64,000 nucleotides of DNA from Fibrobacter sp. UWB4 (GTDB lineage: Bacteria > Fibrobacterota > Fibrobacteria > Fibrobacterales > Fibrobacteraceae), in the NCBI RefSeq assembly GCF_002210345.1, contig NZ_MWQI01000004.1, positions 62,001-126,000 on the forward strand, written 5' to 3'. Both the position numbers and the translations under genes were made by a program. This document shows, in pieces, positions 1 to 64,000 of the stretch. Positions within the stretch are counted from its first letter, which is position 1; the number at the start of each line of letters is the position of its first letter. A model generated the notes under the pieces. The model made no database searches, was not told the origin of the DNA, and was given only the letters and a program-made list of their open reading frames with translations.

Positions 1-317
1 TCGCGGAGTTTCGCAATTGTCTTCATCATGGGCGAAGCGTGGTGCACGTCGATGGCCGCCTGGCTTTCCCACGCGTCAATCAGCAAGATGGTCTCGGGAT
101 CGTCCAGCGACTGGAAGTATTCGTAGCGGATGTTGCCCTTCTCGGCACGGATTTTCGCCACCGTCCCGCTAGAAACCATCTCTTCGGCGAACTTCTTTGC
201 CGCCCCGTTCTTACCCGTATAGCGCAGGTTTACCGTAATGTTGCTCATGGCACTCTCCGCAAACACGCCCGCAGCGAGCGCAAGGATTGAAAATAGTGTT
301 AAAAACTTGAGTTTCAT
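1..317 (-). CDS. Secreted ABM-domain (putative monooxygenase/quinol-oxidase-type) protein, partial
   Basis: The reading frame opens at ATG 317-315 after a good ribosome site (CGGAG) and runs off the left edge, so the C-terminus is missing. The first 20 or so residues form a signal peptide ending near VFAES. The rest reads as an antibiotic-biosynthesis-monooxygenase (ABM) domain: the strand NITVNLRYTGK, then RAEKGNIRYEYFQS, then ETILLIDAWESQAAIDVHH with the family's W-E and H-H positions. ABM proteins are small dimeric ferredoxin-like folds that oxidise quinols or other aromatic substrates without a cofactor; a periplasmic location follows from the signal peptide. A palindromic LysR-like box lies 78-95 bases upstream of the start. 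The substrate cannot be told from the sequence. Confidence 0.8.
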   Translation of the reverse strand, partial: MKLKFLTLFSILALAAGVFAESAMSNITVNLRYTGKNGAAKKFAEEMVSSGTVAKIRAEKGNIRYEYFQSLDDPETILLIDAWESQAAIDVHHASPMMKTIAKLR

Positions 318-390
318 TTTGTCACTCCGAAATGCTTTGCACATAATATAAATAATATCGGAGCATGCGCAAAATGCTTAATTTTCATGC

Positions 391-543
391 TCAGTATGCG
401 CGGGACGCATAGTGGGAGCAAGCGCTTTTATGGTTTGCTGTCGGAAAAATCTTCTTCAGATAAAACAATAACCAATCTGATTGAATATGGCATTCCCAGA
501 CGCCTTTGAAATTTCCCGTCAATTCATGGTTACGATGATAAGC
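391..543 (-). pseudogene. YafQ/RelE-family toxin remnant
   Basis: A minus-strand frame without a usable start encodes NHELTGNFKGVWECHI followed by QSDWLLFYL. This is the conserved heart of YafQ-type mRNA interferases (L-x-G-N-x-K-G, R/W-E-C-H-I, D-W-L-L-x-Y). The N-terminal third is missing. A start codon at 554-552 that overlaps the antitoxin stop (TAATG) reads MVYELIIVTMN and then hits TGA in another frame, so a deletion plus frameshift has destroyed the gene. The C-terminal residues after LLFYL no longer look like the family. The catalytic C-terminal histidine and phenylalanine were not found. Confidence 0.7.
395..412. promoter_or_regulatory. LysR-type palindrome TATGC-N7-GCATAG, copy 1
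   Basis: The inverted repeat TATGC GCGGGAC GCATAG lies 78-95 bases upstream of the ABM gene start. The same spaced palindrome occurs at 8802-8819 and 12676-12693, each time upstream of a redox gene or next to the LysR gene. LysR-type regulators bind T-N11-A palindromes of this shape. That the LysR at 12785 is the binder is an inference. Confidence 0.55.
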
Positions 544-553
544 TCATAGACCA

Positions 554-766
554 TTACTTGCAATCCTCAAGGAGTTCCTTAGCAGAGGAATACCTTTTCG
601 CCCTGGGGTTCCTAGCAAGGCCTTTCGCCTCTTCAATAGCGGCCAACGTGGAATCCGAGAACTCGCGTTGAGGCGGAACGATATCGAAAGGGATGCAGCG
701 CTGATTAATCGCCTGCTTCAAGAAAAGTCTAATAGCCGTAGTGATATCCAGTCCGAGTGATTCAAA
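554..766 (-). pseudogene. RelB/DinJ-family antitoxin remnant
   Basis: The minus-strand frame reads ESLGLDITTAIRLFLKQAI and then NQRCIPFDI. It matches the ribbon-helix-helix core and following strand of DinJ antitoxins (LGL-x-x-T-A-I-x-x-F-L-x-Q, then I-P-F-x-x). A C-terminal toxin-wrapping part ends at TAA 556-554. An in-frame TAA at 769-767 lies directly before the core and no start codon precedes it, so the first strand (usually MAxTNVxVRxD) is lost. Together with the adjacent YafQ remnant this is a decayed type II toxin-antitoxin module. Confidence 0.7.
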
Positions 767-945
767 TTATACAAATCTAATTCATTTTCAACGCAAATGC
801 AATACATTTGGCTACTAATTTGCGGATTTGGGACCGATTTAAGCCATTTATCTTCACTCATCTTTCCTCCCTCCACCTACATGCATAAAAAGGCGGGGTT
901 TCAATTGTTATACACTGTGTGCGAAAAGTCGTTGGCTCTGTCGGG

Positions 946-1239
946 CTAAACTGTACACTTGTGCCCGGCTAGCAAAAAATCCTCAATCCGTAAGCCCTTC
1001 CAAAACTGTTTTTCGGCTGCATGACCGATGTTTTTACGCTGAAATGACCGTTCGGCGGTCCGCAGCGTTTCCGTAGCCGTACAGAATGACTGGACAGAGC
1101 CAAAGAGTCTTTCTTTGGGGATTATCAAGAAATACTTGACGAGTTCGGCGTCCAGCTGCGTACCGGCAACATCCTTGATAATCTGGAGTGCGTCTTCGTG
1201 TATCTTGGGCGCCTTATACGAGCGACGCATGGTGATTGC
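946..1239 (-). pseudogene. HD-GYP domain fragment (C-terminal end)
   Basis: The frame reads AITMRRSYKAPKIHEDALQ, then IIKDVAGTQLDAELVKYFL. This is the last helix region of HD-GYP cyclic-di-GMP phosphodiesterases (D-A-I/L-T-x-x-R-x-Y-K, H-E-x-A-L-x-x-I, G-T-x-F-D-P-E-L-V). A TAG at 1242-1240 lies exactly before AIT, so the catalytic HD and GYP parts are absent. The 50 residues after the domain match nothing I know. It is best read as a fragment left by deletion or rearrangement. Short expression from the ATG at 1230 cannot be excluded, but it would lack the active site. Confidence 0.55.
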
Positions 1240-1383
1240 CTAATGAACCCAAACGAATACAATATGTTCTATACAACAATACGTCAAAGTCTTTTCGCGA
1301 TACGACTATTTCTTGGAAGTTGGTGTATCGCGACGAATATGACCGTGGCGATACACTTGACATGACAACGAAATTTAAATAAT

Positions 1384-2670
1384 TTGATAAAAAAGTCGTT
1401 TATGAAATGTCTGTCGCTTCCTGTTTCCGTAATCCTTTTGCTTGCAGGTCTAGCTTTTGCCCATGAAAGCAACCACCGGGGCAACCGCAGTATTTGCGGA
1501 ATGACTTCAGTCTGGTTCTATGATAACGACGAAGAAGCTCAGAAAAAGATGGCTCAATCCCAGAAGCGTGAAGATAGCTTTGTCAAGTATGCGAAAAAGT
1601 TCTACCCAAGAGCAAAGACTAGGCTGAATACTGTGCAAGACGCATCGCAGAACGCACCAGTTTTTGGCTCTATCGTCAAGAAAAAGATTCTTGACAAGGA
1701 CATCGAAGATGTTTTTCCAGAATATTCCGAGTCGTTTGCGAAATGGTGTAATGATAAAAAACAGGAATATAAAGCGAATGTCGCCAAGGCATCGTTAGAG
1801 ACGCAGGAAACTTTTGAAGATTATAACGAAATTTCTACAGGATTCGGTTCACAATGTTTTCTGCTGCATATGGTGATTGAAGTTAAACAGAAATATGATG
1901 TCGAAACGAAAAAATGGATTGCTCCATCACCTGAAGAAAAACGCAAGACATTTTTTAAGTTCCTTTATCGGGGAGCATCTGCGGAAATCGATTCTGCGAA
2001 ATCAGATTCTGCCGTTGCATTATTTGAAAAGGATTTTTTTCTTCCAGGGCCTACAGGAAACCGCATTTTCTTTGATGACGGCTGGACTCCCGTGCTTACG
2101 AAGAAGGAATTATTGTCCGTCAGCGACTCATTTGGGGATTCTTTGGCGTTTGTTCCTTTTCAGGTTGGTGGCCCGCTTCCTATAAATAAAAATTTGAGCC
2201 TGAAAAAGAAAATTTTAACCCATTTGGAAAATGGTGAATTTGATTCTATTCCGCCGCTGATAGACGAAAGCATGCACTATGCCGATACGGTGCATTTTCT
2301 TTTGTATAGACAGCTGTATTCCGAAAAGGAGTATTACGGCCTTTCGTTCTTGACTCGCCGATTCGATATGATTCTGAATAGAGACCGTAGCCGTTATTAC
2401 CGCCCTGAAACGGTGGTTATGCATCGCCCATTAAGTAAAATCGATAAATGGATTTACGAAAATCTTGACAAGCATATCGACCAGACCCGTCTGGATTCGG
2501 CGCTTATCATTGCCAATTACAGCCGCCGTGCAGACTATATTATTCGCGAACAATACGAAAGATTCAAGGAACGGCACTTGCCTAACCGTTCGGGTGTTGT
2601 CAGGTACGTAAGGGATAGCGACGTGAAAGCAGTGGAATATGAAGTAAAGTTACCCAAGAACAAGAGGTGA
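1384..2670 (+). CDS. Secreted protein of unknown function
   Basis: This 428-residue protein starts with a clear signal peptide (Lys-rich start, then LSLPVSVILLLAGLAFA, cleavage near AFAHES). A second ATG six codons in (1402) would keep the same signal. The mature part is hydrophilic and rich in Lys, Asp and aromatic residues, with a charged helical stretch around residues 55-150 and a GFGSQCFLLHMVIEV segment near 155. I recognise no catalytic motif or known family. Two lipoprotein genes follow closely on the same strand (8 and 9 base gaps), so the three probably form one transcript of envelope proteins. Confidence 0.7.
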   Translation: MIKKSFMKCLSLPVSVILLLAGLAFAHESNHRGNRSICGMTSVWFYDNDEEAQKKMAQSQKREDSFVKYAKKFYPRAKTRLNTVQDASQNAPVFGSIVKKKILDKDIEDVFPEYSESFAKWCNDKKQEYKANVAKASLETQETFEDYNEISTGFGSQCFLLHMVIEVKQKYDVETKKWIAPSPEEKRKTFFKFLYRGASAEIDSAKSDSAVALFEKDFFLPGPTGNRIFFDDGWTPVLTKKELLSVSDSFGDSLAFVPFQVGGPLPINKNLSLKKKILTHLENGEFDSIPPLIDESMHYADTVHFLLYRQLYSEKEYYGLSFLTRRFDMILNRDRSRYYRPETVVMHRPLSKIDKWIYENLDKHIDQTRLDSALIIANYSRRADYIIREQYERFKERHLPNRSGVVRYVRDSDVKAVEYEVKLPKNKR

Positions 2671-2677
2671 TAGGGCG

Positions 2678-3337
2678 TTGAAAATAAGTTATTTTTATAA
2701 TATGAAGCATCTGCCTGTAGTTCGAATATTTCTTCTAGCGGTCCTGTTGTTCCTTGTCGGGTGTGCGGATGATAATTCGTCTGCACCCGAAGAAGATTCT
2801 CGCTTCAAGATGGAACTGGGAGAATTTACCTATGGTGAGTTCAAGGTTCGTACTCCCGCGTATCCTGTTTTTGAACATGTTGGCAATGGATATGACATTC
2901 TTGCCATTGGCAACAGCCCAAAAGGCCGCGTAATGCGGCTTGAGAAATCTCCGTGCAGCGGTGCCGACACTTCTTGGTTTGGTCTAATTTTTAGGGCTTT
3001 CTGCAACGGAGTCCCTTGCGAAGGGTATCCTGCTCAGACTATAAACTTCTATCCATTTGAAGGAAGTTATCAGACACTTGTGAACGCTCCTTCAAACGAA
3101 GATTATGACGCTGACAAAGATGGTCGTTTGCTTGTTTTTACTGCAGAAATTGATAAGGCAGGATTCTACAAGGACGTTCAAGTGGTTGCGATGCCCCAAA
3201 ATGCTGAATTGCGTGTAGAAAAAATTACTTGTAAATTCCCTATTCCAAAAGTTGATGTCTCGGATACGTTAACTGTTAAAAACGCGATGTCTTCCGGTTT
3301 GATGGGCGGATTGTTTAATGAAAACGGTGTTTTTTGA
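2678..3337 (+). CDS. Lipoprotein of unknown function
   Basis: A TTG start at 2678 is preceded by an AGAGGTG ribosome site lying over the end of the upstream gene. The ATG at 2702 is the alternative and has no visible ribosome site. Either start gives a hydrophobic signal ending in a lipobox (LFLVGC), so the protein is lipid-anchored. After an acidic Ser-rich linker the domain holds several Cys residues (PCSGADTSW, FCNGVPCEGY, ITCKF) that could form disulfides. No family is recognised. The Ser/Asp linker style is typical of Fibrobacter-type lipoproteins. Confidence 0.7.
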   Translation: MKISYFYNMKHLPVVRIFLLAVLLFLVGCADDNSSAPEEDSRFKMELGEFTYGEFKVRTPAYPVFEHVGNGYDILAIGNSPKGRVMRLEKSPCSGADTSWFGLIFRAFCNGVPCEGYPAQTINFYPFEGSYQTLVNAPSNEDYDADKDGRLLVFTAEIDKAGFYKDVQVVAMPQNAELRVEKITCKFPIPKVDVSDTLTVKNAMSSGLMGGLFNENGVF

Positions 3338-3346
3338 TAAAGACCT

Positions 3347-3868
3347 ATGAAAATAAAAATTCTTTTTTTCATTGTTATCTCTTTGGAACTTCTTGTTGGA
3401 TGCAATGATTCCGCATCCGGTTCGGCGGAAGAGAAAAACCCAACGCTATATACTTCGGTGGTTCTTGGAAAGTGTGCGGACGCTTCCTCATCCAGTTCGT
3501 CGGATATTGAGAAGATGATTTCGTCGCTAATTGTTGGTTATGATGAACATTCAGCTGTTTATTTAGGCGATTGCAGAGGTTGCTTTGACTTGACTCTTTA
3601 CGCTTTAGATTATTGTGACGTTTCCGCTGATGTAGCTTTAGATTTTGTAGATGATACTCTGTTTATTTCTTATGTAAATGTGCAAGAGGCTTCCAAGTGC
3701 ACCTGTTATTCCTCCCATGATTTCAAGGTTCCATCAGTGAATTATAGGTATGTCAAATTTAATGAACAAGTTTTTAATGTTGTTGCATCGAACATAAGGG
3801 TTGTCTGCTCAAATAAAGGGGAATATAAAGAAGGTTATTGCGTCGAGAACGGACCGACGCATTTGTAA
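3347..3868 (+). CDS. Small Cys-rich lipoprotein of unknown function
   Basis: The 173-residue product has a lipoprotein signal (FFIVISLELLVGC), then a Ser-rich linker with a run of six serines. The mature part has nine or more cysteines, including GDCRGCFDL, KCTCYSS and CSNKGEYKEGYC, so a disulfide-stabilised periplasmic or surface domain is likely. It starts nine bases after the preceding lipoprotein and probably shares its transcript. The family is unknown. The coding frame ends just before a GC-rich structured element. Confidence 0.65.
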   Translation: MKIKILFFIVISLELLVGCNDSASGSAEEKNPTLYTSVVLGKCADASSSSSSDIEKMISSLIVGYDEHSAVYLGDCRGCFDLTLYALDYCDVSADVALDFVDDTLFISYVNVQEASKCTCYSSHDFKVPSVNYRYVKFNEQVFNVVASNIRVVCSNKGEYKEGYCVENGPTHL

Positions 3869-4170
3869 TTGTGATTCTGCGTTAGGGATAGTGACCCCTT
3901 GGGGACAAGACTCGCGGAGCGAGGCTTGGTTGCAAGAGCCGCGCGGGCGTGCCGCAGGTGCGCACGGGTGGCCTTGCAATATAGCCCGACCGCACATATA
4001 TGTGCGGGAACGCCCAAGAGACATCGGTTACGGTGGTCTCGACCACGCCGTGAGCCTCCGACGACTCGTCATAACGAGTCGTCGGAGGCGAGAGTGAGCG
4101 CCGACCGGAGTGTCTTACTAGAGTCTAACGCGAACGGTCATCATAGGGCAACCGGTGAAAAAGCGATGTA
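3869..4170. other. GC-rich structured intergenic element
   Basis: This stretch is much richer in G+C than the genes before it and is full of self-complementary blocks: a CCCC-TT-GGGG turn near 3896, the 18-base palindrome CCGCACATATATGTGCGG near 3990-4007, and a long hairpin at 4054-4089. Open frames through it are Arg-rich and show no domain, so coding is unlikely. It could be a REP/BOX-type genomic repeat or a structured RNA. I could not match it to tRNA, tmRNA, SRP RNA or RNase P signatures. The following 4171-4407 is AT-rich and shows nothing further beyond a small TGCACA-CT-TGTGCA palindrome. Confidence 0.45.
4054..4089. repeat. 16-bp perfect hairpin
   Basis: Bases 4054-4069 (GCCTCCGACGACTCGT) pair without mismatch with 4074-4089, leaving the four-base loop CATA. 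No T-run follows on either strand, so it is not a standard terminator. It is the most stable structure of the surrounding GC-rich element. Confidence 0.6.
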
Positions 4171-4407
4171 GAACTTTGGTGTTGAAGCCCCCAGTAATGA
4201 TTAAGAATTTAAACACAAGCCCTTTATGATGGTCAAAATCGCCAATCTAAGCCACGGACTTATCCACAACACGAAAGTCATACTTACCCGTTGTCATCCT
4301 GCACACTTGTGCACTAAAGTGTAAATTACCAGAACGCGATTGTCAAGAGGTTTATGCTTTTTTTTCCTCTTCCATCGGTACACAAGGTTGTGAACCAGGC
4401 GTTTGGC

Positions 4408-5277
4408 TCAAATTCTCACGCTGAGCACGGCGCCTTTGGTGTCGTCAAAGAATAGCGGGGCGATGGTGACCTTGGGCGGGGTCTGCTTTTCGCCGACTTT
4501 TTCCTTGTAGAACACGCTGCCGATATACCAGCCGATGGAGGCTCCCATTAGTGTGCCCGCGACGGCGTCGGAAAACCAGTGGGCTTCTCCTTTTGCGCCG
4601 AGCACCATGCTTGTTGCGATATAGCCCGCATACAGGGCGCAGCCCGCCACGACGAGGGGCTTGTCGCGGTTGTAGCTTGCGATGCTCATGGCCATGGCCG
4701 CGTTGGTCATGGAATGCCCCGAGGGCCAGCCGTAAAATACTCCGCGCCTAAAAAATCCCCACTTGAAATCGCGGGAACGCTCGCCGCTGTTGAGTTCCGC
4801 GTCGGGGTGCTCGCGTGCCGAAATCGCTTTGAGAATATTGTTGTAGAGGAACGCCACGGCGGTAGCCTGCACGGCGACAGCGCCGGTGTTGTTCAGCGCG
4901 CGGTTGTCGCTGAAAAAATACATGTATCCCGGAACAAGAATCGGGAAGAACGTCCCCATCATCATGCCGGGAGTGAACGCGATGCCATACGCGAGCTGGT
5001 CCTGACGGGCTGCAAAACGGGCCACCATCAGGTCGTTGTTTTCCATCGAGAACTTGTACGTAAGCGCACCGCCGAGCATGTGGAACCCGAGCGGCCAGCC
5101 GAACGCACTCAGCAACATATTATGGCCTAGGTAATCGAACGGAGAAAGCTTTTGCGCGGTATCGACAGTCACCGAGGTTGTTACGGAATCTGCTTCGACA
5201 GCAGCGAAACCCGTGGCACAGGCAAAAGCCAAAACCACCATCCAACGAAGCGCTATTTTGTCTAGACGAAAAATCAA
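4408..5277 (-). CDS. PAP2-superfamily membrane phosphatase
   Basis: The 289-residue protein has a signal-like N-terminus (TTG start at 5277 behind GAGGTCAAATC; ATG at 5241 is a weaker alternative) and several hydrophobic segments. It carries the three PAP2 motifs: KAISAREHP for K-x6-R-P (here with His before Pro), GWPSGHSM for PSGH, and SMVLGAKGEAHWFSDAVAG for the S-R-x5-H-x3-D block. In the last motif the usual arginine is not in its standard place. PAP2 enzymes remove phosphate from lipid phosphates or undecaprenyl pyrophosphate at the outer face of the membrane. It lies 16 bases behind the flavodoxin gene on the same strand, so co-transcription is likely. Confidence 0.8.
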   Translation of the reverse strand: MIFRLDKIALRWMVVLAFACATGFAAVEADSVTTSVTVDTAQKLSPFDYLGHNMLLSAFGWPLGFHMLGGALTYKFSMENNDLMVARFAARQDQLAYGIAFTPGMMMGTFFPILVPGYMYFFSDNRALNNTGAVAVQATAVAFLYNNILKAISAREHPDAELNSGERSRDFKWGFFRRGVFYGWPSGHSMTNAAMAMSIASYNRDKPLVVAGCALYAGYIATSMVLGAKGEAHWFSDAVAGTLMGASIGWYIGSVFYKEKVGEKQTPPKVTIAPLFFDDTKGAVLSVRI

Positions 5278-5293
5278 GATTTGACCTCGTTTA

Positions 5294-5911
5294 TTATTTC
5301 GAGAGCGCCTTCACCCATTCGCGGACAACGGTTTCGGAATCCTTGACCTTGCTTCCGCGCACAGAAAGGGCGGTTTTCTTGTCGAATGCGGCGCCCTTCG
5401 TCTGCATCAGCTTTTCGAGCGTAGGGAGGCTCCCTGCACCGTCGGACGAACCCTCGTGAGAGAAGAACGCGTAGACGTTTTTGCCTTGCAAGTTCGCCTG
5501 CTTCAGGAATGTCATCACGGGCATCGGTACGTCGTACCACCAGACCGGAAAGCCGACAAACACGGTCTTGTAACGTTCCATTTCTTTGTCGCTCAGGGAG
5601 AGGTTTATCTCGGGATAAATATTTCCGTCCTTTTCCTTTTTGGCGACATCGACGGTCTCGTTGTAGGTAACAGGGTATTCTTCCTTGCGCAAGATGCGGG
5701 CGTAATCGGCTCCGACTTCGTCGGCAATCCAGTGTGCCATGCTCCGCAGGTGTCCAGACCAGGTGAAATACACGACCAGCACATCGCCTTTTTTCGAGAA
5801 ATCCGCATCGGCGTTCTGGTCGGCCCTATTACGTTCGGCGCAGCCCACCAAGGAGAGCAGGGCAAGCGCGAACGTTAAGACCGGGACGAAAATTCTTGCG
5901 AGTTTTTTCAT
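5294..5911 (-). CDS. Lipid-anchored flavodoxin
   Basis: The 205-residue protein begins with a lipoprotein signal (LALLSLVGC) and continues into a flavodoxin fold: VLVVYFTWSGHLRSMAHWI is the FMN phosphate-binding loop, FVGFPVWWYDVPMPVMTFL is the second flavin loop, and FFSHEGSSDGAGSLPTL is the third. Such envelope flavodoxins occur in many anaerobes and are thought to reduce quinones or other acceptors. The lipobox places it outside the cytoplasm, unusual for a flavin protein and implying a Tat-independent, post-export flavin loading or a misread signal. The start is supported by AAAGGAACACTCT before the ATG. It leads the two-gene unit with PAP2. Confidence 0.8.
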   Translation of the reverse strand: MKKLARIFVPVLTFALALLSLVGCAERNRADQNADADFSKKGDVLVVYFTWSGHLRSMAHWIADEVGADYARILRKEEYPVTYNETVDVAKKEKDGNIYPEINLSLSDKEMERYKTVFVGFPVWWYDVPMPVMTFLKQANLQGKNVYAFFSHEGSSDGAGSLPTLEKLMQTKGAAFDKKTALSVRGSKVKDSETVVREWVKALSK

Positions 5912-6106
5912 AGAGTGTTCCTTTGGGGCTATCTTTCTTAATTATAAATTAGATAAAAAAAACACCTATTCGCAATAGCAAAAATACGGCTGGGATTAAC
6001 TGTTTTACGGTTCGGAAATTTTTATATTGTCAACATGGAAAAATTCCCCTACGACCGTGGCGACATCTCCTTTGAAATAAAATTATTCGACTGAGCGCAC
6101 GTTTTT

Positions 6107-6694
6107 TTACCTTTCTTTCTGTTCGGTCGGGTCCTGGATCTTGATGACTTTCGCAGGGACGCCGCCCACCACGGCATAGGCGGGCACATCCTTCGTGAGA
6201 ACGGCTCCCGCAGCAACCACTGCATATTCGCCGACGGTCACGCCCGGGCAAATCGTCACGTTCATACCAATCCAGGCGTTTTTCTTGATGGTGACCTTGC
6301 CGTAGGTGTACTTAGTATGCCGTTCGTTGAAATCGTGGTTGATTGTCGCGATACGCACTCCCGGAGCAATGGAAGCCCCGTCTTCAAACTCAATGCCGCC
6401 CGAGGCACTTAAGATGGCGGAATGGTTGATGAATACGCCCTTGCCGAACTTGACGCGGTTCCCGAAATCGCAAATGAACGGGGTCAAGATACGGATTCCG
6501 TCGAGGCTCCGACCGAAAAGTTCTTCCAAGTCCTTGACATAGCCGGGATCGTCGGGCAACTTGGCGTTGGCCTTGGCGCAAAGAACACGCGACCGCATCA
6601 TCTCGTCAACGGCCTCCTTGAAATAACTTTCCCGTACATCGGTAGGTCCGCCGTTATCCATCAATTCGTAAACATAACCTTGTTTGTAATCCAT
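6107..6694 (-). CDS. Maltose/galactoside-type O-acetyltransferase (left-handed beta-helix)
   Basis: This 195-residue enzyme has the N-terminal helical Mac region (YELMDNGG, VLCAKANAKLPDDPG) followed by hexapeptide repeats of a left-handed beta-helix. The catalytic His sits in IATINHDF and the C-terminal loop GAVLTKDVPAYAVVGGVPAKVIK is the family's signature. It transfers acetyl from acetyl-CoA to sugar or related hydroxyls in the cytoplasm. ATG 6694 is chosen because AAAGGAG lies five bases upstream; a GTG two codons earlier is too close to it. It is the third gene of the unit headed by the aldo/keto reductase (10-base gap). Confidence 0.85.
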   Translation of the reverse strand: MDYKQGYVYELMDNGGPTDVRESYFKEAVDEMMRSRVLCAKANAKLPDDPGYVKDLEELFGRSLDGIRILTPFICDFGNRVKFGKGVFINHSAILSASGGIEFEDGASIAPGVRIATINHDFNERHTKYTYGKVTIKKNAWIGMNVTICPGVTVGEYAVVAAGAVLTKDVPAYAVVGGVPAKVIKIQDPTEQKER

Positions 6695-6704
6695 ACTCAC
6701 TCCT

Positions 6705-7145
6705 TTAATAGGTGCTCGCCTGCGAGAAGATAAACCTCCACTTGTCGCGAACCTTTTTTAGTTTCATATCTTGTTGCAAGCGCCAGGTGTGGCGTCCGCC
6801 GCCATAAACAGCCGCATTTACCCGACTCTTGCCCTTGAGCGTTGCACAGTCGCCATCCACAGTCACAAAAATTTCGTCATGTTCCATGGAATAGTAGTTA
6901 AGTGTTCCATCCTTGACAGCATCCAGATATTCCTTCTTGTTCATGCGAGAACCGGTCATGTGCACAAGCTGAAAATCATCGTCATGGATTTCGTTCATAG
7001 TAGCCATGTCCTTTTGGACCATGGCCTTGCACATCTGCCCATAAAGAGCCTTGATTTGGGATTCGTCATCGGACGCAGCAACGACCGGCGACATCAAGAA
7101 TGCCGCAGCAACAAACATATTCAACATACAGCGAATAAAACCCAT
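6705..7145 (-). CDS. Secreted SnoaL/DUF4440-like NTF2-fold protein
   Basis: The 146-residue product starts with a signal peptide (CMLNMFVAAAFLMSPVVAA) and continues as a single NTF2-like cone: SQIKALYGQMCKAMVQKD, MNEIHDDDFQLVHMTG, YSMEHDEIFVTVDGDCATL and HTWRLQQDMKLKK. This pattern fits DUF4440 proteins, which include enzymes, ligand carriers and proteins without known activity. The exact role is unknown. It begins six bases after the aldo/keto reductase stop, clearly in the same operon. Confidence 0.75.
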   Translation of the reverse strand: MGFIRCMLNMFVAAAFLMSPVVAASDDESQIKALYGQMCKAMVQKDMATMNEIHDDDFQLVHMTGSRMNKKEYLDAVKDGTLNYYSMEHDEIFVTVDGDCATLKGKSRVNAAVYGGGRHTWRLQQDMKLKKVRDKWRFIFSQASTY

Positions 7146-7151
7146 TACATT

Positions 7152-8003
7152 TTACTCGTGAATCTTGTAATTATTCAGGAGCATTTCGCCCACGCCGGGA
7201 GCTTCCGGGTCGTGGGTCCCTTTCCCCTTGTCCAATACCTTGATTTGCTCCATTTCGTTTTCGGAGAGTTCAAAGTCAAAAATATCAAGATTCCCCTTGA
7301 TGCGTTCCGGATTGGTTGACTTGGGCAATACAATGACTCCGCTCTGGATTTCAAAACGTAGAATCACCTGCCCTGCGTTCTTGCCGTATTTTTTTGCCAG
7401 CGCAACGACAGTCTCGTTGGCAAGCAAGCCCTTGTCACCGTGTCCCAGAGGATACCATGCTTCCAGCCTGACGCCTTGCGGGTCAAGAATCTTGCGCAGT
7501 TCACTCTGCTGGAAATAGGGGTTGCATTCCACCTGGTTCACGCTTGGAATTGTCGAAAAGCGAGGCACAAAGTTGTTCCAAATTTTCGGCGTCATGTTGC
7601 TTACGCCAATAGAACGAATTTTTCCCGTTTCCTTTGCTTCTTCTAAAGCCTTCCAAGCCCCTTCGACATCACCGTAAGGCTGGTGCAGCAAGTAAAGGTC
7701 CATGTAATCCATGCCCAGGTTCTTGAGGGATGTATCGACACCTTTCTTGGCCGCATCGTAGCCATAATCCTGCAGCCAGAGCTTGCTTGTAATAAAGACT
7801 TCGTCGCGCTTGATACCCGAATCGCGGACGGCCTTGCCTACATCGCTTTCATTCATATAGGCGGCTGCCGTATCGATATGTCGGTACCCCGCCTTGAGTG
7901 CGTCCAGCACGGCACGGTAAGTTTCGCCACCGTTCGGAATCATGAATACGCCAAATCCCACTGCCGGAATTTCGACACCGTCGTTCAACCTGATTCTTTC
8001 CAT
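7152..8003 (-). CDS. Aldo/keto reductase
   Basis: The 283-residue cytoplasmic TIM-barrel enzyme reduces aldehydes or ketones with NADPH. The catalytic tetrad is visible: Asp and Tyr in HIDTAAAYMNE, Lys in FITSKLW, and His in YLLHQP. The C-terminal nucleotide site VIVLPKSTNPERIKGN is intact. Length and motifs fit the AKR5-like group of bacterial 2,5-diketogluconate/methylglyoxal reductases. The ATG follows AAAGGAG. It heads an operon with the NTF2-fold and acetyltransferase genes. A perfect 15-base palindrome lies about 100 bases upstream. Confidence 0.92.
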   Translation of the reverse strand: MERIRLNDGVEIPAVGFGVFMIPNGGETYRAVLDALKAGYRHIDTAAAYMNESDVGKAVRDSGIKRDEVFITSKLWLQDYGYDAAKKGVDTSLKNLGMDYMDLYLLHQPYGDVEGAWKALEEAKETGKIRSIGVSNMTPKIWNNFVPRFSTIPSVNQVECNPYFQQSELRKILDPQGVRLEAWYPLGHGDKGLLANETVVALAKKYGKNAGQVILRFEIQSGVIVLPKSTNPERIKGNLDIFDFELSENEMEQIKVLDKGKGTHDPEAPGVGEMLLNNYKIHE

Positions 8004-8100
8004 AACACGTCTCCTTTTATAGATAATATAAACCTTTGAGTCTACTCTAAGTCAAGTCTTTTTTCATAAATAGACATAGTTATACATTCTTTCGCTTATT

Positions 8101-8115
8101 TTGCACACTGTGCAA
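8101..8115. promoter_or_regulatory. Palindrome TTGCACA-C-TGTGCAA upstream of the aldo/keto reductase
   Basis: A perfect 7+1+7 inverted repeat in the 231-base gap between the aldo/keto reductase (start 8003) and the cyclophilin-like gene (end 8235). It has the T-N11-A outline of LysR sites but a different sequence from the TATGC-N7-GCATAG boxes. The rest of this gap shows no gene that I trust. Confidence 0.35.
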
Positions 8116-8234
8116 TTATGTTCTTGCATTTGCATTTCAAGAAGGTATTTTTAGCATGTACCAAAGGCAAACGCTACAGCGAGAACTATTAGGAGAATCA
8201 TGGATGAAACGTAAAATGTTAGAGCTTTCGCTGT

Positions 8235-8744
8235 TTATTCCACCGAGAATGTCGCCTTCACGTTCCCTTTGCCGAGGATCTGCTGGAGGCGTTTCTTGTT
8301 CACGTTGTCGATACGGGCAAGGCGCGTGAAATTCCAGGAATTCTTGTCGTAGTAGATGGTGATGGAATTGCCCTGGTAAAGGATGATGTCGCCTGCATCG
8401 GTGTCGATTTGCTTGTCGTTACGCGGGAAACTGCGCGGCAGGTCAGCCACCTTCTCGAAGCTGCCGTAGTCGTGCATGTCGAGCGTCATGTCGCCCTGCG
8501 TGAGGAATTCGGCGAAGGCCTTGGCCGAGGAATTTTCTTCGAGCGTTGCCGTGAAGGTGGTGTCGTTCACATGGATCTTGAGTTTCACGGGAGCCTCCGT
8601 TTGGGCAGATGAACTTGTTGGTACTGCGCCGGGCGTTTTACTGGCAGACGATTTTGGCATCTGGGTTTCAGGTTGCGTCGAATGGCTCGCAGCATCGCTA
8701 CAGGCCACCAGAAAGAACAACGCTATAAGGATAAAGTTTCGCAT
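8235..8744 (-). CDS. Cyclophilin-like-fold lipoprotein
   Basis: The 169-residue lipoprotein has a short signal (LIALFFLVACSD), a Ser/Pro/Thr linker and a C-terminal domain with the pattern of the bacterial cyclophilin-like (TM1367-type) family: KLKIHVNDTTFTATLEENSSAKAF near its start, LTLDMHDYGSFEKV-like central strands, and DIILYQGNSITIYYDKNSWNFTRLARID. These domains have no proven peptidyl-prolyl isomerase activity and often sit beside flavodoxin and aldo/keto reductase genes, as here. A LysR-like palindrome lies 58-75 bases upstream, inside the end of the drug-exporter gene. Confidence 0.7.
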   Translation of the reverse strand: MRNFILIALFFLVACSDAASHSTQPETQMPKSSASKTPGAVPTSSSAQTEAPVKLKIHVNDTTFTATLEENSSAKAFAEFLTQGDMTLDMHDYGSFEKVADLPRSFPRNDKQIDTDAGDIILYQGNSITIYYDKNSWNFTRLARIDNVNKKRLQQILGKGNVKATFSVE

Positions 8745-8783
8745 ACACTCAATATAAATAATTGTGCGAGCGATTCAAAATAC

Positions 8784-9974
8784 TTATTTGCTATGACTCA
8801 CTATGCCTTTTGCGCATAGTGAACCGCTGGCGAGGACCGAAACAAGCGTCAAAACGGCACCCACAACTAGGACGATCGAGACACTTGTGGCAATGTCCCC
8901 CATGCCGACCAGCGGAGAAACGATTCCGCCCATCAAGAAGCCCGATGCCCCGATGGCCGCGGCTGCGGTGCCTGCATTTGCACGTTCCGCATTCAATGCC
9001 AATGCGTTTGCAGGGGGCTGACTCATGCCGAACATGAACGTAAGCCCCATGAAAGCGACCTGCAGAAGCGGGAGTAAAGCGTGCGTCATGAGTGCGGCAG
9101 CAACAGCAATTGCGAAAACGAACATTCCCGTACCCGCGATTTTCAGGGCCTTGAATTCGTTGCCGACTTTCCCCGACAACGCGCAACCGATAGCCGTGAA
9201 AACGGCATTCAGCGCAAAGCACAGGCTAAAGCCGACAGGCGAAAGGCCGTAGATTTTTTGGTAGATAAAGGGCGAAGACGCGATATACCCGAACAAGATA
9301 ATCATTGGGAATGTGCATACTAAGAAATACGATACGTAGGCGCGGTTCTTGAACACTTTTGCATACAAGCTAAAGCTCGCAAAGACAGATTTTTTGCTGC
9401 GACGTTTTGCCGGGAGCGATTCCTGGAATTTCCCTGACATAAAGAGCAACAGCGCTCCATACAGGAGCAACACCGCGAAAGTTCCCTTCCAGCTCATGAA
9501 ATTCAGCAAGAATCCGCCTAGCACCGGGGCTATAATCGGAGCGACTCCGTTCACAGCGCTCACCATGGCAAGGAACTTGGTGAGGACGGGGCCACGGTAG
9601 GAATCCGCCGAAATGGAACGCGCTATCACGATGCCGCCGGACGCCGCCATGCCCTGCAACAAACGAAACACGTTGAAGGTTACGATATTCGGTGCGACAA
9701 TGCAGGCGACAGTTCCGCAAACAAAAAGCAACAGACAAACTAGCAACAACTTTTTGCGCCCGTACTTGTCGCTCAGCGGGCCTACAAAGAGTTGCCCCAC
9801 CGAAAGTCCGAGCATGCTCATGGTGAGGCTCAGCTGAGCCATCGAGGGGCTTGCCGCAAAGTAATCGGCAAGGCTCGGGAGGGCCGGCAAGTAAAGGTCC
9901 GTCACGAAGGGGCCAAACGCCGAAAGCAGCCCAAGCAACAGCATAAGGAAAGTGAATTTCTGTTTTCCGCTCAT
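8784..9974 (-). CDS. MFS multidrug exporter, Bcr/CflA type
   Basis: This 396-residue inner-membrane protein has about 12 hydrophobic segments and the drug:proton antiporter signature GPLSDKYGRKKLLL between helices 2 and 3. FVTDLYLPALPSLADYF in helix 1 and GIVIARSISADSYRG after helix 4 are typical of the Bcr/CflA subfamily. It exports drugs or small metabolites with proton influx. ATG 9974 is chosen over an upstream in-frame start at 9998 because AGAGGAATTT precedes it. Its last codons contain a LysR-like box that probably serves the next gene. Confidence 0.9.
   Translation of the reverse strand: MSGKQKFTFLMLLLGLLSAFGPFVTDLYLPALPSLADYFAASPSMAQLSLTMSMLGLSVGQLFVGPLSDKYGRKKLLLVCLLLFVCGTVACIVAPNIVTFNVFRLLQGMAASGGIVIARSISADSYRGPVLTKFLAMVSAVNGVAPIIAPVLGGFLLNFMSWKGTFAVLLLYGALLLFMSGKFQESLPAKRRSKKSVFASFSLYAKVFKNRAYVSYFLVCTFPMIILFGYIASSPFIYQKIYGLSPVGFSLCFALNAVFTAIGCALSGKVGNEFKALKIAGTGMFVFAIAVAAALMTHALLPLLQVAFMGLTFMFGMSQPPANALALNAERANAGTAAAAIGASGFLMGGIVSPLVGMGDIATSVSIVLVVGAVLTLVSVLASGSLCAKGIVSHSK
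8802..8819. promoter_or_regulatory. LysR-type palindrome TATGC-N7-GCATAG, copy 2
   Basis: TATGC CTTTTGC GCATAG sits 58-75 bases upstream of the cyclophilin-like gene, the position expected for a LysR activation site. It overlaps the last codons of the exporter gene. Arms extend to CACTATGC/GCATAGTG. Confidence 0.55.
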
Positions 9975-10239
9975 AAATTCCTCTTGACGAAACCGCACGG
10001 AATCGCCATAAAAAAAGCCCGCAAAGCCTTACAACTGGACTTATGCGGGACCGCTACACGTTGATTTCGCAAGCGAATTTAGGAAAAAATTTTTCCGTTG
10101 GCAAGTTCTTGACAAAGGCAAAAAATATTTTTATTTATGGGCACGAAATTTCATTGCGTATAATGGTTCAGCGTGAAACTCAAACATCAGGGTTTTGCGC
10201 CTTTTTTATTGCGCAGGGCCCGCAACAAAAGAGGATAAA

Positions 10240-10743
10240 ATGGACTTTTACATGAAACTCCCGCGCGGCAAACGTGAATTCACCCTTTTTCTCGTGACGC
10301 TTTCGATTATCTCGATGAACATCATCGCGCCGCTCATCACCTGTTTCGAGATGGGCTTTAGCATGGAAAGCTGGGCGCACGTATTCCCGATTATGCCGAT
10401 ACTCTGGCCGTGTGTCATCGCGACGGTGCTTGTCACATATAAGCCTGCAGCGTTCCTGACTTCAAGGCTTACGCAGAAGGGCGACAGTTTCCATGCGGTA
10501 ATTACACTCAACATCATGTGCACGGTTTTCCTGATGTCCATCATCTTGACGATTGTAGGCACCTAGGTCGGAAACCGCGAAATTACAATGGAGCCGCTGG
10601 TAAACTTCTTTTACAAGTGGCCTCGCAACTTTGCCATTTCGCTCGCAGTAGAAATCTTGATCGCGCAGCCAATTGCCCGCCGCGTGATGCTAGGCCTGCA
10701 CAAGTACCGCGACGCCCGCCGAGAAGTCGCAGTTTCTAACTGA
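10240..10743 (+). pseudogene. DUF2798 membrane protein interrupted by an in-frame TAG
   Basis: From ATG 10240 (after GAGGATAAA) the frame encodes a DUF2798-type protein with two similar helix pairs: PRGKREFTLFLVTLSIISMN, then a second block with FHAVITLNIMCTVFLMSIIL. Codon 109 is TAG (10564-10566), followed in the same frame by VGNREITMEPLVNFFYKWP and RNFAISLAVEILIAQPIARR, which is the expected family C-terminus, to TGA at 10741. A single base change (for example TGG to TAG) explains the break. It may be a recent null allele, a sequencing error or read-through. The function of DUF2798 proteins is not known. Confidence 0.75.
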
Positions 10744-10767
10744 GCCGTAAATAATCTCAAAAAGCAA

Positions 10768-10792
10768 CCAAGGTCACAATTTGTGACCTTGG
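10768..10792 (-). terminator. Terminator of the hydrolase unit
   Basis: An 11-bp perfect stem (CCAAGGTCACA/TGTGACCTTGG) with a three-base loop, followed on the minus strand by TTGCTTTTTG. It lies 38 bases past the stop of the alpha/beta hydrolase gene. Confidence 0.7.
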
Positions 10793-10829
10793 ACAGCAGC
10801 GATAATTGTCGCGGTTAGATGACTTTTGC

Positions 10830-12035
10830 TTACTTCAAATTCGTCTTGAAGAATTCTTCCATCTTGTCGTAGGGAATTCTACCGTTCACGTCATCGTAGA
10901 GGTCCACGTGAGAGGCTCCGGGGATGACGAGGAGTTCCTTGTTGCCGACGGTCTTGCTCCAGTTCTTGGTGGCGTCGAGTTTTGCGGGGACGTTCGCCTT
11001 CTTGCCGGTCATCTTTTCGAATGCGCCTTCGCCGAAGTAACGGCTGTAGGCCTTTTCGCCGTGGATGATGAGCACCGGGTTACGGATTTCGTCGGCGTAT
11101 GCGAGGAGTTTCGTGTTCAGGAGCGAGGTGCCTGCGGAGGCGGCCCAGCCCTTATTGCTGTTGAGGGAACGCTTGTGGTAGCCGCGCGGGGTCTTGTAGT
11201 AGGTGTAGTAATCCTTGACAAAGTAAGGTGCGTCGTCCGGGAGCGGGTCAATAACACCACCGGCCAGGTCGTACGTGCCGTTCTTGAAGTCCTTGGTGCG
11301 CTGGGCCATCAGAGCCTTGCGGGCCTCATTGCGGGCGTCGGCGTTGTTTGCGGAATCGAAGTAGCCGTTTGCAGTCACGCGGCTCATATCGTACATGGTG
11401 GATGCAACGGTCGCCTTGACGCGGGTGTCGATGCCGGCAGCGTTAATCGCCATGCCGCCCCAGCCGCAAATGCCGATGATGCCGATGCGTTCCGGGTCAA
11501 CGTTGTCGCGAGTCGAGAGGAAGTCCACGGACGCCATGAAGTCTTCGGTGTTGATGTCCGGGCTGTTCATGTAGCGCGGCTCGCCGCCCGATTCGCCGGT
11601 GAAGCTCGGGTCGAATGCGATGGTCAGGAATCCGCGTTCCGCCATGTGCTGGGCGTAAAGGCCGCTAGACTGTTCCTTGACGGCACCGAACGGGCCTGAG
11701 ACTGCAATCGCGGGAAACTTGCCGTTCACCTTGAGGCTCGTGTCCTTGGGCACGAACATGTCGGCGGCGAGTTCAATGCCAAAATGGTTCTTGAAAGTGA
11801 CCTTGGAATGTTCGACCTTGTCGCTCTTGGGGAATACCTTGTCCCATTCGGCGGTGAGCGTAAGCTTGTTCATATTTTCGTCCTTTGTCTGTTGTGCTGC
11901 GGAGGCTGTTTCTGTTGCGGGCTGTGCGGCCGGTGTGGCGGCACCCTGCGTATTGTTTTCTTTTTCGGGGCAGCATGCCATCAGGGTGCATGCGGAAACC
12001 ACGGCAAACGCCGCTTTTAAGAATCTGGATTTCAT
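10830..12035 (-). CDS. Lipid-anchored alpha/beta hydrolase with Cys nucleophile
   Basis: The 401-residue protein has a lipoprotein signal (VVSACTLMAC), a Thr/Ala/Gln-rich linker and a dienelactone-hydrolase/YcjY-like alpha/beta hydrolase domain. The nucleophile elbow reads GIIGICGWGGMAINAAGID, with Cys instead of Ser and Trp where the second Gly of G-x-S-x-G would be. The catalytic His is in GASHVDLYD and an acidic residue follows LIIHGEKAY. Substrate unknown. Relatives are often found beside flavin reductases and LysR genes, as here. Ribosome site AAGGAGATAAATC precedes the ATG. It starts 17 bases after the FMN reductase, so the two are co-transcribed. Confidence 0.8.
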   Translation of the reverse strand: MKSRFLKAAFAVVSACTLMACCPEKENNTQGAATPAAQPATETASAAQQTKDENMNKLTLTAEWDKVFPKSDKVEHSKVTFKNHFGIELAADMFVPKDTSLKVNGKFPAIAVSGPFGAVKEQSSGLYAQHMAERGFLTIAFDPSFTGESGGEPRYMNSPDINTEDFMASVDFLSTRDNVDPERIGIIGICGWGGMAINAAGIDTRVKATVASTMYDMSRVTANGYFDSANNADARNEARKALMAQRTKDFKNGTYDLAGGVIDPLPDDAPYFVKDYYTYYKTPRGYHKRSLNSNKGWAASAGTSLLNTKLLAYADEIRNPVLIIHGEKAYSRYFGEGAFEKMTGKKANVPAKLDATKNWSKTVGNKELLVIPGASHVDLYDDVNGRIPYDKMEEFFKTNLK

Positions 12036-12052
12036 GATTTATCTCCTTGTTG

Positions 12053-12592
12053 TTAAACTTTTTTTCCCATGGCGAACGCCTTTTTTAGGAGCGCGGAATT
12101 CTTCTTGACGTCGCCCGCGCTTTCGGCACCTGTGGCGCAGAGGGCGCCCTTGAGCTTCACGCCGTCGAAACAGGCGATCCACCCCCCAATGCCGCGTTTC
12201 GCGATATTCATGGCTTTCGCGTCGGTGTCGGCGGCAGAAGTGAGCAGGTAAATTTCGCGGAACTTGTAATCGCTGGAATAGAGGGAATTCGCGCGGTCGA
12301 GCATCGTCTTGAGCTGGCCGCTCATCTCGTAATAGTAAATCGGCGTTGCAAACACGATGACATCGGCCGATTCCATCTTCTTGGTGATGGCGGGAGCGTC
12401 GTCCTTGATGACGCACTTGCCCTTCTTCTGGCAAGCGAGGCAGCCCATGCAAAAACCGATCTTCTTGCCGCGCAGCGACTCGAATTCCACCTTGTTGCCC
12501 GCCTCGGCGGCGCCCTTCGCGAACTCCTGCGCCAGGGTTTCGGAGTTGCTCCCCTTGCGCAAGCTGCTGGACAAGACCAATACTTTTTTCAT
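12053..12592 (-). CDS. NADPH-dependent FMN reductase / iron-sulfur-flavoprotein-like
   Basis: The 179-residue cytoplasmic flavodoxin-like protein binds FMN through VLVLSSSLRKGSNSETLA and reads FATPIYYYEMSGQLKTMLDR at the second flavin loop. It has the cysteine cluster CMGCLACQKKGKCVIKDD of the iron-sulfur flavoprotein/flavodoxin family. Whether it holds a 4Fe-4S cluster or uses the cysteines otherwise cannot be told. It likely reduces flavin, quinone or nitro compounds. It is the first gene of a two-gene unit facing the LysR gene, with a LysR-like box in the shared gap. Confidence 0.88.
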   Translation of the reverse strand: MKKVLVLSSSLRKGSNSETLAQEFAKGAAEAGNKVEFESLRGKKIGFCMGCLACQKKGKCVIKDDAPAITKKMESADVIVFATPIYYYEMSGQLKTMLDRANSLYSSDYKFREIYLLTSAADTDAKAMNIAKRGIGGWIACFDGVKLKGALCATGAESAGDVKKNSALLKKAFAMGKKV

Positions 12593-12675
12593 AGGTTCCT
12601 CTCGGTTGAAGTCTTTACATGTTCAAATATACCTCTTTTTTTAGATATTGCAAATACTTTGTTTTCATAACTAGA

Positions 12676-12693
12676 TATGCCTATAAGGCATAG
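12676..12693. promoter_or_regulatory. LysR-type palindrome TATGC-N7-GCATAG, copy 3
   Basis: TATGC CTATAAG GCATAG lies in the 192-base divergent gap, 84-101 bases before the FMN reductase start and about 92 before the LysR start. This is the classic place for a LysR regulator to control itself and its divergent target. Confidence 0.6.
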
Positions 12694-12784
12694 AAAACAA
12701 GCTTTCACAAGCATTAGTTATTCCTTTCGGGCATTTTTTTGCAATTTCATACCCGCGGGGCTTGAATTTTATTAGTTTTCGGGT

Positions 12785-13666
12785 ATGGAACTTCGAGTTT
12801 TGCGGTATTTTCTGGAGGCGGCGCGGTTGGGGAATGTCTCGCGCGCGGCGGATAATCTTTGCGTGACGCAGCCGACGGTGAGTCGCCAGCTCAAGGAGTT
12901 GGAGGAGGAGCTGGGCGAGAAGCTTTTCGAGCGCACGAACTACGCGATTCGGCTGACGCCTGCGGGGGAACTCTTGCGGGAGCGTGCGGAGGATATCCTT
13001 TCGATGGCGGACAGGACGGTGCAGGATTTCAAGTCGCTGAAGGAAGACGAGGTGGTGGGTGAAATCGCCATTGCCTGCGCGGAATCGCGGAACGTGAACT
13101 TTCTTTCGAAGTGCATCGCGATTCTCCGGGACGACTATCCGAAGATTAAGTACAACTTATATTCGGGCGACAGCGAGCGCGCCCTGGAAAAGCTGGACAA
13201 GGGCATTTTCGATTTCGCGGTGGTTGTAGATAACGTCGATTTGGAAAAGTACAACTGCCTTGCGGTGCGTTCGGTGGACCGCTGGGGCGTGGTGATGCGT
13301 CGCGACGACCCTTTGGCCAAGCGGGATTTCGTCGAGCCGAAGGACTTGCTCGACAAGCCGCTGTTGGCGTCGCGCCAGGCGATGGTGGCGGATTTACCGA
13401 AATGGTTCGGCGACGATATTTCGAGGCTGAACGTAATCGTGGGGCTGGATCTTTCGTACAACGGTTCGGTGCTTGCCAAAGAGGGCTCGGGCTACCTGCT
13501 CACTTTCGACGGCCTAGTGGATACGAGCCGCAGTTCGCGCCTGTGTTTCAGGCCGCTCATGCCCGAACTCACCACCAACATGTATATCATTTGGCGGCGG
13601 GGCCAGCAGTTCACTCGGGCGGGCGAACTTTTCCTCGATACGCTCCGGCACGTGCTGGGGGAATAG
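12785..13666 (+). CDS. LysR-family transcriptional regulator
   Basis: The 293-residue protein has the N-terminal winged helix-turn-helix of LysR (MELRVLRYFLEAARLGNVSR, then ADNLCVTQPTVSRQLKELEE, and LFERTNYAIRLTPAGELL) and a full effector-binding domain. The effector is unknown. Divergence from the FMN reductase/hydrolase pair and three matching palindromes point to control of the redox genes here. The 5' half is distinctly GC-rich compared with the metallophore genes. The stop is at 13666, directly followed by an N-terminally truncated GNAT gene. Confidence 0.93.
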   Translation: MELRVLRYFLEAARLGNVSRAADNLCVTQPTVSRQLKELEEELGEKLFERTNYAIRLTPAGELLRERAEDILSMADRTVQDFKSLKEDEVVGEIAIACAESRNVNFLSKCIAILRDDYPKIKYNLYSGDSERALEKLDKGIFDFAVVVDNVDLEKYNCLAVRSVDRWGVVMRRDDPLAKRDFVEPKDLLDKPLLASRQAMVADLPKWFGDDISRLNVIVGLDLSYNGSVLAKEGSGYLLTFDGLVDTSRSSRLCFRPLMPELTTNMYIIWRRGQQFTRAGELFLDTLRHVLGE

Positions 13667-13668
13667 AA

Positions 13669-14031
13669 AAGATTAGAGGACTATTGTTCACGGGCATCGC
13701 TATCGATGCGGACTCCGGCGAGGTTGTGGGGCTGTACATTCTCCACCCGAACAATGTCGGGCGCTGCGGGCACATTTCAAACGCGAGCTATGCGGTGAAG
13801 AAGAACAAGCGTGGCCAGCATAACGGTGAATTTCTCGTAAAGGATTGCCTCGCGAAGGCCAAGGAAATCGGTTTCAGGATTTTGCAGTTCAATGCGGTTG
13901 TCGCGACAAATACATCTGCATTGAAGTTGTACAAAAAGCTAGGCTTTACGCAACTCGGCGTGATACCCAAGGGATTTTTGCTCAAGGACGGGAACTACGA
14001 GGACATCATCCCGCATTATATAGAACTTTAA
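13669..14031 (+). pseudogene. 5'-truncated GNAT acetyltransferase
   Basis: Immediately behind the LysR stop an open frame encodes the second half of a GNAT N-acetyltransferase: GLYILHPNNVGRCGHISNAS, YAVKKNKRGQHNGEFLVKDC (acetyl-CoA loop, R-G-x-x-x-G pattern), FRILQFNAVVATNTSALKLY, and KKLGFTQLGVIPKGF. About 45 N-terminal residues are missing and only a TTG at 13684 could start it. Its 3' end overlaps the antiporter gene on the other strand by 26 bases. It is probably a non-functional remnant; a short active protein is unlikely because the first strands are gone. Confidence 0.65.
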
Positions 14032-15292
14032 AACGGTTGCGCGCCAGCAATCTGGTGATAGGCAACAAATATAAGAAACACGCACAAAAGACGGACGATG
14101 ACGGAGCTTGCGCTGCTACAAGTACGATTGTTGTCGCGACAGACCATGGTACAAGAGCAATTACCGTTACAGCGGAATCGTAAAGATCCAACGCATGATG
14201 CTCTCGACAATCAGTCGATTCTTCTGTTGGCGACGTCAGTTGGTGTGTTAGAACAATTGTCAATGTCTGATTGCATGTCACGCAGGCCATCAATATGGAC
14301 GTAGCGAGTTTAGATACAAAAGAATTTGTACAGGATTCTAGTTTTTGGATCTTTGATTTCAACGAATCTAGCAGCCGCGTTTCCTTGAAGATTCCGCCAT
14401 AACACCCTGCGATGACGACAATGATGAAAACATTCACCATTGACAAAACTCCACCGCCATTTACCATTTTATTTAGTTCAGGGACGCCTGCACGATAGCC
14501 AAAAACAAGCATTTTAAAAATTTCGGGCAGCATGCAATTTTCAATAACGAAGGCTGTCACAAACGCACTAATTGCGCTACATAAAAGCACAAGCCAAGAG
14601 CGCAACCGTAAAACCGAAAGTACAACCATCAAAATCGCAGGGACAAAGCCCCACCACGAAAGCGTAAATTTCAACGAGAACAGACTCTCAGCAGAAAAAG
14701 CACTTTTCGATTCATCTAAAACAAATCCTGCTACAAGGTAAATCACACAACTCAACAACAGCGGAAGCCAAGTCGTTCTGAGCATGTTGCGAACATTCCG
14801 ATAAATATCGGTTCCTGTAATATTTGCAGTCAAAAGCGCCATCGAAGAAATCGGGGAAAGTCGATTCCCAAAGTATGCACCAGAAAGAATCGCTCCGCCC
14901 GTCCACATGGGGCTTATGCCTAGGGGCTGAGCCGAAGTCGCACAGATGACCCCCATCGTAGCCGCAGTACCAAGCGAAGTTCCCGTCAAAAGTGACATTG
15001 CGCAATTCAGAAGAAACGTCACAAGAATAAAGCTTTGTGGGTGAATTAAATGCGTTGCGCAACTCACAATAACAGGAATTGTACCACTTGCACGCCAAAG
15101 AGAGGTCAAGACGCCCACAAGTACAAACAAAATCAACAATCCGCGGGTTGTTTTGATGCCGCGAGCGCACATCCCGAGTATTTGCGAAAATGAAAAAGAA
15201 CGTCTTTTAGCAAGCCCGACGAGAATGCACAAGCCCGACAAAAGCGCAAGAATCATTTTAAAATTCAATAAATTCCAAATCACGGCGCCCAA
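14006..15292 (-). CDS. NhaC-type Na+/H+ antiporter
   Basis: The inner-membrane protein of about 428 residues has 10 or more hydrophobic segments and NhaC hallmarks: SLLTGTSLGTAATMGVICAT, TGGAILSGAYFGNRLSPISS, VNGGGVLSM, and VTCNQTLTIVLTHQL near the end. It exchanges Na+ (or an organic anion, as in related malate/lactate antiporters) for protons. The start is uncertain: the frame opens at TTG 15292, a GTG lies at 15283 and ATG at 15259, none with a good ribosome site. It follows the ZIP gene by 12 bases and may be translated with it. Confidence 0.85.
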   Translation of the reverse strand: MGAVIWNLLNFKMILALLSGLCILVGLAKRRSFSFSQILGMCARGIKTTRGLLILFVLVGVLTSLWRASGTIPVIVSCATHLIHPQSFILVTFLLNCAMSLLTGTSLGTAATMGVICATSAQPLGISPMWTGGAILSGAYFGNRLSPISSMALLTANITGTDIYRNVRNMLRTTWLPLLLSCVIYLVAGFVLDESKSAFSAESLFSLKFTLSWWGFVPAILMVVLSVLRLRSWLVLLCSAISAFVTAFVIENCMLPEIFKMLVFGYRAGVPELNKMVNGGGVLSMVNVFIIVVIAGCYGGIFKETRLLDSLKSKIQKLESCTNSFVSKLATSILMACVTCNQTLTIVLTHQLTSPTEESTDCREHHALDLYDSAVTVIALVPWSVATTIVLVAAQAPSSSVFCACFLYLLPITRLLARNRFKVLYNAG

Positions 15293-15304
15293 AAATAGAA
15301 ATGA

Positions 15305-16093
15305 TTACAGCGCGCTGTCGAGTGCCATCATGAGCGTGAAGCCGACGGCGAAGAGAATTGTGCCTGCGTCAAAGTGGTCGCCTTCGCTCACTTCGGGGAG
15401 CATTTCTTCGACGACAACGTAAATCATTGCGCCTGCCGCAAACGAGAGCAGGTAGGGCATAAATGGCGAAAGGATTTCGGCGGCGATTAAGGTAATCAAG
15501 GCACCGATGGGTTCGACGGCTCCAGAGAGCGCCCCAAGTGCGAATGCTTTTTTGCGCGTTGCGCCTTCGGCTTTTAGCGGGAGCGAAACGACGGCACCTT
15601 CGGGAAAGTTCTGGATGGCGATGCCGATGGAAAGCGCAAATGCAGCTGAAAGTGTGATGGCGACATTTCCGGAAAGCCAACCTGCGAAAACGATGCCGAC
15701 GGCCATGCCTTCGGGCAAGTTGTGGAGCGTCACGGCGAGCGTGAGCATCGTGGTGCGTTTGAGTTTTGCTCTCGGGCCTTCGGGTGTTTTGCTGCCCAAG
15801 TGCAAATGCGGCGTGATTTTATCCAAGATGAACAGGAATAAAATGCCTGCCCAGAATCCCACTGCGGCGGGTGCAAATGATAATTTCCCCAAATGTTCGC
15901 TTGCTTCGATAGCCGGGAGGAGCAGGCTCCAGACGGATGCCGCTACCATGACTCCGGCCGCAAATGCTAAAAGTCCGCGCTTGAGGTTTTGCTTCATTTG
16001 CCCACGGATAAAGAATACGCAGGCAGCGCCGAGAACTGTCCCTAAAAACGGGATGGTGAGACCTTGAATAATGGGTAAAATGGGTTGACTCAT
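15305..16093 (-). CDS. ZIP-family divalent metal transporter
   Basis: The 262-residue inner-membrane protein has eight hydrophobic segments and the two ZIP metal-site helices: TLAVTLHNLPEGMAVGIVFAG (H-N-x-P-E-G) and GIAIQNFPEGAVVSLPLK (N-x-P-E-G). A His-rich loop (HLHLG) lies between helices 3 and 4, as in ZupT-type importers of Zn2+, Fe2+ and Mn2+. The frame is open upstream for 64 more codons, but MSQPILPIIQGLT is the natural start. It heads a likely two-gene unit with the NhaC gene. A metal importer so near the metallophore island may or may not be linked to it. Confidence 0.9.
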   Translation of the reverse strand: MSQPILPIIQGLTIPFLGTVLGAACVFFIRGQMKQNLKRGLLAFAAGVMVAASVWSLLLPAIEASEHLGKLSFAPAAVGFWAGILFLFILDKITPHLHLGSKTPEGPRAKLKRTTMLTLAVTLHNLPEGMAVGIVFAGWLSGNVAITLSAAFALSIGIAIQNFPEGAVVSLPLKAEGATRKKAFALGALSGAVEPIGALITLIAAEILSPFMPYLLSFAAGAMIYVVVEEMLPEVSEGDHFDAGTILFAVGFTLMMALDSAL

Positions 16094-16199
16094 ACGAGAA
16101 AAGATAGTATTAAAATGATGTGATTTCAAAAAATCACGCTGGAGTTTTGAAGGTCTAATTGGAGTAGCGTAAACGTTTGTGTTTTTGTATCGTAGACGC

Positions 16200-17381
16200 A
16201 TGAATAAGATAAAGTCCTTTGTTATCGCGGCTTCTGCCGTATTACTTTTTACGACGTCCGCAAATGCGTGTCTTGCCGCCTGCAAGGAAAAGAAGCGGGA
16301 TGAAGCTTACAGTAAACCTCTATCGGCTGCTGCGTTGCAGACTGTTATTGATAACGCTTTGCCGCTGAAGGCGGTGGACCCGGAACTTGGCGAACCTTAT
16401 CAGGTCTACCCGATTGACGTAAAACCGTATGATAAGGATTTCCATGCAACGCTGATTGAATATCCTTATGGGAGTTCTCCGCGTGCGGTGACGCATGAAC
16501 CGAATCCGCGAGGGATTATCTTGTACGTGCATGGTTATAATGATTACTTCTTCCAGGAAGAACTTGCGGAAAAATCGGATTCTGCAGGTTTTGCGTTCTT
16601 TGCAATTGACTTGCATTACAATGGTCGTTCGTATAGTGAAGGCGAGCCGCGCTCGGATATGCGTAGCGTCAAGGAATACTATGCGGAGTTGGATGCTGCT
16701 GTGGCGCTCAGCAAGAAGATTGCGTCGAAAGGCTCGAATGCAAAATTGCCGTTTGTCGTTCTCGGGCATTCGCAGGGTGGGTTGATCACGCCGAATTATC
16801 TGAATGAACGCAATAGCGAAGATTTTGCGGCTCTCGTTTTGAATAGCCCGTTCCTAGATTATAAAAATAGCTGGTTTGTTCGCAACGTGGCCTTTCCTGT
16901 ATTTTCGGATATTGCGCTGTTGTTGCCCGATGCACCCGCTCCGAAACAGGAAGCCCCTAAGTACAACATATCTCTTTTGAAAAGTGAAAAGGGCGAGTGG
17001 GAATTTAATCGTGAATTGAAAAGCGATGAATGGCCGCAACAGTACTTTGGTTACCTCCGTGCGACAACTCGCGGCATCAAGTGGATCCATGCGGGAATGC
17101 AGATCAAGGCTCCTGTTCTCATGATGCGTAGCGGCTGCACGGTGAACACGGTCAAGTGGGATGACGACTACATGCGTTGCGACTGCATGCTTGATGTGAA
17201 TCTCCTTGAAAAGTGGGCTCCGAAATTGGGTAGTGATGTTACGACCGTAACGATTGAGGATGGCATGCATGACTTGTTCCTCTCGCGCAAGGATGTTCGC
17301 GATAACGCTTACCGCACGATGTTTGAATTCTTGGATGGAGCTGTTTTGCGGAAGCAGATTGTCGTTGCGCAGAACTTTTAA
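16200..17381 (+). CDS. Secreted alpha/beta hydrolase (serine aminopeptidase/lysophospholipase type)
   Basis: The 393-residue protein has a signal peptide (FVIAASAVLLFTTSANA, possible lipobox-like C after it) and an S33/Hydrolase_4 domain. The oxyanion part is YVHGYNDYFF, the nucleophile elbow is VLGHSQGGLIT with Ser, and the catalytic His lies in IEDGMHDLFLS. A three-Cys block (RSGCTVN, MRCDCML) lies between them. It probably cleaves a lipid or ester in the periplasm. The start at 16200 is chosen because it opens the signal peptide. GTCTAATTGGA occurs about 40 bases upstream, resembling part of the TonB-gene control elements. Confidence 0.85.
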   Translation: MNKIKSFVIAASAVLLFTTSANACLAACKEKKRDEAYSKPLSAAALQTVIDNALPLKAVDPELGEPYQVYPIDVKPYDKDFHATLIEYPYGSSPRAVTHEPNPRGIILYVHGYNDYFFQEELAEKSDSAGFAFFAIDLHYNGRSYSEGEPRSDMRSVKEYYAELDAAVALSKKIASKGSNAKLPFVVLGHSQGGLITPNYLNERNSEDFAALVLNSPFLDYKNSWFVRNVAFPVFSDIALLLPDAPAPKQEAPKYNISLLKSEKGEWEFNRELKSDEWPQQYFGYLRATTRGIKWIHAGMQIKAPVLMMRSGCTVNTVKWDDDYMRCDCMLDVNLLEKWAPKLGSDVTTVTIEDGMHDLFLSRKDVRDNAYRTMFEFLDGAVLRKQIVVAQNF

Positions 17382-17408
17382 TAATTAGATTTTGTTTTAA
17401 TCGGTTAG

Positions 17409-17443
17409 CGCACTTTCCTTGTCATGAGGGGAGTGCGTTTTTT
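17409..17443 (+). terminator. Rho-independent terminator after the hydrolase
   Basis: CGCACTTTCC pairs with GGGGAGTGCG (two G-T pairs, nine-base loop), followed by six T. It lies 28 bases past the hydrolase stop and just before the methyltransferase ribosome site. Confidence 0.8.
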
Positions 17444-17454
17444 AGGAGAAAAAT

Positions 17455-18051
17455 ATGAGTAAGAACATTTGGGATGTCTTTGCGCCGGTTTACGAATTCG
17501 CGATGCGTTCGCAGAAGGATATTTATGATTTTATGTATGGGCGGATTGGGGAGGTTGTGCGGGGCAAGGATGTGCTTGAACTGGCGACGGGCCCGGGGAT
17601 GATTGCGCGGCATATTGCGCCGCAGGCGAATCATGTAGTGGCGACGGATTTTGCGCCGAAGATGATCGAGACGGCTCGCAAGGCGAAGAATCCGGAAAAT
17701 GTGCGCTTTGAAGTGGCTGATGCGACTTCGTTACGGTTTATGGACAAAGCTTTTGATGTCGTCGTTATTGCGAATGCGCTCCACATTATCCCAGAGCCTT
17801 CAAAGGCGCTTGCGGAAATCCGCCGCGTTTTGAAAGATGACGGCGTGCTGATTGCCCCGAACTTTATATTCCCTGCTGACGGTAAAAGAAACTTGTGGCA
17901 AAAGCTTTTGAGTCTTGTCGGTGTCCGCTTTGCGCACGAATGGACGGAAGACGAATACAAGTCTTTTTTGAAAGGGAATGGCTGGACGATAACGGAAAAT
18001 TGCGTTATTAAGGGGCGGATTGATTTAGCGTATGTGGAATGCGGGAAATAG
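17455..18051 (+). CDS. Class I SAM-dependent methyltransferase
   Basis: The 198-residue cytoplasmic enzyme has the UbiE/Methyltransf_11 motifs: VLELATGPGMIARHI (motif I), ATDFAPKMIETA (post I, acidic residue), EVADATSLRFMDKAFDVVVI and ALAEIRRVLKDDGVLI. The substrate is unknown. AGGAGAAAAAT precedes the ATG. It stands alone between two terminators, so it is a single-gene transcript. It points toward the metallophore island but has no evident link to it. Confidence 0.9.
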   Translation: MSKNIWDVFAPVYEFAMRSQKDIYDFMYGRIGEVVRGKDVLELATGPGMIARHIAPQANHVVATDFAPKMIETARKAKNPENVRFEVADATSLRFMDKAFDVVVIANALHIIPEPSKALAEIRRVLKDDGVLIAPNFIFPADGKRNLWQKLLSLVGVRFAHEWTEDEYKSFLKGNGWTITENCVIKGRIDLAYVECGK

Positions 18052-18074
18052 AAAATCGCGTACTAAAAACAGAA

Positions 18075-18102
18075 AATTGCCCCGGATTTCTCCGGGGCAA
18101 TT
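18075..18102. terminator. Bidirectional terminator
   Basis: A 12-bp perfect stem (AATTGCCCCGGA/TCCGGGGCAATT, loop TTTC) between the convergent methyltransferase and ABC genes. On the minus strand it is followed by CTGTTTTTAG, so it mainly ends the ABC operon. Confidence 0.75.
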
Positions 18103-18126
18103 TAGTAGGTGGTTATTGAATGAGTT

Positions 18127-19854
18127 CTAATTTACTTCTTGGAGCTTGAGCATTTTGCCGAAGAGGCCGCCCTTTGCTTTGAGTTCTGCGGGGGAGCCGG
18201 TTTCGACAACTTGACCGTTTTGCAGGACCACGACCTTGTCGGCATTTGCGATGGTGCGCATGCGGTGGGCGATGATGATGACGGTCTTGTTTTGCACGAG
18301 TTCCGAAATGCTTTGCTGAATCTTGGATTCGTTTTCGACATCGAGGCTTGCGGTGGCTTCGTCAAGGAGCACGATGGGGGCGTCCTTGAGGATGGCGCGG
18401 GCGATGGAGATTCGCTGGCGTTCGCCGCCGGAGAGCGTGTCGCCGTTTTCGCCGATGACGGTGTCGTAGCCTTGCGGGAGTCTTTGGACAAAGTCATCGC
18501 AGTTGGCGAGTTTTGCAGCTCGCAGGATTTCTTCGTCGGTGGCGTCGCGTTTACCGATGCGAATGTTGTCGCGGATGGACGTGTTGAACAGCACGACATC
18601 CTGGAAGACGATGGAGAAGTTTTTGAGGAGCGTTTCGGGATCGATTCTCGAAATGTCCTGGCCGCCGAGCGTGATGGTACCGCCTTGAATGTCCCAGAAG
18701 CGGGCGGCGAGCTTTGCTGCGGTTGTCTTTCCGCTGCCAGACGGGCCCACGAGTGCGGTGATTTCGCCTTGCTTGGCGGTGAACGAAGCCTTCTTCAAGA
18801 CTTGCTTTTCTTCGTTGTAGTAGAAGTCAACGTTCTTGAATTCAATGTCATAATCAGCGGGCTCAAACTTTGTGGAACCGCGCTGGACTTCCATATCGTC
18901 CATTTCCTTGAATCGCTTGAGACGAACATCCAAGAAGAATAGTTCCGTCATGTTGTTTAGAACGAGATAAATGGGGCTGTAAATCGTCGATGCGCAGACG
19001 ATGTACACGAGATAATCAAATACGCTTAATTTGTCTTGTGCAAGGAGGATAGAACCGAAAATGAGAACGGAAGCAAGTCCGAGTTTCAGGAAAATCTGGG
19101 CGCCGTTCAAGATGACACCAGACATGAATTCGCCTTTAATCTGGGAATGTTCATAGAATTTGGAGTGATCATCCAATGCTTTGCAGACTCTTTCTTCTTC
19201 GCAGTAGGACTTGATTTCTTGAATATTTTCAAGGCTTTCCTGAATGTCTTCGGTAATGACGCGGGCCGCATTGTAGGTATGCTTGAAGTTTTTGAACTGT
19301 AATTTGCGGGACAAGTAAATGAGCAAGCCTGCAAATGGTGCTACCCACAAAAGTGCAGCAGCCATCAACGGGTTGTAAATGATGAGTGCGACTGCGCAGA
19401 TAACGAGCATCGCGGCGACTGCGAAAATTTCAGGAACGGCGTGCGAGAAAATCATTTCAAGTGCGTTCACGTCATTCATGATGGTCGAAGTCAAGTCGGA
19501 AAGGTCCTTTTTGCCAAAGAAGGCGAGCGGGAGCTTGCGCAACTTTTCGGCAAGCGTGATGCGACGTTTTTTACATTCCGAATAGACAGATTCGTACGTG
19601 CTGTCGTAAGAGAGCGCATAGATGAAGTACATGACAAGGTAAATGACGACCGCAATTGCTATGTAAACCCAGAAATTATGCGGTTCTGCCGACGGATTTT
19701 GCATTTTCGCCATGAATTCCTTGAGGAACAGGAATACGAACGAAAGCGGGAGCATTAACGAGAGGTAATGCCACGTTGTCCAAAATACGCCTTTGATAAA
19801 TGTTTTTGTACCTTCATCAGAGAGGACAAAGCGATTTTTGATCCAATTATACAT
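18127..19854 (-). CDS. ABC exporter-fold half transporter (metallophore pair 1, second gene)
   Basis: The 575-residue protein joins six N-terminal membrane helices to an ATPase domain. Walker A is GPSGSGKTTAAKLAARFW, the signature LSGGERQRISIARAIL, Walker B VLLDEATASLD, and the switch His lies in IIIAHRM. MYNWIKNRF at 19854 is taken as the start; the upstream frame overlaps the partner gene. The two genes overlap by eight bases and surely form a heterodimer. Fused pairs of this type flank siderophore genes in yersiniabactin (YbtPQ) and mycobactin (IrtAB) systems, where they import the ferric complex. Import or export of the metallophore is the likely role. Confidence 0.85.
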   Translation of the reverse strand: MYNWIKNRFVLSDEGTKTFIKGVFWTTWHYLSLMLPLSFVFLFLKEFMAKMQNPSAEPHNFWVYIAIAVVIYLVMYFIYALSYDSTYESVYSECKKRRITLAEKLRKLPLAFFGKKDLSDLTSTIMNDVNALEMIFSHAVPEIFAVAAMLVICAVALIIYNPLMAAALLWVAPFAGLLIYLSRKLQFKNFKHTYNAARVITEDIQESLENIQEIKSYCEEERVCKALDDHSKFYEHSQIKGEFMSGVILNGAQIFLKLGLASVLIFGSILLAQDKLSVFDYLVYIVCASTIYSPIYLVLNNMTELFFLDVRLKRFKEMDDMEVQRGSTKFEPADYDIEFKNVDFYYNEEKQVLKKASFTAKQGEITALVGPSGSGKTTAAKLAARFWDIQGGTITLGGQDISRIDPETLLKNFSIVFQDVVLFNTSIRDNIRIGKRDATDEEILRAAKLANCDDFVQRLPQGYDTVIGENGDTLSGGERQRISIARAILKDAPIVLLDEATASLDVENESKIQQSISELVQNKTVIIIAHRMRTIANADKVVVLQNGQVVETGSPAELKAKGGLFGKMLKLQEVN

Positions 19855-21610
19855 TCTTGCCTCCGATAGTCCAGCTGACGGACTGCTGATAATCTTGCCA
19901 CATCTTGGCGAATATGCCACCCTTTTCGACGAGTTCCTTGTGCGTGCCGCGTTCCACGATTTCACCGCCTTGTACGACGAGAATCTGGTCGGCATTCACG
20001 ATGCTTGTGAGTCTGTGTGCAATCATCAAGACTGTTTTGCCCTTGGAAAGCGTTTGCAATGCTTGCTGGATAAGGCTTTCGTTTTCAGGGTCTGCAAATG
20101 CGGTGGCTTCGTCGAGAACGACAATCGGAGCGTTCTTGAGGATGGCGCGTGCGAGGACGATTCGCTGCTGTTCACCACCGGAGAGGTATGTACCCTTGCT
20201 GCCGATGACGGTGTTGATGCCTTCGGGCAAGCGGTCAATGATTTCGCGGCATTGGGCGAGATCGAGTGCCTTGTTGACGCTTTCAATGGATGCCTCAGGA
20301 GTTCCGTAACGGACGTTTTCCAAAATACTCTTCTTGAAGAGTCGAGTATTCTGGAAAACGAATGATGTGTTTTTCATGAGGACTTCTTGGGGTATTTCCT
20401 TGATGGGCGCGCCGCCGACTAAAATTTCACCATCGTTGGCATCGAAGAATCTCGGGACGAGCTTTGCAATGGTGCTCTTGCCGCCGCCAGATGCACCGAC
20501 GAGAGCGACTGTTTCGCCTTCCTTTATTTTGAATGAAATGTCATGAAGGACTTCATTTTCTGTGCCGGGGTAGGTGAACTTGACATTCTTGAATTCAACA
20601 TCGAAATGCTTGACTTCTTGCGGGTTTGTCGGTGTAGCAAGTTCCGGGTAATCTGTCAACGATTCAATGCTACCAATGGCGAGTTTTGCCTGGTTTACGG
20701 CTTGGCTCAAGTACATGCTGCGCATGACGCACTGCGAGAAAACGGGGGTCACGAGAACGTAGAGCATCAAGTCCACGATTGTTGCGGCGATGTTGCCCGA
20801 ACTCGTTGCAATCAGGAATGCCGTGGGAACAAGGATGAGGGCGACGCCGTTGATGAGCGTCGTGTAAGAGCACATGATGAACTTCCAACTGCTGGAATAT
20901 GCAGTGACCATTTGATGGTAATCATCAATCGTTTTATAGAAATTCTTGAAGGAGAAAATTGTTTGTTGGAAGACTTTCACGACGGGGATGCCGCGCACGT
21001 ATTCGACCGCTTCTGTATTCATGTCTTCGAGAGACTTCATGTACTTTTGCATAAAGTCCTTGCTCTTGTTCATCTTGGAGCCGAGCGTGATGATGGCGTA
21101 GGCAATTGGGACGAGTGATGCGATGCCAAGACGCCAATCGAAAATGAACAACAATACGAGCGAGGCGATGGGAACGACGATGGTCCCTGCTAAATCCGGG
21201 AGTTCGTGCGCCATGAATGTATGTGTGACGGCGGCGTTATCGTCAATGATTTTACGGATGCGTCCGGTGGGGTTCTTGTCGAAAAAGCCAAGCGGGAGCT
21301 TTAGCAGTTTTTTCATGGTGATTCTGCGGATGTTGCCTTCGATGCGGAAGGCGACTAAGTGCGAACAGATGAGGGCAGAAAAGTAAAGCACGACGCTCGC
21401 TGCCGAGAAAATGACGGCCATCAATGCGTAATGCTTGACCATATCGTATGAAATATTGCCTGTGTCTGCGAATAATTCACGGACGATGAGCCATACATAT
21501 ATAAAGGGAGCGATCCCAGCGATGGAACTCAATGATGAAAATAAAAGTGCAAACGGATATAAAATTTTTCGCGATTGCATATAAGGTGTTAGTCTTTTGA
21601 AAACACTCAT
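19847..21610 (-). CDS. ABC exporter-fold half transporter (metallophore pair 1, first gene)
   Basis: The 587-residue partner has six membrane helices and an ATPase domain with Walker A GASGGGKSTIAKLVPRFF, signature LSGGEQQRIVLARAIL and Walker B VVLDEATAFADPENE. The ATAFADPE wording after Walker B is characteristic of the IrtB/YbtP-like branch. ATG 21610 follows GAAGGTAACT. It is divergent from the first propeller-lipoprotein gene, and the shared gap holds the TAGT-N5-CTAAC palindrome found in two other control regions of the island, which supports a metallophore role. Confidence 0.85.
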   Translation of the reverse strand: MSVFKRLTPYMQSRKILYPFALLFSSLSSIAGIAPFIYVWLIVRELFADTGNISYDMVKHYALMAVIFSAASVVLYFSALICSHLVAFRIEGNIRRITMKKLLKLPLGFFDKNPTGRIRKIIDDNAAVTHTFMAHELPDLAGTIVVPIASLVLLFIFDWRLGIASLVPIAYAIITLGSKMNKSKDFMQKYMKSLEDMNTEAVEYVRGIPVVKVFQQTIFSFKNFYKTIDDYHQMVTAYSSSWKFIMCSYTTLINGVALILVPTAFLIATSSGNIAATIVDLMLYVLVTPVFSQCVMRSMYLSQAVNQAKLAIGSIESLTDYPELATPTNPQEVKHFDVEFKNVKFTYPGTENEVLHDISFKIKEGETVALVGASGGGKSTIAKLVPRFFDANDGEILVGGAPIKEIPQEVLMKNTSFVFQNTRLFKKSILENVRYGTPEASIESVNKALDLAQCREIIDRLPEGINTVIGSKGTYLSGGEQQRIVLARAILKNAPIVVLDEATAFADPENESLIQQALQTLSKGKTVLMIAHRLTSIVNADQILVVQGGEIVERGTHKELVEKGGIFAKMWQDYQQSVSWTIGGKNV

Positions 21611-21673
21611 AGTTACCTTCTGTTTGTTTTTCGCACCAATTTTAATTTATTGAGGTCTTGTTTTAAAGGCTAT

Positions 21674-21690
21674 ATTAGTCATATCTAACT
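21674..21690. promoter_or_regulatory. Island palindrome TAGT-N5-CTAAC, copy 1
   Basis: ATTAGT CATAT CTAACT lies in the divergent gap between ABC pair 1 and the lipoprotein/TonB receptor/feoAB operon. The same arms and spacing recur before the NRPS operon (55042-55058) and before the AraC gene (61532-61548). Confidence 0.55.
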
Positions 21691-21788
21691 TTTTGGATTG
21701 GTTTGGGTCCATTTGGAGTTGAGGCGGTCTTTGGGGATTTCTAAAATGCGGGCGAAACTTAAAAGGTGTATAACACTAGGAGTCATGA

Positions 21789-22991
21789 ATGAACAAAAAA
21801 CTTATTGCAGTTACTTTTGCTGCGAGCCTTTTTGCAGCATGCGGTAGCGATTCTTCGAACAACGCAAGCTCTGATTCGGATGATTACAAACGCGAATTTG
21901 CAACTTCCATTTCGACTGGTGAAACGATGTTTATCGGCACGATGTCTTTGGAACACACGGATGATTTGGGCAAGGACTTTGTCGAAGTTGGTACGCGTGC
22001 AGGCGTTGTCTATTACGATAATTCCCTGTTCATCGCTGATTTGGATGTAGGTTCTATTTCCCGTTACAGCCTGGCTGAAAACAACAAGCTTGGCAAGGTG
22101 ACTGCAAAGCTCTCTCTCCCGGGAACTTGGGTGAACCACATTTATTTTGTCAACGAGGAAAAGGCTTATTTGGGCGGCATGCTCGATTCCTTGATTATCA
22201 TCAACCCGAAAACCATGAAGAAGACGGGTGCCATTGATCTTTCCAAGTACAAGGATAAGGACGCTCTCGTGGTGAGCCCGGGAACTGGCGTGATTGTTGA
22301 CGGTCGCCTCTATGTGGGCCTCTTGCAGAACGTGAGCGATTATGCTACGGGTAACGAAGCTCAGGTCGCCATTATTGACGTCAAGAAGGATAAAGTAATT
22401 GATGTTGCGAAGGATGACCGCATTGCTGCCGTGGGTTCCTTGGATGACTCCCAGAACCAGGCGTTTACGGTGCTTGACGGTTACATCTATTGCTACAGTA
22501 ATGCTTCTTGGGGCTACGCTCCGGGCCAGGTTGATGGATTCTTGCGTATCAAGGTGGGTGAAACCAAGTTCGATGAAAAGTATGTCTGGAAGGTCAGCGA
22601 AGAAGTTGGCATTAAGAACCTTACGGAAAAGGGTAACTTCAAGTATCTCTCTCCGGCAACGTATCCGTCGGAAGATGGCTATGTCTATGCTTTCTTGAAC
22701 GTGATGGTCGATTTGCAGCAGACTTGGACGGACATGGATAGCTATCACAATAATACTTGCAAGCCGGTGCAGGTTGACCTTGCCAAGAAGAAGATCAAGG
22801 CTTTGCCGATTGGTTATTCTTCGAGCTGGGCTAGCTACGGCAAGTATGTTGAAGATGATGGCAACGTAATTTTTGCGGTCTCTACTGAAGAAGATGGCAA
22901 TGCATACTTCCGCTATGATCCGAAGACGGATAAGGCTAAGAAAATTGCGAAGGCTGAACAGATCCCGATGTGGATTGTGCCGCTGAAGTAA
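21789..22991 (+). CDS. Beta-propeller surface lipoprotein linked to TonB receptor A
   Basis: The 400-residue protein has a lipobox (ASLFAACGSD), a Ser/Asn linker and repeated blade-like strands (for example GVVYYDNSLFIADLDVGSIS, LDSLIIINPKTMKKTGAIDL, VAIIDVKKDKVIDV). This is the layout of the propeller lipoproteins (DUF4374-like) that Bacteroidota encode beside TonB receptors for siderophore capture. The assignment rests on repeat pattern and context. It starts after AGGAG and leads an operon with TonB receptor A and feoAB. A paralogue lies behind TonB receptor B at 30152. It probably binds the ferric metallophore at the cell surface and hands it to the receptor. Confidence 0.65.
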   Translation: MNKKLIAVTFAASLFAACGSDSSNNASSDSDDYKREFATSISTGETMFIGTMSLEHTDDLGKDFVEVGTRAGVVYYDNSLFIADLDVGSISRYSLAENNKLGKVTAKLSLPGTWVNHIYFVNEEKAYLGGMLDSLIIINPKTMKKTGAIDLSKYKDKDALVVSPGTGVIVDGRLYVGLLQNVSDYATGNEAQVAIIDVKKDKVIDVAKDDRIAAVGSLDDSQNQAFTVLDGYIYCYSNASWGYAPGQVDGFLRIKVGETKFDEKYVWKVSEEVGIKNLTEKGNFKYLSPATYPSEDGYVYAFLNVMVDLQQTWTDMDSYHNNTCKPVQVDLAKKKIKALPIGYSSSWASYGKYVEDDGNVIFAVSTEEDGNAYFRYDPKTDKAKKIAKAEQIPMWIVPLK

Positions 22992-23032
22992 GATTATGAG
23001 GCCTAACGGCTAAGCGAAAAAATCATGCGGGC

Positions 23033-23071
23033 GGGGCCCCAGCTCGGAGTTGCGAAGGCCGCACGGGCCCC
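23033..23071. repeat. GC-rich inverted repeat between lipoprotein and TonB receptor A
   Basis: GGGGCCC at 23033-23039 pairs with GGGCCCC at 23065-23071 across a 25-base spacer, inside a GC-rich block (23025-23100) unlike its AT-rich neighbours. A TTTTTT run appears only at 23103. It could lower expression of the receptor relative to the lipoprotein or be a genomic repeat. No gene fits in the 139-base gap. Confidence 0.4.
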
Positions 23072-23130
23072 TCCCTGCACCCTCCCCATCCTTGGCCGAC
23101 GCTTTTTTCACTTTAGAAAATTTTTTGATA

Positions 23131-25383
23131 ATGAATATCTATAAAAGAATGAGATTTGTGCTTGCTTGTGCCGCAGTTTTGACTGTGGCTGTTTTTGCGC
23201 AGGATGATGAAGTGACGCAATTCGATGATTTTGCGGATGAAAATGAAAGTCCGTCAATTAGCACGGATGCTGCAAATGTCTCGGTGAATGGTGCCGCAGC
23301 TGTGAAATCTTCTGCAAATTCGGAAGATGTCACGCGATTAGATTTGCTTTCGGTTGAGACGGAATCCGAAGCGGAACAGGCAGCCATTGCAAAACAGGTA
23401 GAAACGGTCTCTACGATTGATGCCGCTGAATTGCAAAATACGAGCAAGAGCGTTTCCAAGGCTATAAATTCTGCTTCTGGCGTGAAAGTGCGCAAGTCTG
23501 GCGGAATGGGTAGCGAAGGCAAAATCAATATTCGCGGCATGGAAGGCAAGAACATCAAGGTGCTTGTCAACGGTGTTCCTGTCGAAACGCAAGGAAATTT
23601 GGGACTTGACGATATTCCCATCGATCAAATTGCGGATGTCGAAGTTTATAAGGGCTACATTCCGGCGCGCTTTGCAACAGACGGCGCGGGCGGTGCCATT
23701 AACATCGTGACTAAGAAACGCCCTGCAAATTCGATTGACGCATCTTACAGTATTTCGAGTTTCAATACGCACAAGGCTTCTGTTGCTGCAAGCCATTTGA
23801 TTGATAGCATTGCTGGCGCTGCAAGCCTTGAAATTGGCGTGTCCGGCTACTTCAACCATTCCGATAACGATTACGAATTTTCTTCTCCGTATATGAAAAG
23901 TTCTACGGGCGAAGATACGAGCGTTGTTCGCGATCATGACCATTACACTTCTTACAATGTGCAGGCTTTTGCGAACTTGATGAACGCCTGGTTTGACCAG
24001 ATTTCGCTCGGTGCTAGCTTTGGTGCATTTGACAAGCAGATTCAGGGAGTTGAAAACCGCATTAAGGAATCGACATCTGAAGGTTATAATTTTGGAGCTT
24101 CGCTCGGACTGGACAAGAAGAATTTCTTTGCTGAAGATCTGAATTTCAGCGACCATTTTTCGTTTGGCTTTGCCGAAAATAAAATCGTGGATACGAGCCG
24201 AGTCCATTGCCGAAACTGGTTCAGTTGCGATACGGCGCAAAAGAACGTAGGTGAACTCGTGTCCATGGGACTCCCGAGATTGCGCACAGTAGAGATCTAT
24301 GATTTCAACAACTTGCTGAATTTTGATTATCAGTTTGTTAAAGGTCAAAAGATTTACTGGAATACGCTCGTCAAGTACCACAAGGAAAATCCTGAAGACG
24401 ATTACGGCTCTGAAAAGGCTCAGTTTAACACGGCGGGCCTTCCGGGAGAAGTTTTCTCGGTGACGACAGGGCTTTCTCTTGAAAATAATTTCCTTGATTC
24501 ACGCCTCCAGAATCTTCTCGGTTTCAAGTTCCATTATATGAAGGCTAAAATTTCGAATATGCCGACGAGCCTTCTGATTGAACCTGCGGTGGAATCGAAC
24601 GATTACCATGATTTCAGTTACGATGAAAGTTTTATGTTCAAGGTGGCAAAGCCACTTTCCATGAAGGCGTCGTATCAGCATGCTGTGCGCTTGCCGACTC
24701 CTGAAGAACTCTTTGGCGATGGCATTCGCGTTAGCGCAGCGACAAGTCTCAAGCCTGAACAGGCTGATAACTTCAACTTTGGAATTTCTGTGGATTTGCA
24801 GGAATTGCCGCTCGTGACGAGACTCCGCTTTGATGGTGATGTGTTTTATTCGTACTACAAGGATAAAATCCATTACATGAGTTCGGCACAGATGTCTACG
24901 CCTTACTTTAACATGAATCCGATTCGTGCCTGGGGCTACGAAGGTGATGTGAAGTTGGATGTCAATGAATGGGTTTTGCTCGGGACGAACTGGACTTTCC
25001 AGGACTTGCGTAACATGAAATATACGGCAAAACAGGGCGTCCCCAAGAAGGCGATTGTGCCGAATATTCCGCGATTCTTTATGAACTATCTTGCGGAATT
25101 CCATATTGGCGATTTGTTTGGCAAAGAAGACTTCTTGAAAGTCTGGTGGTCTGCAAATTATACGGATGAATATTTCTACGGCTGGAAGATTAGCTCCCGC
25201 CAGAGCCGTAAAATTAAATCCTCGTTCACGCAAGATGTAGGCGTTGAATATTCCCTTTGGGATAATAAACTGGGCTGGAGCTTTGAAGTCGATAACATCA
25301 CGGATAGCGAATCGTTCGATAAGTTTGGTGAAAGTAAACCGGGTAGGAGTTTTGCAACAAAGATTCGCTACAGCTTTAAATAG
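23131..25383 (+). CDS. TonB-dependent outer-membrane receptor A
   Basis: The 750-residue protein has a signal peptide (FVLACAAVLTVAVFAQ), a possible TonB box just behind it (DDEVTQFDD), a plug domain (KVRKSGGMGSEGKINIRGME at about 120-139, then VLVNGVPVETQG and RFATDGAGGAINIVTKK) and a large 22-strand-type barrel ending in Phe-Lys. ATG 23131 is used; upstream codons lie in the GC-rich gap. The nearest relatives by style are receptors for siderophores or vitamin-like ligands. It is followed 15 bases later by feoA with a strong AAGGAGG, so receptor and Feo are one operon. TonB receptor B at 27927 is a close paralogue. Confidence 0.9.
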   Translation: MNIYKRMRFVLACAAVLTVAVFAQDDEVTQFDDFADENESPSISTDAANVSVNGAAAVKSSANSEDVTRLDLLSVETESEAEQAAIAKQVETVSTIDAAELQNTSKSVSKAINSASGVKVRKSGGMGSEGKINIRGMEGKNIKVLVNGVPVETQGNLGLDDIPIDQIADVEVYKGYIPARFATDGAGGAINIVTKKRPANSIDASYSISSFNTHKASVAASHLIDSIAGAASLEIGVSGYFNHSDNDYEFSSPYMKSSTGEDTSVVRDHDHYTSYNVQAFANLMNAWFDQISLGASFGAFDKQIQGVENRIKESTSEGYNFGASLGLDKKNFFAEDLNFSDHFSFGFAENKIVDTSRVHCRNWFSCDTAQKNVGELVSMGLPRLRTVEIYDFNNLLNFDYQFVKGQKIYWNTLVKYHKENPEDDYGSEKAQFNTAGLPGEVFSVTTGLSLENNFLDSRLQNLLGFKFHYMKAKISNMPTSLLIEPAVESNDYHDFSYDESFMFKVAKPLSMKASYQHAVRLPTPEELFGDGIRVSAATSLKPEQADNFNFGISVDLQELPLVTRLRFDGDVFYSYYKDKIHYMSSAQMSTPYFNMNPIRAWGYEGDVKLDVNEWVLLGTNWTFQDLRNMKYTAKQGVPKKAIVPNIPRFFMNYLAEFHIGDLFGKEDFLKVWWSANYTDEYFYGWKISSRQSRKIKSSFTQDVGVEYSLWDNKLGWSFEVDNITDSESFDKFGESKPGRSFATKIRYSFK

Positions 25384-25398
25384 AAGGAGGTTATAGGA

Positions 25399-25620
25399 AT
25401 GTGTTTGTCTGAATTACAGGAAAATCAGAAGGGCTTGATTCAAAAGATTAACGGGGATTCCCGTTTCGTTTCTCGCGTCGTGTCGATGGGGCTTCCGCCG
25501 AGCAGCCCGTTCTTGGTATTGCAAAATGATGGGCGTTCTCCGGTTCTCGTGTATTCGCACGATACGATGATTGCGATTAACCGCAAAGAATGTATGCAGA
25601 TTGACGTGGAGATGGCATGA
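25399..25620 (+). CDS. feoA: FeoA, ferrous iron transport accessory protein
   Basis: The 73-residue SH3-like cytoplasmic protein reads MCLSELQENQKGLIQKINGD and then RVVSMGLPPSSPFLVLQND, the FeoA pattern (G-x-x-x-x-I, then R-x-x-x-M-G-L). It supports FeoB, probably through direct contact. AAGGAGG lies 8 bases before the start and its stop overlaps the feoB start (ATGA), so both are translated together. Coupling to a TonB receptor gene upstream is unusual. Confidence 0.9.
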   Translation: MCLSELQENQKGLIQKINGDSRFVSRVVSMGLPPSSPFLVLQNDGRSPVLVYSHDTMIAINRKECMQIDVEMA

Positions 25621-27647
25621 GAACGATTGCTTTGCTGGGACAGCCGAATTCTGGCAAGTCCACTCTTTTTAATGCATTGACTGGTTCGCATCAGCATGTT
25701 GGTAACTGGCCTGGAAAAACGGTGGAAAGGGCAGAAGGCTTTTTCACGCAGGGCGAGGAGCTTTATCGCGTTGTCGATTTGCCGGGTAGCTATGGGCTTA
25801 CGGCAAACTCTGCCGAAGAGGTCGTAACGCGTACTTACATTGAACATGGTTACGCGGACATTGTCTGCGTTATTGTTGATGCGTCGCAGCTGGAACGCAG
25901 CCTTTACATGCTTGCGGATTTTGCGGGCGTGAAAAGCCCGGTGATGCTTGTGCTCAACATGATGGATGTTGCCGAGCAGAAAGGTAAAAAGATTGACGTC
26001 CAGAAAATCGAAAAGCTCTTGAACATTCCGGTGCTTGGCTTTACGGCGGCGAATCTGGATGGCTATCCGAAATTCTTTGAAACGCTGAATCGTGCGATTG
26101 AAAAGAAGGCTAAGATTTCGTCGGATAAAATCCGTGAAATTGCTCTACGTGAAGGCGACAAAGCGCGTGTTGCAAATCTGAAGAAGCTTGAAGATTTGAT
26201 TGCGTCTCTGAAGTTTGAAAATCGCGAAAAGTTCTGGGTAGCGTCAAAGCTCTTGGAAAATGATTCGCTTGTGCGTTCGGAAGTCGAAACGGCGGTGACA
26301 CCGGAACATTGGAAAGAAATCAAGGAAATTCTGGATTCCGAAGGTTCTGATGGCGGACTTTTGACGGGCGAAGCGAAATACCGCTTTGTTTCTGAAGTTC
26401 TTCGTGATGCATCTTCGGGCGAGGAAAAGACTGTAAAGCTTTCTCGCTTTGATAAGATTGCGACGCACCGCATCTGGGGTAAGATTGTCGCGTTCTTTAT
26501 TCTCGTGTTTACGCTTGCCGTGAGCATGATGATTGCGGTTCCGGTTATTGCGGGTAGCTTTGGGTTCCAGCATGTGGCAGAACCGTTTGTGGTCCAGATG
26601 TGTGAAAAGCTTGGCTGGTGGCCTTCTGTGGCGTCGTTTATCAATGGCGTTATCATTGGCGGCCTTGCTGTGACTGTCGCCATGATGAGCTTTGTCTTTG
26701 CGATTCTCGTGACGTTTGGCTTGATGGAAGATACGGGTTACTTGGCAAGATCTTCGTATGTGTTTGATTCGTGGCTTTCGAGACTCGGTTTGCATGGCAA
26801 GGCTTTTATGCCGCTATTTTCGGGGCTTGCTTGCACGGGCGGCGCTGTATGCGGTACGCGTGTTTTGGATACGCGTGGGCAGCGCTTGTTTGCGATGGTG
26901 CTTTTGTGGTCGATTCCGTGCGGTGCTAAAGTCTCTGTGGTGCTTTTCCTTGCGTCTGTTTTCTTTGGCTCTGCGGCTCCGCTGTTTGGCGTTGTCTATG
27001 TGGCGATGATTTTTGCGTCGTTCTGGCTCTCGTCTAGACTTTTCGGAAATAAGCTGATGCCTGTGAACGAACGCGTGGGCATGATTATGGAACTCCCGCC
27101 GTACCATAAGCCGCATTGGAAGATTTTGTTCAAGACGGTTGCTCGCAATGTCTGGGCCGTTTTCAAGAAAGCGATTGTCGTGATTTGGGTTGTGTCGCTC
27201 TTGTTCTGGCTTGTTTCGTATTCGAAAGACGGCGTTGTGGAACATAGCGTCCTTTACACGATTGGAAATGCGATTGAACCGTTTACGCAGATTTTCGGCA
27301 TGCGTTGGCAACTGTTTATCTCATATTTGGGCGGTATCTTTAGCAAGGAGGCGTCGCTTGGCGTGATGAGCGTTGTTTTCGCTAGCACAAGTGATGCGTT
27401 CTCTCTTGTTGCCCGAAATGAGGCGGGTGCAAATCTTGCCGAAATGATGCGGGCTGTGGTCTCGATCCCGGAAGCTCTCGCGTTTATTTTTGCATCGATG
27501 TTCAATATTCCTTGCGTACTTGCGATGGGAACAACGTATCGCGAAACGCATTCCCTCAAGTGGATGCTTGCGATTGCGGGTTACTATTTTGCGATTTCGC
27601 TGGGCTTGGCGTTTATAGTTTACCACATTGCATTGTGGGTGCTTTAA
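25617..27647 (+). CDS. feoB: FeoB, ferrous iron transporter
   Basis: The 676-residue inner-membrane protein starts with a G-protein domain: G1 GQPNSGKSTLFNALTG, G3 VDLPGSYGL, G4 VLNMMDVAEQ. The spacer/GDI region follows (about 170-270), and then the permease with its gate motifs: FGLMEDTGYLARSSYVFDSW with GLHGKAFMPLFSGLACTGGA, and later LGGIFSKEASLGVMSVVF. It moves Fe2+ into the cytoplasm. Length is slightly under E. coli FeoB. There is no FeoC. Its place behind a TonB receptor suggests that iron is released by reduction in the periplasm and enters through FeoB. Confidence 0.95.
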   Translation: MRTIALLGQPNSGKSTLFNALTGSHQHVGNWPGKTVERAEGFFTQGEELYRVVDLPGSYGLTANSAEEVVTRTYIEHGYADIVCVIVDASQLERSLYMLADFAGVKSPVMLVLNMMDVAEQKGKKIDVQKIEKLLNIPVLGFTAANLDGYPKFFETLNRAIEKKAKISSDKIREIALREGDKARVANLKKLEDLIASLKFENREKFWVASKLLENDSLVRSEVETAVTPEHWKEIKEILDSEGSDGGLLTGEAKYRFVSEVLRDASSGEEKTVKLSRFDKIATHRIWGKIVAFFILVFTLAVSMMIAVPVIAGSFGFQHVAEPFVVQMCEKLGWWPSVASFINGVIIGGLAVTVAMMSFVFAILVTFGLMEDTGYLARSSYVFDSWLSRLGLHGKAFMPLFSGLACTGGAVCGTRVLDTRGQRLFAMVLLWSIPCGAKVSVVLFLASVFFGSAAPLFGVVYVAMIFASFWLSSRLFGNKLMPVNERVGMIMELPPYHKPHWKILFKTVARNVWAVFKKAIVVIWVVSLLFWLVSYSKDGVVEHSVLYTIGNAIEPFTQIFGMRWQLFISYLGGIFSKEASLGVMSVVFASTSDAFSLVARNEAGANLAEMMRAVVSIPEALAFIFASMFNIPCVLAMGTTYRETHSLKWMLAIAGYYFAISLGLAFIVYHIALWVL

Positions 27648-27683
27648 GGCTTCTTCGAAAAACCCAGACTACAATAGAAGCGG

Positions 27684-27720
27684 GTATGGCGTGCCGAACG
27701 GTGCGCCATACTTGTTTTTA
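27684..27720 (+). terminator. Terminator after feoB
   Basis: GTATGGCGTGCC pairs with GGTGCGCCATAC around the tetraloop GAAC, followed by TTGTTTTTA. Stem design, loop and the 30 bases before it are nearly the same as in the terminator at 31427-31460, so the two are copies of one element. Confidence 0.8.
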
Positions 27721-27723
27721 TGT

Positions 27724-27814
27724 CTCGTCATTCTGAGCCAAAGAGTTGGGCGATTAGCCCAATCCAGTGCAGAACTTAACTGGATCCTTCATGCTACGCA
27801 TTCAGGATGACGAG
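27724..27814. repeat. REP-like inverted repeat
   Basis: CTCGTCATTCTGA (27724-27736) and TCAGGATGACGAG (27802-27814) are inverted with one mismatch, around an inner hairpin (GGGCGATTAGCCC). A related TGTCATCCTGAGC block is found at 60141. This fits a dispersed intergenic repeat. Confidence 0.5.
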
Positions 27815-27831
27815 AGCGAAAAGTTATCCTT

Positions 27832-27904
27832 GTCTAATTGGATTGTTTTAAAACTCTTTAGAGTAGAAGAATTGTAGGTGCTTAATTTATTTTTACTCGT
27901 CCAT
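27832..27904 (+). promoter_or_regulatory. Control element of TonB receptor B, shared with tonB
   Basis: The segment from GTCTAATTGGA to CGTCCAT aligns along its length with 55190-55262 before tonB. Shared blocks are GTCTAATYGGA, TTTAGAGTAGAA, and TAATTTATTTTT ending in CGTCCAT. It must hold the promoter and a common regulator site. TAGAAG/TAGAAT after TTTAGAG may be the -10. Confidence 0.55.
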
Positions 27905-27926
27905 GTTGGAATTGGGACTTTCGAAA

Positions 27927-30137
27927 ATGAAAAAGAAAATTGCGTTTTCTGTTGCGTTGTGTTCTGCTTGTGCAATTGCACAGACTGATGAAGTTACAAG
28001 CTATGACGATGCGTTCTTTGATGAACCCGCAGCAGTTAGTGAAAATCCTGCTCCTGCTGCTTCGAATTCTAAAAGCACTGCAAAACCCTCGGATATTACG
28101 GTTCTTGACGGCTTGTCTGTTGAAGATGAAAGTGAAGCGGAAACATCTCCAGTTGATACAAAGACGAAAGCTGAATCCGTCAAGGTCTTGGATACAAAGG
28201 AACTGCATGGTTCCAGTGCAACAATCGCCGAAGCGACAAATCGCTCAAGTGGCGTGAAAATCCGCCAGTCGGGCGGTCTTGGCGGCGAAAGTAAAATCAA
28301 TATCCGCGGCATGGAAGGCAAGAATGTGAAAGTCCTTGTCGATGGCGTCCCTGTGGATAATGGAAATGGCTCACTTTCAATCAATGATATTCCTATTGAC
28401 AAGGTGGATCGCATTGAAGTTTACAAGAGCTATGTGCCGGAACGCTTTGCGACGGATGGCATGGGTGGCGTGATCAATATCGTGACGCGCAATTTGCCCG
28501 AAAGTTCCATTGCTGGGTCGTATTCCTTCGGAAGCTTCAATACGCACAAGGCTTCCCTTGATGCAAAGTATGTATGGGTTGTAGATTCTACTAAACAGCG
28601 TTCTGTAGAAACAGGGCTTTCCGCTTATTACAACTATTCCGATAATGATTACAGATTTACGACGCCGTACATGGATACAACGGTGACGCGTGAACATAAC
28701 CAATACTATAGCTATAACATTGCGCCATTTGTGAACCTGAATAATTTCTGGTTCGATAAAGTTTCTGTTGGCGGCTCTTATGCTAAATCGTTTATGCAGG
28801 TGCAGGCGACTTCGCATCGAGTGGAAAAAATGACGATGGATGGTGATGGCTTGGGACTTTCTTTGGGTGTCGAAAAGTCTAAGCTTTTTTTGGATGGCTT
28901 GTCCGCAGGCCTCGCTTTTAATCTTTCTACATCTGAAGCAAATTTAGTGGATACAAGCTCTGTGTATTTTTACGGCTGGGACAAGACCGATATACGCGTG
29001 TCTGATGAACCTTTGGGTGAACGCGCTATCGGGGCGCCCTCTTTAGCCAAATACTCCAAATTTTCTATTAATGTGCCGTGGAATGTCGCTTATTCCTTTA
29101 ACGATAACCATTCCCTTACGTGGAGTGGCTTGTACAAATATGATTCCCAGAAATTTGAGGATGAGCTTACTTTGGTCCGGACGATCAATAATACGCCTTT
29201 TGATGGCTATGATTATTCTATTGTATCCGGCCTTTCCTTGGAAAACAACTTTTTTGATTCGCGTCTCCAGAATGTGCTTGGTGTGAAAGGCTTCTATTAC
29301 AAGCTGAATGCCGATAATGAAAAAGACAAGATTACTCGATTGAAAAATGAGGATATTGATAAGAAGGATTTTGGCTATAGCGAAAACATAAGATGGAAAA
29401 TTGTTGATGCCGTTGCGTTGCGCGCAGGCTTCCAGCATAGCTTGCGGTTCCCGACCCGTGATGAAATTTTTGGCGATGGACTTTATGTTGCGAGCGCCCC
29501 AACCCTGAAACCGGAAAAATCGAATAATTTTACGGCGGGCATTGATGTTGATCTGGATAAACTTCCGCTTATTTTGAAATTGTATCTTGAATGGAACGGG
29601 TTCTATTTGCTCATGGATGACCGAATTTACATTAGCCCGTTCTCTTCTACGCCACGTCCTTGCTATAACAGCTCTGGAACAAAGACGAAGGGCTTTGAAA
29701 TTGAAGCCAACATTGATGTCAATGAGTATGTGAATCTTTCGTGGAATATGACGTTCCAGGATGTGCGCAGTCGGGAAGACGACCGTACGTATGGAATTTC
29801 TAAAGGATGGATTGTTCCGAATATACCGAGATTCTATACAAATTTTGGCGTGGAATTCCATGCAGGAGACTTGTTCTTTGCTGAAGATTTCTTCAAGGTC
29901 TATTGGCTTGCGAATTATACGGATGAGTATTACTACTCCTGGAAAGTTTCAAAGAAGCAGAAACGTATAATCCCGAGCGCGTTTACGCAGGATGTCGGTA
30001 TTGAATATTCCATTTGGGCGAATAAACTCTCCTGGAATTTTGAATTGCACAATCTTATGGATGTAACAGCTTATGACAAGTTTGGTGAATCCAAGATGGG
30101 CCGCGCATTCTTTACAAAGTTGAATTTTAACATATAA
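27927..30137 (+). CDS. TonB-dependent outer-membrane receptor B
   Basis: The 736-residue paralogue of receptor A has a signal peptide (KIAFSVALCSACAIAQ), the shared post-signal motif DEVTSYDD, an acidic Pro/Ser-rich linker, a plug (VKIRQSGGLGGESKINIRGM, VLVDGVPVDNG, RFATDGMGGVINIVTRN) and a barrel ending NFNI. MKKKIAFSV is preferred to the upstream in-frame ATG at 27903, which would spoil the signal. It has its own promoter element, matched before tonB, and is followed after 14 bases by its propeller lipoprotein. Gene order is the reverse of set A. It is probably specific for the same or a related metallophore, or for one made by neighbours. Confidence 0.9.
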   Translation: MKKKIAFSVALCSACAIAQTDEVTSYDDAFFDEPAAVSENPAPAASNSKSTAKPSDITVLDGLSVEDESEAETSPVDTKTKAESVKVLDTKELHGSSATIAEATNRSSGVKIRQSGGLGGESKINIRGMEGKNVKVLVDGVPVDNGNGSLSINDIPIDKVDRIEVYKSYVPERFATDGMGGVINIVTRNLPESSIAGSYSFGSFNTHKASLDAKYVWVVDSTKQRSVETGLSAYYNYSDNDYRFTTPYMDTTVTREHNQYYSYNIAPFVNLNNFWFDKVSVGGSYAKSFMQVQATSHRVEKMTMDGDGLGLSLGVEKSKLFLDGLSAGLAFNLSTSEANLVDTSSVYFYGWDKTDIRVSDEPLGERAIGAPSLAKYSKFSINVPWNVAYSFNDNHSLTWSGLYKYDSQKFEDELTLVRTINNTPFDGYDYSIVSGLSLENNFFDSRLQNVLGVKGFYYKLNADNEKDKITRLKNEDIDKKDFGYSENIRWKIVDAVALRAGFQHSLRFPTRDEIFGDGLYVASAPTLKPEKSNNFTAGIDVDLDKLPLILKLYLEWNGFYLLMDDRIYISPFSSTPRPCYNSSGTKTKGFEIEANIDVNEYVNLSWNMTFQDVRSREDDRTYGISKGWIVPNIPRFYTNFGVEFHAGDLFFAEDFFKVYWLANYTDEYYYSWKVSKKQKRIIPSAFTQDVGIEYSIWANKLSWNFELHNLMDVTAYDKFGESKMGRAFFTKLNFNI

Positions 30138-30151
30138 ACAAAGGATAAAAC

Positions 30152-31372
30152 ATGAAAAACCTCTTTAAAAATATTTTCTTGGCGGCATCGCTGAGCCTTG
30201 CTCTTTCGGCTTGCGGTGATGACACGGGTTCCAATGCCGATGACAACGGCTCTGGAAAGGATTCTGAATCCGCTAATTATGCGCTTTCGTTTAAAGTGGA
30301 TAATGCTCAGTATTATGGCGTGGGCAAGTTCACTGATAACCAAAAGAAGCTCATTGAAAATTTTGATGAAGGTCCGTCTACTGGAACTGTTGCCTATTTT
30401 GATGGTGCAGTCTACACATTGATGGTCAGTGAGGATTTCTCGTCTACGACATTGTCTCGCTATGAACTGGATAAGAAAGGCCGTATGCCGGAAAAGGCTA
30501 CGGCAACGTACAAGATTACGTCCGGTCCGTCTCTCATGTTCATTTTTGTGGACAAAGATAAGATGTATGTCGAAGAACCGTATGGTGACAAGCTTACCGC
30601 TCTGAATCCGAAAACTTTGAAGAAATTGGGCGAGGTGAAGTTTACACCGGATAAGGGCGCTCAGCTTGCGGCTCCGAGTTCCGCAGTTATTCGCGATGGC
30701 AAGATCTATGTCTCGCTTGCTCAGATGATCGATATTGAACAGGGTGTCGGCTCCCCGTATGGTACTGTTGCTATTGTTGATATTGCTACAGATAAGGTCG
30801 AAAAGGTTATCAAGGAAGACAAGACGGCTTATCTTGGTATTTATGACGATATGAATAACACGATGGCTTTTGTTGATGAAAATGGCGATATCTACTTCTA
30901 TGCTATGGCCATGTTCGGCATGCTCGGCGAAGATTACAAGGAAGGTTATGTCCGCATCAAGAAGGGCGAAACGGAATTTGATAAGGATTACGTCCTTCGC
31001 TTGAATGAATGTGCGTATAAGGGAAAGAGAGTCGAATTTGGTGGCCTTATGACAGGTGGTGCTTATGCTGGTGACGGCAAGTATGTTGCCTTGTTCGGTA
31101 CTTTTGAAGACCCGTCGAATATGAACAATTATGAATGGCAGCCCATCCTCATTGACTTGAAGAAAAAGAAGATTACAAATCTTGACCTTGGCCCGACGCT
31201 TTCCTGGCTCGCTCCGTCAATCCACCTTGACACGGATGGAACGGTTATCTTTGGACATAACGATGGTAAAAAGTCCGCTATTTACCGTTACGATGTAAAG
31301 GCTAATAAGCTTAAAAAGGAAATGGATGTTTCTTCTGGCGATGCTTTCTTCATCGTTCCTACTAAGGACTAG
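30152..31372 (+). CDS. Beta-propeller surface lipoprotein linked to TonB receptor B
   Basis: The 406-residue lipoprotein has lipobox SLALSACGDD, an Asp/Ser linker and blades such as GTVAYFDGAVYTLMVSEDFS, DKLTALNPKTLKKLGEVKF and GTVAIVDIATDKVEKVIKE. These align in order with the blades of the protein at 21789, so the two are paralogues. It starts after AAAGGATAAAAC and shares a transcript with receptor B. Role as for its paralogue: capture of the ligand outside the barrel. This is an inference from context. Confidence 0.65.
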   Translation: MKNLFKNIFLAASLSLALSACGDDTGSNADDNGSGKDSESANYALSFKVDNAQYYGVGKFTDNQKKLIENFDEGPSTGTVAYFDGAVYTLMVSEDFSSTTLSRYELDKKGRMPEKATATYKITSGPSLMFIFVDKDKMYVEEPYGDKLTALNPKTLKKLGEVKFTPDKGAQLAAPSSAVIRDGKIYVSLAQMIDIEQGVGSPYGTVAIVDIATDKVEKVIKEDKTAYLGIYDDMNNTMAFVDENGDIYFYAMAMFGMLGEDYKEGYVRIKKGETEFDKDYVLRLNECAYKGKRVEFGGLMTGGAYAGDGKYVALFGTFEDPSNMNNYEWQPILIDLKKKKITNLDLGPTLSWLAPSIHLDTDGTVIFGHNDGKKSAIYRYDVKANKLKKEMDVSSGDAFFIVPTKD

Positions 31373-31426
31373 TTTTATTTAGGCTTATGATCTTCTAAAA
31401 AATCCAGACTCCCATAGAAGAAAAAG

Positions 31427-31460
31427 TATGACGTGCCGAACGGTGCGTCATATTTTTTAT
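31427..31460 (+). terminator. Terminator after the receptor B operon
   Basis: TATGACGTGCC pairs with GGTGCGTCATA around GAAC, followed by TTTTTT. It is a homologue of the feoB terminator at 27684. Confidence 0.85.
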
Positions 31461-31490
31461 GGTGAATGCTGGGCCAGTGCTGAAACAAGA

Positions 31491-31515
31491 AGCGCCGGGC
31501 TTTGTACCCGACGCT
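31491..31515 (-). terminator. Terminator of the NRPS operon
   Basis: On the minus strand AGCGTCGGG pairs with CCCGGCGCT (one G-T pair, seven-base loop), followed by TCTTGTTTC. It lies 26 bases past the last NRPS stop. The T-run is weak. Confidence 0.6.
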
Positions 31516-31540
31516 GATTTTTACTAAGGAGAGCTTTTTG

Positions 31541-34500
31541 CTAATAGATGAGAGTTATGAATTCCCTGATGCTCTTTGCTTGGAGAATCTGGTCGATGCT
31601 TACGGTCTTCTTGAGGTCTAGTGCAATCTTATCGACGAGTTTCATCAAGGTGATGGAATCACCACCGATAGAATAGAAGTCATCGTCAAGCGTGATGCCC
31701 GGATTCTCGAAAACGCTTTGCCAGAGTTCAAGCATTGCTTTTTCTTCATCGGAGATGTTCTCGTTTGCGGTTGCGCTTGTTGCATTTTGTGCGACCGCTG
31801 CAATGGGCGCTTCCGGAATCGGGAGCTGCTTCTTGTCAACCTTGCCGTTTGCAGAAAGCGGGAAGGATTCCATCGTGACGATTCTTGAAGGAATCATATA
31901 ACCCGTGAGCGTTTTGGATATTTCGCTCTTGAGCGTTGCTTCTGCATTTTCGATATTGGCGCCGAGAACATAGGCGATGATTTGCTTGCCGCTCCCTGGG
32001 ACATCCTTGAGTGCTGCGACGGCTCGTGTGACGAGTCCCGTGTGCATCAATGCGGCTTCGATTTCACCGAGTTCAATGCGGAATCCGTTGAGCTTGATTT
32101 GCGTATCGGAACGCCCGAGGAACTCGATGTAACCTTCGGTCTTGAGCTTGCCCAAGTCTCCGGTGCGGTAGATGCGGCCAAGTTTCGGATGGTTGATGAA
32201 TGCCTTGCTTGTCTTTTCGGGATCGTTGTTGTAGCCTTTGGCAAGACCCACGCCACCAATGTAGAGGTCGCCCTGGACTTCTGGCGGGCAGGGCTTCAAG
32301 TCAGCGTTGAGCACGTAGAATGTCTGGTTCTTCATCGGGTAGCCGTAAGGTACGCAGTCCCATTCCGGGCGTACTTCGCTGAATGGGTAGATGATGGACC
32401 AGATGGCCGCTTCGGTCGCGCCGCCGAGACTGATGAGGTCTGCCTTGCAGCCTGCATTCTTTGATGTTGTGCAAATGTCAAGCGGGATGCGGTCGCCCGA
32501 AAGGAGGACCTTGCGGAGCGAAAGATTCCTTGAATCGTTTGCAGAAATGCGGTGTTTCATCGCCATGTCGAAAAGCACGGGGACAGAATTCCAGACGGTC
32601 ACGTTCTGTGTACTGAGAACTTCGCAGACTTCGCGCATGTCGCGCGCGTCGCTCACTAAAGCGAGCTTTGCGCCGCTGCTGAGAGCGCCGAATATGTCGT
32701 ACACGGAAAGGTCGAAGCAAATCGAAGAAATGCCGATGAGCGCGTCGTTTTCGTTGAGGGCGAGTCGTTCGTTGACATCGATAATCGTATTTGCGGTCGC
32801 CCCGTGCTGCATGATGACGCCCTTGGGCTTGCCTGTGCTACCGGATGTGTAGATGATGTAGGCTTCGTCTTTGGGCGTGTTGATTGCCGGAAGTGCTTTG
32901 TTGCTGTAGCTTAAGATTCCCTTGGATTCGAGATAGGACTTTTTCAGCAGGAATTTGCAGTTGCCATCTTGCATGATGAAGTCTACGCGTTCTTTTGGGT
33001 ACGAAACATCGATTGGAACGTAGACGCCGCCTGCCTTGAGAATGCCGAGAATGCTTGCGATTGTTTCCGGGATGCGCTCGCCGAGAACGGCAACGCGGTC
33101 ACCGCGAATGACTCCGTTATCGTGGAGGTAATTGGCGATGCGGTTCGAAAGAATGTCGAGTTCCGCGTAGGTAAACGCTGAATCTTTCCCGACAACGGCC
33201 GTGCGGTCCTTGAAGTTCTGCATGGCGTTATTGACAAGCCCATGCAGCGTTTTTACAGGAGTTGCACCGACAGCGGGGTTGTAGTTATTCCATACGTTCT
33301 TGAGTTCCGGGAAATGGAGCTTGTTTTCGCCGTTGGCGATGTAACGGATGTTTTCGACAAAGTCCTTGAAAATCTGGTCGATGATTTCAGGCTCGAAAAT
33401 TTCCTTGACGACATCCCAGGTCACATAGAGCTTTTTGCCCATTTCTCCAATTTGGTTGTCAATGAAAATTTGCGGAGTCTGCGAAATGGAATAGCGCAAC
33501 TTGCCAAGAACTTCATAGTAGTTTTCTGGCGCGTCAAACAAGACGCAGGTGAAGACCACGGGCAAAATGGCCTTGCCGAACTGGTTCCTTGATTTGGCGA
33601 GTTCACGCATGATTTCGGTGCCGTCGTAAGACAAGTGCTCAAGACCGTCCATGATGCGCGTCTGCACGTCGGAAGCCTGTTTCCACAAGTCGTTTTCGTT
33701 CATCGAAAGTGCGAGTGGCAAGAGCTTCGTAAAGTCACCGATGATTTTTTCGACGTCCTTGTGGAACGGCTTGCGCTCGAATGCGGTCAGGTTCAGCACC
33801 ATGTCTTGCTGGTTGCTCCAGCGTTCAAGAACCTTGGCGTAGATGGTGCAAAGCAGTGCTGACGGCGAAATGCGATGCTCTTTGGCGACCTTCTTGAAGT
33901 TGCTCCAGGTCTTTTTGCAGATAACATCTTGCTTTCGTACGATTGTGTATTCGGTGCAATCCGAAACTTTTTGCGCAAGCGGCACATGCGGGTATTCGGG
34001 GAATGTCGGCAATCGTTCCATCCAATACGCCTTATCTTCTTCATAGCGCTTTTCATCGCGAGAACGGGAAAGGTCGCGGACGTAGCGCTCGTAGGAGTAG
34101 CCGATGCGTTCTTCGAACGGCTGCTTGCGCAAAATGCGTCCCAGATCCGAGAAGAAAATCTGCATGCTGTCGCCGTCGCAAACCATCAAGTCGAAACTCA
34201 CGAAAACGGTGCGGGTATCTTCGCCGTAATCGACGGCCTTGAAGGTGAATAGTGGCCATTCGTCGTGCTTGTATATGTGGTGCGAAAGATCGTTCCTGAT
34301 TTTGAGTGTCTCGGTTTCACGTTCTGCCGAGGTGCATTTCACGACTTCCATCTTGTAATCGGGAACGTCGGTGAGAACCTTCTGCGTACCGTTGGGGAGG
34401 AAGATTGCGCGGAATGCGTCGTGCTTTTTTACGACTTTGCGGATGGCGTTTTCGATTTCGGGAACAGTGTATTGCGATTCGATTTCGAAGTAATAATGCG

Positions 34501-37500
34501 CGTTGTACTTGCCGAGTTCAAAGTGCTCGTTTCGCCCGTTCAGGTAGGCGAGCTGAACGCCTGTCATCGGGAATTCTCTGCCTTTGCCGGATTCGCCAGA
34601 ATCCGTGGCGGAAAGCGCGTCGGCTGCACTTTTGGGAACAATCATGTCTTCGACGGATTCGGCAAAGTCCCTAGCGTTCTGTGCATTCAAAACGGAAACG
34701 AACGGGACGCGGATGCCGTATTTCTGGTCAATGCGCTGTGCGATTCTTTGAGCCTTGATGGAATCGCCGCCGAGTTCGAAGAAGTCGAGACTGCAATCGA
34801 TTTCCTTGAGTTCGAGAACCGATTTCCAGATGTCGATAATCACGGATTGCGTTTCGGTGAGGACCACTGCAGCTTTGGTTTCAGCCGCATTTGCTGTGGC
34901 CGTAGTGCCTGCGGAGAGATTCTGCATAAGCGTTTTGCGGTCGAGCTTTCCGTTGGAAGATAAAGGCATTGCATCCAGGTGGATGAACCTGTGCGGAATC
35001 ATGTATGCGGGCAGGAACTGAGAAAGCTCGTTCTTGAACCATTCCTTGTCCTGTTGCGTACCGGTGTAGAATGCGACAATTTTCTTGTTCGTATCCAGGA
35101 CGATAATGGCGCTATCGACGGATGCAATGGCGTTCATGCGCTGCTCGATTTCGCCGAGTTCAATGCGGTAGCCGCCGACTTTGACTTGACTGTCCTTGCG
35201 GCCGAGGAATACGACATAGCCGTTTGTCGAAAAACGCCCGAAATCCCCGGTCTTGTAAATGCGACCGAATTTCGGATGGTCGATGAATGCGGCCTTCGTC
35301 TTTTCTTCGCTGTTGGCGTAACCTTGAGCGACGCCCACGCCGCCGATATAGATTTCGCCTTGGACTTCGGGCGGGCAGATTTCAAGCGATTCGTTCAGAA
35401 CGTAAATTGTCTGGTTTGCAAGCGGGTAGCCGTAAGGAATGCTTTGCCATGATGGATCCACTTGCACAATCGGGAAGTAGATGGACCAAATGGAAGCTTC
35501 TGTTGCACCGCCCAAGCTGTAAATTTGGGCATTGGGGAAATGCTTGCGGATGCGTTCTGGGAGCGAAACGGAAATCCAGTCGCCGCTCAGTAGGACAGAT
35601 TTGAGTTCGCTGTTAGTGTAGGAATCGTCAAGGCTGTCGATGAAAAGTTCCATGCCGGCAGGGACGGAGTTCCACAAGATATTCTTGGAACTGTCCATGA
35701 ACTTGCGGATTTCATCGGTTTCACGAATGTCTTTTGCGATATCGAGTTTGCCGCCAGCAATCAATGTGCCGAAGATATCGTACACGGAAAGGTCGAAGCA
35801 GTACGAAGAAAGTCCGAGAATTGTGGAGTTCTCGTTTACGCCCATGCGCTCGTTGATGTCGATGATGGTGTTCATCATTGCTGCATACGAAATGAGCACT
35901 CCCTTCGGGACGCCTGTGCTTCCGGAAGTGTAAATGACGTAAGCGGTGGCATTGAGGTCTGGATTCGGCGCAAAATCGGCGCGTTCGCGGGTTGGCGATT
36001 CTACAAGTTTTTGCGGTTCTACCAACAGCTTGCAATTGGAATTCTTGACAATGTAATCCTTTCTGTCTTCGGGCCACTTGGCGTCAACGGGAATGTATGT
36101 CGCGCCAAGTCCCATCGTGGCAAGGATTGTGATGACGGTCGAGAAATTCTTTTGCGAGAGAATGGCGACGGAATCGCCGCATGTCACGCCCTGTATTTTG
36201 AGCATGAACATGGCCTTGCGTACAGAATCTTCGAGTTCAGCGTAAGTCATGGTCGTCATGACGCCATCTTGCAATGCGATGTTGTCGCGGAACTTTGCAA
36301 AGGAACGCTGCAAGTATGCGATCGGATGCTCAATGCTGAATGTCTTTGCAGTGCTGTTGTAAGCTTCCACTCTTTTTTCAACATTGATGGCTGGGCTTGC
36401 GAAGTCGGCGCTTGCTGCAAATTCTTCAATGGATTCGCTGTAGAATTGGAACATCTCGGCGATGAAATCTTTCGGGAAAATCTTTTCGAGATAGTCCCAT
36501 GAAATCAAGAGTCCGCCATCGTGCGTTTTGCTGATCTGGTTATCGATGCTGACTTGGGATGTCTGCGATTGAATGTAATTTACCTGCAAACCTTGCGGTT
36601 CAGGGAGCTTGCCGAAGAGCATGCTTGTAAAGACAATCGGCATCGGATTGTCTTTGTCGATCTGCTTTTGACGGATCAAGTCGCGAATGACTTCGACGCC
36701 TTCGTAAGCGCTGTGGTCGATGCGTTCGTACATGCGGTCGCGAACTCTCTGGAGCGTGTCACGGACATTCAGGCCGTCAAGCGATTTTGCAGAAAAGTCG
36801 AAGATGACGTTGCTTGTGTAATCGCCGATGATGTGGTCCATGCCTTCAATGCCGTAAGGACGGTTGAGCATGGTGATGTTGACGGAAAAATCTCCGCTTT
36901 CGCTGAATCTTGCGAGCGTTTTCAAGTAAAGGTAGAAGAGAACTACGCTGGAAGTGACGCCGTTTTTGCGGGCGGTGATTTCCATTTTGCGGAGCGTTTC
37001 CTTGCTGAATATTTTTTGGACGCGGTTGCAGATGTTGGCTTCGTTGTCGTTTGCGCTTATAACGGGGAACTTCGGCGCTGCGGGAATATCGGCTTCGAGA
37101 CTGTGCCAGAATTCAGCGTCGCGATCGTGCTTTGCGCTGTCCTTTCGGGACTTGATCCATTCAACGTATTGCGGATTACTTTCAAAGTCAAATGATGGCA
37201 AGACGCCTTCGTGATAGAGCGACAGAAATTCCGAGGCGAGTCCCTGTGTGCTTAACCCGTCAACGAACATGAGTTCTAGATCGACGGCGGCAATGGAACG
37301 CTTTTCGGTTGTAATGTTCGTAATGTCAAATAGCGGCCATTTGCCGAGATCGCGCATTTCGGTTTGTGCGCGTAAACGCTTTTGATCGAGGTGTTGCTTT
37401 AAATCGCTCTCCGCAACGGCTTCGCGTACGATCTTGAAATTCTTGCTGATATCCTTGGCGAGGATGCACTGGTTTTCGTCTTCGACAAATGCACGGAGCG

Positions 37501-37906
37501 CTTCGTGCTTTTCGATGAGCTTACGAATGCAATCTTCGGCTTTGTCAATGTCTAGAGCGTGTTCTACTTCAAAATAAAAATGAGTAGAATTAACAGAACC
37601 ATGGAAATTCTGCTCACGCCCTAGACGGTAGGACTGCTGCATTGGCGTCAAGGGGATTTTTTTTTCGACATCGGCTCCTTTGCCGAGTTTTTCCTGGATT
37701 TTATCCACCAAGTCACCGATTGTTTCTGCTTTAACCAAATCTAGCATGCCGAATTCGATTCCGAAAGTTTCCTTGGCTTCGCCCAAAAATCGGAACATCT
37801 GGATGGAATCTTCAAAGACTTCATACAGCGAGGTTTCTCTGGAAATTTTTTGATTTAAAAACTTTTCAATAGAATCGTATATTTCTTGTGATGTAAACTG
37901 AGACAT
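31541..37906 (-). CDS. NRPS: ACP-Cy-A(Cys)-PCP-Cy-A(Cys)-PCP
   Basis: The 2121-residue synthetase opens with a carrier domain whose pantetheine serine is S34 (FEDSIQMF). There is no adenylation domain for it, so a separate ligase must load it. Cy1 (about 84-515) has ELMFVDGLS at 211-219, with Glu for the first Asp of D-x4-D-x2-S. A1 (540-1000) has D705 L706 Y709 N746 L772 S774 L798 I806 W807 K987, the cysteine code DLYNLSLIWK. PCP1 serine is S1049. Cy2 has the full DLMVCDGDS at 1239-1247. A2 again reads DLYN-LS-L-IW. PCP2 serine is S2084. There is no TE, so the chain passes to another protein. It condenses and cyclises two cysteines onto the starter, giving two thiazolines. It is the last gene of the operon. 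Confidence 0.9.
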   Translation of the reverse strand: MSQFTSQEIYDSIEKFLNQKISRETSLYEVFEDSIQMFRFLGEAKETFGIEFGMLDLVKAETIGDLVDKIQEKLGKGADVEKKIPLTPMQQSYRLGREQNFHGSVNSTHFYFEVEHALDIDKAEDCIRKLIEKHEALRAFVEDENQCILAKDISKNFKIVREAVAESDLKQHLDQKRLRAQTEMRDLGKWPLFDITNITTEKRSIAAVDLELMFVDGLSTQGLASEFLSLYHEGVLPSFDFESNPQYVEWIKSRKDSAKHDRDAEFWHSLEADIPAAPKFPVISANDNEANICNRVQKIFSKETLRKMEITARKNGVTSSVVLFYLYLKTLARFSESGDFSVNITMLNRPYGIEGMDHIIGDYTSNVIFDFSAKSLDGLNVRDTLQRVRDRMYERIDHSAYEGVEVIRDLIRQKQIDKDNPMPIVFTSMLFGKLPEPQGLQVNYIQSQTSQVSIDNQISKTHDGGLLISWDYLEKIFPKDFIAEMFQFYSESIEEFAASADFASPAINVEKRVEAYNSTAKTFSIEHPIAYLQRSFAKFRDNIALQDGVMTTMTYAELEDSVRKAMFMLKIQGVTCGDSVAILSQKNFSTVITILATMGLGATYIPVDAKWPEDRKDYIVKNSNCKLLVEPQKLVESPTRERADFAPNPDLNATAYVIYTSGSTGVPKGVLISYAAMMNTIIDINERMGVNENSTILGLSSYCFDLSVYDIFGTLIAGGKLDIAKDIRETDEIRKFMDSSKNILWNSVPAGMELFIDSLDDSYTNSELKSVLLSGDWISVSLPERIRKHFPNAQIYSLGGATEASIWSIYFPIVQVDPSWQSIPYGYPLANQTIYVLNESLEICPPEVQGEIYIGGVGVAQGYANSEEKTKAAFIDHPKFGRIYKTGDFGRFSTNGYVVFLGRKDSQVKVGGYRIELGEIEQRMNAIASVDSAIIVLDTNKKIVAFYTGTQQDKEWFKNELSQFLPAYMIPHRFIHLDAMPLSSNGKLDRKTLMQNLSAGTTATANAAETKAAVVLTETQSVIIDIWKSVLELKEIDCSLDFFELGGDSIKAQRIAQRIDQKYGIRVPFVSVLNAQNARDFAESVEDMIVPKSAADALSATDSGESGKGREFPMTGVQLAYLNGRNEHFELGKYNAHYYFEIESQYTVPEIENAIRKVVKKHDAFRAIFLPNGTQKVLTDVPDYKMEVVKCTSAERETETLKIRNDLSHHIYKHDEWPLFTFKAVDYGEDTRTVFVSFDLMVCDGDSMQIFFSDLGRILRKQPFEERIGYSYERYVRDLSRSRDEKRYEEDKAYWMERLPTFPEYPHVPLAQKVSDCTEYTIVRKQDVICKKTWSNFKKVAKEHRISPSALLCTIYAKVLERWSNQQDMVLNLTAFERKPFHKDVEKIIGDFTKLLPLALSMNENDLWKQASDVQTRIMDGLEHLSYDGTEIMRELAKSRNQFGKAILPVVFTCVLFDAPENYYEVLGKLRYSISQTPQIFIDNQIGEMGKKLYVTWDVVKEIFEPEIIDQIFKDFVENIRYIANGENKLHFPELKNVWNNYNPAVGATPVKTLHGLVNNAMQNFKDRTAVVGKDSAFTYAELDILSNRIANYLHDNGVIRGDRVAVLGERIPETIASILGILKAGGVYVPIDVSYPKERVDFIMQDGNCKFLLKKSYLESKGILSYSNKALPAINTPKDEAYIIYTSGSTGKPKGVIMQHGATANTIIDVNERLALNENDALIGISSICFDLSVYDIFGALSSGAKLALVSDARDMREVCEVLSTQNVTVWNSVPVLFDMAMKHRISANDSRNLSLRKVLLSGDRIPLDICTTSKNAGCKADLISLGGATEAAIWSIIYPFSEVRPEWDCVPYGYPMKNQTFYVLNADLKPCPPEVQGDLYIGGVGLAKGYNNDPEKTSKAFINHPKLGRIYRTGDLGKLKTEGYIEFLGRSDTQIKLNGFRIELGEIEAALMHTGLVTRAVAALKDVPGSGKQIIAYVLGANIENAEATLKSEISKTLTGYMIPSRIVTMESFPLSANGKVDKKQLPIPEAPIAAVAQNATSATANENISDEEKAMLELWQSVFENPGITLDDDFYSIGGDSITLMKLVDKIALDLKKTVSIDQILQAKSIREFITLIY

Positions 37907-37915
37907 GTAAACTCC

Positions 37916-39535
37916 TTAAATTTTCCCGTTTTTATAAGCTTCAAGAGTCTTTTGCTTTGCAATTTTTCCAAGGGCGGTTCGGATAAACTGCTTGATGGGA
38001 ATGACTTCCTTTAATGAAAATCCCATTTCCGAAAAGACGAAGTTCTTTATTTTTTGAATCGGTATTTCGTCCGTGTTTGCTGTTTCTATGAACAGGTAGA
38101 CTGCGTTTTCACCCGTCTGAGAATTGTTTTCGCCGCAGGCCGCAACTCGATAGCTGAATTTTTTCTCAACAACTTGTTCAATGTCGCGAAGGTAGACGTT
38201 TTTGCCATGGATAAAGAACATGTCTTTTTTTCTGCCGACGACATAAAGCATGTCCATGTACAGAAATCCCAAATCTCCTGTATCAAACCAGCCATCGACA
38301 AAAAGACCTGAAGAATCGAGGTTTAAGTAGCCAGAAAATAATGCTTCGCTTTTAATATGGATTTCTCCAATGGTCAATTCTTCAAGTCGATGGTTTTCGC
38401 TGTCGAAAATGCCAATTTCCATACCGGGAATTGCAAATCCCTGGCTGATCAAATCCATGTCGCCACGCTTGATCGTGGTCAAGTCAAAGTCAATTCCTGA
38501 TTTCAGCTGGTTTAAGTCGATTTCTGGATAGCAGGCTTTTATGTTCAGGCAGACGCCGCCCAAGGCTTCTGTCAAGCCGTATACAGGGGCTATGGCTTTT
38601 TTCTTCAATTTGAACTTTTCAGTAGTCTTTTCGAAGACTTCTACAACTTTACGCGATAAGGGCTCACCACCGTTAAGGATGAAGTCGATGCAGGACAAAT
38701 CCCAGTTCTCGGAACCGTCAAGGGCTTTTAAAATCATGGGGTAGGCAAAATTGGGCGCCGCGCTCTTGTTTGCTCTTGTCTGGTGGATCGCATCAAGCCA
38801 GGATTTAGGATTTTGAATAAAGTCGCCTGCATCCATGTGGACTACATTTGACTTGGAGTACATTGGAAGTACAACGCCGGCGAGAATTCCAAAGACGTGT
38901 TCGAGAGGGAGCCAGATCAACCATTTGTCTTTTTCTGATAACGAAAGCGCAATTTCAAGGCTCTTGATCATCTTCAAGAAGCTTTCGTTTTGCATCACGA
39001 CACCCTTCGGGTCAGATGTGCTGCCTGAAGAGTAAAGAATCAGGACGTTGTCCGAGGGCTTTACATCGGCATAAGCGATATCGGATTCTGCTGTTTTAAA
39101 ATCATCCTGATTTTCTTCGTGAGTGATGATGAGGCGCTTCTCGTCAATGTCTTCCCATAGGAACTTGATAAATTGCAGAGTCTCATCGTCGGCGACAATG
39201 AATGATTTTGGATTACTTTGTGCTACATTTTTTAAACGATGGACCTGGTCGCGGTTTCGCGATGCTGTCAGAAAAGCGGGGACGGCTCCTAGTGAAACTA
39301 GAGCGAAAAAGTTGGAAAGGAACGCCTTTTTTGCAGAGCTGTTAATCTGGAAAATTACGATATCTCCCTGCTTTACGCCTGCATTTAAAAAAGCGTTTCG
39401 TGCTCTGATGATGCCCTGCTTTAGATCGCCTTTTGAAAATAAGGTATATTTTTCACTTTTGATGAGCGTGATTTTAGAGTTATTATCTTCGAGATATTCT
39501 TTCAGTTTTTGATTAAGCGAGGGCAAGTTTTGCAT
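37916..39535 (-). CDS. Fatty-acyl-AMP-ligase-like loading enzyme
   Basis: The 539-residue ANL enzyme has A3 LYSSGSTSDPKG at 168-178, VYGLTEALGG, DGWFDTGDLG and GRKKDMFFIHGKNVYLRDIE. The segment APNFAY (260-265) and the IHGKNVYLRDIE wording are typical of fatty-acyl-AMP ligases that feed carrier proteins. The aryl-acid ligases (DhbE, YbtE) instead read HNYPL/NFPL. It should activate a carboxylic acid, probably an acyl chain, and transfer it to the free N-terminal ACP of the neighbouring NRPS. The frame overlaps the PPTase gene by 23 bases. An unusual aryl substrate remains possible. Confidence 0.8.
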   Translation of the reverse strand: MQNLPSLNQKLKEYLEDNNSKITLIKSEKYTLFSKGDLKQGIIRARNAFLNAGVKQGDIVIFQINSSAKKAFLSNFFALVSLGAVPAFLTASRNRDQVHRLKNVAQSNPKSFIVADDETLQFIKFLWEDIDEKRLIITHEENQDDFKTAESDIAYADVKPSDNVLILYSSGSTSDPKGVVMQNESFLKMIKSLEIALSLSEKDKWLIWLPLEHVFGILAGVVLPMYSKSNVVHMDAGDFIQNPKSWLDAIHQTRANKSAAPNFAYPMILKALDGSENWDLSCIDFILNGGEPLSRKVVEVFEKTTEKFKLKKKAIAPVYGLTEALGGVCLNIKACYPEIDLNQLKSGIDFDLTTIKRGDMDLISQGFAIPGMEIGIFDSENHRLEELTIGEIHIKSEALFSGYLNLDSSGLFVDGWFDTGDLGFLYMDMLYVVGRKKDMFFIHGKNVYLRDIEQVVEKKFSYRVAACGENNSQTGENAVYLFIETANTDEIPIQKIKNFVFSEMGFSLKEVIPIKQFIRTALGKIAKQKTLEAYKNGKI

Positions 39536-40190
39536 TGCGGGGTTCTCCTATTAAAAAGTCGAAAAGATCAATTTTGGTGAGGATGTTGACTGGCAAAAGT
39601 TCTGCACAGTAAGCGGTGATGACCGATTTCTCGCTATCGACAACCTGCATCTTGGCGTATCTGTAATCGAACAGGTTTTCATCGTAGTCCGAAAAATCAA
39701 GGCTTGCGATGTTGTTGTCGATTCCTGTGCCTGTGTATTTGAGGAAGCTCTCCTTCATCGACCAGAAACGGGCAAAAGTGCGTGCTTTGTCATTCGAGTT
39801 TTTTATGGCATGCTGTTCAGAGGGGTGCATTGCGCTTTTAATGCAATCGAGGTTGGCGGGGTCGATGTCTGCGATGTCAACGCCTACGGGTGAACTTGCG
39901 AGAGCGCAAACGACACCTTCGGTGGAGTGCGATAAGCTGAATTGCAGTTCCGGCATTCCCTTAATAAACGGCTTTCCGTAAGGGCCGAATTCAAATTCGA
40001 CTTTTTCGTCAATGCCTTTTTCTTGGATTAAAGCGTAACGCAAGAGGATGTATGCCAATGCCGAAAGCTTGCGATCCTTGAAATAACGGTACTTGTCAAC
40101 TCGCTTGGCTCGCTGTTCGCTTAGCAATGGCCATAATCCGGCCAAGTCTAGTTCCGTAAAAGATTCTGTTCCTGTGAAAATGTATAGCAT
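39513..40190 (-). CDS. Sfp-type 4'-phosphopantetheinyl transferase
   Basis: The 225-residue enzyme attaches the phosphopantetheine arm from CoA to the carrier domains of this cluster. The metal/CoA motifs are present: FSLSHSTEGVVCAL, VGVDIADID and FARFWSMKESFLKYTGTG (W-x-x-K-E-x-x-x-K). A further basic start region (RAKRVDKYRYFKDRKLSALA) is typical of the Sfp/EntD group. The ATG follows the stop of the Cy gene without a gap. Placement inside the operon fits a dedicated activator. Confidence 0.92.
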   Translation of the reverse strand: MLYIFTGTESFTELDLAGLWPLLSEQRAKRVDKYRYFKDRKLSALAYILLRYALIQEKGIDEKVEFEFGPYGKPFIKGMPELQFSLSHSTEGVVCALASSPVGVDIADIDPANLDCIKSAMHPSEQHAIKNSNDKARTFARFWSMKESFLKYTGTGIDNNIASLDFSDYDENLFDYRYAKMQVVDSEKSVITAYCAELLPVNILTKIDLFDFLIGEPRNAKLALA

Positions 40191-41636
40191 TTACAAAACC
40201 TCGTCCCATTTTTCAGTGAGCAGTCTTTTGAGTAAACCGACGTTTGATGCAAACATTTCTTTCAGAGTCTCTGGAGCAAATGCGGGTTCTGCGTAATCCC
40301 AGTTGACAGAAAGCCTACCGTCAAAATTGGTGACCTGATAATCCAACACAACTTGCGGAGTCTTGCTCAGTGCGTAAATCTGGTGCAGTCCGGCGGGCAT
40401 GTCGCTGTTGGACTTCTGGCCGTTTTCGAGTACGCATGTAATCACGATGGGCATTTGTGCGCGCATCGGCGAAAGGCCTTCCTTGAACTTGAGAATCTTC
40501 GTGCCGTCGTAAGTGTGGAAACGCACGAGTTGCCACATGTCCTTTTGAACACTTTGTACGCACTCCAAGAAATTTTTGCATTTCTTGGAAAGCGTGATGA
40601 AAGCGATGTTCGTGAAATCTCCGACGACCGAATTGATGTCCTTGTGGAGCGGCAAACGGTTGAATATGGTGGAGTTGATGGTGAGCGAATCGTTCTTGCT
40701 GAATCCGAGAAGCGTTTTTAGATAGGCTGTGCTGATGACTGCCGCTGGTGTCGTGCGGTATTCTCGGCATCTCTGCTGGAACAGTGCAAATTCCTCAACA
40801 GACAGTTCTCCAGAAATTCTTGAAAAGCGGTGATTGTGGATCTCAGAAAGCGGCTTTGCGTACGGCAAGTCGGGCTCGCATACCAATTCATTGATTTTAG
40901 ATTTCCAGAAAGCTTCGGCTTGCGAATAATCTTGCTGACTATCGAATTTGATCAAGTCGCTGCAATAATCTTTGAATCCGTAATCGATCCATTGCACGAT
41001 TTCGCCGCAGTAGAGCTTGAACATTTGCGAAAGTGCGATCTTTGCGCTCCAGGCGTCCATGATCATGCAGTCGAAATCGAAGTGCAAAACATCCTTGGAG
41101 TTTGGAACGCGTGAAATGCGCATTGTAAAGAAGGGCCATTGATTTAACGGGTAAATGTTGTGGCTCCATTCCTTGCGCTTTTCAAGACGCTGTTCCGCAT
41201 TCTCCAATTCTACGATTTCAATGGAATATTTTGGTGCGGCATCAAGAACGCGCTGCGTTCCTTTTGCAGAAATTACAAGGCGAAGCGCATCGTCATGCGC
41301 GATAACTTCGTTCCATGCGTTTTCTAGCCGTGGAATGTCAATCGTTTCGTCGATTTCCAATTCCATGTAGTAATGCGTATTGATGCCGCCGAGATCGTAG
41401 ACGGGATCTCGGCCGACTAAATACGATTTTTGAATGGGCGAGAGCGGGAATGCGTTTGATTCTTCTGCGGCTATTTTTTCGAGATGCGCGACGATTCCGG
41501 CCTTGTTGGCCTTTAAACATTCCTTGTCTTCGGCGCTGAGCGCTCCGTTTGCGGCACGGAACTTAAGCTTGCCTTCGTCAAGCCAAAGCGTTACGCCCCG
41601 GCTTGCAAATTCGCTAATAAGATGTGAAATATCCAT
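40191..41636 (-). CDS. Free-standing heterocyclisation (Cy) protein with TubC-type docking domain
   Basis: The 481-residue protein has an N-terminal segment of about 55 residues (GVTLWLDEGKLKFRAANGAL, LKANKAGIVAHLEKI) that matches TubC_N beta-hairpin docking domains. A complete Cy domain follows, with the catalytic DCMIMDAWS at 189-197 (canonical D-x4-D-x2-S). No adenylation or carrier domain is attached. It should pair with the A-MT-PCP protein at 48056 to make one split module that forms and cyclises an X-Cys bond. It starts six bases behind the Cy-A-PCP-TE gene, which has a similar docking domain. A free-standing Cy is uncommon in thiazoline siderophore lines. Confidence 0.85.
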   Translation of the reverse strand: MDISHLISEFASRGVTLWLDEGKLKFRAANGALSAEDKECLKANKAGIVAHLEKIAAEESNAFPLSPIQKSYLVGRDPVYDLGGINTHYYMELEIDETIDIPRLENAWNEVIAHDDALRLVISAKGTQRVLDAAPKYSIEIVELENAEQRLEKRKEWSHNIYPLNQWPFFTMRISRVPNSKDVLHFDFDCMIMDAWSAKIALSQMFKLYCGEIVQWIDYGFKDYCSDLIKFDSQQDYSQAEAFWKSKINELVCEPDLPYAKPLSEIHNHRFSRISGELSVEEFALFQQRCREYRTTPAAVISTAYLKTLLGFSKNDSLTINSTIFNRLPLHKDINSVVGDFTNIAFITLSKKCKNFLECVQSVQKDMWQLVRFHTYDGTKILKFKEGLSPMRAQMPIVITCVLENGQKSNSDMPAGLHQIYALSKTPQVVLDYQVTNFDGRLSVNWDYAEPAFAPETLKEMFASNVGLLKRLLTEKWDEVL

Positions 41637-41642
41637 GCCGCA

Positions 41643-44600
41643 TTACCTCGCGAGATTCTTGTAGTTGAGTTTATCTGCGACAACCTTGACGTATTCAGGA
41701 TTCGAGAGACAGGTCAAGTGGTTTCCTGGAATGGGCGATACTTCCAATTCACCGAGGCAAAGCTCGTCCCAGTCGTGGTAGAGAATGTCGAAGTAGCGGT
41801 AGATGCCGTCGTCGTTGTGGGCCTTGAAGTACCTCAAGTTTCCGAACAATGGCGCAGGCGTAAAGTCCGTCATGACGTTGAATCCCTGGTTGAACATGCG
41901 CACAAGTCTTTCAAATGTGCTTCTTTCGGCATTTTCGCCAAACGCATTCGTGTACTTGATGCATAAATCCAGTTTTTCGTCATCGGACATGTGCATGAAA
42001 TCGACAAGCTTATCGCCAGAAGTGAGTTCCTTGGACAAGAGTTCGACATCCTTGTCCGTGATGATCTTCTTGTTGGTCGAGTCCATCATCTTGTTGAACT
42101 TGACAACGAAATCTTCAATGTCGAGTCCCCATTTGTTAAAGTCAACGCCGATCATTTCTGCAAAGAAGATGTCGCGAACGGCATTTGTCCTGCATTGGAA
42201 TCCGAGACGGCTTCCGTCAATGATGCCAAAATCGACGATTTCGATGCCTTTGTCGATAAGGCGTTCTGCCATTTCGATGCCGACGGGGCTTATGTAGCAG
42301 TAGGTGATGATTTGGACTTTCTTGTAATTTGTCGCAAGAGCTGCTTCCGCAAATTTTTTGGCGAGAGTCGGGCCGACTTCCTTTGGCTTCAGCTTGCAGA
42401 ATTCTTCAAGGTCGTTCAAACCGAAGGAAAGAATTTCGCCCAAATCTTGCTGGATGAGCTGTTCCACAAGAATGTTGAACTTGTCAGCGTTCCAGAAAAT
42501 GGCGGGCAGCAAAACGCGTAGGCAATCGTTGCTTGGTTTTCCGTAACGGATGACCTTGAGCATTTCGATTTTTTCAGAAGTTCCATCCTTTGGCTTTTCA
42601 GTCAGGAACTTGACGGTGTCCTTTACGGTGGGTTCGTCAAGCATCTGCTTCAAAAGTGCATCGAACGGAACCTTCGAAGCGATCCCGTTTCGGAGCGTTG
42701 TGGCAACTTGCGCCATGGTCAGGGAATCTGCGCCAAAGTCGTAGAAGTTGGAATCCAATCCCAAATTATCCGATTTGAGAGCCTTGGACCAAATTTCCAG
42801 AATTTCTTTTTCGAGCGGAGTCGTTGGAACGCTTGAATCTGTAGTGCTGTTCTTGGCTGCATTTTCCTTGTCTGCAACGAAAAATTCGACGATCTTTTTA
42901 CGATCGATTTTCCCGTTGGCGGACAAAGGCAAGTGTTCTACCGGCGTGATGATGGACGGAATCATGTAATGCAACAGGAACTTGTCCAAGTATGCTTTTA
43001 ACGATTCTTCGGAATATCCGGCCAAGGTTTCAATCATGGCGTAGATTTCCTTGTGGTCCGGGGCGACAACGACTGCGGCGTTGTTTATGAATTCATAGTC
43101 GCGCAGGACATTTTCAATTTCGCCAAGCTCGATGCGGTGACCGCGAATCTTGACCTGATTGTCTTTGCGGCCTTGGAACTCGATTTCGCCACCAGGGAGA
43201 TAACGACCCATGTCGCCGGTCAAATAGACGTGTTCACCAGTGCTTGGAAGGTCTACAAACTGTGCTGCAGTGCGTTCTTCATCGAGGTAGTAGCCGAGAG
43301 CCACGCCATCGCCGCCAAGCGCGATTTGCCCGGTGACCATTGTCGGGCACGGTTCAAGATTTTCGTCCAGAATATGCATGGTCTGGTTCGCGAGCGGGCG
43401 GCCGTACGGCAAAATCTTGAGACCGTCATCTGGATGGTAACGGTGGTAATTGGACCAAATCGATGCTTCTGTTGCGCCGCCGAGACAGATGACATCTACG
43501 TTGGGCGCGAACTTGCGGATCTTTTCGGGCATGTCTACAGGAATCCAGTCGCCAGAAAGGAATACTTCCTTGAACGGGAGCGGTTCTGCAGAACTCTTGC
43601 TTTCTACAAAGTTGAGGAGCATCTTCATCAATGCCGGTACAGTATTCCATACCGTGATGTGATGCTTGTGGATCAAGGTTTCCCAGGCTTCGGGGTTCAT
43701 GTAATCTTCGGCTGTCGGGAATATGACGGTTCCGCCGTGAGCGAGAACGCCGAAAATGTCATAGACGGAAAGGTCGAAGTTGAGCTGCGAAAGTCCAAGA
43801 ACGGCATCGTCGGCAGTGACTTTGAAACGGTCGTTCATGTCGTCGATGGTGTTCATGGCTCCTTTATGCGTAATGACAACGCCCTTCGGCTCGCCGGTGC
43901 TTCCGCTTGTGTAAATGATGTAGGCGATGTCTTCGGGAATGCGCTTCGGGAATGTCGTTGTATCGATGGTTGTGGCATCATTGCTGAGCGTGTCAACATT
44001 TATTGTCGTAAGCTTGTTTTCAAGGAGTGCTTCGTCTGTAGAAATGCCAATGGCAACTTTTGCACCTGTCTTCTTGACGATCTTTTCGGCACGTCCCTTG
44101 GCCTTGGCGGCTGCGATGGGAACGTAAATGGCTCCAGCGTAAAGAATGCCAAAAACAGAAACGATTTGCCATGATGACTTTTCCATCAGCACGGGGACGC
44201 AATCTTGTGGCTTTACGCCGAGCTTGATCAGCTTGCTTGCAAGAACTTTGGCACGTGCATCAAGTTCTTCAAATGTGAATTTTACATGGCCGTCGTCAAT
44301 GGCGATTTTTTTCGGAGTGCGTTTGACGCTTTCGATAAAGTCGTCTTGCAGCAAACGGACATTCCATTTTTTCTTCGTATCGTTTGCTTCAAAGCGCTCG
44401 GCGGCATCGCGTGTCGGGAGCGCAATTTCTGCAATGTTTTCCCAGTCTGCGTTTTCATTTGCCAATGCGAGCAAGCGCTTTTCAAAGGCGTCAAACATGG
44501 CTTCGAGTACGCCTGCGGGGAATACACCTTCGCGGTAATCCCAGTTGACCTGTAAGCCAAAGGCTCCGTCCATCACCTGACAGTCGATGAATGTCTGCGG

Positions 44601-45911
44601 AGTCTGCGATATGCCGCCGGAAAATTCACCGCGCAGAGGCGTTCCTGAATCGGCAAGGCCAATCGCGCTCGTGTAGACAATTGGCATCGAAAGACTAGAT
44701 TTTTTGCTTTGCCTTGAAATTTCGCGCATGACCTCGACGCCGCTGAAAAGTCGATTGTCCAAGTCTTCGAATAGACGTGCATTGAGTCTGCGTGTGCGAA
44801 CGAGGAAGTTCTCGCGCTTGGATAAATCGACTTCTAACAGGCTGAGCGATGTGAAGTCGCCGACAATGTCCATGACTTTTTCGTGAAGCGGGAGTCGGTT
44901 CAGAACGGTCATGTTGATGCAAAAACGCTTGCTTTGGCTCCATTTTGCCAAAACATCTGCATAGCACGAAAGTATGGGAACGGTTGGCGTGAGACCGTAT
45001 TGCTTTGCGCGCGCCTTCATGCGGTTCCAGGCGTCTGCCGGAATGCGCAGGAATTTTCTACCGAAAGAATCTTTGGATTCGTTTGCCGGAAGTTTCGGAA
45101 GTTCTGGAGCTTCGGGCAATTCCGCAATGCGGTTCATCCAATAGCTCTTTTCTTTTTCGTATCGAGCACTAGACTTGATTTTCTTTTCTGCAATCAGGTA
45201 GTCGCGGAAAGAAACTTCTTCTTCGCCCGAGACGGCGATTCCGTCAAAATAGGCGGCTTCAAATTCGGCAACGAGTTTCCAGATGCTTGTCCAGTCCGCA
45301 AGCAGGAACTCGATAGAGAAATGAAGGATGGCCCCTTCTGCGCTTCGGCTAACGGCAAGTCCGAACATGGGCCATTTGCCGATGGTGTAGGCGCGGCAGC
45401 CCATTTCCTTGCGGAAATTTTCAAAAGCGGTAGCGTTTTCCGGATGCTTTACCAAATCCCATTCAGGGATTTCTAGAGTCGGGATTTCCTTGAGTACCTG
45501 CTGGAATCCGCCTTCGTTAATGACGGCGTGCAGCATGTCGTACTTTGCGACAAGGGCGTTCCAGATGTCCCTAACTTTTTGAGTGTCCAGTTCCTGGTAC
45601 TTTATTTCGAGATACACGTGGCATGCAACACCGCCGTATTCGAAAGTCTTGCTGCGGCCAAGCATGTAGGCAGACTGTACGTCCGTTAACGGGAACGGTT
45701 CGTAACGGTGTGTACGGTCGATGACGAATGTATTTTCGTTTGCGCTCTTGTTCAGCTGTTCAATGATTTCGGCCTTGTGCGCTTTCAGTTGACTTAAGAC
45801 TTCTGCGGTCATCAATTCTTTAGAAGCCTTGTAGCGTAACTTTTCTCCATCCATAAAAAGATGGATGCCTTTTTTTTCAAAGGATTCAATGAGGGCTTCG
45901 ATGTTGTTCAT
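41643..45911 (-). CDS. NRPS: docking-Cy-A(Cys)-PCP-TE, with Cys in the TE nucleophile position
   Basis: The 1422-residue protein starts with a TubC-type docking segment (GIHLFMDGEKLRYKAS, LKAHKAEIIEQL). Cy reads EFLLADWTS at 201-209, again with Glu for the first Asp. The A domain carries the cysteine-type code (FDLSVYDIF, VWNTVPA, VFLSGDW, CLGGATEASIW). PCP serine is S1063 (FGADSLTM). A C-terminal alpha/beta thioesterase domain follows; its nucleophile elbow ITYCYISPVGIEMAERL aligns with G-Y-S-F-G-G, putting Cys1205 at the serine position, with His1398 in PIPGNHLTCL. It is the only TE-bearing NRPS, so it is the likely end of the line and releases the product. Its ATG overlaps the reductase stop by one base on the reading side. 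Confidence 0.88.
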   Translation of the reverse strand: MNNIEALIESFEKKGIHLFMDGEKLRYKASKELMTAEVLSQLKAHKAEIIEQLNKSANENTFVIDRTHRYEPFPLTDVQSAYMLGRSKTFEYGGVACHVYLEIKYQELDTQKVRDIWNALVAKYDMLHAVINEGGFQQVLKEIPTLEIPEWDLVKHPENATAFENFRKEMGCRAYTIGKWPMFGLAVSRSAEGAILHFSIEFLLADWTSIWKLVAEFEAAYFDGIAVSGEEEVSFRDYLIAEKKIKSSARYEKEKSYWMNRIAELPEAPELPKLPANESKDSFGRKFLRIPADAWNRMKARAKQYGLTPTVPILSCYADVLAKWSQSKRFCINMTVLNRLPLHEKVMDIVGDFTSLSLLEVDLSKRENFLVRTRRLNARLFEDLDNRLFSGVEVMREISRQSKKSSLSMPIVYTSAIGLADSGTPLRGEFSGGISQTPQTFIDCQVMDGAFGLQVNWDYREGVFPAGVLEAMFDAFEKRLLALANENADWENIAEIALPTRDAAERFEANDTKKKWNVRLLQDDFIESVKRTPKKIAIDDGHVKFTFEELDARAKVLASKLIKLGVKPQDCVPVLMEKSSWQIVSVFGILYAGAIYVPIAAAKAKGRAEKIVKKTGAKVAIGISTDEALLENKLTTINVDTLSNDATTIDTTTFPKRIPEDIAYIIYTSGSTGEPKGVVITHKGAMNTIDDMNDRFKVTADDAVLGLSQLNFDLSVYDIFGVLAHGGTVIFPTAEDYMNPEAWETLIHKHHITVWNTVPALMKMLLNFVESKSSAEPLPFKEVFLSGDWIPVDMPEKIRKFAPNVDVICLGGATEASIWSNYHRYHPDDGLKILPYGRPLANQTMHILDENLEPCPTMVTGQIALGGDGVALGYYLDEERTAAQFVDLPSTGEHVYLTGDMGRYLPGGEIEFQGRKDNQVKIRGHRIELGEIENVLRDYEFINNAAVVVAPDHKEIYAMIETLAGYSEESLKAYLDKFLLHYMIPSIITPVEHLPLSANGKIDRKKIVEFFVADKENAAKNSTTDSSVPTTPLEKEILEIWSKALKSDNLGLDSNFYDFGADSLTMAQVATTLRNGIASKVPFDALLKQMLDEPTVKDTVKFLTEKPKDGTSEKIEMLKVIRYGKPSNDCLRVLLPAIFWNADKFNILVEQLIQQDLGEILSFGLNDLEEFCKLKPKEVGPTLAKKFAEAALATNYKKVQIITYCYISPVGIEMAERLIDKGIEIVDFGIIDGSRLGFQCRTNAVRDIFFAEMIGVDFNKWGLDIEDFVVKFNKMMDSTNKKIITDKDVELLSKELTSGDKLVDFMHMSDDEKLDLCIKYTNAFGENAERSTFERLVRMFNQGFNVMTDFTPAPLFGNLRYFKAHNDDGIYRYFDILYHDWDELCLGELEVSPIPGNHLTCLSNPEYVKVVADKLNYKNLAR

Positions 45912-46984
45912 TATACACTCTCCCCGCTAAATTTTTTGATGTCGTTAGACGGAATGTAATGATGACCGTCCGGGTGGATGATTTTTGCAAAGCTGAAGGC
46001 GCTTGTGAGTTCGTTCCATTTTTTGGAAACTTGAATCTGCCGTTGTGCCAGTGGCGCTAAATCAACATGGTTGTCGATCATTGATTCCAGCTCCAAGATG
46101 TTGTCTGCGATTCCCAGCTTCCAGTCTCCGAAAAGCGCCTGGTCAAAGTGCTTTGGACTGTAATTGCCTAGCGGTTCGATTGTATTTTCAAGAATATAGG
46201 CCGGCATGTTCTTTTGGTTTTCGGGATTGTATAATGACTTTGGAATATGCATTCGCGGTTTCCATAAAACAGGGCCGAATGTATCTTCAAGAATGAGGCG
46301 GCCTGATTCATAGACGAATGCGAAATTGTGCAACAGGTGCTCGTAATTGTCGCGGTCTTCCGGGAAAACCTGGTTGTTGTATTCCAGCATGATTGGAATG
46401 TCGTCCAGTTTTCCAGTCAAGATGTCGAAGGGACCAACAGCATCGGCAACGCTATCTACGACAAACGAAAAAATGGAGGGCAATGCGTGCGAAAGAATGT
46501 CGATTGCAGGGTAGGAAACCTGCGGGCAGAAAGCTCCCTTGATGTAAAGCGGCAATTCTTTCTTGTTCAGTTCATTTGCAATGCGGATAAATCGCGATAC
46601 TTCGGAAAGCTTTGGGTAAAGATCGCAGACTTTGTAATAAACATTGTTGCGTTTGGCGGCTCTAAAGCAGAGCGAAACATCTTTCAAATGGATCGGCTGT
46701 TCCTGAATGACGTTTACGCCTTTGTCCATAAAACGGATGGCGAGGTCCGTGCCGATGCCGCCAATTGTACCTGAGCTGATGACGACGCATGCAATGTCAA
46801 CTTGAGGAATCTGGTCAAATTCGGTAATCAGCGGAATGCCGTATGTGTCGGCACATTTTTTTGAGCGTTCGCTACCTTTACCATATAAGCCTACAAGTTC
46901 AAATCGTTCGGGCATGCTTTGAAGCGCGTGGATGTAAAACTGCCCAAAAGTGCTTCCGCACACGATGACTTTTTTTCGTTGCAT
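45911..46984 (-). CDS. Thiazolinyl imine reductase (Irp3/PchG family)
   Basis: The 357-residue cytoplasmic enzyme has an N-terminal Rossmann region (KVIVCGSTFGQFYIHAL, VGLYGKGSERSKKCADTYGI) and the Gfo/Idh-like second domain of thiazolinyl imine reductases. In yersiniabactin and pyochelin synthesis these reduce one carrier-bound thiazoline to thiazolidine with NADPH. ATG 46984 is chosen: it lies two bases after the previous stop and behind AAGGAGAAATTT; the longer frame to 47011 overlaps the upstream gene. Its stop overlaps the next NRPS start (TAATG). Its presence is strong evidence that the product holds thiazoline rings. Confidence 0.92.
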   Translation of the reverse strand: MQRKKVIVCGSTFGQFYIHALQSMPERFELVGLYGKGSERSKKCADTYGIPLITEFDQIPQVDIACVVISSGTIGGIGTDLAIRFMDKGVNVIQEQPIHLKDVSLCFRAAKRNNVYYKVCDLYPKLSEVSRFIRIANELNKKELPLYIKGAFCPQVSYPAIDILSHALPSIFSFVVDSVADAVGPFDILTGKLDDIPIMLEYNNQVFPEDRDNYEHLLHNFAFVYESGRLILEDTFGPVLWKPRMHIPKSLYNPENQKNMPAYILENTIEPLGNYSPKHFDQALFGDWKLGIADNILELESMIDNHVDLAPLAQRQIQVSKKWNELTSAFSFAKIIHPDGHHYIPSNDIKKFSGESV

Positions 46985-46985
46985 T

Positions 46986-48059
46986 TTAAATTTCTCCTTC
47001 AATTTCATCACTCACGTTCTTTGTTACGCATGAAAAGGATTTTATGTTGCTTAGCTTGTTGATGATGTCGTTGCTTAAGTCCGTTTCGCCCAGAAGAAAT
47101 TCTTGATGGGGGAGTCCTTTTTCTAGGACCGTTATGACCGTAGCGCCGGCTACAGAACCTGTTAACTGCGAAGGCGCAAGTCCCGAAATGATCAATTGCT
47201 TTTGACATTCGGTCCCGTTTGCGGTTCCGTCAATGTTGCAAACGAAAATGGTGTTTTCGCTTTTTCCGAAGCAGTCAAGCTGGGTTGAACGGCAAATTTC
47301 TTCGATTGTCTTTTCTGGATTTTGCTTGTATTGCAATCTTGCAGAATCCAAGGTCCTTAAAGTGCGTTCGCCGCCAAGGCACATCTGGAAACGGGCTTCC
47401 TTGAATCCGGTTTTCTTAACGACAGCAGCGGATTCTTCATCAAAGTAGGGGAACGATTTGAATGCTCCGAGAAAACTTTCCAGGACATCCGTCGGGCTTG
47501 TTGGTGTCGGCGTGAATGGTTGCAATTCACCGTCTTTCCAATAGCTCATGGAATGGTTGGTGCTCTCGAAAATCCCTTCCATGTAATCACGGGCGGCCGT
47601 GTACGAGAAGGAACCGATCCCGCCGTAATAGAAATCGCACTTTTCGACAGAGTCGAAATGTTGTGCTAAGTATTGCGGGATGAGTCCAGAAAGCCCGGGA
47701 ATGCTCCCTGCACCGTAAATGATGGAAGTGTTGGTTTTTCCCTTGCGGTAACCGACGATTCCCAAGTGGACGATAGGAACGTTTGCAACGGAGGCGATGT
47801 CGTCCATTTGCAAGGCGTCTTTTTCAGAAATCTTTGTGCAGTCCAGGATGCAATCGCATCCGGTTATGAATTGCCCAATGCTTTCCTTGTCGGACACATC
47901 GACTTTTACCCAGTCTGCGTCTGCAAATTCTTCACGAATTTCAGGAGCGACTTTGTCGATATTGCGCCCGCCAATGCGGAGTTTTTGCGAACTCTTGGCT
48001 TTGATGAATCTCGTGGCCCAAATTCCGATGTTTCCGTATGCACCGAGGATGCCTATCAT
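46986..48059 (-). CDS. Saccharopine-dehydrogenase-like NAD(P) oxidoreductase
   Basis: The 357-residue protein begins with a dinucleotide fold (MIGILGAYGNIGIWATRFI, LRIGGRN, then DCILDCTKISEKDAL and VPIVHLGIVGYRKGK). It continues in the style of saccharopine dehydrogenase NADP-binding family members (YGAGSIPGLSGLIPQYLA). Its start overlaps the preceding NRPS stop (ATGA). No such gene is part of the yersiniabactin or pyochelin core, so a second redox tailoring step (ring oxidation or reduction, or a carbonyl or imine reduction) is likely. The substrate cannot be inferred further. Confidence 0.75.
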   Translation of the reverse strand: MIGILGAYGNIGIWATRFIKAKSSQKLRIGGRNIDKVAPEIREEFADADWVKVDVSDKESIGQFITGCDCILDCTKISEKDALQMDDIASVANVPIVHLGIVGYRKGKTNTSIIYGAGSIPGLSGLIPQYLAQHFDSVEKCDFYYGGIGSFSYTAARDYMEGIFESTNHSMSYWKDGELQPFTPTPTSPTDVLESFLGAFKSFPYFDEESAAVVKKTGFKEARFQMCLGGERTLRTLDSARLQYKQNPEKTIEEICRSTQLDCFGKSENTIFVCNIDGTANGTECQKQLIISGLAPSQLTGSVAGATVITVLEKGLPHQEFLLGETDLSNDIINKLSNIKSFSCVTKNVSDEIEGEI

Positions 48060-50782
48060 ATTTCTCCTTCTTCGATATCGCCAAGAGCGTTGATGCGTTC
48101 TTCGAAAATAAGGGCGAGGTCGTGCAATTCCGCATTCTCGAAAAACTCGCGGAGTGAAATTTCGACACCGAACTGCGTGTGGATTTTTTCGATGAATCGC
48201 GTGGCCAGGAGGCTGTCTCCACCGATTTCAAAGAAGTTGGCGTAACGGTCGATTTTTTCAAGTGAAAGTAGCGACTTCCAGATGCTTGCGATTTCTCCTT
48301 CGCGTCCTTCGTAGTTCTCGTTTACATCGACGGTAATTGTCTTTTTCAAATACGCGGTAATGGTTTTGCGGTCCACCTTGGCATTAGCCGTGAGCGGGAA
48401 CTTGACGAACACTTCTGTTCTGGACGGAATCATGTACGGAACGAGATTCGTCTTCAGATATTCATCAAATTCGCTACCGAGAATTTCCTTGGCGTTTGTA
48501 GATTTTTGAGCAATAATTGTTTGTACGAAGTGCGAATTGTTTTCAAGCGAAATGGTTTCGAAAGGCAGTTCCTTGAAAATGGATTCCCATTCTTCATCTG
48601 TCAAGAGCGATGTGAAACGGCGCAAGCGCGTGTACTTGGCAAAGCCGCTTTCTAGAACGGCGGAACTTACAATGGCAACCGGGTCGAAATTCTCGAAATC
48701 GAGAGCCATGAACTTTCCGCCTTTTTTGAGAATCATGTAGGCGAAGGAGATGGCGTCGGCGGGGTTGTTGTATGTGTGCAAGAAACCTGCGTCAATGACG
48801 AGATCGTAAGAATCCAATTCCTGTACACAGGCGCTGAGGTCCAGTTGCTTGAATCTAAGACTATCTTTCCAGTTGTGCAATGTGTCACGGGCTTCGTCAA
48901 GCATGCCTGTGGATTCGTCAAACAACGTAACTTCCATCCCGTTCTTTTCGTAGGAATTCAGGAATTCTCGTACGCCAAGCCCGGAACGCGCATTTAGGAA
49001 TGCAATTTTCTTGATGTCGTTAGCGGCTGCAAGCGTAACGGCCTTGCCGATGAAGGCTTTGAACGGAGCGCTTTCGCAAAGCAGTTTTTCTGGAGCGAAA
49101 AATTTGTTGTTTAAAAGGTCCGTTTCCGGGCGGTTGCCGAGAAGTACGTTTTTCAGCAGTTCGACATTTTCGGCACAGTTCAATCCTTTTGAAAAATCAG
49201 AGTCTACACTCGGACGGATATTTTCAAAGCCGTTCTTGAAAAGCCAATTGTTCCACAGTGCAAACGCGTTCTTTGATTTCTCCGGGATGGTCTTGACGCT
49301 GGAACGTATATCGTGAATCAGTGCTGCGACAGCGTTGGTGCGCTCTGGCAAATTGTCGTCTTCGTATTTCTCTACAAAATTGTAATCGTATTTGGCAATC
49401 TTTTCTTTATTCAGTGCTGGAATTACCGCTGCGACAATTTCCTTTTTGGCTCCGTTTTCAACGACGACTGCGGCGGCGTTGACGATGCTTGATTTTTTCT
49501 TGATGACGTTTTCGATTTCACCGAGTTCGATGCGAAAACCGCCGAGCTTGATTTGCGTGTCGAGACGGCCCAGGAATTCAGAATTTCCGTCGGGCATCAT
49601 GCGGACCTTGTCGCCAGTTCTGTACCAGCGTTCTCCATTTTCAATAGGGAAGCGCTCCTGTGTCAAATCCGGCTGGTTCAAGTAGCCTTCGGCAACGCCG
49701 ATGCCGCCAATCCAAAGTTCACCCGCTTCACCTGTCGGGCATTCTTGCCCTTTTTCGTCCATGACCTTGATTTTCTGGTTCAGTAGCGCCTTGCCGTAAG
49801 GAATGGATTTCCATTCTGGATCCAATCCGTTGACTTCATACCAGACAGACCAAATGGAAGCTTCTGTCGCGCCGCCGAGCGAAATGAAATTGCTGTTCGG
49901 CCAAAGCTTCTTTGTCGTGCCGAATAGCGGGAGAGGAATCCAGTCGCCTGAAAGCATCACGGTTTTTAGCGGGATTGTGCTTGCCTTGTCGCCTGCGACA
50001 ATCGTGAACATTTCAAAAAGTGCCGGGACGGAATTCCACAAAGTCACTTTTTGATCGCTTGCAATCTGTTTCCAGATGTTCGCTTCTTTCTTAGTTTCTT
50101 CAGAGAGGACGATGACCTTTCCGCCCAAGGAAAGCATGCCGAAAATGTCATAAACGGAAAGATCAAAGTCCAATTCCGAAATTGCCATGCAGGCGTCATT
50201 GGCTGTTAAATTGAAACGTTCGTTGATGTCGCGGATGGTGTTGCTTGCGCCACGATGCGAAATCATCACGCCTTTCGGGACGCCAGTTGTGCCGGAAGTG
50301 AAAATGATGTAGGCGAGGAGAGACGGGTCTTCGACAATTTCGTCCTTGCTCATCGGGGCGTTTTGCAAAGCTTCATTGACGACGATGACCTTCCAGGCTG
50401 AATTTTCCTTGCGAATTTGTTCTGCGTGTGCTTCATCGGTGATGATTGCAGAAATCTTTGCGGCATCAAAAATCTTGTGCATCCTTTCCATCGGCTGGTG
50501 TATGCCTACAGGGACGTATGCTGCGCCGACCGCCTGAATCCCGAGCGTACAGAAAATCTGGTTCATTCCCTTCGGGAGGACGATGGCAACGAGGTCTTTT
50601 GCTTTGACCTCGGCTTTTTTCAACGTGGAAGCGATTTTCAACGCGCTTTCAGAAAGCTCGGCGTATGTTTTGTAATTGTAAGTGCCGTCTGCATTTCGCG
50701 ATACGAGTGCGGTCGCTGATGGCGTTTCAAAAGCTTTTGCAAAAACGGCAGAATGGATGCATTCAAGATTGTTTGTGAACAT
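48056..50782 (-). CDS. NRPS: A(Cys) with embedded methyltransferase/epimerase-like domain, PCP
   Basis: The 908-residue protein starts at ATG 50782 (MFTNNLECIH); the upstream frame overlaps the thioesterase gene. The A domain has D207 L208 Y211 N250 M276 S278 L302 I310 W311, the same DLYNMSLIWK code as the cysteine domain of HMWP2. Between A8 (KLGGFRIELGEIEN, about 413-425) and A10 (NAKVDRK, about 800) an insert of some 350 residues has the SAM-methyltransferase fold. Its motif I (IAFLNARSGLGVREFL, 593-608) lacks the usual G-x-G-x-G. The later part (DLVIDAGFLHTYNN, LKKGGKFMALDF) is normal. PchE and HMWP2 carry an epimerising domain at this place. PCP serine is S857. There is no Cy domain, so it needs the free Cy at 40191. 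Confidence 0.88.
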   Translation of the reverse strand: MFTNNLECIHSAVFAKAFETPSATALVSRNADGTYNYKTYAELSESALKIASTLKKAEVKAKDLVAIVLPKGMNQIFCTLGIQAVGAAYVPVGIHQPMERMHKIFDAAKISAIITDEAHAEQIRKENSAWKVIVVNEALQNAPMSKDEIVEDPSLLAYIIFTSGTTGVPKGVMISHRGASNTIRDINERFNLTANDACMAISELDFDLSVYDIFGMLSLGGKVIVLSEETKKEANIWKQIASDQKVTLWNSVPALFEMFTIVAGDKASTIPLKTVMLSGDWIPLPLFGTTKKLWPNSNFISLGGATEASIWSVWYEVNGLDPEWKSIPYGKALLNQKIKVMDEKGQECPTGEAGELWIGGIGVAEGYLNQPDLTQERFPIENGERWYRTGDKVRMMPDGNSEFLGRLDTQIKLGGFRIELGEIENVIKKKSSIVNAAAVVVENGAKKEIVAAVIPALNKEKIAKYDYNFVEKYEDDNLPERTNAVAALIHDIRSSVKTIPEKSKNAFALWNNWLFKNGFENIRPSVDSDFSKGLNCAENVELLKNVLLGNRPETDLLNNKFFAPEKLLCESAPFKAFIGKAVTLAAANDIKKIAFLNARSGLGVREFLNSYEKNGMEVTLFDESTGMLDEARDTLHNWKDSLRFKQLDLSACVQELDSYDLVIDAGFLHTYNNPADAISFAYMILKKGGKFMALDFENFDPVAIVSSAVLESGFAKYTRLRRFTSLLTDEEWESIFKELPFETISLENNSHFVQTIIAQKSTNAKEILGSEFDEYLKTNLVPYMIPSRTEVFVKFPLTANAKVDRKTITAYLKKTITVDVNENYEGREGEIASIWKSLLSLEKIDRYANFFEIGGDSLLATRFIEKIHTQFGVEISLREFFENAELHDLALIFEERINALGDIEEGEI

Positions 50783-50787
50783 AAATT

Positions 50788-51531
50788 TTAACCTGCTGTA
50801 GCGAGATATTCTGGATATTTTTCTGAATTCAAAACGAAGAAATGGTCTCCTTCGAATTCCTTTTCCTTGAATTCTTTTGTTGTGACGGTTTGCCAACGCT
50901 GCATGATTGTGGATGTGGCGCCGATGTCTCTGGAACCGCAATTGATGTAGATCGGGGCGTCAATGCGTTCGCCATTGTAAATCAGGCTTTCGTTGAGCGT
51001 GTAATCCTTGCGGACTTCTGGGAGCACAAAGTGGAGCAGTTCCTCGTTTTCAAGAATTTCCTTGGGCGTGGCGTTGTACTTTTTGAGTTCGCGGATAAGC
51101 GCATCGTCGCCCATGTAAGTCTTGAATTCTCCCGGATCTTCATCCTGCGGGGCCTGGCGGCCTGCGGCGATAAGCTTTTCCGGGCGGATGCCGTATTTGC
51201 TTTGCAAGTGCTCTGCGACATAGAATGCCATGGCGGCACCCATGCTGTGTCCGAACAGGATAAACGGTTTTCCTTGTGTGACCTTGATGATGCATTCACA
51301 AAGCGGATCGAGGAGTTTCTTGAAGTCGCCGACAAACGGTTCGCGGCGGCGAGTTCCCTTGCCGGGAAGCTCGATGCAGATGAAATTCGTGTTTTTCTTT
51401 TCGAAAGTCCACTTGCGGTATACGCTTGCGGAACCTCCTGCATGGTGAAAACAGAATATTTTTTTATGTTCCGTGTCGTTTAGGGCATAAGTGGAGAAGG
51501 GGAACCAGCGTTCCTCGAGAGTTTTTTCCAT
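50788..51531 (-). CDS. Type II thioesterase (YbtT/GrsT-like)
   Basis: The 247-residue editing hydrolase has FCFHHAGGSASVYRKW, ELPGKGTRRREPF, nucleophile elbow ILFGHSMGAAMAFYVAEHL with Ser, and catalytic His in FEGDHFFVLN. It clears wrongly loaded carrier domains. It sits 17 bases behind the ABC gene and 5 bases before the A-MT-PCP gene, in the same transcript, as ybtT does in yersiniabactin loci. Confidence 0.9.
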   Translation of the reverse strand: MEKTLEERWFPFSTYALNDTEHKKIFCFHHAGGSASVYRKWTFEKKNTNFICIELPGKGTRRREPFVGDFKKLLDPLCECIIKVTQGKPFILFGHSMGAAMAFYVAEHLQSKYGIRPEKLIAAGRQAPQDEDPGEFKTYMGDDALIRELKKYNATPKEILENEELLHFVLPEVRKDYTLNESLIYNGERIDAPIYINCGSRDIGATSTIMQRWQTVTTKEFKEKEFEGDHFFVLNSEKYPEYLATAG

Positions 51532-51548
51532 TTTTGGAGGTCCTTTGT

Positions 51549-53267
51549 TTAGGTAATGCTCCAGCCTGCCGAAGCTTCCCTGATATTCAAGAATTTCTTA
51601 TAAACGCCTTCTACATTGCAGAGTTCTTCGTGCGTTCCGCGCTGTACGATGTGTCCGCGGTCGATGACGAGAATCTGGTCTGCATTCTTTACCGTGTTCA
51701 ATCGATGGGCAATGGAGATGACCGTTTTCCCCTTGGTGAGTTCTCCGATAGCTCCCATCAATTCAGATTCATTTTCAGGGTCCACAGAAGATGTCGCTTC
51801 GTCAAGAATGACAACAGGGGCGTCTTTCAGGAGAGCGCGAGCAATCGAGATGCGCTGCTTTTCGCCACCGGAAAGGCTGCTGCCGTTTTCGCCGATGATG
51901 GTGTTGTAACCGTCAGGAAGCGCTTCTATGAACTCGTGGCAACGGGCGCGCTTTGCAACTTCTACGATTTGTTCGTGCGTGGCGCTTGGGCACCCGAAGC
52001 GGATATTGTTTTCGACGGTGTCGTTGAACAGGAAAACATTTTGGAACACCATCGAAAAGTGCGATAGCAATTCATCCGGAGCATAATTCTTGATGTCCTT
52101 GCCGCCGAATGTGATTGATCCAGATTTTACATCCCAAAAACGGACAATCAGGTTGCATAAAGTGGTCTTGCCGCTGCCGGAATAACCGACGATCGCGCAT
52201 TTAGACTTTGCCGGAATCTTGGCGCTGACCTTGTCTAAAATGATGCGGGAATCGTAGCCGAAAGTTACATCCTTGATTTCAATATCGGTATTCTTTTCAT
52301 CAACAGATTCAGTTCCGGTCAGTCTTGGTACATTGTAAGTTTCGTCCATCTGGTCCATGGCGGTTTCGATCTGTTCCATCAGGAATGTTCCGTTGGCGAG
52401 TAGTTCCATTTGACCGTAGATGACAAATGATGAGATAATGAACATTATTCCGTATTTGAAGTCCATTGATCCCTGCAAAGTAAGCCATGCAGAAATTAAG
52501 GTTATTATTCCGCTAAAAACTTCAAGTGTGCCCCTGAACAATCCGTGCGGAACGAGAATCCCTTTTTCCATATTGACGCTCGTCTTTTCAAACTCTTCAA
52601 AGGTTTCATCGAGCTTGGCGGCGTTGCCGCGCCCAAAGGAGCGGACGACTGCAATGCCTCGGATGTATTCGATAACATTGTTTGTGACTTTTTCTACGGC
52701 GTTGTATCGCTTTAAGGATAATGCCGAAGATTTCTTTTGGATGAGGGATAAAAATAATGTGGAAAGCAAAATCCCGAAGATAGCGACAGCTCCGATCTTC
52801 CAGTTGAAAATCATAAGGAAAATCGAAACACCGATGCCTTGCAAAATCCCGCCGACAACATTGTCAACGGCCATCATCGTGAAGTTTTCAAGAGTCGCCA
52901 TGTTTGTCGTAATTGTATTGTTGATGCGGCCGAGCGATTCTTTTGAGAAGTATCCCATCGGGGCGTTCTTCAGCTTATCGCCAAGTTCAAGTCTCTTGTC
53001 CGTAAAGATGATGTATCCTGCGGCGGTCATGAACATATTTGTCAAGAACTTGAGGATGGTTTTACCGAAAAGTCCTGCGGCTAAAATTCCGACGGTTTGC
53101 CAAATGATTTCCATCGAGAGGTTGTCGATGTGTATGAGCACCCAGAGGAATGCAAAAACCGAGAAACTGTTGAAAACTGAATTCAGAATGCTACAGACAA
53201 GTCCCCAGTAAACACGATTTTTGTATTTGCCGGAAAGCTTGATAATTCTTCTCAAAGTTTTAAGCAT
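51549..53267 (-). CDS. ABC exporter-fold half transporter (metallophore pair 2, second gene)
   Basis: The 572-residue membrane protein has six N-terminal helices and an ATPase domain with Walker A GYSGSGKTTLCNLIVRFW, signature LSGGEKQRISIARALL and Walker B VILDEATSSVDPENESE. Its ATG shares one base with the stop of the partner gene (TAATG) behind AAGGAGG. As with the pair at 18-21 kb it should form a heterodimer. Location at the head of the biosynthetic operon suits export of the finished product or import of the metal complex. Sequence alone does not decide. Confidence 0.85.
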   Translation of the reverse strand: MLKTLRRIIKLSGKYKNRVYWGLVCSILNSVFNSFSVFAFLWVLIHIDNLSMEIIWQTVGILAAGLFGKTILKFLTNMFMTAAGYIIFTDKRLELGDKLKNAPMGYFSKESLGRINNTITTNMATLENFTMMAVDNVVGGILQGIGVSIFLMIFNWKIGAVAIFGILLSTLFLSLIQKKSSALSLKRYNAVEKVTNNVIEYIRGIAVVRSFGRGNAAKLDETFEEFEKTSVNMEKGILVPHGLFRGTLEVFSGIITLISAWLTLQGSMDFKYGIMFIISSFVIYGQMELLANGTFLMEQIETAMDQMDETYNVPRLTGTESVDEKNTDIEIKDVTFGYDSRIILDKVSAKIPAKSKCAIVGYSGSGKTTLCNLIVRFWDVKSGSITFGGKDIKNYAPDELLSHFSMVFQNVFLFNDTVENNIRFGCPSATHEQIVEVAKRARCHEFIEALPDGYNTIIGENGSSLSGGEKQRISIARALLKDAPVVILDEATSSVDPENESELMGAIGELTKGKTVISIAHRLNTVKNADQILVIDRGHIVQRGTHEELCNVEGVYKKFLNIREASAGWSIT

Positions 53268-55021
53268 TATGCCACCTCCTTATTGTCGGAACTTGCAATG
53301 TGGCGTTCCCACATGGATTTGTACAAATCGCATTTTTTCATCAGTTCGTCATGCGTGCCGCTATCGGCAAGTTCGCCTTTTTCAATGACCAGAATCTTTT
53401 CGGCATTCTTGATGGTCGAAAGCCTGTGTGCAATGACGATGAGCACCTTGTCGTGAATGAGTCTCGAAAGTGCCTTCTGGATTTCAGCTTCGTTTTCGGG
53501 GTCGGCGTAAGCGGTGGCTTCGTCCAGGATGATGACGTCTGCGTTTTTGAGAATTGCACGTGCAATCGTGATGCGCTGGCGTTCGCCTCCGGAGAGTCTG
53601 TTGCCGGCATCGCCTGCCTTTGTGTTGTAGCCGTTTTCAAGCGCGCTGATGAACTCGTGGCAACCGGCGGCCTTTGCTGCTTCGTAGACCTCTTCGTCGG
53701 TTGCTTCTGGGCGGCCCATGCGGATGTTTTCCATGATGGAAACATTGAACAGGTAATTGTCCTGTGCAACATAGCTGATTTTTTGCATCTGCTGCTTGAA
53801 CGGAATCTTGGACAGGCTTATGCCACCGAGCAATATGTCGCCTTCACCCACATCCCAGAATCCGGCCATCAACTTGGCAATGGTGGATTTTCCGCTGCCA
53901 GAATGTCCGACAATTGCGGTAACGCCTTTTTCTGCGGTCTTGAACGAAATGTTGTTCAAAACATTCTTTTCTTTATAGCCAAATGTTACATTCTTAAATT
54001 CGAAGGAAGAACCGCTGAATTTTACATTTTCGCTCGGACGGATTTGATCCTTTTCGTTCAAAAATTCGCTGACCTGCTTAAAAGCCTGGAAAACGGAAGC
54101 GAACATTTCGGCGTAGTTCATCGATGCCAAAATCGGTCCGGAAATGCCCATGCTGAGCACGGCGCATGTCAGGAATGTTGCAAATTCGATTTTCCCGTTC
54201 ATGAACAAGTAGGTGCCAAGAGGGAGTGTCACGAGCAATGTGGAAGAAAGCGTGTTCAAGCCTGCTGCGGAGAAAAACCAGCAGCTGCGCCACCATTCAA
54301 GCGTCGTATCGCGATAGTACTTGCAGGCGTTCGTGAACTTTCCAAAAGAAGAAGCGCTTTGGTTGAAAGCCTTGATGACTTCGATACCGTTCACGTATTC
54401 CACGATGGCGTCGTTCATGTCGGCGTTTGCCTTGAATTGACGCGCGGACTTTTCCTTGTAGCCGATTAATTGCCCCATGGTGACCAGAAATCCCAATGGA
54501 ATGGTTGCGATAGCGCCGAGAGCCATACGCCAATCCATGACAAACAACACGATTATTATTGTCAAAGGAGTCACGATGTTTGCGGTCATTTCTGGCACCA
54601 TGTGAGCAAAAGGTTTTTCGATGCGTTCTACCGTATCGACGACGAGCATCTTGTAAGAGCCGGAAGCTTTGTCGAGCATGACACCCATCGGAATGCGTTC
54701 CATTTTTTCTGTAATCTTTGTACGTAATGCTTTTAAAATGGAAAATGCGGCTTCATGCGAGGTCATCGTCGAAAGCGTTGTCAAGAAAACTTTTATTGCA
54801 TAGGCGACGATGGCGATAAAGCTGTAAATCAATACATCGTTGCTTGTTGCCGTCTTGTAATAGAATGCTGAAAGTAATTTGGCAACGCAAAAATAAGGGA
54901 TTATTCCGCAGAGTACGCCTAAGACGGCGTAAAAGGAAGCTCTGAAGAGTTGAAATTTTTTATTTCCGGCAAATTGCCATAATAAAGTAAATGAATTATT
55001 TTGTTCTTTATCCTTAACCAT
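53267..55021 (-). CDS. ABC exporter-fold half transporter (metallophore pair 2, first gene)
   Basis: The 584-residue protein opens the 11-gene biosynthetic operon. It has six membrane helices, Walker A GHSGSGKSTIAKLMAGFW, signature LSGGERQRITIARAIL and Walker B IILDEATAYADPENEAE, the wording of the IrtAB/YbtPQ-like branch. MVKDKEQNN at 55021 is chosen as start (AGGAA upstream). The longer frame to 55078 would place the regulatory palindrome inside the coding region. Confidence 0.85.
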   Translation of the reverse strand: MVKDKEQNNSFTLLWQFAGNKKFQLFRASFYAVLGVLCGIIPYFCVAKLLSAFYYKTATSNDVLIYSFIAIVAYAIKVFLTTLSTMTSHEAAFSILKALRTKITEKMERIPMGVMLDKASGSYKMLVVDTVERIEKPFAHMVPEMTANIVTPLTIIIVLFVMDWRMALGAIATIPLGFLVTMGQLIGYKEKSARQFKANADMNDAIVEYVNGIEVIKAFNQSASSFGKFTNACKYYRDTTLEWWRSCWFFSAAGLNTLSSTLLVTLPLGTYLFMNGKIEFATFLTCAVLSMGISGPILASMNYAEMFASVFQAFKQVSEFLNEKDQIRPSENVKFSGSSFEFKNVTFGYKEKNVLNNISFKTAEKGVTAIVGHSGSGKSTIAKLMAGFWDVGEGDILLGGISLSKIPFKQQMQKISYVAQDNYLFNVSIMENIRMGRPEATDEEVYEAAKAAGCHEFISALENGYNTKAGDAGNRLSGGERQRITIARAILKNADVIILDEATAYADPENEAEIQKALSRLIHDKVLIVIAHRLSTIKNAEKILVIEKGELADSGTHDELMKKCDLYKSMWERHIASSDNKEVA

Positions 55022-55041
55022 GTTTGTGAAATTCCTGAAAA

Positions 55042-55061
55042 GATAGTTTAGGCTAACAAAA
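55042..55061. promoter_or_regulatory. Island palindrome, copy 2, matching a DtxR/IdeR iron box
   Basis: The plus strand reads GATAGT TTAGG CTAACA, the TAGT-N5-CTAAC palindrome. On the minus strand the 19 bases 55061-55043 match the DtxR/IdeR consensus TTAGGTTAGCCTAACCTAA at 15 positions. It lies 21-40 bases before the start of the biosynthetic operon, a place suited to repression by an iron-loaded DtxR-type protein. No dtxR gene is in the window. Confidence 0.5.
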
Positions 55062-55189
55062 TTTAGAACAAAGAACATTGTTTTTGAAGAATTTTTTCTG
55101 ATTTAAGACGGATTGGATTTAAGCAAAACTCTTTGGATTGTTGGCGAAATTCGCTTTAAAACGCCTCTTGTTTCAAAAATGTTACCCTA

Positions 55190-55262
55190 GTCTAATCGGA
55201 GCTTTTTTAAACCGTTTAGAGTAGAATAAGGGGGCCGCTCTAATTTATTTTTGTCCGTCCAT
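55190..55262 (+). promoter_or_regulatory. Control element of tonB, shared with TonB receptor B
   Basis: GTCTAATCGGA, TTTAGAGTAGAA and TAATTTATTTTT ending in CGTCCAT match 27832-27904 in the same order and spacing. TAGAAT at 55222 may be the -10. The element also overlaps CTAGTCTAA, a nine-base string repeated before the AraC gene at 61524. Confidence 0.55.
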
Positions 55263-55275
55263 TAGTGTGGTTAAG

Positions 55276-55983
55276 ATGACTCAGAAACGAATTTATTCAG
55301 CTTTGTCTTTCAACAAGGCATTCTATATAGGGCTTGCCGTTGCAATCCTTATCCATATCGCCACGCTTTTAAACCCTTATTTCAAAAAAGAAGAAATCTC
55401 GACGCAACGCCCGGATTCTCCCGTCATGCATGCGGAAAAGGTCTATATAGCGCCTCCTCCGCCTCCTGAGGCGCCTCAGGTCGTAAAAAAGATTGTCCGT
55501 GCCAAAATCATCCCGAAGGTGGTCGAAAAACCGGTCGAAGAACAGCCTCCTGAACCAGAGCCAATCCCTGAACCGGTTGCAGAAACGGCCCCGGTTGCAG
55601 TTGCAGAGCCTGTCGTCGAAGCGCCTCCTGCGCCCCCCGTGGTCAAGGAACCTCCCAAGCCTTCGGCAGATTCCGTGAAAATGGTGACCCGCACCTACTT
55701 GCGCTCGCTCAAAAAGCAGCTGGAGCAGATCAAGGATTACCCTGCGACGGCCAAGCGCCTGAAGCAGGAAGGCACGGTGCGTGTGCGCTTTACCATCCTC
55801 GCCGATGGCAAAATTGAACAAATTGAAGTCTCGGAATCGAGCCGCTATTCTTCCTTGGACAACAGTGCCTTGGATGCTGTGACGAAAATGGAAAAGTTTC
55901 AACCTATTCCAAAACTTTTAGAAAAAGAACGCTGGAGAATCGAAATTCCAATCCAGTACAAACTTAATGCAGGGAGATCGTAA
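55276..55983 (+). CDS. tonB: TonB energy transducer
   Basis: The 235-residue protein has one N-terminal membrane helix (AFYIGLAVAILIHIATLL), a long Pro/Val/Glu-rich spacer that spans the periplasm (PPPPPEAPQ, then KPVEEQPPEPEPIPEPV, then EAPPAPPVVKEPPKPS) and a C-terminal TonB domain (GTVRVRFTILADGKIEQIEV, SLDNSALDAV, WRIEIPIQYKL). ATG 55276 is used; a GTG three codons earlier is possible. Its stop overlaps exbB (TAATG). It passes proton-motive energy to the receptors. Being divergent from the NRPS operon it is probably dedicated to receptors A and B. Confidence 0.93.
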   Translation: MTQKRIYSALSFNKAFYIGLAVAILIHIATLLNPYFKKEEISTQRPDSPVMHAEKVYIAPPPPPEAPQVVKKIVRAKIIPKVVEKPVEEQPPEPEPIPEPVAETAPVAVAEPVVEAPPAPPVVKEPPKPSADSVKMVTRTYLRSLKKQLEQIKDYPATAKRLKQEGTVRVRFTILADGKIEQIEVSESSRYSSLDNSALDAVTKMEKFQPIPKLLEKERWRIEIPIQYKLNAGRS

Positions 55984-56549
55984 TGAACTTCATTCTCGAC
56001 TTTGTCAAACAGGGCGGTTACATCGGCTACATCCTGGTTGCACTGAACTTTATCGGTTATGCCATCATTATCTGGAAGGTGATTTCGCTAATTGTCTTTA
56101 ATAAAACGGTTCAGCCGCGATTGACAGACAAAGTTATCCATCGTGTGGTGACTTGCAATACCGACCATCACATCATTACAGAAAGCATCCGCACCGAAAT
56201 CGGCCTTGCTTTCTCGCCGCTCACAAAGGGCCTTACGACAGTCGAAAACATCGCATCTATTTCTCCAATGCTTGGCCTCCTCGGTACGGTGGTGGGCATT
56301 TTCAACGCTTTCACGGTGATAGCGGCCTCGGGCCTTGATGATCCATCCGCTTTTGCGACGGGCATTAAGTTTGCTCTCGTGACAACGGTCCTTGGGCTTG
56401 TGGTCGCTATCCCGCACGTGATTGCGTTCAACTATCTGAACGCCCGCATGGAGCAGGAACAGGACGAAGTCGAAAACCAGGTGCTTTTGCACTTGGGCAA
56501 GACTTTGCAGGAACGTGACGCTAGAAGAACGGAGTCTCGCAATGGCTAA
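55983..56549 (+). CDS. exbB: ExbB, MotA/TolQ/ExbB proton channel
   Basis: The 188-residue inner-membrane protein has three helices: GYIGYILVALNFIGYAIIIW, then after the cytoplasmic loop IASISPMLGLLGTVVGIFNA, and TGIKFALVTTVLGLVVAIPH. The last two match the MotA_ExbB domain (P-x-L-G-L-L-G-T-V-x-G). It forms the pentamer that, with ExbD, converts proton flow into TonB movement. It overlaps tonB by one base and exbD by eight. Confidence 0.93.
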   Translation: MNFILDFVKQGGYIGYILVALNFIGYAIIIWKVISLIVFNKTVQPRLTDKVIHRVVTCNTDHHIITESIRTEIGLAFSPLTKGLTTVENIASISPMLGLLGTVVGIFNAFTVIAASGLDDPSAFATGIKFALVTTVLGLVVAIPHVIAFNYLNARMEQEQDEVENQVLLHLGKTLQERDARRTESRNG

Positions 56550-56934
56550 AAGACGTCGTCGCATATCGCTGGACATGACGCCCTTAATTGACTGCGTGTT
56601 CTTGCTGCTCGTCTTCTTTTTGGTGACTTCAGTCTTTAAGCAGGATAAATCGGTCCTCAAGCTTTTATTGCCTGAGACTTCTAGCGAAGTGAAGCAGGAA
56701 GTTTCTGAAGGATTCTTTATAGAACTTTCAGAATCGGAAATCGCCATCAACGGTGAATTGGCGACAGTTGAAATTTTGAAGAACAAGAGCGCTGCCGTGC
56801 AGAACAAGAAAGCTCCGGTGGCCTTGAAAATCGACAAGAAGACTCCTTACGAAAAAGTCGCAGAAGTCTTGGATGTTCTCCAGATGGAAAAGATTTACAA
56901 CATACAATTCGTCAATGAATTAAAAAAGGAGTGA
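56542..56934 (+). CDS. exbD: ExbD, TolR/ExbD biopolymer transport protein
   Basis: The 130-residue protein reads RRRRISLDMTPLIDCVFLLLVFFLV, with the essential Asp of ExbD/TolR in the single helix (P-L-I-D). The periplasmic domain ends with PVALKIDKKTPYEKVAEVLD. ATG 56542 has GGAG eight bases upstream and gives the usual short basic start; the frame is open nine codons more. Only one ExbD is present. It is translationally coupled to exbB. Confidence 0.92.
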   Translation: MAKRRRRISLDMTPLIDCVFLLLVFFLVTSVFKQDKSVLKLLLPETSSEVKQEVSEGFFIELSESEIAINGELATVEILKNKSAAVQNKKAPVALKIDKKTPYEKVAEVLDVLQMEKIYNIQFVNELKKE

Positions 56935-56938
56935 GAAG

Positions 56939-59314
56939 ATGTCACGGATTCGAATAAATATCGAAAAGGTGAACGAAAAATTTGAAAACTTTGCAAGGTT
57001 CCTGATTTCGCACAGGGCCTTGCTTCTGGTTTCCTTTATCGCCTTGCTTGCGATTTCGATCGTGGGCATGAAAAAGATTTACGTCGAAGCCTCATGGGAT
57101 AGCTACTTCATCGAAGGCGACCCGATGCTTGTCGAAACGGACAAGTTCAAGGAAACGTTCGGCAATGACTATTTCGTGGGCGTGATGGTTGAAACCGAAC
57201 AGTCTGTCTTGACGCCGGAAAACCTGAAGCTCTTGCGCGAACTTTCAAACGAGCTGCGCGATAGCCTCTCGTATTCTGACGGTAAGGCCACATCGATTGT
57301 CGATTTGGAATACATGCTCGGCACGGACGAAGGCATGGAAATCGTGCAGATTGTGCCGGAAGAAATTCCGACAGATGCAGCGGGCCTTGCCGAAATCGAA
57401 AAGCGCCTCGCCGCAAAGCCGGAGCTTGCAAAAAAGCTCATCTCTAAAGACCGCAAGCAGGCCTTTATTAACGTGAAGCTCCGTCCGTTCCCGGAAGATT
57501 CCGTGTGGAAGGCCGAAGGCGAAGCGAAGGGCGTTAAAGCCGAAGCTCCCGACATGAAGACGGGCCGCGAAACTTCTGAAATTATTGCCAAGGAAAAGTA
57601 CGCCCCGCTGCACCCTCTTGCAACGGGTATGCCTTACTTGAGCCATCAGAAACTCAAGTATATAGGTGAAGAAATGAGCCGCATTTTCCTCATTACGGTT
57701 CTTTGCTCCATCATCGTGATGTTCCTTGTGACGCGTTCGCTGCGCGGAATTATTTCTCCGCTGATTACCACGTTCGCTGGCGTCATCATGACATTTGGCT
57801 TGGTGGGCTATCTCGGACTTTACATGGACGCTACCAACATCATGGTGCCTGTCATCTTGGCGTTTGCCGTTTCCATTGCGTATAACATTCATATCCATTC
57901 TTTCTTCCGCAAGAATATGATGCTCACGGGCAAGCGCAAGGAATCTGTGCTCTATGCCATGAAAGAAACCGGCTGGTCAGTGCTGTTCTCGGGCCTCACA
58001 ACGATTGTAGCACTTCTGTCGTTCCTGTCGGTTATGCTTAAGCCTATCCGCTCCGTGGGCATTCTTTCTTCTATCGCTGTTGGCTTCATTCTCCTTGTGG
58101 CTCTTACAGTTTCGCCGATTCTCCTGAGCTTTGGCAAGGACAAGGAACCGAATGCCAAGGTGCTCGAAAAGGGCGATACGCGTATGGGCCTTATCCTCAA
58201 TTCACTCGGCCAGTTTGTTCTTAACCACGGGAAGCCGATTGCAATCGTGTTTGCTGTGATTACGGCAATTTCGATTTATGGCGTCACCAAGATGGAACCC
58301 GCTTTTGACGTGGAACGCACGATGGGCCGCAAGGTCGAATACGTGAACAAGATGCTCTACGTCGCCGAATCTGAAATTGGTAGCTTCTACTCTTACGACT
58401 TGGTGATTGACTTTGGCGCAAACGACAAGGCCAAGGAAGTCGAAAATCTCAAGAAGCTGGAACAGCTGCAAAAGCATGCGGAAAAGTATCCGCTGACAAA
58501 GCGCTCCACTTCCATTCTCGACATCTTGAAGGATTTGGACCGCACATTGAATGAAAACCGTCAGGAAATGTACGCTATCCCGGAAACAGAAGAACAGGTG
58601 GCTCAGCTTTTGCTCCTGTATGAAAATGCCGGCGGTTCCGAAGCGAGCTACTGGATGGATTACGATTACAAGAAGCTCCGCTTGATGGTCGAAATCTCTA
58701 GCTACAACTCCAATGAACTCCAGAAGGAAATCGAGGACTTGCAGAATTTCGCACGCGATCTTTATCCGAATGCGAAGGTGACAGCTGTGGGTAACTTGCC
58801 GCAGTTTACCGCTATGCAGCAGTACTTGGAAGTGGGCCAGATGACGTCCTTCCTCATTTCTGTTGTGATTGTGGCGGTGCTCTTGATGATCGTCTTCGGT
58901 AGCGTTCGCACGGGTCTCATCGGCATGATCCCGAACATCGCTCCGGGTATTTTCGTGGGTGGCTATCTCGGCTTCAGCAACATCCCGCTCGACATGATGA
59001 CGGCTACGCTTATCCCGATGATTATCGGTCTTTCTGTGGACGATACGATCCATTTCATCAACCACGGCCATGTGGAATTTGACCGTTGCAAGGATTACAC
59101 CGATTCCATTCTCAAGGTGTTCCGCGCCGCAGGCCCGGCTCTTGTAATGACAACGATTATCATGGTGGCAACATTTGCGGGCTTTACGACTTCGCAGGCC
59201 ACGCAGATGTTCAACTTTGGCTTTGTGGTGTTTGTGGGCCTTGTCTCGGCTTTACTTGCCGACCTGTTCGTGACACCGCTTTTAATCAAGAAGTTTAAAA
59301 TTTTCGGAAAATAG
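56939..59314 (+). CDS. MMPL/RND-family inner-membrane transporter
   Basis: The 791-residue protein has the two-fold RND plan: helix 1 (LLLVSFIALLAISIVGM), a periplasmic loop of about 190 residues, five helices (ISRIFLITVLCSIIVMFLV-like start at about 245, then FAVSIAYNIHIHSFFRK), a repeat of the same plan, and GLSVDDTIHFINHGH in the second half, the place of the proton-relay Asp pair. The first half has no such Asp pair (AVSIAYNIHIH). The family (MmpL, HpnN) moves lipids, glycolipids and lipid-linked siderophores. It starts four bases after exbD and precedes a LolA-like and an outer-membrane barrel gene, so it is part of the tonB operon. Confidence 0.88.
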   Translation: MSRIRINIEKVNEKFENFARFLISHRALLLVSFIALLAISIVGMKKIYVEASWDSYFIEGDPMLVETDKFKETFGNDYFVGVMVETEQSVLTPENLKLLRELSNELRDSLSYSDGKATSIVDLEYMLGTDEGMEIVQIVPEEIPTDAAGLAEIEKRLAAKPELAKKLISKDRKQAFINVKLRPFPEDSVWKAEGEAKGVKAEAPDMKTGRETSEIIAKEKYAPLHPLATGMPYLSHQKLKYIGEEMSRIFLITVLCSIIVMFLVTRSLRGIISPLITTFAGVIMTFGLVGYLGLYMDATNIMVPVILAFAVSIAYNIHIHSFFRKNMMLTGKRKESVLYAMKETGWSVLFSGLTTIVALLSFLSVMLKPIRSVGILSSIAVGFILLVALTVSPILLSFGKDKEPNAKVLEKGDTRMGLILNSLGQFVLNHGKPIAIVFAVITAISIYGVTKMEPAFDVERTMGRKVEYVNKMLYVAESEIGSFYSYDLVIDFGANDKAKEVENLKKLEQLQKHAEKYPLTKRSTSILDILKDLDRTLNENRQEMYAIPETEEQVAQLLLLYENAGGSEASYWMDYDYKKLRLMVEISSYNSNELQKEIEDLQNFARDLYPNAKVTAVGNLPQFTAMQQYLEVGQMTSFLISVVIVAVLLMIVFGSVRTGLIGMIPNIAPGIFVGGYLGFSNIPLDMMTATLIPMIIGLSVDDTIHFINHGHVEFDRCKDYTDSILKVFRAAGPALVMTTIIMVATFAGFTTSQATQMFNFGFVVFVGLVSALLADLFVTPLLIKKFKIFGK

Positions 59315-59323
59315 GAGGATCTT

Positions 59324-60097
59324 ATGAAAATTTCAAAAATTGCTGCGACGCTCGTTGTCGCTCTCAGTACAATGTCCATGGCTCAGACGAATGCCCGTGA
59401 CATCATGGTCAAGGTCAAGAACCGCCCGGATGGTGATACGCGTTCTTCCTCGATGGAAATGAAGCTCGTGAACAAGAGCGGAAATACCCGCGTCCGCAAG
59501 ATTACTTCGTATGCGATGGATGTCGGCGAAGATACCAAGACCATCATGTTCTTCCTGTACCCCAACGACGTGAAGGGCACGGGATTCTTGACCGTGAACT
59601 ACGACGATGTCAACAAGGAAGATGACAAGTGGCTTTATCTGCCGGCTTTGAAGAAGACCCGTCGCATCAGCGGTAAGAGTTCCAAAACTGATTACTTCAT
59701 GGGTTCCGACTTCACGTACGATGATATTGGCAAGCGCAATGTTGATGAAGATACACATAAGCTCTTGCGTGAAGAATCTGCCAACGGCTTTGACTACTAT
59801 GTTGTCGAATCTACTCCCAAGAAGGATGGCGAAATCTTCTCCAAGAAGCTCGTCTGGATCCGCAAGGATTGCGATGTCGTCGCCAAGGTCGAATTCTACG
59901 ACAAGCTCGGCAAACTCCATCGCCAGATGGTTTCTTCGGACATCAAGAAGGTTGACGGTTTCTGGACGGTCGGCAAGATGGAAATGAAGAATGTGCAGAC
60001 AGGACATTCTACGGAACTCCTCTTCCTCGATCCGAAATACAATATTCAGCTCGATTCCAAGATCTTCTCTGTGAACAAGCTGGAACGCGGGTTGTAG
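59324..60097 (+). CDS. LolA-like periplasmic protein (outer membrane lipoprotein-sorting family)
   Basis: The 257-residue protein has a signal peptide ([15 protein letters not shown]) and the PF17131-type pattern: [69 protein letters not shown], and the late [17 protein letters not shown]. The half-barrel fold carries hydrophobic cargo across the periplasm. Such proteins are usually encoded behind an MMPL/RND gene, as here (nine-base gap). Probable role: carry a lipid or lipid-like metallophore between the RND pump and the outer membrane. Confidence 0.85.
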
Positions 60098-60100
60098 TTA

Positions 60101-60238
60101 GTAGGAAGTAGACGGTAGGAAGTAGACGGTATTGTCCTGTGTCATCCTGAGCGGAGTCCGTAAGGGCGAAGTCGAAGGATCCAGTGAAGGATTGGTTCCC
60201 GTGCCTGCCGCTTTGTCATGCCCGCCTTGCGCGGGCAT
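60101..60238. repeat. Intergenic repeats: 14-bp tandem and 8-bp hairpin
   Basis: GTAGGAAGTAGACG occurs twice in tandem (60101-60128). TGTCATCCTGAGC follows at 60141, related to the inverted repeat at 27724-27814. ATGCCCGC/GCGGGCAT with a five-base loop lies at 60218-60238. There is no T-run, so the barrel gene behind it may still be in the same transcript. Confidence 0.5.
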
Positions 60239-60259
60239 CTCCCTTTAAGGAGGATTAAA

Positions 60260-61480
60260 ATGTTTAAAAAATTAAGTTTCGCGCTGTTGTCCGCGGCATT
60301 TGCCTTATCTGCCCATGCGCAGGACGAACTTTCGCTTCAGTTGAATGGCTTTGTGGATACGTACCATGCGCTCCAGCTCAGCAGTCCGTACAAGATCATG
60401 TCTTCGCGGACGCGTCTCCGTCTTGAAATGCGGGCGAATTACGGCGAGGCTTCGCTTTTTTCGAGCGTAAATCTTGCTTATAATGGCATCATTGACGAAC
60501 AGACTGGTGCGTTCCTTCGCGAAGCGTATCTTGACTACGCCGGCAAATACCTTGAAGTCAAGGCGGGCCGTCAAATTATCACGTGGGGCGTTGCCGATGG
60601 GCTGCGCATTACGGACTTGATCTCGCCCATGGACTACACGGAATTCATGGCAAATGATTACGACGATATTCGTGTGCCCGTGAATGCGATCAATCTCAAG
60701 TATCCTGGCGAAAGCTTCTCTGCTGAACTCGTCTTTGTGCCTGTTCCGGAGTATTTCGTGATGCCTTCGGGTGAGGATAATCCGTGGACGATGCCTTTGC
60801 CGCCCAATGCGAGCATGGATTTGAGCGGGACTCCTGAAAAACATATAAAAAACAGCGAGGTCGGTACACGCTTGCGGTTCTTCCTTGAAAATCTGGATTT
60901 CTCGCTTACGGCGCTGCGTACGTTCAACAAGTCCCCTGTGATGATTACGGAATACGACCCGAAGGCGGGTTCCGTTTTGATCAAGGGGCTGTATAAGCCG
61001 ATGTACGTTCTCGGTGGCGATTTCTCGATACCCGTGGGTGAATTCGTCGTTCGCGGTGAAATGGCTGGGTATTTCGGGGAACCGATCGCTTTGAACGATT
61101 CCCGCAGATACCGATTGCGTAAGACGTTTAACGCGTTGCTTGGGTTGGACTGGTATGCCGGTGATAACTGGACGTTCATGGTGCAGTACATGCATAAGGT
61201 TATTATGGATTATCGCAGGGAATTGGGCATGGAACAGAACACATCAATGGTTACAGCGCGAGTGTCCAAGGAACTGCTGAATAATACGCTTAAGCTCTCG
61301 GTCTATGGAATGTATGATATCGATAATGTGAGTTTTTACATTCGTCCTGCCGCTGATTACCTGCTGAACGATCAGATTACGGTCTCGTTGGGTTCTGATA
61401 TCCTTGGCGGCCGTCGTGGAACATTCAAAACTTACAATAAAAATACGCAAATATGGGTAAAAGGTAAGTATTTCTTCTAA
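60260..61480 (+). CDS. DUF1302-like outer-membrane beta-barrel
   Basis: The 406-residue protein has a signal peptide (SFALLSAAFALSAHAQ) and repeated amphipathic strands. Near the start it reads GFVDTYHALQLSSPY, REAYLDYAGKYLEVKAGRQI and ITWGVADGLRITDLISPMDY, matching the DUF1302 porin-like family. It ends with a typical WVKGKYFF barrel terminus. AAGGAGG before ATG 60260 decides the start; the frame is open 14 codons more. Barrels of this family are encoded with MMPL and LolA-like proteins, suggesting an outer-membrane exit or entry for the same cargo. Confidence 0.75.
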   Translation: MFKKLSFALLSAAFALSAHAQDELSLQLNGFVDTYHALQLSSPYKIMSSRTRLRLEMRANYGEASLFSSVNLAYNGIIDEQTGAFLREAYLDYAGKYLEVKAGRQIITWGVADGLRITDLISPMDYTEFMANDYDDIRVPVNAINLKYPGESFSAELVFVPVPEYFVMPSGEDNPWTMPLPPNASMDLSGTPEKHIKNSEVGTRLRFFLENLDFSLTALRTFNKSPVMITEYDPKAGSVLIKGLYKPMYVLGGDFSIPVGEFVVRGEMAGYFGEPIALNDSRRYRLRKTFNALLGLDWYAGDNWTFMVQYMHKVIMDYRRELGMEQNTSMVTARVSKELLNNTLKLSVYGMYDIDNVSFYIRPAADYLLNDQITVSLGSDILGGRRGTFKTYNKNTQIWVKGKYFF

Positions 61481-61518
61481 TAGCGTCTCTTGCCGTTTTA
61501 GATAAAATTGCTTAAATT

Positions 61519-61548
61519 TTAGGCTAGTCTAAGTTAGTTTAAACTAAT
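61519..61548. promoter_or_regulatory. Control site before the AraC gene: iron-box-like and island palindrome, copy 3
   Basis: Bases 61519-61537 match the DtxR/IdeR consensus at 14 of 19 positions. Overlapping them, 61532-61548 reads AGTTAG TTTAA ACTAAT, the reverse of the island palindrome, with the perfect core TTAGTTTAAACTAA. They lie 57-86 bases before the start codon. Autoregulation and iron control are both possible. Confidence 0.5.
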
Positions 61549-61604
61549 AAAATTGGTTTTAACTAAAATACTTGGTCAAGCCTAATTTTTTTGAGAGAGT
61601 GATT

Positions 61605-62546
61605 ATGATAAAGCCCGTACCCGATAAGAATCTGATTCAAATCCAGAATACAGATTTCTTTTCCCATTATATGCTGCAAAATAAAACCGGGACGGGGCAT
61701 CTTCTAACCTATAACGTTTTGCCGGGTCTGCAAGTTTTTTACAGCAATTTTCACTTGAAGGAATTTACTTTCAATTTCGAAAACCAAGGCAAGAACTTAA
61801 TTGTGCTCCATTGTCATAACGGCAGCTCGGAATGGCTGAATTCGGAATCCATGCCAAAATCCATGGAAGAGAACGGCCTTGTCTTGCTCGACAGTATGCC
61901 TGCAAGCAAGACGTTCAAGTTTCCGGTGCATTGCTACCATGGCATTGCCGTCGTGTTCTCGATGGAACGCTGCCAGTGTGAACTCATGAACATGTTCAAG
62001 GCGGTCGGTGTGGATTTTGCAGCTCTTATTGAAAAAATCCAGCCGCTCACGCTCCCGTTGAAGCTCCCGTCAAGCGAGCACGTGAGCCACATTTTCTCGG
62101 AGCTCTACAGGCTCCCGAAAAACATCCGCTTGCCGTATTTTAAAATCAAGGTGCTTGAGCTTATTCTCTTCTTGAGCCGCCTCGATTCCGAAGCCAAGTA
62201 CGAAACAGCGGCGCAGATTCCGAGTGTGTACAAAGACAAAATGGAACTCCTGCGAGAAATCCTCCGCGAAAATGTTGAGGAACATTTGACGCTCGAACAG
62301 CTCTCCAAGCAAATCGAGATGAGTCCGACGCAAATGAAGAAGTATTTCAAGCTGGCGTACGGCGATTCCATATATTCGTACCTCAAGACGTACCGCATGA
62401 AAAAAGCCACCCAGCTTTTGCTGGAAGGAAAATTCAATGTTGCGGAAGTAGCGAGCCGTGTGGGCTATACAAACTCCAGCAAGTTTGCGCAGGCGTTCAA
62501 GGAATACACCGGCTGCTCGCCTAAGGAATACAAGAACAGGACCTGA
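61605..62546 (+). CDS. AraC-family regulator, PchR/YbtA-like
   Basis: The 313-residue protein has an N-terminal sensory part without known enzyme motif and a C-terminal double helix-turn-helix: HLTLEQLSKQIEMSPTQMKK, YFKLAYGDSIYSYLKTYRMK and VAEVASRVGYTNSSKFAQAF, ending in GCSPKEYK. The wording of the first helix-turn-helix resembles PchR and YbtA, which activate siderophore synthesis and uptake genes when the ferric siderophore is bound. ATG 61605 (after GAGAG) is preferred to an upstream TTG. It ends the island and is probably its own regulator. Confidence 0.88.
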   Translation: MIKPVPDKNLIQIQNTDFFSHYMLQNKTGTGHLLTYNVLPGLQVFYSNFHLKEFTFNFENQGKNLIVLHCHNGSSEWLNSESMPKSMEENGLVLLDSMPASKTFKFPVHCYHGIAVVFSMERCQCELMNMFKAVGVDFAALIEKIQPLTLPLKLPSSEHVSHIFSELYRLPKNIRLPYFKIKVLELILFLSRLDSEAKYETAAQIPSVYKDKMELLREILRENVEEHLTLEQLSKQIEMSPTQMKKYFKLAYGDSIYSYLKTYRMKKATQLLLEGKFNVAEVASRVGYTNSSKFAQAFKEYTGCSPKEYKNRT

Positions 62547-62585
62547 TTTGCGGCGAGTCTCGTCGGCATTTCGCGCGTATTTCGT

Positions 62586-64000
62586 TTAAGCGTCGCTTTT
62601 ATCCGAATGCCCTTCACTTGCCGCATGTCTTGCTTCGTGCATTTGTTCGTCGCGGCTGAGCGGTCTGTGTTCTGCAATCTTGATTGCCCGCTTGTTCTTG
62701 TACATGTCGCTATCTGCCTTGTTGAACGTGTCTGCAATCGTCGTTGCTTTTGCGTAGGTGGCAATCCCGATCCCGCATGCAATCGAAATCTGTTTCCACG
62801 GGAAAGAGGCTTTCTTGGTCAAGTCCATGCTTTCCTTGAGCTGCTTTAAGAGATCGTGATGGTTGTCCAGGTCTTCGTCGAGAAGGATGACTAAAAATTC
62901 ATCGCCGCCGATTCTAAAGACAGGACTGTGCGCAAAAATCTGGCAAATCAGCTTGCAGGAGTTCACGAGATAGGCGTTCCCGTTTTCGTGGCCATAGGTG
63001 TCATTGATTTCCTTGAGGTTGTTCGTATCAAGAATGGCGATACCGTAGGATTTTATTTCGCCGTTTTCAATACGGCTTTTGAGCTCGGCAATGTAATTGT
63101 CGTAAGCCATCTTGTTGCGTACACCAGTGAGCGAATCCAAGAAAGCAAGCCCTTGCATCTGCTTCATGTGCTGACTGATATGGAATTTTGCCGCTGCAAA
63201 GCTCTTGGCGAGTTCGCCAATTTCATCGTTTTGCTTGATGTTGAATTCCGCATTCATGTCACCAGTGATCATTTTCTTTGCTTCCGTGGTGAGCTTCTTG
63301 AGCGGCTTTGTGATGCTTCGTGCAAAGAATATCGTGATGGCGGTTGTAAATGACAGCAAAATTAAAATGAAAATGATGCTTTGCTTAAGATGCTTGTTCC
63401 TTTCTGCGTTAATCTCAAGTACGGGCGCTACGGTGACGAGCGTCATGCCGTTGTTTAGTGGAACGGAGATCTTGACCTGGTCATCTTCGGGCTTGAACGT
63501 GAGGCCGTTGGGGAGTGTCGGGTGGTAGACGACTAAGCCTTCGGAATCTTCCAGAAATGCAAAACCGCTCCTCATGAAGTGTACTTGTGAAAGCTGCTTC
63601 GTTAAAAGTTCAAAGTCAATATCGACTCCTGCAACGCCGATTTCCTTGTTGTCAACAAACATTGGAATGACGTAGGAAATGATGTATGAATTGAAATTTT
63701 TGTTGTAGTAAGGCGGCAGCCAGACCGGGTTCCCACTCATGATGGGCCTGTAGTACCACCCAACATGTTCCATGTCAGATGGGCTGTATTGCTTGACGTT
63801 GGTGATCGTGTGCTGCTTGAATATGCTTTCTGGAGTATCTCTGACGAGTAGAACGCCCTTGCTTGCGCGTGTAATTTCAGGATTGAATATTACATAGACG
63901 CTTTTTGTGTTTGTGAGGTTGTAGATGGTTGAACTGAGGCGTTCTTTGATCCCTTCGATGTTCTTGATAAAACTACTTGAATCCGTCAAAAATGTAGAAT
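62586..64000 (-). CDS. Membrane-bound diguanylate cyclase (Cache-HAMP-GGDEF), partial
   Basis: The frame is open to the right edge, so the start and first membrane helix are cut off. The visible part has a periplasmic dCache-type sensor (GWYYRPIMSGNPVWLPPYYN, IGVAGVDIDFELLTKQL), a membrane helix (IIFILILLSFTTAITIFFA), a HAMP linker (SITKPLKKLTTEAKKMITGD) and a GGDEF domain with LDSLTGVRNKMAYD, DTNNLKEINDTYGHENGN and the intact active-site RIGGDEF. It makes cyclic-di-GMP in response to an external ligand. An inhibitory R-x-x-D site is not evident. The C-terminal 25 residues are an Arg/His/Ser tail. It converges on the AraC gene with a 39-base gap. Confidence 0.9.
   Translation of the reverse strand, partial: STFLTDSSSFIKNIEGIKERLSSTIYNLTNTKSVYVIFNPEITRASKGVLLVRDTPESIFKQHTITNVKQYSPSDMEHVGWYYRPIMSGNPVWLPPYYNKNFNSYIISYVIPMFVDNKEIGVAGVDIDFELLTKQLSQVHFMRSGFAFLEDSEGLVVYHPTLPNGLTFKPEDDQVKISVPLNNGMTLVTVAPVLEINAERNKHLKQSIIFILILLSFTTAITIFFARSITKPLKKLTTEAKKMITGDMNAEFNIKQNDEIGELAKSFAAAKFHISQHMKQMQGLAFLDSLTGVRNKMAYDNYIAELKSRIENGEIKSYGIAILDTNNLKEINDTYGHENGNAYLVNSCKLICQIFAHSPVFRIGGDEFLVILLDEDLDNHHDLLKQLKESMDLTKKASFPWKQISIACGIGIATYAKATTIADTFNKADSDMYKNKRAIKIAEHRPLSRDEQMHEARHAASEGHSDKSDA

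Follow-up and report, generated by a model that had tools for sequence, protein, structure and literature searches.

The 64,000-nucleotide stretch of Fibrobacter sp. UWB4 DNA analysed here (the window) is part of a 236-kb contig in a 3.58-Mb genome of 99.99% completeness. Among named relatives, rumen Fibrobacter MAGs, mostly labelled F. succinogenes, stand closest to it. The window carries a minus-strand operon for a non-ribosomal peptide synthetase (NRPS), which runs from 55078 to 31541 and starts at its 5' end with a pair of ABC half-transporter genes (Table 1). These are followed by genes for a type II thioesterase, an A-(MT-like)-PCP protein, a Rossmann-type protein of 357 aa and a thiazolinyl imide reductase. 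The remainder of the operon encodes a TubC-Cy-A-PCP-TE protein, a standalone TubC-Cy protein, a phosphopantetheinyl transferase, an acyl-AMP ligase and an ACP-Cy-A-PCP-Cy-A-PCP protein. All genes from 31541 to 55078 are assigned, and none encodes a P450 or a separate methyltransferase.

Table 1. Genes and domains of the operon and its flanks, in window coordinates.
Feature	Position	Strand	Evidence
Second ABC half-transporter pair (18127-19995 and 19847-21610)	18127-21610	-	NCBIfam; retained in uptake-only relatives
Second receptor-linked protein	21789-22991	+	Related to 30152-31372; 31% between the two families in orthologues
TonB-dependent receptor 1	23050-25383	+	MxcH-type siderophore receptor model, below cut-off
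FeoB ferrous iron transporter	25617-27647	+	TIGR00437, 384 bits, over cut-off
TonB-dependent receptor 2	27903-30137	+	MxcH-type siderophore receptor model, below cut-off
Receptor-linked protein, weak DUF4374 similarity	30152-31372	+	PF14298, below gathering score
2121-aa NRPS, ACP-Cy1-A1(Cys)-PCP1-Cy2-A2(Cys)-PCP2	31541-37906	-	Pfam: 3 PP-binding, 2 Condensation, 2 AMP-binding; A codes; Cy residues
N-terminal ACP of 2121-aa protein, proposed starter-acid acceptor	37682-37885	-	PP-binding stretch; sliding identity
FAAL-type acyl-AMP ligase, predicted starter activation	37916-39535	-	NCBIfam best match below cut-off; solved relatives
4'-Phosphopantetheinyl transferase	39513-40190	-	PF01648; NCBIfam 4PPT matches below cut-off
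Standalone 481-aa TubC_N (beta-hairpin docking)-Cy protein	40191-41636	-	PF18563 and PF00668; Cy structures; active-site residues
1422-aa terminal NRPS, TubC_N-Cy-A(Cys)-PCP-TE	41643-45911	-	Pfam; C-terminus homologous to TE of type II relatives
Terminal thioesterase domain, Cys1205/Asp1232/His1398 (limits approximate)	41652-42569	-	Alignments; fold search with low-confidence model
Thiazolinyl imide reductase, Irp3/YbtU/PchG type	45911-47011	-	TIGR01761, 226 bits (cut-off 188.8); PF21390
357-aa saccharopine-dehydrogenase-like protein, C-tail EIEGEI	46986-48059	-	Carboxyspermidine dehydrogenase, E 7e-4; annotation of relatives
909-aa A(Cys)-inserted MT-like epimerase-PCP, without Cy, C-tail IEEGEI	48056-50782	-	Pfam; PchE match, His1204 kept
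Inserted epimerase-like domain of 909-aa protein (limits approximate)	48497-49354	-	7emy PchE, E 6.7e-11
Type II thioesterase	50788-51531	-	PF00975, 141 bits
ABC half-transporter	51549-53267	-	NCBIfam ABC families; exporters and IrtA importer both match
ABC half-transporter	53267-55078	-	NCBIfam ABC families
TonB	55267-55983	+	TIGR01352
ExbB/TolQ-type energiser	55983-56549	+	TIGR02796/TIGR02797, below cut-off
AraC-family regulator	61572-62546	+	PF12833

Four adenylation (A) domains are distributed over three proteins, two in the 2121-aa protein and one each in the 1422-aa and 909-aa proteins. Their codes, whose letters were taken at the GrsA positions as located through a sequence motif and alignment rather than a solved structure, are DLYNLSLIW twice in the 2121-aa protein, DLYNFSLIW in the 1422-aa protein and DLYNMSLIW in the 909-aa protein. 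An earlier, sequence-only reading of this DNA, which had assigned the cysteine code to all four domains, is thereby confirmed. The codes are unchanged in orthologous loci wherever read, and the Cys A domains of related clusters match them.

The same reading had counted four heterocyclisation (Cy) domains, and a whole-genome search agrees, since it finds no condensation-superfamily domains beyond the pair in the 2121-aa protein and the single ones in the 1422-aa and 481-aa proteins. All four are Cy rather than C domains, with BmdB-Cy2, HMWP2-Cy, EpoB-Cy and FmoA3 as best solved relatives. Each retains the Thr/Asp dyad, the helper Gln and the conserved Arg, together with (in HMWP2-Cy2 numbering) Y1505, R1509, D1625, N1751, T1753, R1757, D1770, T1830, T1856, Q1858, D1862 and Q1864; consequently, no Cy domain looks dead. 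The Cy motif reads DxxxxD in two of the four and ExxxxD in the other two, Cy1 of the 2121-aa protein and the single Cy of the 1422-aa protein, where D1620 is replaced by Glu and the gating F1755 by Leu. The first Asp of this motif has a structural role (PMC9547227). ExxxxD was considered as a mark of a dead Cy domain and dropped, because the dyad is intact, the Glu/Leu pair is conserved in seven of seven loci and ExxxxD also occurs in one of 13 aligned Cy domains of relatives. These two domains, with ExxxxD and Leu at the gating Phe, count against the metallophore model presented below, and their activity is predicted from the residues they keep. The carrier-protein serines are all present, and a phosphopantetheinyl transferase is at hand in the operon.

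The operon holds no PKS part, as had been claimed, but the claim passed over the acyl-AMP ligase and the ACP. The ligase gene adjoins the gene for the N-terminal ACP of the 2121-aa protein. Its best NCBIfam matches are fatty acyl-AMP ligases (FAALs), though far below cut-off, and its best solved relatives are 6ulx, 4r0m (McyG) and the FAAL 3pbk. No match to salicylate synthase (TIGR03494) over cut-off was found in the whole genome. The FAAL and the N-terminal ACP are the stretches most diverged from the near relative G001. The FAAL is only 58-59% identical to every other one, whereas the other operon proteins are 92-100% identical to those of G001; by sliding identity, the ACP is 65% identical to that of G001 over the first 60 residues, and 80-100% thereafter in the tabulated stretch. 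This pattern of divergence looks like the exchange of a starter cassette, and the starter of the window line is therefore predicted to differ from that of its relatives. Salicylate from an external source could still cap the product.

One-to-one pairing of Cy and A domains, another claim of the sequence-only reading, is correct as far as the equal counts go but holds only if the standalone Cy domain serves the A-PCP protein that lacks one. Two operon proteins, the 481-aa and 1422-aa proteins, start with a TubC_N domain (PF18563). Such beta-hairpin (TubC-type) domains bind tails of the Kj12B-like kind (PMC9113145), and the Kj12B docking peptide, for which binding has been demonstrated experimentally, ends in LRGEI (PMC6195595). 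Each of the five genomes that provide both proteins has the tail GDIEEGEI on the 909-aa protein and EIEGEI on the 357-aa dehydrogenase, and the latter tail is retained even where the dehydrogenase is only ~50% identical. Tails of the form G-x-[LI] occur in 12 of 235 ORFs in 16 sequences, a count in which orthologues are non-independent and from which the ORF filter dropped the Streptomyces dehydrogenase; every one of the 12 belongs to these systems, as a carrier-protein NRPS, a dehydrogenase or a FAAL, and the GKI ending of the FAALs may be a chance resemblance. In three of four relatives (Klebsiella, Streptomyces and Pantoea), the tail is present on both the upstream NRPS and the dehydrogenase, and in Clostridiaceae on the NRPS only. 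Docking tails on oxidases are known in general, and our literature search found no paper that ties a saccharopine-dehydrogenase-like protein to docking. Judging from its tail, the 357-aa dehydrogenase probably docks on a TubC domain, which provides a testable idea of its site of action. The 2121-aa protein has no docking tail that would account for its hand-over to the standalone Cy domain, which counts against the metallophore model.

The plain poly-thiazoline that the sequence-only reading had proposed does not agree with the tailoring genes. The thiazolinyl imide reductase scores over its curated cut-off, so that at least one thiazolidine ring is predicted, and the second dehydrogenase may act too. 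Both genes are conserved in all five genomes compared. Relatives of the 357-aa protein are annotated as saccharopine dehydrogenase NADP-binding; they are 20-29% identical to it, relatives of the reductase are 30-37% identical, and the two genes are adjacent in Klebsiella, Streptomyces and Pantoea. Across the distant relatives, the dehydrogenase gene adjoins that of the thioesterase and, in most, also that of the reductase. The AlphaFold model of the 357-aa protein (pLDDT 39) was set aside. In sorangibactin biosynthesis, the dehydrogenase is essential and its function is unknown (PMC10127202).

The domain inserted in the 909-aa protein matches the inserted epimerase of PchE and keeps its essential His1204; an equivalent of E1234 is not clearly retained. 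A methyltransferase role was considered for this domain and set aside, given that its SAM motif is degenerate, similar to that of PchE, and that its best match is the PchE epimerase. The C-terminal 310 residues of the 1422-aa protein have no Pfam match and align with the thioesterases (TEs) of relatives. The nucleophile motif is YCY in the window and G001 and YSF in the type II loci described below, with Ser at the catalytic position in all Fibrobacter loci read apart from the window and G001. Cys stands at the aligned position, as GYC or GHC, in five distant relatives, all plasmid-borne (Klebsiella, Clostridiaceae, Streptomyces, Pantoea and Anaerococcus), and is essential as the nucleophile of the terminal TE of sorangibactin (PMC10127202). 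The GxCxG glycines are lost in the window TE, which could be inactive. A fold search with its AlphaFold model (pLDDT 59) puts TE and alpha/beta hydrolase folds near the top, with weak scores.

The synthetase occurs in eight of 80 Fibrobacter species and has two architectures. Type I comprises the window and G001; type II comprises G074, G061, G076, L009 and L011, with L012 added by partial match. The type II terminal protein has ~2295 aa where complete and ends in a Ser TE; a scan of the L008 protein showed two methyltransferase stretches as well. Between the types, identity is 49-53% for the dehydrogenase, 66-67% for the reductase, 82-91% for the 909-aa protein and 84-90% for the standalone Cy protein. 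Joint action of the dehydrogenase and the reductase with the terminal module would account for their greater divergence.

In every locus long enough to show it, the operon is flanked by a block of two receptors with FeoB and by a TonB/ExbB/AraC block. These blocks are joined directly, with the operon absent, in two complete genomes (G068 and G070). In G018 (L038, L039), the two ABC genes of the operon and the receptors are kept and the whole biosynthetic block is cleanly absent, and the synthetase is likewise missing from G005, which has the same ABC gene and receptors. Among 12 sampled genomes with a close receptor 1, the synthetase is present in five and absent in seven, the latter including some incomplete MAGs. 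Receptor 1 is truncated in one producer, G001 (L005), where the match is limited to the C-terminal 155 residues. The promoters of TonB (55171-55250) and receptor 2 (27819-27903) have ~86 bp in common at 75% identity, a possible joint regulatory site. Genes for an MMPL-type transporter, a LolA-like protein and a DUF1302-like protein follow TonB/ExbB at 56939-61480 and are conserved with them in uptake-only genomes. The direction of transport by the ABC proteins could not be read from solved relatives, as exporters and the IrtA importer both match, and a search of solved structures with the DUF4374-like protein gave no useful match. None of the matches in our search of open-licence papers describes an NRPS siderophore from Fibrobacter.

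We consider it likely, with a probability of roughly 0.7, that the operon directs biosynthesis of a thiazoline-type metallophore, which would be assembled, reduced, released and taken up in the following steps. The FAAL would activate a carboxylic acid, probably not salicylate, and load it onto the ACP of the 2121-aa protein, whose two in-cis modules would each attach one cysteine and close it into a ring. Module 3 would be made up in trans of the standalone TubC-Cy protein and the A-E-PCP protein that lacks a Cy domain, with the inserted domain epimerising its ring. The 1422-aa protein would then add and cyclise the fourth cysteine, and its TE, using the Cys nucleophile, would free the chain. 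The thiazolinyl imide reductase is predicted to convert at least one thiazoline to a thiazolidine, and the saccharopine-dehydrogenase-like protein may reduce a second ring while docked on a TubC domain. The metal complex would be imported through the adjacent TonB/ExbB system, the two receptors and the ABC pumps. The product is probably an acyl chain with four Cys-derived rings, at least one of them reduced. Domains, codes, catalytic residues and conserved context are evident at the level of sequence comparison; from these we infer the order of steps, the starter, the number of rings in the product, its stereochemistry, its release, the metal and the docking. The operon encodes no phenolate, catechol or hydroxamate chelating group, so metal binding would fall to the ring nitrogens and the C-terminus, a point against the model. 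The cysteine modules of the sequence-only reading stand in this scheme, but that reading overlooked the parts on which the identity of the product depends: the FAAL-ACP starter, the splitting of one module, the epimerase insertion and the TE with its Cys nucleophile.

Departures from this scheme concern mainly the number of cysteines and the role of the compound. Because module 3 is split between two proteins and no docking tail links the 2121-aa protein to the standalone Cy, the latter might instead serve as a second Cy on a neighbouring ring, with one A-PCP unit skipped or supplying cysteine in trans, to give a product with three cysteines. Tandem-Cy lines exist, as in VibF, and this group is known to include lines that are not strictly colinear, such as that of mupirochelin. 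Such an outcome is improbable, however, given that all four Cy sites are complete, the A codes are kept wherever read and every PCP serine is present; moreover, the A-E-PCP protein would be left without a condensation partner if the standalone Cy served elsewhere. Quite unlikely, to a similar degree, is an antimicrobial or signalling role for the product, in which case the adjacent receptors would serve another siderophore. Mirabazole-type oligothiazolines are cytotoxins, the ABC half-transporters could export, and the receptor/FeoB locus occurs without the NRPS operon in other Fibrobacter genomes. Against this, wherever a locus was examined over its full length, the operon has the receptor block on one side and TonB on the other, its nearest relatives are siderophore-type clusters with receptors, and the promoters of TonB and receptor 2 have an element in common. 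An acyl tetra-thiazoline whose four rings all stay unreduced, released by hydrolysis as an acid, would suit four Cys modules with no PKS; it is very improbable in view of the reductase over its cut-off, the conservation of reductase and dehydrogenase in the genomes compared and the Cys thioesterase.

The metallophore reading can be extended, more speculatively, to a salicylate-free, all-Cys, four-ring metallophore of a rumen anaerobe with an exchangeable FAAL-ACP cassette, in which the tail-recruited dehydrogenase would be a second thiazoline reductase and the compound a public good. The last point would rest on related species in which the uptake locus is retained and the synthetase is missing. 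Fibrobacter ranks among the main degraders of fibre in the rumen, and the presence of producers and non-producing receptor holders in one genus offers a natural system for the study of shared metallophores there.

The nearest relatives of the window line are clusters of the coelibactin/sorangibactin type. Sorangibactin, coelibactin and mupirochelin clusters likewise combine Cys Cy-A-PCP lines with a thiazolinyl imide reductase, a saccharopine-dehydrogenase-like protein (PMC10127202, PMC10080011) and ABC and receptor genes, and the former two have a terminal TE with a Cys nucleophile. However, they start with salicylate, use Ser/Thr in the first module and have a P450 and trans methyltransferases, whereas the window line has a FAAL-type starter ligase, Cys in all four modules, one split module and an inserted epimerase. 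A coelibactin-like cluster with salicylate synthase, Cy NRPSs, dehydrogenase, reductase, Cys TE and receptors is also present on the K. pneumoniae plasmid pINF237_01-VP from human sputum (L046, CP032834.1), and a related Cys-Cy cluster with Cys TE and dehydrogenase on a Clostridiaceae plasmid of bovine origin (L047, CP026601.1). Yersiniabactin and pyochelin systems (HMWP1/2, PchE/F) resemble the window in the Cys code, Cy domains, Irp3/PchG-type reductase, PchE-like inserted epimerase and a nearby AraC regulator. In contrast to them, the window has no salicylate synthase or ligase and no PKS, but a FAAL starter, a Cys TE and four cysteines, compared with three in yersiniabactin and two in pyochelin. 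Because no salicylate starter was found, the window line is not classed with yersiniabactin, pyochelin or coelibactin/sorangibactin.

A line of four cyclised cysteines would exceed pyochelin and yersiniabactin in ring number, as the sequence-only reading noted, but it would not go further than all known systems. Mirabazoles are counted as a four-ring cysteine precedent. Together with tantazoles and thiangazole, they are oligothiazolines with tandem rings (PMC6017121), likened here by compound class rather than genes, and, unlike the predicted metallophore, cytotoxic. For mupirochelin, a chain of four residues is predicted (PMC10080011), and lusichelins are metallophores whose four Cys/Cy modules give four thiazol(in)e rings, although PKS modules lie between the rings and the start is salicylate (PMC12210259). 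NRPS-made thiazol(id)ine chelators are, according to the authors of an automated metallophore detection method, undetectable without many false positives (PMC12971057), and salicylate-free lines of this sort will therefore probably escape notice. Four-ring cysteine lines thus have precedent, and what is unusual here is that all four modules are Cys-specific, with no PKS and no salicylate genes. An all-Cys, salicylate-free and PKS-free line with a Cys thioesterase and a split module, in an anaerobe, is new in comparison with these systems.

Follow-up and report, generated by a model that had tools for sequence, protein, structure and literature searches.

Which acid does the NRPS line at this locus load first? 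The locus lies in a stretch of 64,000 nucleotides from Fibrobacter sp. UWB4 (the window), and a sequence-only reading had noted an acyl-AMP ligase with fatty-acyl-AMP-ligase (FAAL) wording and proposed a fatty acid starter and a lipidated thiazoline metallophore. We studied the ligase ORF (37916-39535) and, in the gene that follows, codons 1-34, up to the carrier serine S34, and searched the Fibrobacter genome, which is 99.99% complete. The host is a rumen bacterium, and the line is iron-scavenger-like.

The assembly line

The genes of the line (Table 1) add up to four Cys modules, a thiazolinyl reductase, a saccharopine-dehydrogenase-like enzyme and a thioesterase (TE) with a Cys nucleophile, a position that is Ser in the other Fibrobacter cluster type. 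Cys specificity codes are found in all four A domains, and one module is split between a Cy protein and a separate A-MT-T protein; domain order and Cys codes of the predicted line are clear. The first NRPS does open with a carrier domain bearing S34, as had been read from the letters, and the cluster ORFs are open.

Table 1. Features of the assembly line and its surroundings (window positions).
Feature	Position	Strand	Remarks
Lipoprotein 1, TonB-dependent receptor 1, FeoA-like ORF, FeoB	21789-27647	plus	FeoA-like ORF by eye
TonB-dependent receptor 2 and partner lipoprotein 2	27903-31372	plus	
NRPS carrier-Cy-A(Cys)-T-Cy-A(Cys)-T	31541-37906	minus	2121 aa
Loading carrier domain	37682-37894	minus	phosphopantetheine serine S34 (codon 37805-37807); limits by eye
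Exchanged block, ligase ~codon 17 to next gene's carrier domain ~codon 22-55	37741-39487	minus	limits approximate
FAAL-type acyl-AMP ligase	37916-39535	minus	539 aa
FAAL-specific insertion equivalent	38465-38542	minus	about aa 332-357; sequence alignment
FAAL-specific helix equivalent	38807-38830	minus	AGDFIQNP, aa 236-243; sequence alignment
4'-Phosphopantetheinyl transferase (PPT)	39513-40190	minus	
Stand-alone TubC_N-Cy protein	40191-41636	minus	
NRPS TubC_N-Cy-A(Cys)-T-TE-like	41643-45911	minus	Cys at nucleophile position (TYCYIS)
Thiazolinyl imide reductase	45911-47011	minus	TIGR01761 over cut-off
Saccharopine-dehydrogenase-like oxidoreductase	46986-48059	minus	
NRPS A(Cys)-embedded methyltransferase-like-T	48056-50782	minus	start = Met54 of ORF, following relatives
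Type II thioesterase	50788-51531	minus	
Two ABC transporter half-subunits	51549-55078	minus	51549-53267, 53267-55078

Class of the ligase

The ligase is apparently an intact AMP ligase: its catalytic motifs (YSSGSTSDPKG, YGLTE, TGDLG, and GKI) look intact by eye, and APNFAY and IHGKNVYLRDIE, the FAAL wording of the sequence-only reading, are both found in the ORF. Published criteria for FAALs are a FAAL-specific helix and insertion, the bulky residues W224, M231, and F279, and a proline, P226 (PMC8460268). Equivalents of W224, P226, F279, and the helix T252-R258 are all found in the window ligase; position 231 is F, likewise bulky, and P107 aligns to a gap, the same gap as in BamA. The helix AGDFIQNP has no counterpart in EntE, FadD, or EntE-type ligases. 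The insertion, which the earlier reading had singled out for comparison with FAAL structures, is present at the level of the alignment (42 residues, against 19-22 in EntE, FadD, and the four Cys A domains; with other limits and five further ligases, 47-52 against 24). By the published criteria, the CoA pocket of the ligase is predicted to be blocked.

The best NCBIfam model for the ligase is a fatty acyl-AMP ligase subfamily, and no curated NCBIfam FAAL cut-off is reached (best 216.5 bits against a cut-off of 600). Its A4 motif is LPLEHVFG, where typical FAALs have HDMG. The HN motif of aryl-acid ligases (EntE/PchD type) is missing: EHV stands in the window ligase and EHA in relatives, and by eye one or the other, without HN, is found in all nine Fibrobacteraceae ligases compared. 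The features of its sequence place the ligase firmly in the predicted FAAL-type class, rather than with the aryl-acid AMP ligases.

An AlphaFold model (seven sequences) had a mean pLDDT of only 51.9. Among proteins of solved structure, McyG and the 6ulx/6ulw protein come nearest, which we take to be phenylpropanoid and keto-acid loaders; the ligase could be a loader of that type for an alpha-keto or phenylpropanoid-/phenylacetate-like acid, giving a non-salicyl and possibly aromatic or keto/hydroxy cap. The LPLEHV of the ligase resembles their LPLDHV/I, and phenylacetate is common in the rumen, which counts for a phenylacetate-type starter. We nevertheless consider such a cap unlikely. BamA, presumably a loader taking fatty acids, gives the same best structure matches, so these matches cannot discriminate the substrate, and we rejected the best PDB match as a pointer to a keto or phenylpropanoid acid. 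McyG and 6ulx carry G231 and W275, whereas the window ligase and its relatives have F231 and a small residue at position 275 (A in the window, S or A in relatives; BamA has S and 3kxw G). The genome also contains no aromatic ammonia-lyase, a further point against this reading.

Starter routes in the genome

The ten cluster proteins scanned include no salicylate, DHB, or PKS enzyme, which bears out what had been said of the island, and the genome-wide search that the sequence-only reading had suggested found no salicylate synthase. The two genome matches to the chorismate-binding family PF00425 are best scored as TrpE and PabB (the former with 482 bits as TrpE, and 204 with the salicylate synthase model, whose cut-off is 325), and the single PF01817 match is an 87-aa chorismate mutase adjoining a prephenate-dehydrogenase-like ORF. 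No type I PKS (PF16197) was found in this genome or in any of the four relatives searched. Salicylate, DHB, and PKS starter routes are, on these searches, evidently missing genome-wide. The eight other carriers each have one or two chorismate-binding enzymes of TrpE or PabB size, judged by number and size of matches only.

The cluster on plasmid pAPRE01 of Anaerococcus prevotii, which we assume to be equibactin-like, shares the PPT-ligase-NRPS order with the window and likewise has no annotated salicylate synthase nearby (41 kb). The absence of a salicylate synthase is by itself a weak argument, because this Anaerococcus cluster has an EntE-type ligase, and because equibactin reportedly uses exogenous precursors (PMC12971057). 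The shared gene order without a nearby salicylate synthase, and the precursors of equibactin, would suit an aryl acid supplied from outside, for instance plant salicylate, as a starter activated here by an unusual ligase; we regard this as improbable, since the Anaerococcus ligase is EntE-type (AHNFP) and lacks the insertion, and the nine Fibrobacteraceae ligases compared lack the HN motif. The argument for a non-aryl starter is carried by the class of the ligase, and an aliphatic acid is its best reading.

An exchanged ligase block

Among 150 relatives, the eight genomes with the ligase (at least 58% identity) are also those with a thiazolinyl reductase scoring over the cut-off, and RUI018 (G166) is a ninth genome with both; G144 has an additional partial ligase match of 29%. 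Since ligase and reductase co-occur in the same genomes, the association of the ligase with the cluster is not due to chance. The window ligase is only 58% identical to that of G001, against 92-99.6% for 13 other genes, and identity at four-fold sites is 36.2% for the ligase and 67.8-98.9% for the 13. G001 also has a mosaic structure: the nearest counterparts of its ligase and first NRPS are in G050. The ligase and the start of the carrier domain have been replaced as a block by a strongly divergent version, either the window or G001 being the recombinant. In the free ligase tree, the window and RUI018 share a long branch; AU tests did not reject a normal placement (p = 0.332 with the genus, 0.285 with G050 and G001, and 0.284 with G050, G001, and G067). 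Because these tests reject no normal grouping, the exchange claim rests on the four-fold sites and the sharp edges of the block. The exchanged ligase may change the starter; the receptor does not reflect such a change, because TonB receptor 2 shares 92% identity with that of G001 despite the different ligase there.

Transport and regulation

The product could also be a non-metallophore, a poly-thiazoline bioactive compound of the type of tantazole or thiangazole, or the cluster could be silent. The chelating set would be weaker without a phenolate, and scanning for Fur boxes turned up nothing convincing: seven matches where 2.95 were expected (a number reached in 1 of 100 shuffles), one of them with two mismatches at 23126, close to where TonB receptor 1 begins, and none at the NRPS operon promoter. 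Two promoter-near motif patterns were no commoner than chance once mismatches were allowed. Next to the cluster lie two TonB receptors of siderophore type, FeoB, a regulator of the AraC type, and TonB/ExbB/ExbD-like genes (the last by eye), and TonB receptor 2 and lipoprotein 2 covary with the reductase/dehydrogenase/TE type, despite a separation of ~10 kb. These neighbors, the covariation and the open ORFs speak against a non-metallophore or a silent cluster, which we think a long shot.

Proposed pathway and its significance

We favor, with a probability of about 0.6, the explanation in which a FAAL-type loader takes an aliphatic acid and the line makes an acyl-capped poly-thiazol(id)ine that functions as a metallophore. 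The ligase would adenylate a free aliphatic carboxylic acid, supplied either by primary metabolism or by the rumen, and pass the acyl group directly onto the phosphopantetheine of S34. Four cysteines would then be added and cyclized by the four Cy domains, in a module order that we infer, and the thiazolinyl reductase and the saccharopine-dehydrogenase-like enzyme would reduce or tailor the rings. The thioesterase would release the acyl-capped product, probably a metallophore taken up via the neighboring TonB receptors. The lipidated thiazoline metallophore with a fatty acid starter, as originally proposed, is thus partly supported. Somewhat short of even odds, we would extend this to Fibrobacter as a maker of acyl-capped tetra-thiazol(id)ine metallophores without phenolate, in which ligase and carrier start form a naturally exchanged cartridge that brings different starters to a conserved line.

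Metallophore genome mining relies on chelator genes such as that for salicylate synthase (PMC12971057), and a FAAL-started line would evade such rules unless its Cy domains flag it. The thiazoline siderophores compared have a phenol start that aids metal binding, whereas the window line has a FAAL start, which would raise the question of metal binding by thiazol(id)ines without a phenol. The close pair G000/G001, with unlike ligases, would be a natural starter-swap experiment useful for the engineering of NRPS loading.

Comparison with known systems

Literature searches on siderophores or NRPSs of Fibrobacter, on FAALs combined with thiazolines, on thiazoline metallophores that are lipidated, and on thiangazole-type clusters, with subscription journals mostly outside their scope, returned nothing that matches this system. 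Among FAALs, BamA, the loader of a lipopeptide synthase, shares with the window ligase the FAAL-specific insertion and helix at 29% identity, but has HDMG in place of HVFG in the A4 motif and is fused to PKS/NRPS rather than free-standing. The Anaerococcus cluster has an ABC pair 39-41% identical to that of the window, and differs in a reductase fused with a methyltransferase.

In micacocidin and massiliachelin, the PKS builds an alkyl-aromatic ring. These systems share with the window a FAAL-ACP start and Cys-derived thiazoline/thiazolidine rings, and have a PKS after the FAAL (PMC6604713), whereas the window genome has no type I PKS. Salicyl-capped coelibactin, yersiniabactin, and pyochelin use a salicylate synthase or an isochorismate route, and the window genome has neither.

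The closest likeness is to coelibactin-like clusters (Streptomyces clavifer, and plasmids including those of Pantoea sp. At-9b). Like the window, these have colinear carrier-Cy-A-T-Cy-A-T and Cy-A-T-TE NRPSs, a saccharopine-dehydrogenase-like gene adjoining the thiazolinyl reductase, and a Cys nucleophile in the TE; the first NRPS of the window (P0001) is 29% identical to NRPS1 of S. clavifer over 2216 columns. Sorangibactin groups with the same coelibactin-type backbone features (PMC10127202). The window differs in splitting one Cys module into Cy and A-MT-T proteins, unlike coelibactin and sorangibactin, and in having a FAAL and no salicylate route, where the plasmid clusters have aryl-AMP ligases and, for the most part, salicylate synthases (both in four of six compared). 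The predicted backbone has the features of the coelibactin/sorangibactin type, with a FAAL replacing the salicyl starter genes.

Ligase gene and assembly line

The span singled out by the sequence-only reading comprises one entire gene, that of the AMP ligase, and the start of the next, and stops exactly at the carrier serine of the first NRPS; its coordinates and wording are borne out.

Features of the cluster and its neighbourhood in the window
Feature	Positions	Strand	Remarks
AMP ligase, 539 aa	37916-39535	minus	ORF
Carrier-Cy-A-T-Cy-A-T protein (P0001)	31541-37906	minus	first carrier serine = residue 34
Second ABC half-transporter pair	18127-21610
Lipoprotein partner of the other TonB receptor	21789-22991
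FeoA-like small ORF	25399-25620		by eye
Motif, copy 1	27833-27868		upstream of TonB receptor 2
Lipoprotein partner 2 (LP2)	30152-31372	plus
Motif, copy 2	55191-55226		upstream of TonB/ExbB-like operon
AraC-type regulator	61572-62546

The code D-L-Y-N-(L/L/F/M)-S-L-I-W, the pattern for cysteine, is found in all four A domains. Of the four Cy domains, two have an unaltered DxxxxDxxS motif; in P0005 (the Cy-A-T-TE-like NRPS) its first position is E, and in the first Cy of P0001 it reads ELMFVDGLS, by eye. The thiazolinyl reductase scores above its curated cut-off (226 bits vs 188.8); the saccharopine-dehydrogenase-like oxidoreductase, P0007, has a weak match to carboxyspermidine dehydrogenase (E 7e-4) and matches its counterparts in three plasmid clusters at 20-24%. 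The TE-like tail has a Cys at the position of the serine of GYSF in relatives with the other cluster type (see below). Related loci are found in Fibrobacter metagenome-assembled genomes, the same genus as the window by kinship codes; by their coordinates, G037, G067, G001, G052, and G074 correspond to named Fibrobacter contigs.

Class of the ligase

Pfam identifies AMP-binding only in the ligase. Among NCBIfam models, that of a fatty acyl-AMP ligase (FAAL) subfamily scores highest, at 216 bits against a cut-off of 600, so the window ligase does not reach the curated NCBIfam FAAL threshold. The features by which PMC8460268 defines FAALs are a helix and an insertion specific to the class, a CoA pocket that is blocked (by W224, M231, and F279 in the E. 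coli enzyme), and an entrance lined with prolines (P226 and P107). We aligned the window ligase with two lipopeptide loaders, a Klebsiella FAAL, EntE, FadD, and the cluster's four Cys A domains: the helix, the W, and P226 are all present, positions 231 and 279 both carry F, and the HN motif of aryl-acid ligases is absent. The insertion, named by the sequence-only reading as a check on its FAAL assignment, is present in this alignment, with 42 residues from YGLTE to the next G-x-x-I motif vs 19-22 in non-FAALs (the Klebsiella FAAL row left out); under different limits its length is 47-52 in FAALs and 24 in non-FAALs.

The A4 motif, LPLEHVFG, differs from the HDMG of typical FAALs and more closely resembles the LPLDH(V/I) found in McyG and in the 6ulx protein, which we take to be loaders of phenylpropanoid and keto acids. 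BamA, presumably a fatty-acid loader and used as a control query, also has 6ulx and McyG as its top PDB matches; that of the Klebsiella FAAL is 3pbk. At E. coli FAAL positions 231/275, McyG and 6ulx have G/W, the window F/A, its relatives F/(S or A), and BamA M/S. Judged against few references, these residues lean towards an open acyl pocket.

Supply of aromatic starters

The sequence-only reading saw no salicylate synthase in the island, and the whole genome (3,583,713 bases, 18 contigs, completeness 99.99, contamination 2.31) agrees: PF00425 has two matches, top-scoring as TrpE and PabB. The single PF01817 match, an 87-aa chorismate mutase adjoining a prephenate-dehydrogenase-like ORF, scores just 24 bits against the CM-like model, which presumably covers PchB. 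Neither type I PKS (PF16197) nor aromatic ammonia-lyases (PF00221) were found genome-wide. In the eight other cluster-bearing genomes, PF00425 frames are TrpE-sized and/or PabB-sized only, judged by size (one match each in G072 and G166; the G037 frame is in three pieces), and PF16197 is absent from all four of these eight that were searched.

Exchange of the ligase

The ligases of seven other Fibrobacter genomes and of RUI018 (G166, a different genus of the same family) share 81-98% identity with one another and 58-59% with the window's ligase. Between the window and its close relative G001, 13 other genes are 92.2-99.6% identical; at four-fold degenerate codons the ligase reaches 36.2%, and those 13 genes 67.8-98.9%. 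Since rapid protein selection would leave silent sites unsaturated, we infer that the ligase was exchanged rather than subject to accelerated evolution, the recombinant being either the window or G001. Ligase residues 1-16 are identical in the two, and identity falls immediately after; at the other end it is 36% over residues 1-22 of the loading carrier domain, 79% over 23-55, and then >90% to residue 200. The long branch handicapped the AU tests, which did not reject normal placements of the ligase. G001 itself is a mosaic: in the ligase and first NRPS (31541-39535 in the window) it comes nearest to another carrier, G050 (87-88% at four-fold sites), and in most of its other genes to the window.

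Two cluster types and the receptor

The Cy-A-T-TE protein has 1422 aa in the window and G001; its counterpart has 2292-2294 aa in six of the seven other carriers, and G067 has its frame broken into two ORFs. These longer proteins have a Ser thioesterase, whose motif has no match in G052, and two stretches that look methyltransferase-like by eye. Identity to the window, in the other cluster type vs G001, is 66-67% vs 99% for the reductase, 49-53% vs 92% for the dehydrogenase, 64-69% vs 92% for TonB receptor 2, and 46-52% vs 94% for LP2 (RUI018 lacks several of the genes, since its contig ends). The receptor and LP2 lie ~10 kb from the enzymes, yet show the same split, and the intervening genes do not. 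Because receptor and lipoprotein track the reductase and dehydrogenase type despite this gap, the pattern supports a link between receptor and cluster product, and a compound that would be secreted and re-imported.

The motif TCTAATYGGA...TTTAGAGTAGAA has only two exact copies in the window, and is possibly a site of the AraC-type regulator. Both TonB receptor genes come with a lipoprotein partner; LP2 matches DUF4374, which we take to be the family of XusB siderophore-binding lipoproteins, weakly and below cut-off (E 5e-4). The FeoA-like ORF lies directly before FeoB, between the two receptor genes, and the second ABC half-transporter pair lies on their other side, adjoining the receptors in G050, G067, and G001 as well.

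Comparison with known thiazoline metallophore clusters

Six reductase-bearing plasmid clusters were fetched from 215 matching records (PLSDB), and ligases from four of the six were aligned. The coelibactin-like clusters of S. clavifer and Pantoea align to P0001 and P0005 over much of their length (28-39%), have a saccharopine-dehydrogenase-like gene adjoining the reductase gene, and carry the thioesterase motif GYCLGG; sorangibactin is likewise described with a saccharopine-dehydrogenase-like enzyme and an essential thioesterase Cys (PMC10127202). Four of the six plasmid clusters have an annotated salicylate synthase and a ligase that is aryl-type or DHB-annotated. The Anaerococcus cluster has an EntE-type ligase, and that of Streptomyces sp. 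NBC_00727, also coelibactin-like, has FAAL-type and EntE-type ligases back to back (plasmid record L073, 30928-34403); neither has an annotated salicylate synthase in 41 kb, a weak absence in both, the PLSDB gene table being incomplete. Salicylate synthases are described for further thiazoline metallophores, the lusichelins and fatuamide A (PMC12210259, PMC11877528). From the comparison with the plasmid clusters and sorangibactin, the Fibrobacter lines look like a coelibactin/sorangibactin-type backbone in which a FAAL stands where the salicyl starter genes would be.
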